A stretch of 34,042 bases of DNA from a virus, in IMG/VR virus record IMGVR_UViG_3300002514_008718, positions 15,933 through 49,974 of that record; one strand, given 5' to 3'. Within the stretch, counting starts at the first letter, position 1, and each line of letters opens with the position of its first letter. The notes under the pieces were generated by a model. The model was not told the DNA's origin. It saw only the letters and a program-made list of their open reading frames with translations, and searched no databases. The translations under genes and the position numbers were made by a program. Of this stretch, positions 1 to 34,042 are shown piece by piece.

Positions 1-386
1 CCCGTATTTGACGGATTTAGTGATGGATTTCCAAGTGCATAGTGAAGTGTATCTGAAAATATTGCAATAGAAAATATTCTAAATTTATTATTATCCAAGA
101 ACCTAAAATGATGTTGCGGATCTTGACATACTACGTTTTCAATATTTTGATTTTCTAAATACTTTACAAGATCAGAGTCGCTATCTACAAATACTACTCT
201 CTTGTGATCTAATTTTGAGGAACAATTTTGTATTAAATTATTGTCTATATTGTCATATGACTTTCCCCTTCTCTCCCTATAGCAAATTAGATGAGGAATT
301 ATTCCAGCATTATTTGAAAAATAAACAAGTGGGCCAATTGCCTTAAAAAATGTCTTTCCTTTTGCTAGAAATGCAACATTTTTCAT
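1..386 (-). CDS. Partial glycan-cluster protein, N-terminal part only, GT-B-like
   Basis: The ATG at 386-384 overlaps the TGA stop of the upstream gene as ATGA, so translation is probably coupled. The frame stays open to the left edge (about 128 residues visible), so the gene is truncated by the window. The start MKNVAFLAKGKTFF, followed by alternating hydrophobic strands such as KRVVFVDSDSDLV and NIENVVCQDP, looks like the N-terminal Rossmann half of a GT-B or CDP-glycerol-transferase-like protein. No catalytic motif is in the visible part, so the enzyme class is inference from context. Moderately sure it is a real gene, not sure of its function. Confidence 0.6.
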   Translation of the reverse strand, partial: MKNVAFLAKGKTFFKAIGPLVYFSNNAGIIPHLICYRERRGKSYDNIDNNLIQNCSSKLDHKRVVFVDSDSDLVKYLENQNIENVVCQDPQHHFRFLDNNKFRIFSIAIFSDTLHYALGNPSLNPSNT

Positions 387-1294
387 AAAGCACCCCTGTT
401 GGAAAAAATTTCATCAGAAGATACAGGTCTATCCAGACTTGAAAATATTGACTTAATTTCATCATTTTCAAATATTGGAACTATAAGATCATCTCTCTCT
501 TTATTGAGATTATCATGGGTATAGTTTGGAAAATCTATCGCACAGGGATATTTCATAAATATCTTTTTTAAACCCATCTCTTTTGTTCTTGCTAAGTAGT
601 CACTGTAGTGATTGACACCATTAACACCAGATAGCCAGTGATCTAGTATCTCCCTATCTTTTATCTTGTCAACTTCAGCATAAGGGCCTATTTTTTCATA
701 CATTTCTCGATGTTGAATATGATAGTCATCATAGCACTTGTAGATTGCTGTAAAATACTCCACTCCATCTTTTGTAATTTCAATTGCTTCTGTCTTGTTG
801 TTCTTTTTAAGAATTCTTTGATGTGATAGCCCTCTGTATATGATACTAGAAATATCTTTAATATTATATTTTTCTTCTCTATGCGCCATAATTGACATAG
901 CTTCAGATATCCAGTCACACCTTCTTATGAACTGATGGTCGTCTGCAATTTCAACAAATATATCACCTTTTGATATTTTTCTTATTTGATTTCTAAACAT
1001 TCCAAATATTGAGTGCATTTTCTTTCTCTTATCAGGAAGCCCTACACCCTTCTTATCAAGATATTCAAAATAGTCACTCTCATTTGACAAAAGTATGGTT
1101 ACATTATTCACCTTATTGGAATAATCGACTAAAAATTCTCTAGTCCCATCTCTTGACCCATAGTCTGATATTATCCATTCAAATGGACCGTCATATACGT
1201 TGCATGCATCAAAGCTTCTAAGAAGATTCTTAAGAAGATTTATTCTATTAAATGTGTTTACGTAATATGTTACGAATGGTTTTCTTTGGTTCAT
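383..1294 (-). CDS. Family 2-like (GT-A) glycosyltransferase
   Basis: 303 residues. The start FVTYYVNTFNRINLLKNLL matches the first strand and helix of GT2 enzymes; the nucleotide-binding motif appears as DYGSRDGT rather than the usual DDGSxDGT, and EIADDHQF about residues 115-122 fits the metal-binding DxD region. It would move a sugar from a nucleotide donor to a glycan acceptor in the cytoplasm. Its first 47 bases overlap the end of the radical SAM gene upstream, longer than most overlaps here. A weak AAGAGA ribosome site lies about 9 bases before this ATG, so I keep this start. Donor and acceptor cannot be told. Confidence 0.75.
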   Translation of the reverse strand: MNQRKPFVTYYVNTFNRINLLKNLLRSFDACNVYDGPFEWIISDYGSRDGTREFLVDYSNKVNNVTILLSNESDYFEYLDKKGVGLPDKRKKMHSIFGMFRNQIRKISKGDIFVEIADDHQFIRRCDWISEAMSIMAHREEKYNIKDISSIIYRGLSHQRILKKNNKTEAIEITKDGVEYFTAIYKCYDDYHIQHREMYEKIGPYAEVDKIKDREILDHWLSGVNGVNHYSDYLARTKEMGLKKIFMKYPCAIDFPNYTHDNLNKERDDLIVPIFENDEIKSIFSSLDRPVSSDEIFSNRGAL

Positions 1295-3341
1295 TTATAA
1301 TTCTCTTTTTTCTTGATACATCTTTTAATAAGTGCTCTACATTCCATTTCCAAAAATTATATTGCGTAGATATACCACCCTCTCTAAAATTACAATCCCT
1401 ATGAGAAAATTTTACCAATTTCTCTTTATTGTTCGATGTGCATTCTGAAACATTATTTAGCTTTAAAACTTCACTATTTTTAAATTTTGCTACAATATAT
1501 TTCTTATTATCTGATTTTTTAACAATACTTTTAAATGAACTTGAATGCTTAATTGTCTCATATTTTTTTGGAAATATTAGCATATCAAATGAAAGCATTT
1601 CTTTTGCTATTGATAGGCTTAGCATGGCTTTTTTATCAAATACTGCCGGTCTGTCTTTATAATAAAACTCTATAAATGATAAAATATCTAGATGAATATC
1701 ATCATAATTTTTAAATAAAAAATTATCCAATGCAGTCCTACCTGCATGTCTATCTTCATAAAGTAAATTATAATATTTTTCTACTAAATTGACAATAATA
1801 CTATTATTATTTTTGGACCAATCTCTTAGAGACATTGTGACATCATAAAATGATGTGCCTGTAGAGTCTGAAATAAAATAAACTGTCTTATTAAACAGTC
1901 TCAGTGTATATGTCAGATAGAAAAAGCTCTCAATATTAAGTGCAATAGACATATCCCCTATAGGAAATGACGATGTCGAAATAACCGTATCTTGATCCAT
2001 TGTCCTACTCCCTCTTAGGGTCTTAATACCGAGCTCTTCTCTTCTTTTATCAAAATTTGATCCAGGAAGTATTGAAAGCGGAAACGTCTGAAACTTGTTT
2101 GGTCTAAGCTTCATTACATTTTGAACACTATGTAAATAACCGTTTAGATCGTCGCCAGGTAAGCCTAAGATTAAATCCATTTGAAACGGTATTCTTCTCT
2201 TTTTAATTCTATGTACAGTATCTTCAAATCTTACGTAGTTTGTCGGTCTATACATAACTTTTGCAGCTTCTTTATTAAATGTCTGTATTCCAACATCAAG
2301 CTGGCCCATTATCTTTCTACCTACAAGCTCTTCTAAAACGTCAAGAAAGTCATCATTTAGTGTCTGCCAGAAAAAATATCCAGATAAGTTTATATCAGCG
2401 TTAATCTTTCCTATCTCGAGCACATTTTTTAAAAACTCTAAGTCTCTTACCTTTTTTAGCCCAAATCCAGCATCAGCTAGGTTGAATTGACGTGCACCAA
2501 TTTCAACAAGATTGTTAAACTCATAGATCATTCTATCTGATGAATGATAGTCTATTTTTTTATCTGCAACACCCCATAGACAGTAGCTACAAGAAAATGG
2601 ACAACCTCTATATGACTCTAGCTGAAAAATTCTCTCACCCATTTCATCTGATACAGATTTTGGAATTCTATTTTTTTGATAAGCCTGCGGTATATTTGAA
2701 AAAGGAATAAAGTCACCTGCTCTAATTCCAAATGTATTTCCAGTAAATTTATTATATCTGTCTTTTTCCTTAGATGCACCCTTGTGACTTTTTTCTTGAT
2801 CTTTTAATATTTCATCAACTTCTATCTGAAGCATGTCTATTGAGCTATCTATAAAGTCACCTACGAAGTATATTCCCTTGGCTCTCTGTGATGCAAGTGA
2901 CATCTTGCTTTTTTCAAGATTATGATTAAATTCTCTATTTGCCTCCATTATTCTTTGAATTGGTCGCTCTCCGTACCAGGAAACAAAAAAGTCTGCTGAT
3001 TCACTATATCTTTGTGTAAAGTAGATTGGATCTTCTGATATGTGCGGGCCTCCCCATATGATCCAGCATTTATCGCCATAGTATCTTTTTAGTGAATGGC
3101 TTAGCTGTTCAACAACTTTAAAATTCCAAAGATATACAGAAAATGTAACGACACTAGGGCTATAGCTTACAATATCAAAAAACACCTTGTGCAAGTCTTC
3201 GCTATTCTTATACTCAAGTGTAATTAAGTTATCTTCATCACAAAGATCATTATCTATAAGGATGTTTGACATGTGAAGTTGAGGCAGGGGAGTAAATAAT
3301 ATCTTTCCAGAATGCACCATTACCTGAACTATTTTGGACAT
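1248..3341 (-). CDS. Radical SAM protein with N-terminal B12-binding-like domain
   Basis: 697 residues. Residues about 40-140 look like a B12-binding Rossmann fold (PSVVTFSVYLWNF, then IIWGGPH at 94-100). The radical SAM cluster motif CPFSCSYC has cysteines at 247, 251 and 254, and is followed by the beta strands of a partial TIM barrel (DLILGLPGDD, QTFPLSILPGS). The C-terminal 250 residues resemble the DUF4080-type tail of B12-binding radical SAM proteins. I do not see the DxHxxG cobalamin-ligand motif, so actual cobalamin binding is uncertain. Such enzymes often methylate or rearrange unactivated carbons; a sugar or glycan substrate is inferred from position. It starts 9 bases after the methyltransferase gene. 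Confidence 0.8.
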   Translation of the reverse strand: MSKIVQVMVHSGKILFTPLPQLHMSNILIDNDLCDEDNLITLEYKNSEDLHKVFFDIVSYSPSVVTFSVYLWNFKVVEQLSHSLKRYYGDKCWIIWGGPHISEDPIYFTQRYSESADFFVSWYGERPIQRIMEANREFNHNLEKSKMSLASQRAKGIYFVGDFIDSSIDMLQIEVDEILKDQEKSHKGASKEKDRYNKFTGNTFGIRAGDFIPFSNIPQAYQKNRIPKSVSDEMGERIFQLESYRGCPFSCSYCLWGVADKKIDYHSSDRMIYEFNNLVEIGARQFNLADAGFGLKKVRDLEFLKNVLEIGKINADINLSGYFFWQTLNDDFLDVLEELVGRKIMGQLDVGIQTFNKEAAKVMYRPTNYVRFEDTVHRIKKRRIPFQMDLILGLPGDDLNGYLHSVQNVMKLRPNKFQTFPLSILPGSNFDKRREELGIKTLRGSRTMDQDTVISTSSFPIGDMSIALNIESFFYLTYTLRLFNKTVYFISDSTGTSFYDVTMSLRDWSKNNNSIIVNLVEKYYNLLYEDRHAGRTALDNFLFKNYDDIHLDILSFIEFYYKDRPAVFDKKAMLSLSIAKEMLSFDMLIFPKKYETIKHSSSFKSIVKKSDNKKYIVAKFKNSEVLKLNNVSECTSNNKEKLVKFSHRDCNFREGGISTQYNFWKWNVEHLLKDVSRKKRIINEPKKTIRNILRKHI

Positions 3342-3350
3342 TATTTCACG

Positions 3351-3962
3351 CTATTTTGCAGCTTGGACGTTTAGAGACATTGGGATTCCATTTTCAAAAT
3401 CCATGTGAGGTCTGTATGCAAAGCTAAAGTCATCAATATTTCCATGAAATGTATCCCACGGATGATATCTTTCAATTCTCTTAAATCCTGACTCATATAG
3501 CAATGATCTTAGATTGGCAAGATTAAAAATTCTTCTATGGGTAAATTCATTCAGCTCTTCTTTTTCTCTTCCTCCGTATATCCAGTTTAGTAGATTTTCA
3601 AGATCTCCTGTTTGCTGATAATACTTTACTGTAGAGTCCCAATCTGGAACTGATATTCTTATGACGCCTCCTGTCTTTAGCACCCTGTTCCACTCTATTA
3701 GTGCACCTAGTGTATCGCCTCTAGGCATATGCTCTAGAACGTGGCACGCGTAAATATAATCAACAGATTCGTCATTAATGGCGCTTAAATCTCTAGCATC
3801 TGTCATTGGATGTTGTATTTCAGGTATGTCAAGATTGTCAACATTAACAAAGCCCTTAAACGGCTTATTTCCACAGCCTATGTTTAAAAGAATAGCACCG
3901 TCTCTGCTCCATCCGGGCCAGTACTTATCATCTTTAAACCTTGGTGTAACAATATTTGTCAC
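3351..3962 (-). CDS. Class I SAM-dependent methyltransferase
   Basis: 203 residues. Motif I is LLNIGCGNKPF (25-35), followed by NVDNLD as the acidic ribose-binding strand and DYIYACHVLEHMPRG then RVLKTGGVIRISVPD, the standard Methyltransf_11 layout. The start is GTG at 3962-3960: it overlaps the TAG stop of the epimerase gene as TAGTG and has a strong AGGAG ribosome site 6 bases upstream. It probably methylates a sugar or its nucleotide-activated form. The acceptor cannot be predicted. Confidence 0.85.
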   Translation of the reverse strand: MTNIVTPRFKDDKYWPGWSRDGAILLNIGCGNKPFKGFVNVDNLDIPEIQHPMTDARDLSAINDESVDYIYACHVLEHMPRGDTLGALIEWNRVLKTGGVIRISVPDWDSTVKYYQQTGDLENLLNWIYGGREKEELNEFTHRRIFNLANLRSLLYESGFKRIERYHPWDTFHGNIDDFSFAYRPHMDFENGIPMSLNVQAAK

Positions 3963-4945
3963 TATTTTCTCCTATCTAGATTTAAAAGATCTGCACATCT
4001 ATTGATGCCTTCCTCTAGAGTTGTTGGTGGGTTAAATCCGTGTGAAAGCATAAGGTCTGGGTTGCTTACTCTATAGTAGACACCCTCTGGCTTATCAAGC
4101 AGAGGATTTACAGGAATGTCGTCTAGATTGTGAAGCTGTTTACCCATTAGCTTAATTAAATCTCTAAAGCTTGTAGCATTTCCAGATCCGAGATTTACAG
4201 CACTTCCATTGTTTATTTGATTCATTATATTAAGCATTCCATCAACACAGTCATCAATATAGATAAAATCTCTAACTTGATCTCCAGTACTCCAGACATC
4301 AACTGGATCTCTTCCGTTATAGTTTGCAACTCTTCTTAAAATTGAAGGAAATGGATAGTTTAAGTGTTGATCCTCACCATATCCTGAAAACGGTCTAAAA
4401 CAAACTGTATTTAAACCATTTCTCTCATATGCGAGCTTAGCAAGATACTCTCCTGTTAATTTTGCCCACCCGTAAGAAAGATCAGGTTTTCCAATCACCT
4501 CACCGTCAAAGTCAATATCGCTTTCAACAAGCTGTCTATGATATTTTCTAGTTTGATACTTGGTAGGGTACGCAGCTGATGAGCTAAAGAACACAATTTT
4601 CTTTGGCTTTGTCTTAACAGCCCAGTTATACATTCTTGCATCAAGTGCAAGATCTTCTGCAACAACAAGCGGTGCATACTCTATTGTAAGTCTACCGCCC
4701 ACTATTGCTGCTAAATGAACTACAATATCAAATCTTTCTGTACATGATTCAAAGAATCTTGTAGCATCTTGATGAATAAATTTAATCTTTCTTGTAGACT
4801 TTAAGTGTGTCATCCACTCACTTGGGTGAAGTGAAGATTCTGATATTAGATTATCTACTATGGTAATATCGTACCCTATGTCAGACATCTTTTTAACAAT
4901 GTGGCGTCCTACAAATCCGGCACCACCCGTAACTAAAACATTCAT
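3962..4945 (-). CDS. Extended SDR NAD-dependent nucleotide-sugar epimerase/dehydratase
   Basis: 327 residues, the normal size for extended short-chain dehydrogenases. The N-terminal TGGAGFVG (6-13) is the NAD-binding glycine motif; Ser 121-123 and YGWAK (Tyr158, Lys162) form the catalytic triad; RDFIYIDDCVDGM is the conserved C-terminal part. The overall look is nearest to GDP-mannose/GDP-fucose type epimerases, though UDP-sugar 4-epimerase or heptose epimerase activity cannot be excluded. The ATG overlaps the TGA of the STELLO-like gene upstream (ATGA). It supplies an epimerised or deoxy nucleotide sugar to the glycosyltransferases of the cluster. Confident on family, not on substrate. Confidence 0.88.
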   Translation of the reverse strand: MNVLVTGGAGFVGRHIVKKMSDIGYDITIVDNLISESSLHPSEWMTHLKSTRKIKFIHQDATRFFESCTERFDIVVHLAAIVGGRLTIEYAPLVVAEDLALDARMYNWAVKTKPKKIVFFSSSAAYPTKYQTRKYHRQLVESDIDFDGEVIGKPDLSYGWAKLTGEYLAKLAYERNGLNTVCFRPFSGYGEDQHLNYPFPSILRRVANYNGRDPVDVWSTGDQVRDFIYIDDCVDGMLNIMNQINNGSAVNLGSGNATSFRDLIKLMGKQLHNLDDIPVNPLLDKPEGVYYRVSNPDLMLSHGFNPPTTLEEGINRCADLLNLDRRK

Positions 4946-5928
4946 AATGAGCTTATATCCTCAATCCAGTCTCTTTGAAATGCAGTCATTTCTCTACTAA
5001 TAAAAGGTAGATCCTTTATACCTTCAACTATGCAAGAATACATCTCAAGTGTGTTATTTCCAAAAACATCTATCTCATTTAAAGCATTTAGAAACGATAA
5101 TGTATTTCTATATCCTATAACCTCTCTCTCTAGATCCTTAGATAGATCATGAATATTTCTATCTTGATACACAGTAGGCTTTGTAAATAGAACGCTTGTT
5201 CCAATTTCTCTCATAACTCTTTGTGACATATAGCTTGCCCAAATATCATCCATCCTCCCTATATCGAAGCCCAGGCACATTGCAGGTGCAATTCTTCTAG
5301 TAAAAAATGTATTTTGAGTATTGTAGGGTGAAAATGTGCAATTATCTATTGCAAAATTTTTATTGGAAAACTTAAGATCAAATGGTCCACCTGCTATCCT
5401 GCATACTGCATCAACATCTGGATCACCATCCCAAAGACCTGCTTCAACTTCTACAGTAACAGATTCAACTTTTTCTCTTCGTTTATTTCTTTCTTCTAGA
5501 AGTTGTACGGGAAAGCCTCTGTGCCAAAGCTTGCTAGATGTTGCCTCACTGTGCTCAAATAGTGAATCACATACAAGATCATCTGAAATTACTCGCTGAA
5601 CAACTGATTTTCCCAATGAGAGATTTTGTCCCCAGCAGTCATATGGAATATTATCATCATCAATTGTTGCTATGACGTCTGCACCATTTCTTAGTGCTAA
5701 GAGATATCCAATATTTCTTCTTTGGATTAGGTTCCACGGAATATGTCCTACTGATTTAAATCCTAAATCTTTTTGAACGCTTGCTGGATAGAATTCACCA
5801 TTTTTTAGTTTTATATCTGGCGTTTTTTTATCACCTATGACTATTAGATTCCACCCATCCATTTCATCAAACTTAGAAAGAGCAGGTGTGACATCATTTA
5901 TTGTTGTTGTGACTATAAATTTATTCAT
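4942..5928 (-). CDS. STELLO/DUF288-like glycosyltransferase
   Basis: 328 residues. The N-terminal strand-helix FIVTTTIND, WNLIVIGDKKTPDI and a DDDN motif (IATIDDDNIPYD) match what I know of the STELLO (DUF288) family, a GT-A-like group best known from eukaryotes and also found in some bacteria and viruses. The DDD would bind a metal and nucleotide-sugar phosphates. The start overlaps the last 8 bases of the preceding gene, with AGGA about 9 bases upstream. An alternative reading is a reversibly-glycosylated-protein-like mutase. Family call is from motif recall, not a search. Confidence 0.65.
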   Translation of the reverse strand: MNKFIVTTTINDVTPALSKFDEMDGWNLIVIGDKKTPDIKLKNGEFYPASVQKDLGFKSVGHIPWNLIQRRNIGYLLALRNGADVIATIDDDNIPYDCWGQNLSLGKSVVQRVISDDLVCDSLFEHSEATSSKLWHRGFPVQLLEERNKRREKVESVTVEVEAGLWDGDPDVDAVCRIAGGPFDLKFSNKNFAIDNCTFSPYNTQNTFFTRRIAPAMCLGFDIGRMDDIWASYMSQRVMREIGTSVLFTKPTVYQDRNIHDLSKDLEREVIGYRNTLSFLNALNEIDVFGNNTLEMYSCIVEGIKDLPFISREMTAFQRDWIEDISSL

Positions 5929-6739
5929 TTAGCCAGTCCTCTACATGCTGTTGTTTTATATCTTTTGCTTGCTTGCAGATTATGTTGTCAGGAATATCTG
6001 CATTAGTTAAAATGTCTTGAACCAAAGAGCTATCACCTATATGATAAAACCCTCTAGCTAGATCGAGATTATATGGATTCATGGCTCTGTGCATGATATT
6101 ATCCTGATAGAATTCATCACTTGGCAAGCTTTCATGATTAACTTTATTGTATCTCATATCATCATAAAAATAAATTTCATTCTCTTTAAAGTTACTTTGA
6201 ATAATGAATGAAAGAAGAGACTCAGGGTTTCCAACCTTAAAATAGTCAACAATATTGTCTATATTAAATATATTTCGCTTATCGATCTCGCTTTTTCTGA
6301 ATATTATAAAATGATCATCAACGTCGCCGTGTATGCACTTTTCTGTCCTGTACTCAAGGCCTCTTCCTCTAAATGCGACGTGAATATTATTTTTATTCAT
6401 AAAGTCTATTATTTCTAAAATAGGTTCAACCTTTGTAGCGTATGCATCTGAGTGATAGTGAACAATAAACTCAGATGAGCAGTTTAGTATTGACGTCATT
6501 ATACAGTCAAATATTCTTAATCTTCTATACGGCTTTGGTGTATTTTGAATACTGTGATCTCCAGCTGTAAATTTATCAATATCTAGACTTTTGACTCTTT
6601 CAAAGCTTGATGGGTCATTACAACATACACTTATAAATGAATCATTTTCATCTTTCCAGTGACTTCTAATGATATTTATATTTGTATTTAGTTCATCAAT
6701 TTTATTATATACAGATAATGCAATTCCAATTTTTTTCAT
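5921..6739 (-). CDS. GT-A-like glycosyltransferase
   Basis: 272 residues from the ATG at 6739. An in-frame ATG also exists at 6763, but MKKIGIALSVYNKIDEL is the normal first strand of a GT-A enzyme and the 6739 start lies 2 bases after the upstream stop with AAGAGA before it, so I prefer 6739. EFIVHYHSDAYAT supplies a DxD-like acidic site (HSD), and DEFYQDN later may be catalytic. Divergent from textbook GT2 enzymes. It sits between two other glycosyltransferase-like genes and shares their transcript. Confidence 0.6.
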   Translation of the reverse strand: MKKIGIALSVYNKIDELNTNINIIRSHWKDENDSFISVCCNDPSSFERVKSLDIDKFTAGDHSIQNTPKPYRRLRIFDCIMTSILNCSSEFIVHYHSDAYATKVEPILEIIDFMNKNNIHVAFRGRGLEYRTEKCIHGDVDDHFIIFRKSEIDKRNIFNIDNIVDYFKVGNPESLLSFIIQSNFKENEIYFYDDMRYNKVNHESLPSDEFYQDNIMHRAMNPYNLDLARGFYHIGDSSLVQDILTNADIPDNIICKQAKDIKQQHVEDWLNE

Positions 6740-6741
6740 TT

Positions 6742-7464
6742 TTATTCTCTTATTAGAAACCATTCGTTTTTAATCTCTTCTACTGCCACATCTTTATTTT
6801 TTCTAAGGTGAAAATCCAATATAGGTTCTGGTCGAAATACCTTGCTTTCTTTAACAATTAGATCCATATTATCAAAAATAGATGAATAGTAATCAATATT
6901 TTTTGAGCTTGATATGGCGAAAACATCTCTTATTGGTATTCCACCATTTCTAGCTTCATCGTCACAATTTGGAACATATATTGTTTTATCAATATCGACT
7001 ATATCTTCTCCAATGTTAATTGGAGAATTAAATCCAAGATCTGTCCTGTGCCTTATGACAGAATCATATACAAAATTATTTTGACTTTCATATTTTAATT
7101 TTTGATCATTGCATTTTTTAATCTTATAGTACATTGCAAGTATATGTTGACCCTTGCTCCTTACACCTCCAAATCCTTTTTTTACCCATCTTGGATTTGC
7201 TACAAATTTCATATATTCTGAGGTATCCCACTCTATTTCTTTCTCAACATTTATTGAAACTGGAGAGTATATTGAAATAACTTTATCAATAATGCTCCTT
7301 GTAGATTCAAACATTTTAACTGTTCTCCAGTCCTGATTGTCCCATGTGTCAATAAAAAAATCAAACTCATGCTCAGCATTAGGAGAAATTATATTTTTAT
7401 AAAAATTTTCATACCCCTCTTCGAACTGTCTAAGATGGCCTGAGATGCAGACAGCAATTTTCAT
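6742..7464 (-). CDS. Putative glycosyltransferase of the CISGHLR type
   Basis: 240 residues. The start MKIAVCISGHLRQFE is a recurrent opening of poorly characterised glycosyltransferase-like proteins in polysaccharide clusters of bacteria and large viruses (often MKIAxCISGQLR). Further landmarks are DFFIDTWD, a conserved-looking SKGQHILAMYYKI helix and VIRHRTDLGF, which resembles the acidic active site of that group. The ATG overlaps the upstream TAA as TAATG with GGAAAG 7 bases before. The activity is inferred from context; I know of no biochemical characterisation of this group. Confidence 0.55.
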   Translation of the reverse strand: MKIAVCISGHLRQFEEGYENFYKNIISPNAEHEFDFFIDTWDNQDWRTVKMFESTRSIIDKVISIYSPVSINVEKEIEWDTSEYMKFVANPRWVKKGFGGVRSKGQHILAMYYKIKKCNDQKLKYESQNNFVYDSVIRHRTDLGFNSPINIGEDIVDIDKTIYVPNCDDEARNGGIPIRDVFAISSSKNIDYYSSIFDNMDLIVKESKVFRPEPILDFHLRKNKDVAVEEIKNEWFLIRE

Positions 7465-9044
7465 TATATCTTTCCTTCATTCCTTAAATTAAGAAATAGG
7501 TTATATTTTCCAAAATTAAATAAAAACTTATCAAGCGGATGCTCATGAAGTGGTGACATGTTTATCCACACTAGAGAAGTTAAAATTTCAACCTTTTTTA
7601 AATTAAAATTATTATAAATTAAAAATTTATTAAAAACATCTTTACAGTCTAAAAGATTCTTACTACATAAAATATCACATTCAATATTGTCTTCTTTAAA
7701 CTTAATTTTATATTGCTGCCTATTGATAAGGTCGTGATTAAAGATTAGGCTGTGATTAATTTTTGCTAAATCATAGTAGACGTCACCAATGTCAATATTG
7801 TTTGCAAAGTCTTGACGCCAGTCTATTAAGCTAAATCCGGACTCTGTTTCAATAATATTGTCTAATGTTAGATCACCATGCATTAGAGCAGGTATTCCGT
7901 CACACAATAGATTCTTATCAATTTTATTAATCATTTCAAAAACAGGAGGAATAAGCTCATCATTAATGCGAGATGCAATATCAGATTCATTTATCAAATT
8001 TTTCTCAATCCGCATGCGTGTTTTTTCAAAATAAAAAGAAAAACAGCTATCATGAATATCAGCGTTCGAAGTCTTAGACCACATTTTTTCATTTGCCCAA
8101 TAAAGAAATTTTTCCATCTTTCTTGGTGTAACAGATTTTGAAAACAATGTGCCGTCTATGAGACTATATTTAAAAAAATTATCTGTATATGTTAAAATTT
8201 CTGGAACAAGGCCGGACAAGACTTTTGCTCTTTTTACTCTGTTTATATTCATTTCTTTGTTTGAAAAGAACTTAACTACGTTATTGTTAACAAAATAGAT
8301 GCTTTCATTTGACTTATCCAAGACGTTGTTGACAGGTTTAAAAAACTTTCTAGTCTTTTCAAGCTCTGATGAATTTCCGATATCATGCCATCGATCTAGT
8401 ACAACTATTTTAAACTTATTCGCCTTGTCATCTCTTAGATTAGAGATCATTTCATTAATTACATCACAATCAGAGATGCTTTGATTTTCTTCTTTTTTTA
8501 GAACAGTGTCAAGAGATTTCCAAAACTCTTTATAGCTATTTACACCACAGAGGCCTGGATATGCATATTCAAAAGAAATCTCTCCTTTTTTATTAAACCC
8601 TTCAAAAGAAAGATTTGAATTTAATTTTAACGTTCTATACTGGTCACCGTTTTCAACTTTTGAAGCAGCAACCCAATTTTCACTGGGATATATAATCTTA
8701 TCAGTAGTTATTGTATCTCCTGCATGAAAGATAAAAGGTGACTGAAGATGTTCTTTTGCACACCTCATTGAATATAGCTGACTTGATCCCTCTCCAGAAA
8801 ACTTATCAACTTCAACAAATATAAAGTCTCTATCTGTATGTGCAATTTGTAGATACTGTCTTACATGATCTCCAAAATGACCAAGTGTAATAATGTACTC
8901 TGTGCCCATTGGGTAAGATTCTATTATTCTAGATATAGCAGGCTTGTCACCTATTCTAATAAGAGAATTATTTGTAAACTCTGTAAGACCTCCCAGCCTG
9001 TTTCCTATGCCACTAGTCGTAATGAGGACTTTGAATTTAAGCAT
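7464..9044 (-). CDS. Fusion of nucleotidyltransferase and APH-type kinase
   Basis: 526 residues in two domains. Residues 1 to about 240 resemble sugar-phosphate/choline-phosphate nucleotidyltransferases: LITTSGIGNRLG is a degenerate version of the glycine-rich loop, and DRWHDIGNSSELEKTRKFF matches the C-terminal strand-helix of that family. Residues about 300-526 form a phosphotransferase with HGDLTLDN (catalytic Asp and metal-binding Asn) and LIDWRQD (metal-binding Asp), as in choline/ethanolamine/aminoglycoside kinases. A plausible role is phosphorylation then nucleotide activation of a small alcohol or sugar. It starts just after a rho-independent terminator (9061-9098), and I see no clear promoter of its own in the 60 bases upstream. 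Confidence 0.75.
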   Translation of the reverse strand: MLKFKVLITTSGIGNRLGGLTEFTNNSLIRIGDKPAISRIIESYPMGTEYIITLGHFGDHVRQYLQIAHTDRDFIFVEVDKFSGEGSSQLYSMRCAKEHLQSPFIFHAGDTITTDKIIYPSENWVAASKVENGDQYRTLKLNSNLSFEGFNKKGEISFEYAYPGLCGVNSYKEFWKSLDTVLKKEENQSISDCDVINEMISNLRDDKANKFKIVVLDRWHDIGNSSELEKTRKFFKPVNNVLDKSNESIYFVNNNVVKFFSNKEMNINRVKRAKVLSGLVPEILTYTDNFFKYSLIDGTLFSKSVTPRKMEKFLYWANEKMWSKTSNADIHDSCFSFYFEKTRMRIEKNLINESDIASRINDELIPPVFEMINKIDKNLLCDGIPALMHGDLTLDNIIETESGFSLIDWRQDFANNIDIGDVYYDLAKINHSLIFNHDLINRQQYKIKFKEDNIECDILCSKNLLDCKDVFNKFLIYNNFNLKKVEILTSLVWINMSPLHEHPLDKFLFNFGKYNLFLNLRNEGKI

Positions 9045-9060
9045 AGCAGCACTTAAATCT

Positions 9061-9098
9061 AAAAAAAATCAAAGATATGTTTTTATTTTTCATCTTTG
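9061..9098 (-). terminator. Rho-independent terminator after the 9106-10286 gene pair
   Basis: Read on the minus strand, CAAAGAT (9098-9092) pairs perfectly with ATCTTTG (9076-9070) across a 15-base A-rich loop and is followed by A and then eight T (9068-9061). The plus strand lacks a T-run, so it serves minus-strand transcription. It lies between the small HAD gene and the kinase fusion, splitting the long glycan operon. Confidence 0.6.
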
Positions 9099-9105
9099 TC
9101 ATATG

Positions 9106-9474
9106 CTATAGCTCAATACTACTGATTCCCTCATTTCTATTTACATTAATTGCAATTGCTGTTGGATTATTCGGATCTTCTGGATTTGGCTTTAAGTCAT
9201 TTATTAGAACTCTTTGGCCGCCACCTACGCCCATTATAAGCTTATCATAGAATATTCCACATGAGTGAAGCTGTTCTTCTGTTCTCTTTCTCATTGACTC
9301 TTTTCTACCTGTAAGAAGTATAATTCTATACCCCTTTAAGTCCCACTCTTCAAACTTATCTATAACACCATTAAGAATAATGGCATCCTTGGTAAACTGG
9401 TTGCGAGGACCTCCATCGTGAACTATCAGTGTCCCGTCAATATCACATATAATCGTCTTAGGTCTTTGATTCAT
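9106..9474 (-). CDS. Small HAD-superfamily phosphatase
   Basis: 122 residues. DIDGT (11-15) carries the nucleophile and acid/base aspartates, IILLTGR (51-57) is motif II, and RVLINDLKPNP is the metal-binding motif IV. No cap domain fits in this length, so it should act on an exposed or protein-presented phosphate, as small capsule/LPS-cluster HAD proteins do. The ATG overlaps the TAA of the upstream gene (TAATG). The C-terminal HAD half of the 12425-13492 protein has the same motif spacing, suggesting a related step. It is the last gene before a terminator. Confidence 0.8.
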   Translation of the reverse strand: MNQRPKTIICDIDGTLIVHDGGPRNQFTKDAIILNGVIDKFEEWDLKGYRIILLTGRKESMRKRTEEQLHSCGIFYDKLIMGVGGGQRVLINDLKPNPEDPNNPTAIAINVNRNEGISSIEL

Positions 9475-10286
9475 TATCTATTTATCCCATGGTATATTTC
9501 ACAAATTTTTCTAATAACAATGTTTCTCTTTTCTTTTGTCGATATTTTCATATCTGACATCTCTGGAAAGAATTTATTCATCCAGGCCTTCATATCTTCT
9601 GGACCCTTTGTATGTTTCCAGTATGAATCATCAAACCCTCTTGCTAGTTCAGAGTTTGACTCTGCCGGATCTCTAATTTCAATACCGGAAAATTTTGGAT
9701 TTGTTATCATAAACATCTCTGAAGAGTATAGCGCTAGAGAGGGTGCTAGAACGCTGTAGTGATTTGTATAGTTACTTGTGTCAAAGAAAGGAGTAAGCCT
9801 TGGATCAGATTTATAGATTGTATCCAGTGCTCTTCTGGATACAACAAAGCTTAAATCATCAAAAAAGCTTACAAGGCTTCTCTTCATATCCTCTGCCCCA
9901 GAGTCCCACCAGCCTGTGGGACACTTTCTTCCGTTTATATCCCACATGCTTCCCCAGTGAATTACAGACACACCGATTCTATTGTCTTTTTCCATTTGTT
10001 CAATAGACCAGTTAAAAAATCCAGAGGGATCTTCGGCTCTTGCATCATTATAGTTCATCCAGACATAGTCGTAGCCTAAGTCCATGCAATGATTAAAAAG
10101 CCTATTGACGCCATATGCAAGACCCTTTGATTCAGTTTCAAATAGATTTGCATATTTAGAATATTTTTCTTTTTCTGATCCGTTTTCCAGGACAAATATG
10201 TCAGCATCAATGCTGCTTAAAGATTCAACAAGATCATCTGTAAGTTCTGGCATATTTCTATTAAGAATTGCAATTGCTTTTTTCAT
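9474..10286 (-). CDS. GT2-like glycosyltransferase
   Basis: 270 residues. AIAILNRNMPELTDDLVESL and IFVLENGSEK follow the first two strand-helix units of GT2 enzymes; YVWMNYNDARAED gives an acidic N-D-A version of the DxD site. The middle part is rich in aromatic residues (GSMWDI, GWWDSG). It has its own strong ribosome site (AGGGAG, 4 bases before ATG) and a good promoter at 10356-10383, so together with the HAD gene it forms a separate two-gene unit inside the glycan operon. Sugar donor unknown. Confidence 0.65.
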   Translation of the reverse strand: MKKAIAILNRNMPELTDDLVESLSSIDADIFVLENGSEKEKYSKYANLFETESKGLAYGVNRLFNHCMDLGYDYVWMNYNDARAEDPSGFFNWSIEQMEKDNRIGVSVIHWGSMWDINGRKCPTGWWDSGAEDMKRSLVSFFDDLSFVVSRRALDTIYKSDPRLTPFFDTSNYTNHYSVLAPSLALYSSEMFMITNPKFSGIEIRDPAESNSELARGFDDSYWKHTKGPEDMKAWMNKFFPEMSDMKISTKEKRNIVIRKICEIYHGINR

Positions 10287-10355
10287 TTTTCTCCCTGCTA
10301 AATCTATAGATACTGTAGCAATATATCAAAAGAAAATTCTATTAATGATTTTAAC

Positions 10356-10383
10356 ACTATATCTTAAAAATTTACATTTTCAA
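10356..10383 (-). promoter_or_regulatory. Sigma70-like promoter inside the glycan operon
   Basis: On the minus strand TTGAAA (10383-10378, 5 of 6 to the -35 consensus) and TATAGT (10361-10356, 5 of 6 to the -10) are separated by 16 bases. It sits immediately after the stop of the PLP-enzyme gene, in the 97-base gap that is the largest inside the glycan operon, and leads into the gene starting at 10286. The same TATAGT -10 occurs in the promoter at 31926-31954. Confidence 0.5.
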
Positions 10384-11472
10384 TCAAATAGTTTTAATTT
10401 TTTTTCCAAGCTGTATCATGTCTTTAATAATTTTTCTATTTATCATTTTCGGTCCAACAGTCAACCTTAACCAATTATCTCTATTATCAAATGGGATTCT
10501 TGTTCCGAATTTTGTTGATATTCCATTTACGCTGAATAGACGTTCGAGCTCTTTGTTATTTTCTTTTGTATTGACATGAATCCAATTTGAGTGTGTATTA
10601 ATTACATCAAATCCTTTTCCATTTAATGAAAAGTATAGATAGTTTCTATTATCAATTGTTTCACTTGAATATTTTCTAACAATATGCATATTTTCGAACA
10701 TTTTAATTGCAAATCTTGTTGAAATAGAAGTAATTGGAAATGCAAGTCTAAGCTTATCTAATATTCTAAATAGCTCATTAGACGCTATTAGATATCCTAT
10801 TCTCAATCCTGCAAGACCGCATGCTTTTGACATTGTTCTCGTGATTACAATATTGTCAAACTTATTTACTAGAGATACTGCTGTTCCTGGAGAGAATTCA
10901 TAATATGCCTCATCCACTACAAGAACTATTCCTTTTTTTGAAAGTATCTTGCATAGCTCACTTATCTCATCAATTGTCCTATAATCTCCAATTGGACTAC
11001 ATGGATTTGAGATTACAACCATTCTTGTTTTTGGCTTTATCATTGGGATAATTGAAGATAAATTAAAGTTTAAACTATTGTCATATTGAACCTTATCTAA
11101 AGTGGATCCATTAATTGAAGCATACACATCGTACATTGGAAAGCAAGGATCTGTCGTAATAACACTTTTTCCCTTTGAGCAAATCGCTTCAAATATTATC
11201 CTCAAAGAGGAGTCTGACCCTGGTGTTATCATTACTTGACTGTCTGAAACATTGTTTTCAACAGCTATTCTTTTTTTAAGTGTTTGATATTCATATCTTG
11301 ATGGATATGTGATTATAGATGTCTGGTCAATAGTTGACATCATTTCATTAAAAAACCCACAATCAAATGAAAATATCCTCTCAGACATATCATGCCTAAT
11401 GTAGTCTGATCTTTCACCTCTAAACGACTCTCTTCTTTCTACATTGTCAAGCCATTTATTATATTTTATCAA
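10384..11472 (-). CDS. HisC-like PLP-dependent aminotransferase or decarboxylase
   Basis: 362 residues, fold type I class I/II. SNPCSPIGDY, VVDEAYYEF (186-193) and TMSKACGLAGLRIGY with the PLP lysine at 216 give the family; RLTVGP near the end fits the carboxylate-binding arginine. The N-terminus (WLDNVERRESFRGERSDY) is typical of HisC-like proteins in surface-glycan clusters rather than of histidine operons. The start is TTG at 11472-11470, overlapping the upstream TGA as TTGA. Options are a sugar or amino-alcohol aminotransferase, or a phosphoserine/phosphothreonine decarboxylase-like enzyme making an amino-alcohol phosphate; the latter is speculation from the nearby kinases and nucleotidyltransferases. 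Confidence 0.8.
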   Translation of the reverse strand: MIKYNKWLDNVERRESFRGERSDYIRHDMSERIFSFDCGFFNEMMSTIDQTSIITYPSRYEYQTLKKRIAVENNVSDSQVMITPGSDSSLRIIFEAICSKGKSVITTDPCFPMYDVYASINGSTLDKVQYDNSLNFNLSSIIPMIKPKTRMVVISNPCSPIGDYRTIDEISELCKILSKKGIVLVVDEAYYEFSPGTAVSLVNKFDNIVITRTMSKACGLAGLRIGYLIASNELFRILDKLRLAFPITSISTRFAIKMFENMHIVRKYSSETIDNRNYLYFSLNGKGFDVINTHSNWIHVNTKENNKELERLFSVNGISTKFGTRIPFDNRDNWLRLTVGPKMINRKIIKDMIQLGKKIKTI

Positions 11473-12419
11473 TTTTTGATACCCAGCTCTTGTAAAAGGG
11501 GTGATAGCTCACTGTAAGAGCAATTTTTACAATGTTCACTTGGCTTGTTGGTTGAGCAACCTGTGCTTATTTTCTGATAAGCTTGTGATTGTCTAATTTT
11601 TTCTAAATCCTGTATAAAGATATTTCCAATAGAGTCTGCAGCTGTATTCATACAGCATACTTTAACATTTCCCTCAACTGTGACATATAGACCTTTCTTA
11701 ACCCAGAAACAATCACTCCAAGTCCACGAAGCTCTACCTTTTATATTGCTTAAATAGTTTTTCTTTAAATAGTCTAGCTGGTCTCTACCATACCCCCATG
11801 TCCTATCATCATCTTCAATTTTTGTAGATGGATCCCATATTTGTGCAATGTTTATTCTTAGCTCTCCTAGATCATATTTTTCAACTAATTTTTCAATCTT
11901 TGGTATATCATAGACATTGTATTTATTTACAACATAGTTAACGACAACATTGCAATTAGACCTGTCTATAGTTTTAAATTCATCTAAAAACTTTATCAAT
12001 CTAGACCACTTGGCAGGTGATCTGTCTCTTTCATAATTTTCTTCAAATCCATCAATTGAGAGATATATCATGTCAAGATACTTTAGACAATTTTCAAACC
12101 TTGCTCTCATCTTAGAGCCTTGATTTATTGTATATTGACAGTTTGTTGCAACAATGACAAAAGAATCTGGAAATGTTTCTTTAAACATCTTCGTAATTTC
12201 ATCAAATTTTGGATGAAGCATAGGTTCACCCATACCCATTAGCTTTGCCTCTTTGATTGGGTAGTGAGATATTTTTGATAAAAGTGTTTCCCACTTTTCA
12301 ATAGGCATATGCTTCAAGGGTCCTATCACATCCTCTCTATTGCAAAAAGAGCATCTAAGATTGCAATGATTTGTCGTTTCTAAATACGCATACTCTATTG
12401 GTTCTAGGTTATTGGTCAT
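11469..12419 (-). CDS. Radical SAM/SPASM-like protein
   Basis: 316 residues. The cluster motif CNLRCSFC has cysteines 19, 23 and 26, followed by MGMGEPMLHP, the SAM-binding GGEP-like motif. The C-terminal part has a cysteine set (DCFW, VKVCCMN, ISTGC, EHCKNC) resembling a SPASM or twitch domain that binds extra Fe-S clusters. SPASM enzymes modify peptides or, in some cases, sugars and amino alcohols. It lies between the PLP enzyme and a nucleotidyltransferase-phosphatase fusion, so a small-molecule decoration step is more likely here than peptide modification; no precursor peptide is visible nearby. Confidence 0.82.
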   Translation of the reverse strand: MTNNLEPIEYAYLETTNHCNLRCSFCNREDVIGPLKHMPIEKWETLLSKISHYPIKEAKLMGMGEPMLHPKFDEITKMFKETFPDSFVIVATNCQYTINQGSKMRARFENCLKYLDMIYLSIDGFEENYERDRSPAKWSRLIKFLDEFKTIDRSNCNVVVNYVVNKYNVYDIPKIEKLVEKYDLGELRINIAQIWDPSTKIEDDDRTWGYGRDQLDYLKKNYLSNIKGRASWTWSDCFWVKKGLYVTVEGNVKVCCMNTAADSIGNIFIQDLEKIRQSQAYQKISTGCSTNKPSEHCKNCSYSELSPLLQELGIKN

Positions 12420-12424
12420 TTTTA

Positions 12425-13492
12425 TTATTCCTTAATGTCTCTTATCATAAACTTAAGATCTGAAGAGTTTCTTCTTATGTTTATTGCATCACAGCTTTTA
12501 TATGGATTGCTTTCAGCATAGTCATTAATGATAACTCTTTTTGCATGATAGAGATCATAGATTATTTGATGATACTTTACACCAAGTTTATCAAGTTGCT
12601 GTCGAGTCTCTTGGTCTGACTCTGTCTTTCTCGATGTTGTTAGTATTACCTTTGATCTTCCTGAATCAAATAAATTATTTATTTTATCAATATTCTCCTG
12701 AAGTGGTCCGGATTCTCCCCACTTTGGAGAAAAGAACTCAGAGCAGTTTTCAACAAGAGTTCCATCGATATCTACAAATAGTGTTAGATATGTTGATTTA
12801 AATCTGTTCCACTCATGCAAAGTTCCCCAATCTATAAAATTATGAACATCAAATGAAGAAAACGCAATACCAGAAAAAATCATCTTAAAGATAATGTGAG
12901 ATATATAAAACTCACTACTTGAATCAAATGAATTATAATATTCAATATATTTTTCTACAGATTTAAATCCATAACCTCCTACACAAAATTTTGAGCTTAT
13001 GACTTGCTTTTCAACAATATTGTTTATTAGATTATTATCTCCAACTGTAACATAGCTTTTATTTTTAGCATGTGCAAGATTCATATTGTTTAAATCATAC
13101 GTTGCAACAGAGTTTCCCCATGGAATATTGCATTCAAAATAGCTGTCAACATCTTTTATAAAAATCTCACCAGATATCTTTCTAGCTTTTATAATTTCAT
13201 ATACTGTCTCTGGCTGGCTATTTGTTGAGCCCTCTAGGATAACAATATCCAAATTATCTGTGATGCCTATTTTCTTAAATGCAGACTTAATTCCGTCTAT
13301 TGAGCAAAATTTATCCAAATGATCTCTAAGAATTCCAAGATATATCCTATCAGCAGTCTTTAGATCTATATTTTCTAAAGACTTTGTAACCATAATTCCT
13401 CCCTCTGGATGTGTAAGGAGCCATTTTGGCTTAATTCCTGGAAATCTTGATGATTTACCTGCAGCTGGTATTATCAAATTTTTTAATGACAT
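12425..13492 (-). CDS. Fusion of nucleotidyltransferase and HAD phosphatase
   Basis: 355 residues. The N-terminal domain has PAAGKSSRF (9-17) and KPKWLL as the nucleotide-binding loop and lysine, KDVDSYF (113-119) for metal binding and FIDWGTLHEWNRF (219-231) ending the domain. DIDGT at 241-245 opens a C-terminal HAD domain with ILTTSRK and RVIINDYAESNPY as motifs II and IV. It may remove a phosphate and activate a sugar or alcohol phosphate with CTP or another NTP in one chain. The HAD half parallels the stand-alone gene at 9106-9474. Ribosome site is weak. Confidence 0.78.
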   Translation of the reverse strand: MSLKNLIIPAAGKSSRFPGIKPKWLLTHPEGGIMVTKSLENIDLKTADRIYLGILRDHLDKFCSIDGIKSAFKKIGITDNLDIVILEGSTNSQPETVYEIIKARKISGEIFIKDVDSYFECNIPWGNSVATYDLNNMNLAHAKNKSYVTVGDNNLINNIVEKQVISSKFCVGGYGFKSVEKYIEYYNSFDSSSEFYISHIIFKMIFSGIAFSSFDVHNFIDWGTLHEWNRFKSTYLTLFVDIDGTLVENCSEFFSPKWGESGPLQENIDKINNLFDSGRSKVILTTSRKTESDQETRQQLDKLGVKYHQIIYDLYHAKRVIINDYAESNPYKSCDAINIRRNSSDLKFMIRDIKE

Positions 13493-13525
13493 TTATTACT
13501 TACTAGTGAATGATTAACAAGGCTA

Positions 13526-14380
13526 TTAATCACACATGCTTTCTAGGCATGCTGTCAAATACCTTTTAGTTTCTTTAGAAGAAGTATATCTAAAAATTCT
13601 AAGGATGTTTAAAATTTGAAATCTTTCATAGTTGTCCCTATAGAACTCATATTCTAAAAAAGAATTATGAAAAAGATTGTCAAGATATTCCATAATAATT
13701 CTATTTCTAACATCGTCAAAGCACTTCGAGTATAGGTGAGATGTCCAGAGAAATCTTGTATCTTGTCTAATTTTTACCATATCTTGTAACGGAGTCTCAA
13801 CAAAATTATCTAAAAAGTCAATAAACGATAGATTTTTAAAATCCCTGCTGACAAGAATATTTGACATAGTAAGATCACCGTGACATATTCCAACTGGAAT
13901 TAACATGTGATTAGATTCATAGATCTTATCATTAATCTTGGAAAAAAGACTATCTGGTATATCTTTAGCCTTGTTAATTTTAGAAATTGTAGAATTATAC
14001 TTTGCAATAAATTCTTTCATACAGTTCTTTTTATTTTTGCAAAAATCAACTTCCGATTTAATAAACGATAGAATTAAATTAAAAAATAAGTCAATATCAT
14101 CTTTTTTTGCAAAAGAAAAAAACCCTATGCAGTCTAAAAAATTTTTATACTCCATTGAAAAAGAAAACTCTTGATTGTCACTAAGTGATGAGTGAAATAT
14201 CTGAGGTGTGTCTATGTTTTTAAATTTACTTAGAAATCCACTAAATGAAATTTGCTTTAAAAATTGTGCCCTAAGTCTTCTAATGTACTCTTTGTCTCTT
14301 GTAGTCTTTCTTACAATTGACCTCTTATCAGATGAAACTATCTCTATTTCACAGCCACTATTTCCCGGTATTAATATCAC
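13526..14380 (-). CDS. APH/choline-kinase-like phosphotransferase
   Basis: 284 residues. ICHGDLTMSNILV carries the catalytic aspartate and metal-binding asparagine and LSFIDFLDN the second metal aspartate of the APH/choline kinase fold; the N-terminal ATP-grasp-like half (RSIVRKTTRDKEYIRRL) contains the lysine expected to bind ATP. The start is GTG, 4 bases after the TAG stop of the upstream nucleotidyltransferase. With that gene it repeats, as two separate proteins, the domain pair found fused at 7464-9044. Likely substrate is a small alcohol or sugar; antibiotic resistance is unlikely in this setting. Confidence 0.7.
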   Translation of the reverse strand: MILIPGNSGCEIEIVSSDKRSIVRKTTRDKEYIRRLRAQFLKQISFSGFLSKFKNIDTPQIFHSSLSDNQEFSFSMEYKNFLDCIGFFSFAKKDDIDLFFNLILSFIKSEVDFCKNKKNCMKEFIAKYNSTISKINKAKDIPDSLFSKINDKIYESNHMLIPVGICHGDLTMSNILVSRDFKNLSFIDFLDNFVETPLQDMVKIRQDTRFLWTSHLYSKCFDDVRNRIIMEYLDNLFHNSFLEYEFYRDNYERFQILNILRIFRYTSSKETKRYLTACLESMCD

Positions 14381-14384
14381 AATT

Positions 14385-15113
14385 CTAATAGTTTGAAGAA
14401 ATTCTCTTTAAGCTTAAATATTTTTCAAGATCTTCAGGCGTGCCTAGCCCATGCATCCTATCGACAAAGAATGGAATAAGAGTTTTTTCATCTGAAATAA
14501 GCTGATTATATACTGGACAGATATAGAACTCATTATTAACTCTAACATCTTCATCTATCATCTTGTCTGCATACTTTACAAAATCACTTCCCTTTCTATA
14601 GTAGTATATTCCACATGTTGCTATATCTGATATTGGATTTTTTTCTGCAACTTCTGTTACAACGCCTCGTGAATTAACTTTTACAAAACTCCACTTTGGG
14701 TGAACTGCTCTAAAGGTAAATACAGATGAATCAAACTTTGTAAATCTTCTAACTATATTGAAATTTTCTTTAGAATATTGAATAATTTGATCAGAATTTG
14801 CTATAAGAAGCTCTTCTTCATTATCGATAAACTCTCTGGCAAGTAGAGCAGTGCAGGCAGCACCCTCTGTTAAACTTTTAACTGGAACTATCTTACACCT
14901 TCCATTTGTAACAAACTTTAATACTGATTTTATATTATATTTGTCAAGGTGTTCTGCCCTGACAAGAAAGATATAGTTTGCATCAAAATCTAAATTCTCT
15001 ACAACACACTGTATCATTGGCTTTCCATTGACCTCAATAAGGGGTTTAGGAAATGTATATCCGGCAGACTTAAATCTGCTTCCCTCTCCTGCCATCGGTA
15101 TTAAAATATTCAT
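14385..15113 (-). CDS. Sugar- or alcohol-phosphate nucleotidyltransferase
   Basis: 242 residues, one complete GT-A-like nucleotidyltransferase domain. PMAGEGSRF (6-14) and FPKPLIEVNGKPM (21-33) bind the NTP, LIANSDQI contains the metal-binding aspartate, and the region CGIYYYRKGSDFV fits the end of the domain. It should condense an NTP with a phosphorylated sugar or alcohol, giving an activated donor and pyrophosphate. AAGGG lies 9 bases before the ATG. The kinase immediately downstream may make its substrate and the HAD gene upstream may edit it. Confidence 0.85.
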   Translation of the reverse strand: MNILIPMAGEGSRFKSAGYTFPKPLIEVNGKPMIQCVVENLDFDANYIFLVRAEHLDKYNIKSVLKFVTNGRCKIVPVKSLTEGAACTALLAREFIDNEEELLIANSDQIIQYSKENFNIVRRFTKFDSSVFTFRAVHPKWSFVKVNSRGVVTEVAEKNPISDIATCGIYYYRKGSDFVKYADKMIDEDVRVNNEFYICPVYNQLISDEKTLIPFFVDRMHGLGTPEDLEKYLSLKRISSNY

Positions 15114-15125
15114 AAGTAGTGCCCT

Positions 15126-15746
15126 TTATTTGTGAGATATTATATCATTGATTTTTTTCCAAGTAACATCAGAAGAATTTGAAACTCTTAAAACTTTTGC
15201 ACCTGTCCCATTGGCAGACTGAAACCCCTTGTCTGAATCTTCTACAATTAGTGTTTCTTCTGGCATAGATCCAAGAGATATCATTGCACGAATGTAGGGT
15301 TCTGAGTGAGGCTTGCTGTTTATAACATCTTCGTTTGTTATTATAAACTTAAGAAACTCTATCTGGCCTGTTTTTGATAGCATCATTTCAGCAGTCTCTC
15401 TTATGCTATTTGTTACACATGCAGATATAATATTTTCTTTTTCTAGCTGTCTGTACAGTTCTATTTTCTGATGGTCTTTTTTTGCTAAATCACTAATTAC
15501 TTCAACTGTATATCTTTGCTTAAGTGACCATATCTTGTCAAATTGAGACTTAGAAATCTTTCCTAGCTTATTTAATATTTTTAATTTTTCTATAGTTGGA
15601 AGACCGTTAAATTTTAACATGTGATCTTCATATTCTATTTTAATGCCACACACGTCAAAAAGAGCCCTGTTTAATGATTCATAGTGCCAATCGCATGCGT
15701 CTACAAGGACACCGTCAAGATCAAATAGTATAGTTTTAATTTTCAT
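15126..15746 (-). CDS. HAD phosphatase, phosphoglycolate-phosphatase/beta-PGM type
   Basis: 206 residues. FDLDGVLVD (8-16) holds the catalytic aspartates, a helical C1 cap follows (about 20-85), ACVTNS is motif II and LIVEDSDKGFQSANGTGAK is motif IV with its substrate-loop glycine. This is the normal size for subfamily I HAD enzymes that act on sugar phosphates or phosphoglycolate. In this setting a sugar-phosphate phosphatase or mutase is likely. It is the third HAD domain of the cluster and the only one with a cap. Confidence 0.82.
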   Translation of the reverse strand: MKIKTILFDLDGVLVDACDWHYESLNRALFDVCGIKIEYEDHMLKFNGLPTIEKLKILNKLGKISKSQFDKIWSLKQRYTVEVISDLAKKDHQKIELYRQLEKENIISACVTNSIRETAEMMLSKTGQIEFLKFIITNEDVINSKPHSEPYIRAMISLGSMPEETLIVEDSDKGFQSANGTGAKVLRVSNSSDVTWKKINDIISHK

Positions 15747-15758
15747 TATCAGATAATC

Positions 15759-16538
15759 CTATCTTTCATCTTTTGGAAGTTTATATGATATATTATCTGG
15801 AGATATAATGACTCTATCGTCGGTTCCGTCAAAATTATATCCAAATAATTTTAACTCTTTTTCTCTTCTTTTTTCAACAATTTCTCTAGTCCTGTCGCTA
15901 TAAAAAAGCCTATAATCTCTCTTTTTTGAAAATCCTTGCTTCTTTCTTATGTCTCCCCATTTTCCTGGAGGTGTGTCAGAATTACCTGATAGTTTTGCAT
16001 CTATTCCTAGTTTATTTAAAATTATCTCTAATCCTTCATTGAGGCTTTCTCTTCTTAAGATAAGGTCACAATGACAGCTTCCATCATCGTCAAACATCTG
16101 ATAGAACAATAGATCTCTAGATAGATAAAAAGATTCTCCAAAATCTATTGTTGGTGAAAAATTACTTGAGCATGTAGTATCAATAAAGTCATCAAAAGAT
16201 AAGCTACTATCATCTTTCTTTGTTAGCAGGTATGAGCTAACATATTGATCAAATGGATTTCTAACCGTAGAGATAACAAGTGAATCAATGTCTAAAAAAA
16301 ATGGATCAAACTTATACGTTTTTGAATGGTTTCTAGACCCTTGATACACCACTGGTCTCGTTAGTCCGCATGGGTGATGGTCATATTTTCCATAGAAGCT
16401 TTTTCCATACCATGTAAATCTAGGCTCATTTAGAAATACTGTCTTCTTAAGATATATTCCGCCCGTACTTGGAACATGAATAAAGTATATAAACTTTTTA
16501 TTATTGCAAATTTCATTAAATCTATCAGGTATTTTCAC
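15759..16538 (-). CDS. Sulfotransferase-like protein
   Basis: 259 residues from GTG at 16538-16536. A longer ATG-start frame exists to 16586, but AGAGGTG sits 6 bases before the GTG, and that overlap with the upstream gene is only 14 bases, so GTG is preferred. FIHVPSTGGIYLKK resembles the PAPS 5'-phosphosulfate loop and VISTVRNPFDQYVSSYL the 3'-phosphate-binding RxxxxxxxS region of sulfotransferases. It may sulfate the glycan. No PAPS synthesis genes are in the window, so the donor would come from the host. Divergent, so I am moderately sure. Confidence 0.65.
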   Translation of the reverse strand: MKIPDRFNEICNNKKFIYFIHVPSTGGIYLKKTVFLNEPRFTWYGKSFYGKYDHHPCGLTRPVVYQGSRNHSKTYKFDPFFLDIDSLVISTVRNPFDQYVSSYLLTKKDDSSLSFDDFIDTTCSSNFSPTIDFGESFYLSRDLLFYQMFDDDGSCHCDLILRRESLNEGLEIILNKLGIDAKLSGNSDTPPGKWGDIRKKQGFSKKRDYRLFYSDRTREIVEKRREKELKLFGYNFDGTDDRVIISPDNISYKLPKDER

Positions 16539-17016
16539 AATATTCACCTCTGTAGTGAAGTATATTATCACTACAGATTCCTCCACATTTCTTAATTAAT
16601 CTCTTTGGATAGTCTACATTTTCAGGCATTACAGCTATGGCACCATAGCATAGACGACTTCCAGGATACGTCCAAATATACCCTTTACTTGTGATAGTGT
16701 AGCTATCTTCCTGATGCCAGAATACATTCCAGCCTATGCGTGAGCCTAGAAGCCACTTTAGAGCTTCTAAGTTTTTAGCATGAAGCCATAGCACATCCTT
16801 TCTTTCAATAAGCCAGTCTAGGTTAACTTGATATTGTGGATAATCATGCCCTAGATAAAAGTCTCCAGGCGGGACATATCCCGTTGTTAGCCTTATGTCT
16901 GTTTCTACTTCAAATCCTTGATTAATTGCCTCGTCAATATAATCAGGTGAATTTTCTCTTGCAGCATTTGATTCTGATAGCCCGTTAAGATTTCCCCTAT
17001 GTGATATAAACTTCAT
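16525..17016 (-). CDS. Minimal GDPD-like protein
   Basis: 163 residues from the ATG at 17016, which overlaps the upstream TGA as ATGA; a longer in-frame ATG at 17061 would extend 49 bases into the upstream gene and adds no motif. FISHRGNLNG, SPDYIDEAINQGFEVETDIR and FYLGHD retain the His-Arg, Glu-x-Asp and second His of glycerophosphodiester phosphodiesterases. The length is well below the usual 240 or more, so parts of the barrel are missing or divergent. Such short versions occur in surface-glycan clusters; a phosphodiester trimming or transfer role is inference. Confidence 0.6.
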   Translation of the reverse strand: MKFISHRGNLNGLSESNAARENSPDYIDEAINQGFEVETDIRLTTGYVPPGDFYLGHDYPQYQVNLDWLIERKDVLWLHAKNLEALKWLLGSRIGWNVFWHQEDSYTITSKGYIWTYPGSRLCYGAIAVMPENVDYPKRLIKKCGGICSDNILHYRGEYCENT

Positions 17017-17903
17017 AGTGATCTCATAATATCTAAATACTGATCGGTGCACTGTCCCCAAGAATTAATCGATAAGCTATTATTGACATAACTCCTGGAT
17101 CTGATAATTCTAAGTAGCTGATCAATGTCTTCAAACGCATGATCTTGTCCTGCAAATTCAACTGCCCCTCCTCCGTCTTTTGTAACATATGTTGGTATTT
17201 GACATGCTATACTCTCTAAGATGTGATTTGGCCCAGGATCGTATAGAGATCCGCTTATATATACATCGTATTTTGAAAGCTCATCGCCGAGAGCCTGGCC
17301 AAATAATGGAGAAATAATAGAAGTATTATTAAAAGTTCCTAGCTCTCTTCCAATATAAGTAAAAGTAAAATCAGAATCTTTAACAAATCTATCTATAGCT
17401 TCATAGATGTCAAATCCTTTCATTCTATTGTTTGACCAGTGGTGTGTAACAATATTTACCTTTCCATTATTAAGCTTTTCTCTTTTTTTAAAATGATCTA
17501 AATCTACTCCGTTGTATATGACACCAGTGTCTTTACAGTTCCAGCCTTTTGAAAGATGATAGTCTCTCATCCAGTTCGATACAAATACTGTATAGTCTGT
17601 ATATCTGCTACATTCACTAAGAAAAGAATCAAATCCTGTTGTTCCTTTTCTTGCATCACACTCATTAACCCTATGTATAACTTTAACATTTGGATTTTGA
17701 ATCTTCCAAGAGGCTATATGATTTATTGATATTCCTGTATTTCCAGGCCTAGGGTCTTGCATAAAGATGACATCAATTCCTGGCTGGAATTCATAAACGA
17801 CTTCTATTCCGAAATCTCTTAGACCCTTACAGAGAGCGCTTACAAGAAGATTTCCACCTCCCCACGGTCCATCAATAGGCTTTCTATTAACAAGAACCTT
17901 CAT
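17013..17903 (-). CDS. GT-B (family 4-like) glycosyltransferase
   Basis: 296 residues. WGGGNLLVSALCKGL is the N-terminal glycine-rich loop, VIHRVNECDARKG and VFVSNWMRDYHLSKGW precede the interdomain region, VIYNGVDLDHFKK is the typical GT4 linker, and ISGSLYDPGPNHILESIACQIP is the E-x7-E donor-binding helix equivalent. It starts 4 bases after the upstream methyltransferase stop. It would act on the cytoplasmic face of the inner membrane. Donor sugar not predictable. Confidence 0.85.
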   Translation of the reverse strand: MKVLVNRKPIDGPWGGGNLLVSALCKGLRDFGIEVVYEFQPGIDVIFMQDPRPGNTGISINHIASWKIQNPNVKVIHRVNECDARKGTTGFDSFLSECSRYTDYTVFVSNWMRDYHLSKGWNCKDTGVIYNGVDLDHFKKREKLNNGKVNIVTHHWSNNRMKGFDIYEAIDRFVKDSDFTFTYIGRELGTFNNTSIISPLFGQALGDELSKYDVYISGSLYDPGPNHILESIACQIPTYVTKDGGGAVEFAGQDHAFEDIDQLLRIIRSRSYVNNSLSINSWGQCTDQYLDIMRSL

Positions 17904-17907
17904 AAAT

Positions 17908-18654
17908 TTACCAGGTTAGAATGTAATCTTCAACATTAAAATCTTTATTTCTCAAGAGAACTTGTCCATAATCTATTTGACTATCAGTATAGCCCCTATC
18001 GTCAACAAATATCCTTCTATCCATGATTATAAGCTCTTTTGTTTCATCTTCAATTTCATCTATAAGCGTTGCACACTGAACTCCTGGGCTCTTTTCTTTT
18101 GACTCCATATGATAGTCGTCAAATAATAAAAATTTATTATATTTGTCTTTTGTTAGCTCCCAGTCTTTCTTAACTGCATCATACGTGTGGTCGCCGTCTA
18201 TATACACCATATCAAATTTTTCATTAATTTTCTCTAGTGCATCCTCTGACTTTCCTCTCATAAATTTAATTTTTTCAAACCACTCTGATGGGAAGACATT
18301 TGTTAGATTATTTAAAAATTCTTCATTAAAGTTTGGATCTATTGTCATAATCTTTCCATTAAGCCCGAGATCTGTCATTGCCTTTGCAGCACAAAATGTT
18401 GAATACCCTCTACCAAATCCGACCTCTAAAAAAGATGTAATTTTAAACTTTGTTATTAGTGCGTAGATTAGTATCCCTCTCTCATAATTCGGCCTGAAAA
18501 AGCATCCAACAGATCTGTATAGATCACTATTTTGAGATCTATTTTTCTTTGCTGTGTACTCTCCAATTGCATCAAAATCTCCAAGAGAAATTGACTCTAA
18601 AGAGAAGTCTATATCTTGTAATTTTTCTTTTATTCCTAGTGTTTTCATTCTCAT
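17908..18654 (-). CDS. Class I SAM methyltransferase (Methyltransf_24-like)
   Basis: 248 residues. FLEVGFGRGYSTFCAAKAM is motif I, MTIDPNF the following acidic strand, and DMVYIDGDHTYDAVKKDWEL is the characteristic IDGDHxYxxVxxD motif of Methyltransf_24 family enzymes, where the aspartates can bind a metal. The ATG overlaps the upstream TGA; a second ATG two codons later has a better spaced GGAAG. Two methyltransferase genes in a row suggest two different methylation positions on the same product. Confidence 0.85.
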   Translation of the reverse strand: MRMKTLGIKEKLQDIDFSLESISLGDFDAIGEYTAKKNRSQNSDLYRSVGCFFRPNYERGILIYALITKFKITSFLEVGFGRGYSTFCAAKAMTDLGLNGKIMTIDPNFNEEFLNNLTNVFPSEWFEKIKFMRGKSEDALEKINEKFDMVYIDGDHTYDAVKKDWELTKDKYNKFLLFDDYHMESKEKSPGVQCATLIDEIEDETKELIIMDRRIFVDDRGYTDSQIDYGQVLLRNKDFNVEDYILTW

Positions 18655-19430
18655 ACTTCCGTGGCATCAACAATATTGATCATTTTATTTTTATCTTTAT
18701 TTTTAAATCTTACACAAAACTGACCAGACATTGTATCTGGTGCGGGTGCTATCCATAGCTGCTTACTTCCAATACTAGCATCAACGACTTCAAAATATTT
18801 TGACATATAGTCAATTGCAAACTCAGGTTTAAAAAATAGTGTACTATCTCTTTCATTAAAAAAATCTGTGCCTAGCTGTGACTTTTCTATATAGTCTAAA
18901 TCCTTAAAGTCTTGAAATCTGTGAAGACCAAGGTATATGACTCCAACACCATCCGGCTTAAGTCGCTTACTTATAAACTCAATATAGTCGTAGAAGTACT
19001 GAATTGAAGAAAAGTGCTGGAATACAATAAAGCTATAGACAAAGTCTACAGAGTTTTCTGGGATTTCTTCGATATTTTTATAATTGAATAAAGAAAAATT
19101 TTCAATTCCCTTTGACCTCAATATCGATGCTGTTGTATCTCTTGCAGATCCATCTATTATGTCTACACCTAGAGATTTCTTAAATACTCTGGATGCTGCA
19201 GACAGCAATCTCCCGCCTCCATAGCCGATCTCTAGTGACACCTTGTCTCTTGGGTCACCAAGTGCAATATATATATCGGGGGTTAAAATCTTTCCAAAAA
19301 AATCAATGTATCCCTTTGAATATCCGTGCTCTACTGATTTACAATCATCAAACCAGTTTTGAAATTTATCAATATCTTTACTGTGTGTATTTGCCGTTTC
19401 AATCCACGACCTATCTATTACTTCTTTCAT
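18651..19430 (-). CDS. Class I SAM methyltransferase (Methyltransf_11-like)
   Basis: 259 residues. SLEIGYGGGRLLSAAS is motif I, SLGVDIIDGS motif II, FVYSFIVFQHFSS the post-motif II strand and RLKPDGVGVIYLGL motif III. It starts on TAATG overlap with the cupin gene, with AGGGTG about 5 bases before. The helical N-terminus (about 1-60) may gate the substrate. Most likely a sugar or lipid-linked-sugar O- or N-methyltransferase. Confidence 0.85.
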   Translation of the reverse strand: MKEVIDRSWIETANTHSKDIDKFQNWFDDCKSVEHGYSKGYIDFFGKILTPDIYIALGDPRDKVSLEIGYGGGRLLSAASRVFKKSLGVDIIDGSARDTTASILRSKGIENFSLFNYKNIEEIPENSVDFVYSFIVFQHFSSIQYFYDYIEFISKRLKPDGVGVIYLGLHRFQDFKDLDYIEKSQLGTDFFNERDSTLFFKPEFAIDYMSKYFEVVDASIGSKQLWIAPAPDTMSGQFCVRFKNKDKNKMINIVDATEV

Positions 19431-19792
19431 TAATCACCCTTTGTAATTCTATGGCTATCGCTATCAAAGTGCTGAGTTGAGAATTCAAATAGCTCAGAGT
19501 CTTCAAGTGCTATCATCTGATGTCTCAATCCCCTATAGACATGAAAATTTTCACCGCTATTTAAAGTAACTTCACTTGATTCTTCAATATCGTCTTTATC
19601 AGAATATTTGACCAACATCTTTCCTGACTGAAGATAGAATACTTCATCCTTTAGCTTGTGATAGTGCCATGAACATCTCTTTCCTTTTTCAAAAAATAAA
19701 AGCTTTCCACAATATTCAGATGAGTTTACTATCCATCTTTCCCAGCCCCATCCTTTTTCTACAAACTTTATTTCTGGTTCATTTTTTGGCAT
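19430..19792 (-). CDS. Small cupin, phosphomannose-isomerase-like
   Basis: 120 residues. KGWGWERWIVN and CSWHYHKLKDEVFYLQSGKMLV form cupin motif 1 with HxH and the downstream Glu as metal ligands; NFHVYRGLRHQMIAL is motif 2. The pattern resembles the C-terminal cupin of type II mannose-6-phosphate isomerase/GDP-mannose pyrophosphorylase proteins and small WbuC-like cupins. A sugar isomerase, epimerase or binding role fits. The start overlaps the last 14 bases of the kinase gene. Confidence 0.75.
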   Translation of the reverse strand: MPKNEPEIKFVEKGWGWERWIVNSSEYCGKLLFFEKGKRCSWHYHKLKDEVFYLQSGKMLVKYSDKDDIEESSEVTLNSGENFHVYRGLRHQMIALEDSELFEFSTQHFDSDSHRITKGD

Positions 19793-20603
19793 AGTTTTCC
19801 ATTATTATTTTTACATCTTCTTTGTTTAGTGAGTATGTTCCAAATTTTGATACAGAGTATGCAGCACAGCTATTTGCAAAATAGATTGATTCTCTAATGT
19901 TTCCCCTTGAAGAGAGATACATGTAGGCCAGACCTGAAATAAATGTATCTCCTGCACCACAGGCATCATAGACGTCGATGCTCTGTGATGAAAATATTTC
20001 TCCTTTCCACTTTGCACCATTTTTTCCAAGCGTGACAATTATCTCAGAATCTTTAGGTTGTGATTTCATTTTTTTAATTTCGTCATGATTTACTTTTAAA
20101 ATAACATCTTTAAAGCAATCAGCATTTATTTTTTTTGTATCGACAAATATTGGAATATCTGGCCAGTTTTTTCTAATATTTTTTAAGATTTTTGGAATAT
20201 ATTCATAGTTTAAAAATCCCTTATTGTAGTCAGAAAATATTACTGCATCAAACGACATGCTTGTCAGCTGCTGATCTTTAGTAAAGATATCATGCTCCAA
20301 TACATCACAAGGGTCTGAATCATCTATTCTCAATATCTGTCTATTAAATTTCTGATCTATTATTCTTGTTTTTATAATACTGCTTTCATTTGTAATGTGG
20401 CAAATTTCACATCCAAGGCCAACTAAATTATCGTGAACATTTGCAGACATTCCTGCTCTGATTTCTGATCTATTTCTATCAAATATTGGAACAGGTGCTT
20501 CTTGGCTTAGCCTGGAACAATTGCCATAGATGTATACATCTTGACACGATTCACCTATCAGCAATATCTTGTAGTGTTTTTGTTGTTGAGTATCCTTTGA
20601 CAT
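19779..20603 (-). CDS. hldE1-like: HldE kinase-domain-like carbohydrate kinase (PfkB family)
   Basis: 274 residues from ATG 20603 (AAGGTGG lies upstream; an ATG-like start further up at 20639 would only add unrelated residues). YGNCSRLSQEAPVPIF is close to the SRISPEAPVPV signature of the HldE/RfaE kinase half, AGMSANVHDNLVGLG matches the GGAANVA motif, and DACGAGDTFISGLAY carries the catalytic GAGD. Expected reaction: phosphorylation of D-glycero-D-manno-heptose 7-phosphate at C1. Its first 53 bases overlap the adenylyltransferase gene, giving a split, order-swapped HldE. Confidence 0.82.
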   Translation of the reverse strand: MSKDTQQQKHYKILLIGESCQDVYIYGNCSRLSQEAPVPIFDRNRSEIRAGMSANVHDNLVGLGCEICHITNESSIIKTRIIDQKFNRQILRIDDSDPCDVLEHDIFTKDQQLTSMSFDAVIFSDYNKGFLNYEYIPKILKNIRKNWPDIPIFVDTKKINADCFKDVILKVNHDEIKKMKSQPKDSEIIVTLGKNGAKWKGEIFSSQSIDVYDACGAGDTFISGLAYMYLSSRGNIRESIYFANSCAAYSVSKFGTYSLNKEDVKIIMENYAKK

Positions 20604-20943
20604 AGTCAAATATAACCACCTTACAAATATCTGAGCCAACTACATCTTTAGCTGAGTAGTCGCCGCCTTTAACAATTATATCAGGTTTTATGCAATTTAT
20701 TAACTCATATGGTGTTTTTTCATCAAATAAAATAACACTATCAATATATCTAATTGATTCCAAAATAAGCTTTCTATCATCCTGACTATTGATCGGCCTA
20801 TTCTTTCCCTTGTTCTCTTTGACGCTTCTATCAGTATTTAATCCAACTACAACTTTATCGCCAAGTGTTTTGCAAAATCTAAATAGTTCAATATGACCCC
20901 TGTGTAAAACATCAAAACATCCATTTGTAAAGACTATAGGCAC
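20551..20943 (-). CDS. hldE2-like: HldE adenylyltransferase-domain-like protein
   Basis: 130 residues, the size of the C-terminal half of HldE. FTNGCFDVLHRGHIELF carries the HxGH nucleotidyltransferase motif, VVVGLNTDRSV and NRPINSQDDRKL are the next conserved stretches, PDIIVKGGDY and KGYSTTKTL close the domain (STT replaces the ISTT loop). It should transfer AMP to heptose 1-phosphate, giving ADP-heptose. The start is GTG, 10 bases inside the end of the GT9 gene. The SDR and HAD genes could supply other steps, but I see no GmhA isomerase. Confidence 0.85.
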   Translation of the reverse strand: MPIVFTNGCFDVLHRGHIELFRFCKTLGDKVVVGLNTDRSVKENKGKNRPINSQDDRKLILESIRYIDSVILFDEKTPYELINCIKPDIIVKGGDYSAKDVVGSDICKVVIFDYVKGYSTTKTLQDIADR

Positions 20944-21782
20944 AACTCATTCCCTATTATTTGAACAATATCCTTCCACTCATGATTAACTCTATCGCCT
21001 ATGCATAAAGGACAGTCTATTTTCATTCCGCACGGTCCATGAGATGATATGTCTATGTTTATATTTTGTGGATAAGCAACCATTTTTAAACTTTGATAAC
21101 CGGTTATGATAACCAAGCTTTTTGTATCAAATGCTGTTGCAGCGTGAACAAGGCCGCCTTCTGAGCTTAGAAATAAATCTGATCTTCCTATTATTCCTGC
21201 AGTATTTGTAAAGCTAGTTTTGCCTGTAAGATCTATTACATTGTCTAGGACTTTTGACCCTTTTACACCAACCTGTACAATGCAAATATCGTCTTTTAGC
21301 GAATTTACTATATTTTGCCATTTTTCAAATGGATATTTTCTATTTTTTGTATAATTTTCCTTAGATGTAGGCTCAATTGATATAAATTTCTTATTTTCTA
21401 TTTCATTTTCTACTATTGAATCAATGATATTTTTCGACTCTTCGTTGATATCGATATAGCACTTAAGAACAGGATCTGATATTCCATATACATCGCAATA
21501 TTGCTCTATAATGTGCTTATCACTTTTATGATATGCTTTTTCATATGTGTCTTTTTTACAGTAGTTTGCATCTGGATTATTTAAAACTAGCGGAAAGATA
21601 TAGTGCTCGCCAGCTTTATCGATTACTGATATAAAGTCATTATTATTTAAAAATATCTCACTATCTATAATTTTTATAAAGCTGCCATGCTTTTCAATTG
21701 GTAGTATTTTAACACTGTCGCTTGATCTTTTTTTAATTTCTCTTGCAACAGCAGTCCAAGCAAGATATCCGCCAAGCCCCAT
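20934..21782 (-). CDS. GT9 heptosyltransferase-like glycosyltransferase
   Basis: 282 residues. The start GLGGYLAWTAVAREIKKR resembles the GD-x-(L/I) donor loop of GT9, KYPFEKWQNIV is the conserved (K/R)xxPxexW segment and TAGIIGRSDLFLSSEGGLVHAAT is the ADP-heptose-binding region with SSEGGLVHAA in place of the usual NDSGPMHLAA. It lies directly upstream of the ADP-heptose synthesis pair, so a heptose donor is likely. CGMKIDCPLCIGD suggests a disulfide or metal-binding pair near the C-terminus. The ATG is next to the preceding TAA. Confidence 0.8.
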   Translation of the reverse strand: MGLGGYLAWTAVAREIKKRSSDSVKILPIEKHGSFIKIIDSEIFLNNNDFISVIDKAGEHYIFPLVLNNPDANYCKKDTYEKAYHKSDKHIIEQYCDVYGISDPVLKCYIDINEESKNIIDSIVENEIENKKFISIEPTSKENYTKNRKYPFEKWQNIVNSLKDDICIVQVGVKGSKVLDNVIDLTGKTSFTNTAGIIGRSDLFLSSEGGLVHAATAFDTKSLVIITGYQSLKMVAYPQNINIDISSHGPCGMKIDCPLCIGDRVNHEWKDIVQIIGNELCL

Positions 21783-21783
21783 A

Positions 21784-22692
21784 TTATTTTCTCAACATTG
21801 ATCTAAAAAGACTAGAATATTCTTTTGATGCTCGCTGTATTGATATATCAATATCATATTTATTTTCTACTGTTTTGGAGAAATCAAGCTTGGGTGGCTT
21901 ATAAAGATTAATAGGTGAAAAATCCCAATCATCTTCATAGATTAGCTTAGAGTCTTTTCCTGATATCTCTTTTGTACCTCCTGATGAAGAGCAAACTATC
22001 TTACAGCCACATGCTCTTGCATCAACAACGACATTTGGACAGTGATCAAGCCACGCAAGATGAATAAAATAATCAGATCTTTTATATATTGAAATTAGAT
22101 CTCTCCACTCTATGTTTCCACCATAAAAAATTCTATGATGCTTTACAACTGCATCTGGATTTGGTCCCAGAACTATTAGACAGTGTGTGTCGGGTGCAAA
22201 TTCTAAAAAATACCTTATATTTTCAGAAAGTCTCTTGTGAGGCCTCCAGGACGAAGCACAGCACCATACTTTTTCAAATTTATCAAATATTGTATGTGAT
22301 GATCTCTCTATAGAGTTAATAAGCTCAATATTTGTTCCATTTCTTATTACCTTATAGTTCCAGTGATTTCCAAAATATTTTGTAATTAGGTCTCTATTAA
22401 AATCTGTTTGAAATACAACAGCTTCGGAATTCTCATATGTCTCCTTAATAGGTTTATTTAGTGACTCATAATCCTGGTCTGTATTAAAGTAAATGCCATC
22501 CAGCCTTTGAATAAGCGGTGCGTACTTTATCCTAGACATTATAAAAGAAAGCTGAATATCTGGAATAAACTCGCTTGTAATTTCTGTCCTTGCATCTATT
22601 TCAAGCTGTGATAGTCCCTCTATTAGCCTTTTAGCAAATGAATTTGGACCAGAATTTGAATCTGTGTTGACATTGTCCAAAAATACATTCAA
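21784..22692 (-). CDS. GT-B (family 4-like) glycosyltransferase
   Basis: 302 residues. NSGPNSFAKRLIEGL is the N-terminal glycine loop, VFQTDFNRDLITKYFG and VIRNGTNIELI the linker, RPHKRLSENIRYFLEF the donor-domain start and WLDHCPNVVVDARACGCKIVCSSSGG the E/D-x7-E-like donor helix region, with Asp replacing the first Glu. The ATG overlaps the upstream TGA. Donor unknown. The C-terminal helix QRASKEYSSLFRSML folds back as in other GT4 enzymes. Confidence 0.82.
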   Translation of the reverse strand: MNVFLDNVNTDSNSGPNSFAKRLIEGLSQLEIDARTEITSEFIPDIQLSFIMSRIKYAPLIQRLDGIYFNTDQDYESLNKPIKETYENSEAVVFQTDFNRDLITKYFGNHWNYKVIRNGTNIELINSIERSSHTIFDKFEKVWCCASSWRPHKRLSENIRYFLEFAPDTHCLIVLGPNPDAVVKHHRIFYGGNIEWRDLISIYKRSDYFIHLAWLDHCPNVVVDARACGCKIVCSSSGGTKEISGKDSKLIYEDDWDFSPINLYKPPKLDFSKTVENKYDIDISIQRASKEYSSLFRSMLRK

Positions 22693-23393
22693 CCTAAAAA
22701 ACCTCTAGCTCTTACAAGATTTATTGTTGAAAGCTGCTTCATTTCACACCAATCCCTATCATTTACAGACACAGATTCAATATTATAGAGATAGCATATT
22801 TCATCAATATATTTTCTTTTATTTGTAAGCTTTAAAATCGGAAGCATAAGAGCTTGATCATAACCTCTTTGGAACCAGTTTCCCCACGGGTCTTTAAAGT
22901 TTATATCAGATATCTGTTTTAATAATGTTGACCTAAATGTTCTAAGATGTGAAGAGCACCATGGCCAGCTATATGGATCAACATTATCAGGCATGCTTCT
23001 AGATATATTTAAATTATTAATATCCCACCTATGTCCTGTCCATACTACATCACTACCTTTTTCATATTCTCTCATTAAGAGATCAATTGTTTCATTGTTG
23101 CATAGCTGATCATCGCCGTCTATAACAGCTATTATTGTATCTTTTTCATTTTCATATTTTCTAGATACTTCAACTATGTTCCTAAGTGCAAACTTTTTCT
23201 CTTTATTTATAATAAAGCTAAATCTATCATCATCTTCACATATACTAATAAGCTTATCTGCAGTGCCATCTTCAGACATATCGTCTATTAAAATATGCTT
23301 AAAATTACTATTTAATTGAGATCTAACTGATTCAACTAGACTATCTAGATTTGCTTCAGCATTAAAACAGGGAGATATAAAGACTATATTCAT
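22689..23393 (-). CDS. GT2 family glycosyltransferase
   Basis: 234 residues. VFISPCFNAEANLDSLVESV, HILIDDMSEDGTADKL and IIAVIDGDDQL are the three canonical GT2 motifs, ending in the metal-binding DGDD. HRWDINN and PYSWPWCSSHLRTF would form the acceptor site. Short C-terminus without membrane helices, so it should be soluble or peripherally attached. The ATG overlaps the upstream TGA as ATGA, coupling it to the large fused glycosyltransferase. Confidence 0.88.
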   Translation of the reverse strand: MNIVFISPCFNAEANLDSLVESVRSQLNSNFKHILIDDMSEDGTADKLISICEDDDRFSFIINKEKKFALRNIVEVSRKYENEKDTIIAVIDGDDQLCNNETIDLLMREYEKGSDVVWTGHRWDINNLNISRSMPDNVDPYSWPWCSSHLRTFRSTLLKQISDINFKDPWGNWFQRGYDQALMLPILKLTNKRKYIDEICYLYNIESVSVNDRDWCEMKQLSTINLVRARGFLG

Positions 23394-25318
23394 TTTTTAA
23401 TCCAGTCTGTCATAATTTTTGGATGATCTATGTCTATGCTTATATGGGGAGTAGGGTTTGAAAAGTCAACCTTTTTATGAAAAATCCAGCCACCCATATC
23501 AGATTCAAGCTTAGCGGCAAGTTTATCAATATTTTTATCAGAAATCTCTGACCATGGTGAATCAAAAAACATATTATTTTCGCTGGTATCATCTTGGCTT
23601 ATATCATATAGGCTTTGCCAGTGCTGAGACCAATAGCTCTTATATGTCTTAATTTTTCTAGATATATCGAACCATGAATAGTGATGAACTCCGGGTATTG
23701 ATGCAACAACTGATTTAAACCAGTTTTCAAAATTTATCAAAGCTGAACTATTTGTCAGCGCCTCTCTTTTGACTGAATCTACGTCACCAGTATAAAACGT
23801 TGCAAATTGAATTGGTGAAAAATTATCACTTCTAATATAGTCACAACCATCACTACCTGGGGCAGAAAATAAATCCCCATTGCTATCAAATCTCCTTAGA
23901 CTTGCGGGAATTCCGTGTGTAATATGAGGCAGGTTTCTACTCAATCTCCACTTCCACGGATTTATATCCATCCTAACTTTATTTTTAGATCCCCAGTATT
24001 CAATAACTGGAAGGGCTAGCAATTCCACTCCTTTTGGAAAATTTCTAACAAGATCTTTTATTTTATCATAATCTTCTTCATGTACAATTTCATCAACATC
24101 TTGTTGCCAACAAAACTTAGAAGTACACAAAGATCTAGCAAGTGCTTTTTGAAGACCATCAAATACAGCATACCGCTTATGATCCCAGTTTCTACTCTGC
24201 TTGTGAACAAGCAGAGATGGATTATCTTCTGATAGTTCAACTAGCTTTTCCCAAGTTCCATCGTCAGATCCTCCGTCGACTACAACTACTTGATCGCAAA
24301 ATTCTAGTAATGACGCTATGGACTGGACGAACGGATAGTTTTGAGATATACAGTTTTTTGTCGTGGTATATCCGCTAATTGTAGGATAATACGACATACT
24401 ATACTTTACTCCATTCCAGAACCTATTTCTTGCAGCATAGAGATATGATTCTATATCAAGAATATTATCAGTATCAAACCAAATTTCATCCTTATGTTGA
24501 ACATTATCATTTATTTTTAGCTGACAGCCGAGCAACTTAGCTTCAATAACCATTCTTGGACATGTATCACCGCCCATAGGAAGATATACAAAACCTTCTG
24601 CTTTTGAAAGAATGTCAAGAACTTGGCTATAGTCTTTATCCCATACGACTTCATATTTCTTTTTATTTTTTTGACACCATAGTTCAGCTGATTTTGCTCC
24701 CTTTATCCAGGAATTTGAACCAAGAACTACCCATCCATCTCTATCTTTATCTTTATTTCTTTCTCTGAGTACTTTTGTTGTTGCAAAGAACTTTTCATCA
24801 AATACAGATGAAAGAACTGTGTTATTCTTCTCACCTAGAAAAGGAAATACAGTATGATATCTATCCTTTTGAGCTTCTGACATCCACCATAATGTTTTTG
24901 CACCATAAAAAAATGTAGAAATTATTTTTCCATGAATGTCATTATGACAGTCACATGGGACAGACTCTTGTGCCATGTGTTTCTCAGGCGATCTATATCT
25001 ACAATATTTGTAATCATATTCAACTATATCATATTTTATATTTGAAACAATTGTTGGAATTAATTCTAAATTCATCTGAGAGAAATTTCCAAATATCCAG
25101 AACTTACTAAATCCCTGTTCAAGAAGTTTTAAATTAACATCTTTAGAATGAAGTCTAAAAACATTAAACTGAGAAGAATCAATTAATGCGTCAGTAGTCA
25201 TCTCTGCGCCACCGCAATAGTCTGACGAAAATAAGTCTGATACAAATATAACTTCACATGATGAAGGTATTTCTATCTCTTCTTTATTATTAAATGCACT
25301 ATTATTGAATGATATCAT
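23390..25318 (-). CDS. Fused GT-B and GT2 bifunctional glycosyltransferase
   Basis: 642 residues in two halves. Residues 1 to about 310 are GT-B-like: FVSDLFSSDYCGGAE, WVVLGSNSWIKGAKSAE, then FVYLPMGGDTCPRMVIEAKLLGC as the donor-binding helix. Residues about 315-642 are GT2-like: ISQNYPFVQSIASLL, VVVVDGGSDDGTWEKL and FCWQQDVDEIVHEEDYD, where DVDE is the metal site, resembling the WaaE/KdtX group. Two glycosidic bonds could be made by one chain. It is the first gene of the glycan operon, has a good CTGGAG ribosome site, and lies just downstream of the tandem repeats at 25371-25443. Confidence 0.82.
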   Translation of the reverse strand: MISFNNSAFNNKEEIEIPSSCEVIFVSDLFSSDYCGGAEMTTDALIDSSQFNVFRLHSKDVNLKLLEQGFSKFWIFGNFSQMNLELIPTIVSNIKYDIVEYDYKYCRYRSPEKHMAQESVPCDCHNDIHGKIISTFFYGAKTLWWMSEAQKDRYHTVFPFLGEKNNTVLSSVFDEKFFATTKVLRERNKDKDRDGWVVLGSNSWIKGAKSAELWCQKNKKKYEVVWDKDYSQVLDILSKAEGFVYLPMGGDTCPRMVIEAKLLGCQLKINDNVQHKDEIWFDTDNILDIESYLYAARNRFWNGVKYSMSYYPTISGYTTTKNCISQNYPFVQSIASLLEFCDQVVVVDGGSDDGTWEKLVELSEDNPSLLVHKQSRNWDHKRYAVFDGLQKALARSLCTSKFCWQQDVDEIVHEEDYDKIKDLVRNFPKGVELLALPVIEYWGSKNKVRMDINPWKWRLSRNLPHITHGIPASLRRFDSNGDLFSAPGSDGCDYIRSDNFSPIQFATFYTGDVDSVKREALTNSSALINFENWFKSVVASIPGVHHYSWFDISRKIKTYKSYWSQHWQSLYDISQDDTSENNMFFDSPWSEISDKNIDKLAAKLESDMGGWIFHKKVDFSNPTPHISIDIDHPKIMTDWIKK

Positions 25319-25510
25319 TTAATCTCCAGTAGAATTAATTCAATAGATATTATTCTACATAATTTATCTAATTAATATAATCTAGAATAGAAGAAAATTA
25401 ATATAATCTAGAATAGAAAAAGCTGATTCTAGAATAGAAGAAGCTGATTAATTAGATCTATTCTTTAATATAGAGATATTTTATTAAAATGTACAATTTT
25501 AATTTTAATT
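25319..25510. other. Non-coding spacer between virion genes and glycan operon
   Basis: 192 very AT-rich bases. They hold the tandem repeat at 25371-25443 and, next to the stop of the long virion gene, a weak AT-only inverted repeat (TTAAAAT and ATTTTAA, about 25484-25503) that could act as a poor terminator. The leader just before the operon's first ATG contains a CTGGAG ribosome site. No reading frame of note is present. Confidence 0.6.
25371..25443. repeat. 26-bp tandem repeat with three TCTAGAATAGAA cores
   Basis: Two near-identical 26-base units occupy 25371-25396 and 25397-25422, each beginning ATTAATATAATCTAGAATAG; a third, shorter copy follows to about 25443. The core TCTAGAATAGAA starts at 25381, 25407 and 25428. 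A partial inverted copy (GATCTATTCTTT) follows at about 25456-25467. On the minus strand each unit offers TTCTATTCTAGATTATATT, with TATATT-like elements. Position, directly upstream of the glycan operon, suggests stacked binding sites for a regulator or repeated promoter elements. Confidence 0.75.
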
Positions 25511-28500
25511 TTAGATAGCAGATCCAGAAATAATTCTATGTGTAATGTGCTCCCAGATAACAGTTACATTACAGTCACCAGGTGAATTTGTTGGATTTAT
25601 TGAGATTGCAACGACGTCTCCGGCATTGTATCTAGCTGTAGGTGCAGCTGATCCTGTTACAGTAAAGTCAAATGCAACTGGAGTTGCATCTGCTGCACTA
25701 AAGCTTGTAATTGATTCGATCGGTGTAGTTCCAACATACATAGATCCAGCTGTTGACTTGTGAAATCCTATTGTAGTTGAGCCCAAATCATTTTGAGGTC
25801 TAACTATTACTCTAACAGGTCTTCCTGAAAATGGCATGACTCCCTGGACGTCATCAATATTACTTGTTGCCTCATTGTTATTATACCACCCTATAAAGAT
25901 AGAATCATCATTACTTCTATTGTAAACATGATAGGTAAAGTCTAGCTGTTTTCCATACATTGCACCAGATGTAACCAGATCACCACCTACAAGAGTAGTT
26001 CCTCTATTGGGTGTTCCTGAGCTATGATCGCCAGTTGATCCAGATATAAATGTAAATACATCTGTACCTGGAAGCGTATCTGATCCCATGAGAACTGCAT
26101 TGTTTCCAGAGTCGATAAATAGGCCGTGTGTCTTTCCATCTGTCTCGACTCTAAAATCAGTTGCAGCAAATCCTCCATCATTAAGAATAACACCTACAGA
26201 ACTGACTGATAGCGTACCACCAGCATCAAGGTCAATAGTCCCCCCGGCATTGATATCTACACTACCTATTCTTGCAGTAAGATCTATCTCCCCGCCGTCG
26301 GAGTGAAGATTTAGTGCAGTTGATCCAGAGACAGTAAGTGCACCGTTTGTGGTTAGATTGGATATTCCAACAGCATCAACCGAGAATGTTGATGTTCCAT
26401 CAATTGTAATTGCGCCTGATGCGTCTATGTCCAGTGTCGTGGAGTCTATGTCAATAGGCTTATCTGCTGTAGTTCCTATGTTAATACCTGTATCAGAATC
26501 TAGAGAAAGTGCTGCACCGTTTGAATCAATATCTACCCCACCTGTATTTCTAGTCTGTATGACGATATTACCGCCATCAGATTTAAGATTTAATCCTGAA
26601 GATCCTGATACTGTAAGTGCACCCTTTGTTGTGATGTTAGAGGCTCCGACACCATCTATGCTGACAGCTCCAGTAGAGTCTATCGCGACGCCGCCTGTAC
26701 CTGTATCAATATCCAGTCCGCCAGCTGCATCTGATGCATGAAGCCTAACAGCATTTGCTTGATTTTCTCCACCAACAATCTGAATTGAACCATTTGTATT
26801 TCTAATATCAATATCTTCGCCTGCAGCGCCTGCTGCAACAAAAGATAAACCACCAGCTGATGCAAACATCTGTATTGCATTGGCATTATTATTAGATGAT
26901 GTTACATACAGAATTCCAGTAGTGTCTATTGTAATTCCCTTGCTTCCAGCATCTATGTCAATGCCGCCGGCGGCATTGCTATTTTGAAGAGCAATTGCAT
27001 CTGCAACAGCACCAGATCCTGTAATTGTAAATCGAGTATCCGAAACCATATCCAGATGACCATCAGCCGGAGAATTTATAAAAAGACCTGCATCTCTAAA
27101 TTCTAGCTTAGATGTACTAGCTAACGTTACATCAGTTCCGTCAAATGTGAAGTTAGCATTAGATGTTAAAGTATCAGAATCTGACCAGTATGCTAGTCGT
27201 GTAGCTGCACCAGATCCGTCAACAGATCCGCCACCTGACGTTGAAATTGTTATTGCGCCATTTGATGCAGATGCTACAGTAATACCTGAGCCGGCCTCAA
27301 TAAATGACTTTCCATCATGAAGTCGAGTAAGAGATCCGCTTAGTCCTAGCGATGCGCTAACAAATCCACGTGCTGCAACATCACCAAGAATAGTTAGGTT
27401 GTCATTAACCCTAGTTTCAGATGTTGTGTGGCCAATTGTGACTGGAACTCCAGATGCATTTGTTGCAATATTTACACCGGAAGTTCCTGCTCTAATGTCC
27501 ACACCTCCGGCAGCATGAGATGCATCAAGCTGAACAGCAAGGGCTGTTGCAGCAGTAGATGTTATCAGTGACTTAGTAGATCCAGAAACTGTAAGAATTC
27601 CCTTTGTTGTGATATTTGAAGCACCGATACCGTCTACAGAGAATGTTCCACCTGCGTCAATAGTAACATTTCCTGCCGTTGCATTGATGTCTATATTACC
27701 TAATCTTGCTGTTAAATCTATCTCACCGCCATCAGACTCTATGGATACAAGATCTGATCCAGATAGAGCTAAATTACCATGAGTTGTTATATTGGACGTT
27801 CCTACACCATCTATTGAGAAAGTTGACGTGCTGTCTATTGTTATAGCTCCAGAAGTGTCAATATCTAGTGTAGATGCATCAATATCAATAGGCTTGTCAG
27901 CATTTGCACCAATTGCAATCGCCTGAGCTGAGTCAATTGTCAGAGTTCCGGCTGAGTCAATATCAATAGAGCCGATACGAGTCTCGATATCTATTGTTCC
28001 ATTGTCAACCTTTAAATTAAGACCAGTTGAACCGGAGACTGTAAGGGTGCCATTAGTTGTAAGATTTGATGTTCCAACTGCATCAATACTGACAGCTCCG
28101 GTTGAGTCAACTGCTATACCGGCTGTTCCGGCGTCTATGTCAATTCCACCCGCTACATGAGAAGCTTTAACAACTACAGCTGTGGAAGATGCTTCTGTTG
28201 ATTCAACTGTTACCTTATCAGATCCTGATAAAAGAAGCTCTCCATGTGTTGTTAGATTTGTTGCACCAACAGCATCAATGCTAACAAGGCCGGTTGTATC
28301 TATTAATACTCCACTTGTTCCAGCATCTATGTCAATTCCACCAGAAGCGTTTGACGTCTTAAGCTTAATTGCCCCAGCACCTGCAAGTGTTCCAGTTAGG
28401 TGAATTTCTGATGCTTTTATCTGAACATGATCTTGTCCAGAATCAACAAATAACGCCTTGGGTTCAGAATTAGACTCTACTCTAAAATCTATGTTTGCAT

Positions 28501-29095
28501 GACTGTCCTCATTGATAACAACACCTTCAGCATCCACACGAAGTGCTTCATCAGCAACATTTGAAATAACTGTTTCAAATGCTGTCTCACCTTTGTTTAT
28601 ATAAAATGTATTTGCTGAAGAGTCTACAAATAGAGCTTCATCCTCTCCATCTGATTCAACTCTAAAGTCATGATTTGAATCTGAGCCTCCGTCGTCATTT
28701 ACGACAAGTCCTCCCCTAATATAACCGCTTTGGGATACAAACAGCGATCCGGATACTGAAAAGCTACCTGTTGTTGACTCCTCTACTTCAACAACCATTT
28801 TATCTACATAAAATGTACCTGAAACTACAACATCTCCACCAAATAAAACTACTCCGCCGCCTCTACCATTTTGAAGCTTTGCATCTCTTCCTCCCTTTGA
28901 GCCAGACACAAACATCCATACATCATGACCTGCAGATGCAGTTAGATTGTGTGTGAGTCCGCCTTCAAGGTTTGATGCGTCTGATGAGCTATATATTAAT
29001 AGCCCAATATTTGAATGGCTTCCTTGTCCGGGTATACCACCAGAAGCTATAATTTGTGTTGTTCTAATTTGTTTTGCACGAAAATCTTTGGGCAT
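25511..29095 (-). CDS. Long repetitive fibre-like virion protein
   Basis: 1194 residues, low in Cys, Trp and Lys and rich in Gly, Ser, Thr, Asp and Ile. Most of it is built from short beta-strand repeats of the form GGIDIDAGTxGVxIDxTGxVSIDxVG and LTTxGxLTVSGSxxLNLxSDGG (about residues 250-545 and 705-970), as in trimeric beta-helical fibres. FRVExDGxxxALFVDS recurs near 144, 204 and 981. The last 140 residues (FIGWYNNNE, GRPVRVIVRP, VTVIWEHITHRI) look like a globular beta-sandwich tip, which could bind receptor. No intramolecular chaperone motif is recognised. AAGGA is 7 bases before the ATG. Most likely a tail or capsid fibre; the attachment point is unknown. Confidence 0.8.
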   Translation of the reverse strand: MPKDFRAKQIRTTQIIASGGIPGQGSHSNIGLLIYSSSDASNLEGGLTHNLTASAGHDVWMFVSGSKGGRDAKLQNGRGGGVVLFGGDVVVSGTFYVDKMVVEVEESTTGSFSVSGSLFVSQSGYIRGGLVVNDDGGSDSNHDFRVESDGEDEALFVDSSANTFYINKGETAFETVISNVADEALRVDAEGVVINEDSHANIDFRVESNSEPKALFVDSGQDHVQIKASEIHLTGTLAGAGAIKLKTSNASGGIDIDAGTSGVLIDTTGLVSIDAVGATNLTTHGELLLSGSDKVTVESTEASSTAVVVKASHVAGGIDIDAGTAGIAVDSTGAVSIDAVGTSNLTTNGTLTVSGSTGLNLKVDNGTIDIETRIGSIDIDSAGTLTIDSAQAIAIGANADKPIDIDASTLDIDTSGAITIDSTSTFSIDGVGTSNITTHGNLALSGSDLVSIESDGGEIDLTARLGNIDINATAGNVTIDAGGTFSVDGIGASNITTKGILTVSGSTKSLITSTAATALAVQLDASHAAGGVDIRAGTSGVNIATNASGVPVTIGHTTSETRVNDNLTILGDVAARGFVSASLGLSGSLTRLHDGKSFIEAGSGITVASASNGAITISTSGGGSVDGSGAATRLAYWSDSDTLTSNANFTFDGTDVTLASTSKLEFRDAGLFINSPADGHLDMVSDTRFTITGSGAVADAIALQNSNAAGGIDIDAGSKGITIDTTGILYVTSSNNNANAIQMFASAGGLSFVAAGAAGEDIDIRNTNGSIQIVGGENQANAVRLHASDAAGGLDIDTGTGGVAIDSTGAVSIDGVGASNITTKGALTVSGSSGLNLKSDGGNIVIQTRNTGGVDIDSNGAALSLDSDTGINIGTTADKPIDIDSTTLDIDASGAITIDGTSTFSVDAVGISNLTTNGALTVSGSTALNLHSDGGEIDLTARIGSVDINAGGTIDLDAGGTLSVSSVGVILNDGGFAATDFRVETDGKTHGLFIDSGNNAVLMGSDTLPGTDVFTFISGSTGDHSSGTPNRGTTLVGGDLVTSGAMYGKQLDFTYHVYNRSNDDSIFIGWYNNNEATSNIDDVQGVMPFSGRPVRVIVRPQNDLGSTTIGFHKSTAGSMYVGTTPIESITSFSAADATPVAFDFTVTGSAAPTARYNAGDVVAISINPTNSPGDCNVTVIWEHITHRIISGSAI
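26195..26725 (-). repeat. Second copy of a ~175-residue fibre superunit
   Basis: Encodes residues about 791-967 of the fibre protein. It repeats in the same order the elements of residues 316-491: DSTGAVSIDGVG, SNITTKGALTVSGS, GLNLKSDGG, ADKPIDIDSTTLDIDASGAI, DSTF-like SVDAVG, GGEIDLTARIG and the following INAG segment. The DNA is divergent enough that the duplication is not recent, but the order of sub-repeats is preserved. Confidence 0.65.
27623..28150 (-). repeat. First copy of the ~175-residue fibre superunit
   Basis: Encodes residues about 316-491. Matching elements to the copy at 26195-26725 include DSTGAVSIDAVG, SNLTTNGTLTVSGS, ADKPIDIDASTLDIDTSGAI, GVGTSNITTHG and GGEIDLTARLG. Between the copies lies a non-repetitive stretch (about residues 545-705) with GSGITVASASNGAITIS and TRLAYWSDS, which resembles a fibre knee or shoulder. 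Confidence 0.65.
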
Positions 29096-29116
29096 ATCTA
29101 TTCCTTAATATACTAC

Positions 29117-29356
29117 TTAGGCTCCATTGCTCATGGCATGATAGTGAACTTTTCCTGAAAAATTATCGCTTGTTTCAATTGTAAATGAGCTTGTACTTAC
29201 GCTTGAAATAAATGTATTAAAGTTACCATCTGTTGCAACAAGTGAAATAGTAGGCGTCCTAAAGTGACCACCTGTAAGTGTAATAGTGACTGATGAATTA
29301 TTTGAAAATATTGCTTCGCCAGTCTCAACTATTAAATTATTTAAAGAAGAGCTCAT
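29117..29356 (-). CDS. Small beta-rich virion-like protein, paralogue of the next gene's C-terminus
   Basis: 79 residues, predicted all-beta. FISSVSTSSFTIETSDNFSG followed by KVHYHAM matches FISSVSTTSVRINASQQFIG and TVHFHII in the gene at 29353-29691, so the two are paralogous over their last 30 residues. The fold suggests an H-type-lectin-like or fibre-tip module. The ATG overlaps the TGA of that gene (ATGA). Virion role is inferred from position next to the fibre gene. Confidence 0.65.
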   Translation of the reverse strand: MSSSLNNLIVETGEAIFSNNSSVTITLTGGHFRTPTISLVATDGNFNTFISSVSTSSFTIETSDNFSGKVHYHAMSNGA

Positions 29357-29691
29357 GTTCCGATCTCTATTATGTGAAAGTGAACTGTTCCGATAAATTG
29401 CTGACTAGCGTTAATTCTTACAGAAGTTGTGGACACAGAAGATATAAATATATTTACATCTGCTTGATTGTTAGATTCAGAATCTACAGATATCGCAGTT
29501 ATAATAGGCGCTGATGTATACTTTTGATCAAATGTATAGTCAACATATTCATCATTGTCAAAAGATACAGATCCGATCTCTATTATGACCTCTTTGTCAG
29601 AGCAAAATTGATTTCTTGGTCTAGCTCTAATATAGGGGTATACCTTTCTAAATCTATTCTTATCCTTTTTAACAAACTTGGTTGATGCCAT
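29353..29691 (-). CDS. Small beta-rich virion-like protein, H-lectin-like
   Basis: 112 residues. A basic N-terminus (KFVKKDKNRFRKVYPYIRARPRNQF) precedes a beta module: VIIEIGSVSFDNDEY, YTFDQKYTSAPIITAISVD and the FISSVSTTS repeat ending in GTVHFHI. The pattern of a strand ending in F, then a SAPxITAxSVD strand and a final VHFHxI strand resembles H-type lectin or tail-tip beta-sandwich domains. It could be a spike, fibre connector or adhesin. Only weak ribosome-site signal (GAGG about 11 bases upstream). Confidence 0.65.
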   Translation of the reverse strand: MASTKFVKKDKNRFRKVYPYIRARPRNQFCSDKEVIIEIGSVSFDNDEYVDYTFDQKYTSAPIITAISVDSESNNQADVNIFISSVSTTSVRINASQQFIGTVHFHIIEIGT

Positions 29692-29724
29692 TATTTATAA
29701 TACCTCATCAACTAATTATGGTGC

Positions 29725-31020
29725 TTAAATTACTTTTGATGCTAATGTAGCAAGTGCAGATCTTTCTCCTTTCATAAGTGTAATATGGCCTGTAAGCATT
29801 TCACTTTTAAGCTTTTCTATGACAACTGTAAGGCCGTTTGATAGTGAGTCTATATAGGGTGTATCAATTTGATCTATATCACCCATTATCACTATCTTTG
29901 ATCCTTCACCAACTCTTGTTATAACAGTTTTAAGCTCATGAATTGTTGAATTTTGTGCTTCATCGACTATTATAAAAGTATTATCAAAAGTTCTACCCCT
30001 AATGAATGAAAGAGGTACTATTTCAATGATTCCTTTCTCTTTCATTAGAGAGAAGTATGTAAGATCTTTGAATGCATTTCTAACATTGTCAACTATTCCG
30101 CCCATCCACGGATCCATTTTATCATTTAGATCTCCAGGAAGAAAACCTATTGATCTTCCAACGGGTTGAAGTGTTCTTGTAATCACTATTCTTTCATATT
30201 TTTTATCCTGTAGGCCGGATAGGGCAGCCATGAGTGTCAAAAAAGTCTTACCAGATCCAGCTTTTCCTGTTAGTGATATTAGTGGGATATCTTGCCTAGA
30301 AAGAAGGTCTAGGGCAAATTTTTGCTCCTTATTTCTTGGATTTATTGAACATGTTTTCTCTAAAACAGTGTTTAGCGGTATTATATTTCCATTTTTTTCA
30401 ACACCTATCATTGACTGTTTTTGAAATTTTCCCGTAAAAAACTGATTTGGGTTTAACTCTACTCCTAGATCACTACAGCTAACTTTTCCATCTTCATAAA
30501 ATGTATTTACTATATCTGATGTAACTTCTTTTATATGCTGTCCTGTATATACTGTATCTCCTTCATCTATTATCCTGTCCTTATAGTAGTCTTCTGCACT
30601 TATCTTTAGCGCATCGCATTTAACTCTAAAGTTGATATCTTTTGTGACTACAATTGCGTTTGATTTTTTTGTAGCATTTAGGTAGATTGCAACTCCAATT
30701 ATTATATTATCTCCTGACTTAAGGTCTAGTGACTTTGGAGTTTTTTCATAGTGAGATGTTTCAACTCTTATTAGCTGATTATTTTCTAACAAGACGCCAT
30801 CATAGAGATTTCCCTTCTCCCTTAGGCTGTCAAGAAATCTATTTATGTACCGTGCACTCTCACCCAGTATTCCTGGTTTTTCCTTAAACCTATCAATTTC
30901 ATCAAGAACAATTAAGGGAATGATAACATCATTTTCAGGAAATGAGTGAATTGATTTCATATCGTATAATAGAACAGAAGTGTCTATTATAAATGTTTTC
31001 CTCTTTTTGCTATTTGTCAT
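29725..31020 (-). CDS. phoH: PhoH-like ATPase with N-terminal PIN domain
   Basis: 431 residues from the ATG at 31020, chosen over the ATG at 31044 because AAGGA is 7 bases upstream and the PIN strand follows at once. The PIN domain (about 8-150) shows FIIDTSVLLYD, LDEIDRFK and VVTKDINFRVK with the acidic nuclease residues. The PhoH domain has Walker A TGKAGSGKTFL (about 252-259), RTLQPVGRSIGFLPGDLNDKM, Walker B TFIIVDEAQN and IVIMGDIDQID. The architecture is that of YlaK-type PhoH2 proteins, an RNA helicase/RNase in bacteria. PhoH homologues are common in marine phages, where their role is unknown. Confidence 0.93.
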   Translation of the reverse strand: MTNSKKRKTFIIDTSVLLYDMKSIHSFPENDVIIPLIVLDEIDRFKEKPGILGESARYINRFLDSLREKGNLYDGVLLENNQLIRVETSHYEKTPKSLDLKSGDNIIIGVAIYLNATKKSNAIVVTKDINFRVKCDALKISAEDYYKDRIIDEGDTVYTGQHIKEVTSDIVNTFYEDGKVSCSDLGVELNPNQFFTGKFQKQSMIGVEKNGNIIPLNTVLEKTCSINPRNKEQKFALDLLSRQDIPLISLTGKAGSGKTFLTLMAALSGLQDKKYERIVITRTLQPVGRSIGFLPGDLNDKMDPWMGGIVDNVRNAFKDLTYFSLMKEKGIIEIVPLSFIRGRTFDNTFIIVDEAQNSTIHELKTVITRVGEGSKIVIMGDIDQIDTPYIDSLSNGLTVVIEKLKSEMLTGHITLMKGERSALATLASKVI

Positions 31021-31050
31021 TAGTATTCCTTGTCTTGTACACACAATACC

Positions 31051-31069
31051 TTATTGATATTATCAATAA
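31051..31069. promoter_or_regulatory. 19-bp palindrome between divergent genes
   Basis: TTATTGATATTATCAATAA is a perfect 9-bp inverted repeat around one central base. It lies in the 69-base gap between the divergent starts of the PhoH gene (31020) and the sigma-region-4-like gene (31090). Too AT-rich for a terminator and without a T-run, it fits a dimeric repressor operator. A related inverted repeat (CTTTATT-GAT-AATAAAG) lies inside the regulator's reading frame at 31152-31168. Confidence 0.5.
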
Positions 31070-31089
31070 AATAGGGATTTTTAAGAATT

Positions 31090-31311
31090 ATGAAGTGCTT
31101 TGAGATTTGTCTAAAAAAAGACACAGTATGCGAAAATAACGAATGTAGATACTTTATTGATAATAAAGAATATAAAAATTGCACAATAGTTGCAGCTAAA
31201 GAAGGCCCGATGACATTGCAGGAAATCGGAGATATTTTCGGTGTAACTAGAATGCGCATATGTCAGCTTGAAAAAAAGATCCTAAAAAAGATAAGCAATA
31301 TATCAATATAA
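31090..31311 (+). CDS. Sigma-region-4-like small regulator
   Basis: 73 residues and the only plus-strand gene. The C-terminal half (41-66), MTLQEIGDIFGVTRMRICQL, is a helix-turn-helix like sigma70 region 4.2 (compare LTLxEIGxxLGVTRERIRQIE), followed by EKKILKKI. The N-terminal half has five cysteines (3, 7, 14, 19, 31), including CENNECRYFIDNKEYKNC, which may bind zinc. No regions 2 or 3, so it cannot be a complete sigma factor; it may bind RNA polymerase flap and -35-like DNA to redirect transcription, as phage co-regulators do. Its ribosome site is weak. Confidence 0.8.
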   Translation: MKCFEICLKKDTVCENNECRYFIDNKEYKNCTIVAAKEGPMTLQEIGDIFGVTRMRICQLEKKILKKISNISI

Positions 31312-31341
31312 AAAATCCCCTCTATACTAAGTATAGAGGGG
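31310..31341 (-). terminator. Rho-independent terminator of the beta-barrel gene
   Basis: CCCCTCTATAC and GTATAGAGGGG (31317-31341) form a perfect 11-bp stem with a 3-base loop. On the minus strand the stem is followed by A and six T (31315-31310). The T-run overlaps the stop codon of the convergent regulator gene. There is no T-run on the plus strand, so it mainly serves the gene at 31367-31891. Confidence 0.85.
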
Positions 31342-31366
31342 AAAAATAAGATCTATTTTTTAAATT

Positions 31367-31891
31367 CTACCAGTTTACTCCTGTAGTGACTGCAACTCTG
31401 TAATAGTCATTCACATCTGGAATAAATACAAGATGAAGCGGTACACTAAAAATACCAGCATCCTGTGTCCAGCCTAAGGCAGTAACTAGATGAAAGTAGT
31501 GATTTTCATCTGATGGATCTATAATTGTAGCATTTGCCCCAACTGCTAGCTGTAATGCATCATTGACTTCAAAGCCTACAAGCATGTTACCTGATGGAAG
31601 TAGCACACTTTGATCTAGTCCACTAATCGTTAGATTTTGAATAAAGAGCAGATCAAGCCATGTTCCTCCGTCCATAGTTTGTTGTGTTTCAAATCCTAGT
31701 GCAAACATATGTGGGCTGTCAAGCCTATCTGTCTCATCTGCCTTGTTTGCGTAGTTGTATCCAAATCGAATACCCATGCGCTTTGTCCATTCCATGTCAG
31801 AGCTTGCGCCACCACCGACAGCATGATTATCTGCTAGTGCCGGAGTTGATAGCCCAAGGCATAGCATACATGCTAAAATTTTCTTAAACAT
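31367..31891 (-). CDS. Exported outer-membrane beta-barrel-like protein
   Basis: 174 residues. A clear signal peptide (FKKILACMLCLGLSTPALA, AxA cleavage after residue 20) precedes about eight amphipathic beta segments, for example MGIRFGYNYAN, HMFALGFETQQ, LLVGF-like NMLVGFEVND, LQLAVGANATI and YFHLVTALGW. It ends in VAVTTGVNW, with a C-terminal aromatic as outer-membrane barrel proteins have. AAAGGAAG is 4 bases before the ATG, a sigma70-like promoter lies at 31926-31954 and a strong terminator follows, so it is its own unit. A small exported barrel in a phage would change the host surface; receptor masking or permeability are guesses. Confidence 0.7.
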   Translation of the reverse strand: MFKKILACMLCLGLSTPALADNHAVGGGASSDMEWTKRMGIRFGYNYANKADETDRLDSPHMFALGFETQQTMDGGTWLDLLFIQNLTISGLDQSVLLPSGNMLVGFEVNDALQLAVGANATIIDPSDENHYFHLVTALGWTQDAGIFSVPLHLVFIPDVNDYYRVAVTTGVNW

Positions 31892-31925
31892 TTTTCTTCC
31901 TTTCTGTGATAAACACAGTTCACAA

Positions 31926-31954
31926 ACTATATTAAAAAATGCAAGTATCGTTAA
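31926..31954 (-). promoter_or_regulatory. Sigma70-like promoter of the beta-barrel gene
   Basis: Minus strand TTAACG (31954-31949, 4 of 6 to the -35) and TATAGT (31931-31926, 5 of 6 to the -10) with a 17-base spacer. It fills the short gap between the UvsE stop and the beta-barrel start and leaves a leader of about 30 bases. Confidence 0.5.
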
Positions 31955-31955
31955 A

Positions 31956-32873
31956 TTAGCAAAAATCCTGCTTATATTTTAGTAAAGATTTTTCTTTCAT
32001 CTTAGATTCGAGAACTACATCTAGTGTGTAGCCAAGATCTTTAAATGACTCATAGTACCAGTCACTATGAGCTGTTTTTGCAACTTTAGGATTTTCATAA
32101 TTTTTCTTTGAATTTGAGTGATGACACTGTGGAGTAATTCCTTTAGGCCAGGACTCTACAGCCATAGCAAGTGCATCTTCGTATGAGGTATCCTGATATC
32201 CGCATGAAAAGTGATGTGAGTCAAATACAATTGGTACACCAGCTGTCTTATAGATTCCATCATAGAGCATTTTTGTAGAAAACAATCTTTCTCTATCGTC
32301 ATTTTCTACAGTAAGCCGACACTTTACAGAGTCTGGAAGCCGATCAAAGTTCTTAAGCCACCTGGTAATTGCAGAATCTCTATCTCCATAGGATGCACCA
32401 ATGTGAATATTGATCTTTGACCAGTGATTTCTTTCCATGCCCATTAGGTCAAAAATTTGACCATGTCTCGTTAGATCTACAATAGAGTTGTTAACAACTT
32501 CCTCTCTATTGGATGTTAGAATGTTGAAGTGACCAGGGTGAAAAGATAATCTTTGATTGCTTTCACGTGCAATCTTTCCTGCATACTCTAGATTGAACTT
32601 AATACTTTCAAAATCTGGCAGATCTTCCAGCTTATACTCACTCATCCATGGAAACAGGCAGGATGTGATTCTGAATACCTTGATACCCTGCTGGTTGTTC
32701 CAGTCAATAATCTTAATAAGGTCCATTGAGTTTTTAAGTGAAAGCTCTGATGCATACTTCAGGCCTTTTTCTACAAACGTCTTCTTTATCATTCCCCTAC
32801 TGCAAGCAACCCTATCTCTATTTCCCTTTCCAAGTGTCGTATTCATACATGCGTAGCCAAATCTTACTGTCAT
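31956..32873 (-). CDS. uvsE: UV damage endonuclease UvsE
   Basis: 305 residues, the family's usual length. RFGYACMN (4-11), FRITSCLFPWM, LSFHPGHFNIL, INIHIGASYGDRD, RLTVENDDRERLFS and GVPIVFDSHHFSCGY are the successive conserved blocks of the TIM-barrel UvdE/UvsE nuclease, with the histidines, glutamate and aspartates expected to bind metals. It nicks DNA 5' of pyrimidine dimers, starting a one-enzyme repair path. The ribosome site AGGAGG is ideal. Useful to a phage exposed to sunlight. Confidence 0.95.
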   Translation of the reverse strand: MTVRFGYACMNTTLGKGNRDRVACSRGMIKKTFVEKGLKYASELSLKNSMDLIKIIDWNNQQGIKVFRITSCLFPWMSEYKLEDLPDFESIKFNLEYAGKIARESNQRLSFHPGHFNILTSNREEVVNNSIVDLTRHGQIFDLMGMERNHWSKINIHIGASYGDRDSAITRWLKNFDRLPDSVKCRLTVENDDRERLFSTKMLYDGIYKTAGVPIVFDSHHFSCGYQDTSYEDALAMAVESWPKGITPQCHHSNSKKNYENPKVAKTAHSDWYYESFKDLGYTLDVVLESKMKEKSLLKYKQDFC

Positions 32874-32896
32874 ATTACCTCCTAGATGCTATTTTA

Positions 32897-33178
32897 TCAC
32901 AAGCATAGACAGGTTACACGGGAATCCATTTCTTTTTTCTTTCTACTTTCAGTAATTTTAACAATAAGGTCACTTTTTCCTTTAATAACCCTATGCCATT
33001 CGTTTGTTCTAATTTTAAATATTGATCCCTAGATGATCTGAATGGATATGGAGTCATCTCTCTGAAATATCCAACCTTCACCATGTACAACCTCTACAAC
33101 ACAATCCTGCCTATCTCTATGCCATTCTAGCAAGGTCTCTGAAATATCTACCTTACTGCTAGGTAGTTTCTCATACAC
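32897..33178 (-). pseudogene. Small cupin gene interrupted by an in-frame TAG
   Basis: The frame reads from about GTG 33178 through ISETLLEWHRDRQDCVVEVV and HGEGWIFQRDDSI, meets TAG at 33031-33029, then continues without break as GSIFKIRTNEWHRVIKGKSD, LIVKITE, and stops with TGA at 32899-32897. The two parts join in the same frame into a single-domain cupin of the type HxD..VEVLxGxGW.FQ.DDS....xG..F.I...E.HR.IKG...L.IKI. The TAG replaces one residue just before the conserved Gly, so a single-base change from AAG or GAG explains it. The start is unsure: an ATG exists at 33211, neither has a good ribosome site. Confidence 0.6.
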
Positions 33179-33303
33179 AGAGCGCAGAATCCAGCACCTA
33201 TAACACCCCATGCAAGCTCACCATTTGAAAAGCTGTTTAGGGACCATGCTGCATTTATAGCTGCGCATGTTAGACTAAAATATTTAGACTTTAAAAATTT
33301 CAT
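33148..33303 (-). CDS. Two-helix small membrane protein
   Basis: 51 residues, with an excellent AGGAGG 6 bases before the ATG, which makes it a real gene despite its size. MKFLKSKYFSLTCAAINAAW is a basic start and first helix, SNGELA a short loop, and WGVIGAGFCALCM the second helix, ending in RNYLAVR and a TAG stop. Small proteins of this layout (KFLKSKY, Ala-rich helix, GxxAWGxIG, NYL) are, from memory, frequent hypothetical proteins in marine myoviruses. It would sit in the host inner membrane; function unknown. Confidence 0.75.
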   Translation of the reverse strand: MKFLKSKYFSLTCAAINAAWSLNSFSNGELAWGVIGAGFCALCMRNYLAVR

Positions 33304-33313
33304 TACACACCTC

Positions 33314-33541
33314 CTATTGATCTATAGTTAGACCTTTGATTATATATTGAACATTACCTGTTAAGGGATCAATTACTATCTCAACAGATATCTGTTGAGG
33401 GGCAACCTCTTCCTTTTCCTCATCATCGCATCCAACACACATATCTGGCTCTTCTGATATGTCTTGTGAAGTCGGTTCAACAACAACTTCATTCTTTACA
33501 TCACCGTTTGCTAATATAAAAAGCATAATGGGTATTTTCAT
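33314..33541 (-). CDS. Small acidic secreted-like protein
   Basis: 75 residues. A short hydrophobic start (MKIPIMLFILA) may be a signal sequence with cleavage near ILA-NG, or a short anchor. The rest is acidic (ISEEPDMCVGCDDEEKEEV) with a CxxC pair, then a strand-like SVEIVIDPLTGNVQYIIKGL. AGGAG lies about 8 bases before the ATG. I do not recognise a family. It sits between the lipoprotein and membrane-protein genes, so an envelope role is plausible. Confidence 0.6.
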   Translation of the reverse strand: MKIPIMLFILANGDVKNEVVVEPTSQDISEEPDMCVGCDDEEKEEVAPQQISVEIVIDPLTGNVQYIIKGLTIDQ

Positions 33542-33578
33542 TTTTAGCTCTCCTGCTTAGACATAAATATAGCAGATG

Positions 33579-33923
33579 CTAAAAAGAGTCAAACATGCTG
33601 CACTCACATGCTGTAATCACCTTATTTTCAAAGTACTCCTCTATCTCCCAGCACTCTTCTTCTTTATAGATAAATACTGATTTATCAAGAACAGAGTACT
33701 CATTTGGCTCATAGAATGACCACTCTCCTTCGTCTACAAATCTTCCCCACTCACCTTCTCTAACATCTTGATGCTGGTAAGATAGCAAATCTCCGGATTC
33801 GTGAAAATTAAAGCAAACAGAGTATTCTTGTACCTCCCACCACTTATTTTCAAAAGCCTCTCTCTCAAATGGCTGAGAAAACTCTACACATGACAATAAG
33901 AAAATAGCTGATAAATATTTCAT
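33579..33923 (-). CDS. Small lipoprotein-like protein
   Basis: 114 residues. The start MKYLSAIFLLSC has a lipobox-like LLSC with cysteine 12 as the lipidation site. The body is rich in Trp, Tyr and Glu, with an alternating pattern (KWWEVQEYSVCFNFHESGDL, EGEWSFYEPNEYSVL, CWEIEEYFENKVITACECSM) that suggests a lipocalin-like beta sheet with several disulfides, which would form in the periplasm. It starts 11 bases after the tmRNA/tRNA-like end at 33935; no clear ribosome site, only an A-rich leader. Confidence 0.65.
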   Translation of the reverse strand: MKYLSAIFLLSCVEFSQPFEREAFENKWWEVQEYSVCFNFHESGDLLSYQHQDVREGEWGRFVDEGEWSFYEPNEYSVLDKSVFIYKEEECWEIEEYFENKVITACECSMFDSF

Positions 33924-33934
33924 TTTTTAAATTG

Positions 33935-33956
33935 TGGACTCGGCGGGAGTCGAACT
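33935..33956 (-). other. tmRNA/tRNA 3'-end-like sequence, T-stem broken (possible att core)
   Basis: On the minus strand the 3' part reads TTCGACT (T-loop), CCCGC (T-stem 3' strand), CGAGTCC (acceptor 3' strand) and A (discriminator). U at position 70 would pair with G3 as in tmRNA and tRNA-Ala, or with A3 in other tRNAs. The 5' T-stem strand should be GCGGG but the sequence before the loop is ACTAG, which does not pair. So this is a short identity to an RNA 3' end rather than a whole gene, as at integration sites. The rest of a gene could also lie past the right edge, interrupted by an intron. CCA is not encoded. Confidence 0.45.
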
Positions 33957-34042
33957 AGTGACAGACGCTAGTTAGCTTTTTTCTAATAGGCCTTATTGAA
34001 CCGGCAATATGACATGGGTCTTCATCAGTTTTGGTTCTCTGT
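33957..34042. other. Right-edge non-coding stretch
   Basis: 86 bases with no convincing reading frame. They contain an inverted repeat AACTAG and CTAGTT (about 33954-33974 with a 9-base loop) touching the tmRNA/tRNA-like end, and a GGCC-centred element near 33989. I see no complete tRNA or tmRNA here. If the neighbouring sequence is a tmRNA, this would be its upstream part, but no alanine-rich tag ending in a stop is evident. Confidence 0.4.

Follow-up and report, generated by a model that had tools for sequence, protein, structure and literature searches.

A large sugar-gene cassette in a tailed phage may well encode enzymes that glycosylate in the cytoplasm, with virion proteins, among them the neighboring fibre, as the likeliest target; we give this reading about even chances. 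The cassette lies on a 50-kb contig (IMG/VR record IMGVR_UViG_3300002514_008718), of which the window analyzed here is a stretch of 34,042 nucleotides. More tentatively, this may be a serotype-like system in a widespread lineage of large tailed phages, in which constant phage-specific transferases anchor a virion glycan and cassette exchange switches the sugar coat.

The original prediction described near-continuous minus-strand coding for sugar genes in positions 1–25318, and this was borne out: the interval holds 29 minus-strand genes (28 complete and one cut by the window edge) and is 99.1% coding, with 22 of the 28 junctions overlapping or at most 5 nt apart (Table 1). Minus-strand open frames of 100 aa or more numbered 29, versus 3 on the plus strand; after mononucleotide shuffling the mean was 0.34. 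The listed chemistries were also present, comprising GT2, GT4, GT9 and STELLO-type glycosyltransferases, nucleotidyltransferases, methyltransferases, two radical SAM proteins (one B12-type, one SPASM) and a Sulfotransfer_2 match that was sub-threshold. The predicted 28-gene block is real but larger than proposed, as the whole cluster spans contig positions 8029–41250 (~33 kb, 36 ORFs) and runs 7.9 kb past the left edge of the window, which adds g10 to g16. Neither the window nor the left flank was enriched in the T4 late promoter TATAAATA, so late expression finds no support there. For g17 no relatives were found in viral contigs or in the PDB, and its structure predicted from the single sequence had a pLDDT of 32; g30 likewise had no match in the PDB.

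Table 1. Genes of the cluster and its upstream flank, in window coordinates.
Gene	Product or match	Position	Strand	Remark
g10	GT4	left of window		conserved downstream set
g11	GT4	left of window		conserved downstream set
g12	methyltransferase	left of window
g13	PD-(D/E)XK nuclease	left of window		conserved downstream set, adjoins GT4 pair
g14	nucleotide-sugar dehydrogenase	left of window		usually in conserved downstream set
g15	NeuB-cupin	left of window
g16	CMP-sugar synthetase	left of window		followed by g17
g17	no family match	1..386	-	360 aa, cut by window edge
g18	GT2-like glycosyltransferase	383..1294	-	sub-threshold
g19	B12-binding-type radical SAM	1248..3341	-	top NCBIfam model KedN5 C-methyltransferase, below cut-off
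g20	SAM methyltransferase	3351..3962	-
g21	NDP-sugar epimerase/dehydratase	3962..4945	-	top model ADP-heptose 6-epimerase, below cut-off
g22	STELLO-type glycosyltransferase	within 4942..9044 (g22-g25)	-
g23	no match	within 4942..9044 (g22-g25)	-
g24	DUF7796	within 4942..9044 (g22-g25)	-	weak
g25	nucleotidyltransferase + APH-like kinase fusion	within 4942..9044 (g22-g25)	-
g26	HAD phosphatase	within 9106..10286 (g26-g27)	-
g27	no family match	within 9106..10286 (g26-g27)	-
g28	HisC-like aminotransferase	within 10384..12419 (g28-g29)	-
g29	radical SAM/SPASM protein	within 10384..12419 (g28-g29)	-
g30	C-terminal HAD-like domain	within 12425..15746 (g30-g33)	-	sub-threshold
g31	choline-kinase/APH-like	within 12425..15746 (g30-g33)	-
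g32	sugar-1-phosphate nucleotidyltransferase	within 12425..15746 (g30-g33)	-
g33	HAD phosphatase	within 12425..15746 (g30-g33)	-
g34	sulfotransferase-like	within 15759..17061 (g34-g35)	-	sub-threshold
g35	phrog_34507	within 15759..17061 (g34-g35)	-	function unknown
g36	GT4	within 17013..19792 (g36-g39)	-
g37, g38	methyltransferases	within 17013..19792 (g36-g39)	-
g39	cupin, phrog_7851	within 17013..19792 (g36-g39)	-
g40	HldE-like kinase domain	within 19779..21782 (g40-g42)	-
g41	HldE-like nucleotidyltransferase domain	within 19779..21782 (g40-g42)	-
g42	GT9 (heptosyltransferase family)	within 19779..21782 (g40-g42)	-
g43	GT4	within 21784..23393 (g43-g44)	-	with g44, commonest g45 neighbors in relatives
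g44	GT2	within 21784..23393 (g43-g44)	-	with g43, commonest g45 neighbors in relatives
g45	GT-B + GT-A two-domain glycosyltransferase	23390..25318	-	upstream bookend
g46	fibre-like, Ser/Thr/Gly-rich	25511..29095	-	1194 aa, candidate acceptor
g49	PIN-PhoH protein	29725..31044	-	conserved upstream neighbor

By its sequence matches the record is a tailed phage with T4-type myovirus features, and the predicted position of the cluster beside virion genes held: baseplate genes gp6 and gp25 follow it, and the fibre and PhoH genes precede it, in place of bacterial housekeeping genes. Baseplate wedge genes on the contig matched phrog_6 at 1e-16 and phrog_43 at 9.5e-4, which ruled out a bacterial origin, and the gp6 of this contig has 56 viral relatives. 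The search for a terminase suggested in the original prediction detected none on the 50-kb contig, but found it in longer contigs of the same lineage (G004, G005, G006, G007, and G012).

As had been suggested for checking, we looked for the sugar-gene set elsewhere: many phage contigs carry it as a block next to fibre and baseplate genes, and contigs of this lineage reach 322 kb. In the longer relatives checked, g45 on one side and g13/g11/g10 (usually with g14) on the other bracket a same-strand interval of 1–32 kb, whose contents change between relatives and whose length varies ~30-fold; g45 and g11 do so in all large relatives checked. The interior genes are under purifying selection (pN/pS of 0.17–0.59 in the genes compared). 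This layout of fixed ends and a swappable middle appears to be new here, whereas sugar clusters as such have been described from other marine phages and jumbo phages. Relatives of g13-g11-g10 are also known from cultured phages that infect a flavobacterium and a cyanobacterium, and their retention in phages of hosts with different envelopes favors a phage-borne acceptor. These genes sit near replication and lysis genes, away from virion genes, in Flavobacterium phage immuto and Microcystis phage Mel-JY01; a literature search on these two found no functional data.

At least 245 relatives of g45 were found in viral contigs, whilst the species-genome collection gave only three matches, all on phage-like contigs with other genes of this phage set. 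At the search sensitivity used, g45 is restricted to phages. A tblastn search of the annotated phage collection returned nothing for g45 or for the fibre. The predicted structure of g45 (pLDDT 92) groups by fold comparison with GT-B and GT-A enzymes. The top Foldseek matches of its second domain were the peptide glycosyltransferases SunS and ThuS, with low TM-scores; behind them came polysaccharide and teichoic-acid enzymes, and the fold therefore does not point to an acceptor.

A Ser/Thr/Gly/Asn-rich ORF was the nearest upstream gene of g45 in 25 of 53 testable loci, compared with 0 of 480 downstream ORFs of that composition. For roughly half of the relatives the gene directly before g45 is PhoH and not a fibre, and the fibre was therefore rejected as a universal g45 neighbor. 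With a fibre-like gene in that place in only these 25 loci, the fibre is best regarded as a candidate acceptor.

Downstream of g45, none of 831 ORFs in 80 loci had three or more membrane segments, whereas the E. coli O16/colanic control contained five proteins with 5–9 such segments. This indicates that the set lacks flippase, polymerase and initiating transferase, and that assembly is likely cytoplasmic. It argues against an autonomous surface polysaccharide, and for an acceptor that is either soluble (virion or DNA) or an existing host glycolipid that is decorated. The "complete decorated glycan" of the original prediction consequently stands in part: several sugar-activation branches and many glycosyltransferases are encoded, but host precursors would be needed and the three membrane functions are absent here and in relatives.

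Family matches place both virus-encoded sugar activation and soluble glycosyltransferases among the cluster genes. We suggest that the cassette is the glycosylation unit of a large aquatic myovirus lineage, its ends constant and its middle exchanged. In the infected cell, phage enzymes would produce activated sugars in the cytoplasm, including a heptose-type sugar from g40/g41 (perhaps also g21), UDP-hexuronic acid from g14, CMP-nonulosonic acid from g15/g16, and other NDP-sugars from g25, g32 and perhaps g30. These would then undergo amination, O- and C-methylation and perhaps sulfation, before soluble glycosyltransferases join them on a phage-made acceptor, for which virion proteins, the neighboring fibre among them, are the likeliest candidates. 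A constant linkage would come from the conserved transferases g45, g11, and g10, and the variable outer sugars would depend on the interior genes that are exchanged, such that related phages display different coats. We infer the acceptor, the order of addition, which sugars are used and what the phage gains (shielding or a change in adsorption); from the genes, a glycan on the virions of this lineage is predicted. The virion reading is supported by the position of the cluster between fibre and baseplate genes, on the same strand, in related phages, and by the precedent of soluble virus-encoded virion glycosylation in chloroviruses and mimivirus (PMC4691112). Against it stand the missing late-promoter signal, the relatives with PhoH in the place of the fibre, and immuto and Mel-JY01, whose related genes lie away from virion genes.

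Alternatively, the cassette might remodel the LPS/LOS of the infected host from the cytoplasmic side, the altered receptor keeping rival or sister phages from adsorbing. This is the usual published reading, given for jumbo cyanophages (PMC7824862) and for pelagimyophages (PMC7029224). The ADP-heptose-type genes, the GT9 heptosyltransferase-family protein and the nonulosonic-acid branch fit LOS chemistry, and LPS-core transferases, like those of this cluster, have no membrane segments, which makes the missing machinery compatible with a lipooligosaccharide acceptor. We nevertheless consider host remodeling rather unlikely, as flippase, polymerase, ligase and initiating transferase are all missing, g45 is phage-restricted, g11/g10 relatives are kept in phages whose hosts have very different envelopes, and a place among virion genes would probably be late for exclusion. 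That g45 is phage-restricted and the flanks are fixed suggests, indirectly, a role beyond simple host mimicry, as originally proposed.

DNA glycosylation by phage-encoded transferases is established, and the transferases here could act on 5-hydroxymethyl bases of the phage's own DNA, the diverse sugars evading restriction. Consistent with this, the nearest PDB entries to a G006 protein are CMP and dCMP hydroxymethylases, G004 and G005 have weak family matches, and the conserved g13 nuclease adjoins the GT4 pair. However, the thymidylate-synthase family, present in G005 and G006, is absent from four g45 carriers of 236–322 kb (G015, G017, G018, and G019) and from Mel-JY01, a complete genome with g11/g10 relatives, a test that spans other carriers, the phage of this window being known as a fragment only. 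A cassette this large, lying beside virion genes, would also be unusual for DNA modification, and we judge this explanation improbable. The function of phage "LPS clusters" has been debated for years, and filler DNA for headful packaging, an idea raised for those of cyanophages, was still considered in 2010 (PMC3037559). The ~30-fold variation in interval length would suit genes with no selected function, but 29 intact, tightly packed genes (99% coding), fixed flanks and the pN/pS values of the genes compared make this scarcely credible.

The phage-conserved flanks single out g45, g11, and g10 as transferases likely acting on a constant acceptor. Purifying selection, the lack of membrane machinery across 80 loci and the conserved flanks together mean that the question can be put to the test with the virions of a single cultured carrier. 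Should these particles prove to be glycosylated, tailed phages would be able to switch coats in a way comparable to the serotypes of bacteria, which would bear on adsorption, predation and phage immunity.

Pelagimyophages have a large hypervariable host-recognition cluster with tail fibre genes, many glycosyltransferases, rfaE and UDP-glucose dehydrogenase (PMC7029224). The cluster here shares the sugar genes beside fibre genes and the varying contents, but forms one sugar block between the conserved g45 and g11/g10, on lineage contigs of up to 322 kb; fixed ends are not described in the available part of PMC7029224. The cyanophages P-SSM2 and S-SSM7 are big marine myoviruses with large sugar clusters, one near phoH (PMC3037559), and jumbo phage clusters contain cupins, sugar kinases, nucleotidyltransferases and several transferase families (PMC7824862). 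Compared with these, the present cluster is larger, chemically broader, bracketed by phage-conserved transferases and adjoined by baseplate genes, and selection was measured. Moraphages are large aquatic phages whose core includes gp6, gp25, PhoH and four glycosyltransferase groups of unknown role (PMC12619734); they commonly carry a Lys-tRNA ligase, and PF00152, the one family of this enzyme searched for here, was absent in 10 of 10 records. Chloroviruses and mimivirus glycosylate viral proteins with their own nucleotide-sugar enzymes and transferases without membrane domains (PMC4691112), but are eukaryotic giant viruses with known glycans, the present system being known from its genes alone. 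Unlike bacterial O-antigen and capsule loci, the phage version has no flippase, polymerase or initiating transferase. Like the galF-gnd loci of E. coli, it has fixed flanks and an exchangeable sugar-gene set between them, and by analogy a serotype-like exchange of cassettes in phages, possible rather than probable at present, might be likened to that of bacterial O-antigen loci.

The IMG/VR virus record is 49,974 bases long, the window spanning 15933-49974, and its genes were numbered g01-g55 along the whole contig, including the left part outside the window. Transcription runs, with all the genes named here on the minus strand, from UvdE (g52) and PhoH (g49) through two small proteins to g46, a 1194-aa fibre-like protein, then through the glycan cluster (g45 to g10), the small conserved genes g09-g07, and genes including the gp25-like g04 and gp6-like g03. 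No family match for g06 or g08 was found in the libraries tried. No terminase match was found on this contig of 49,974 bases; a terminase was found in relatives of the same lineage, and the record is a phage fragment.

The original prediction of a 28-gene glycan assembly cluster was borne out and extended. The window share comprises 29 genes with 99.1% coding. Junctions overlapped or lay no more than 5 nt apart in 22 of 28 cases, and 29 long frames were observed against 0.34 expected from shuffles. Pfam and NCBIfam assigned glycosyltransferases of several families together with sugar-activation and sugar-modifying enzymes. Exact sugars are not to be named with confidence, because most equivalog cut-offs were unmet by the cluster proteins. 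Pairwise pN/pS was 0.17-0.59 across fourteen gene comparisons (several dS values saturated), which disfavours the possibility, raised in PMC3037559, that the cassette is filler DNA.

Features of the glycan cluster, its surroundings and related loci
Feature	Coordinates	Assignment	Remark
g15		NeuB-type synthase fused to cupin	closest PDB relative SpsE-type 3g8r, 2.5e-76
g16		CMP-sugar synthetase	best model PseF, below cut-off
g14		nucleotide-sugar dehydrogenase	TIGR03026, above cut-off
g40, g41		HldE-like kinase and HldE-like nucleotidyltransferase	separate ORFs
g42		GT9	
g28		HisC-like aminotransferase	
g19		KedN5-like radical SAM	
g29		SPASM radical SAM	
g34		sulfotransferase	sub-threshold match
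UvdE gene	window 31956-32873	UvdE-type UV-damage endonuclease	adjoins PhoH; exceeds Pfam cut-off
174-aa protein	window 31367-31891	by eye resembles small outer-membrane protein	signal-peptide-like start
L150	3562-12580	cassette nearly absent	g13, g11, g10 straight after g45
L073, 242-kb relative	1468-2316	dCMP-hydroxymethylase-like gene	then dUTPase-like ORF

The cassette ends are constant and the middle varies among relatives. A gp6 search gave 56 related viral loci, and all g-proteins were mapped onto nine of the larger records, where the constant chassis was PhoH, fibre and g45, next a stretch of variable content, and after it g14, g13, g11, g10, g09, g08, g07, g06, gp25, gp6, g02 and g01. 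Identity of the flank genes was mostly 35-67%; among the roughly 30 interior genes, about eight are shared by contigs G005 and G006 and about two by G008 and G009. A g45 search gave at least 245 viral relatives, and in the 80 loci examined PhoH, small genes and fibre, where matched, were always upstream, other g-protein matches being downstream with a single exception. Usually g44 (64/80) and g43 (50/80) succeeded g45, and PhoH was on the opposite strand in a freshwater-type subset. The g11 gene was found in 19/19 records. From mapped coordinates, the g45-to-g11 interval is 28.9 kb in this phage, 27.0 kb in G005, 31.8 kb in G006, 20.2 kb in G008, 20.5 kb in G009, 22.2 kb in G014, 23.6 kb in G015, 13.6 kb in G016, 20.4 kb in G017, 11.0 kb in G018, 9.3 kb in G019 and 21.8 kb in G020, and only 3.6 kb in L101 and 1.0 kb in L150, a natural minimal form useful in tests.

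In both Flavobacterium phage immuto and the Microcystis phage Mel-JY01, relatives of g13-g11-g10 were grouped together with further sugar genes, and they occurred with the NeuB-cupin gene in another viral contig group. In this second group (L167-L177) they are followed by two NeuB-family genes, which suggests that the nuclease-GT4-GT4 module predates the g45 lineage.

The most likely reading, with about an even chance of being correct, is that virion proteins are glycosylated in the cytoplasm from an exchangeable set of sugars; acceptor and sugars are what we infer. The adjoining g46 is rich in Ser/Thr/Gly/Asn, and such an ORF was the nearest upstream same-strand gene of g45 in 25/53 loci and occurred in 0/480 downstream ORFs; in many other loci PhoH took that upstream position. 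By a hydropathy script, no protein with three or more membrane segments was found among 831 ORFs downstream of g45 (80 loci) or in g10-g45 of this phage, and the same script found five proteins with five to nine segments in the E. coli O16/colanic control region. A self-contained Wzx/Wzy locus is disfavoured by this result, which is compatible with decoration of host lipooligosaccharide, a live rival that we consider rather unlikely. In the genome collection, scanned by exact peptide patterns that distant bacterial homologues could escape, g45 occurred in three contigs only, each with other genes of this phage set. The three loci, L161 (NHDW01000006.1), L160 and L162, come from MAGs labelled Methylococcaceae, Halobacteriovorax and Pelagibacter, and they resemble phage contigs that ended up in bacterial bins.

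DNA glycosylation by the cassette needed testing because a thymidylate-synthase-family gene of G006 has CMP and dCMP hydroxymethylases as its closest matches, and weak hits of a similar kind came from G004 and G005. This family is absent from four large g45 carriers (G015, G017, G018 and G019) and from the complete Mel-JY01, so hydroxymethyl-DNA does not generally accompany the module, with the proviso that records may be incomplete; this rival stays live at a low probability. The DNA of the L073 relative may, judging by its gene content, contain hydroxymethylcytosine. The AlphaFold2 model of g45 (33 sequences, mean pLDDT 92) aligns over residues 19-311 to GT-B enzymes (Z ~16-20), T4 DNA alpha-glucosyltransferase being one of many; since these span many functions, the alignment singles out none of them. 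The second half is GT-A-like, with SunS and ThuS as top Foldseek matches at low TM-scores.

Host-recognition clusters of pelagimyophages (PMC7029224), LPS clusters of cyanophages (PMC3037559) and comparable clusters of jumbo phages (PMC7824862) are the known kind, and their prevailing reading is host-surface modification. For moraphages, four groups of core glycosyltransferases with no known role are reported (PMC12619734, which also cites mycobacteriophage virion glycosylation). Chloroviruses and mimivirus show that soluble, self-encoded virion glycosylation is possible for viruses (PMC4691112).
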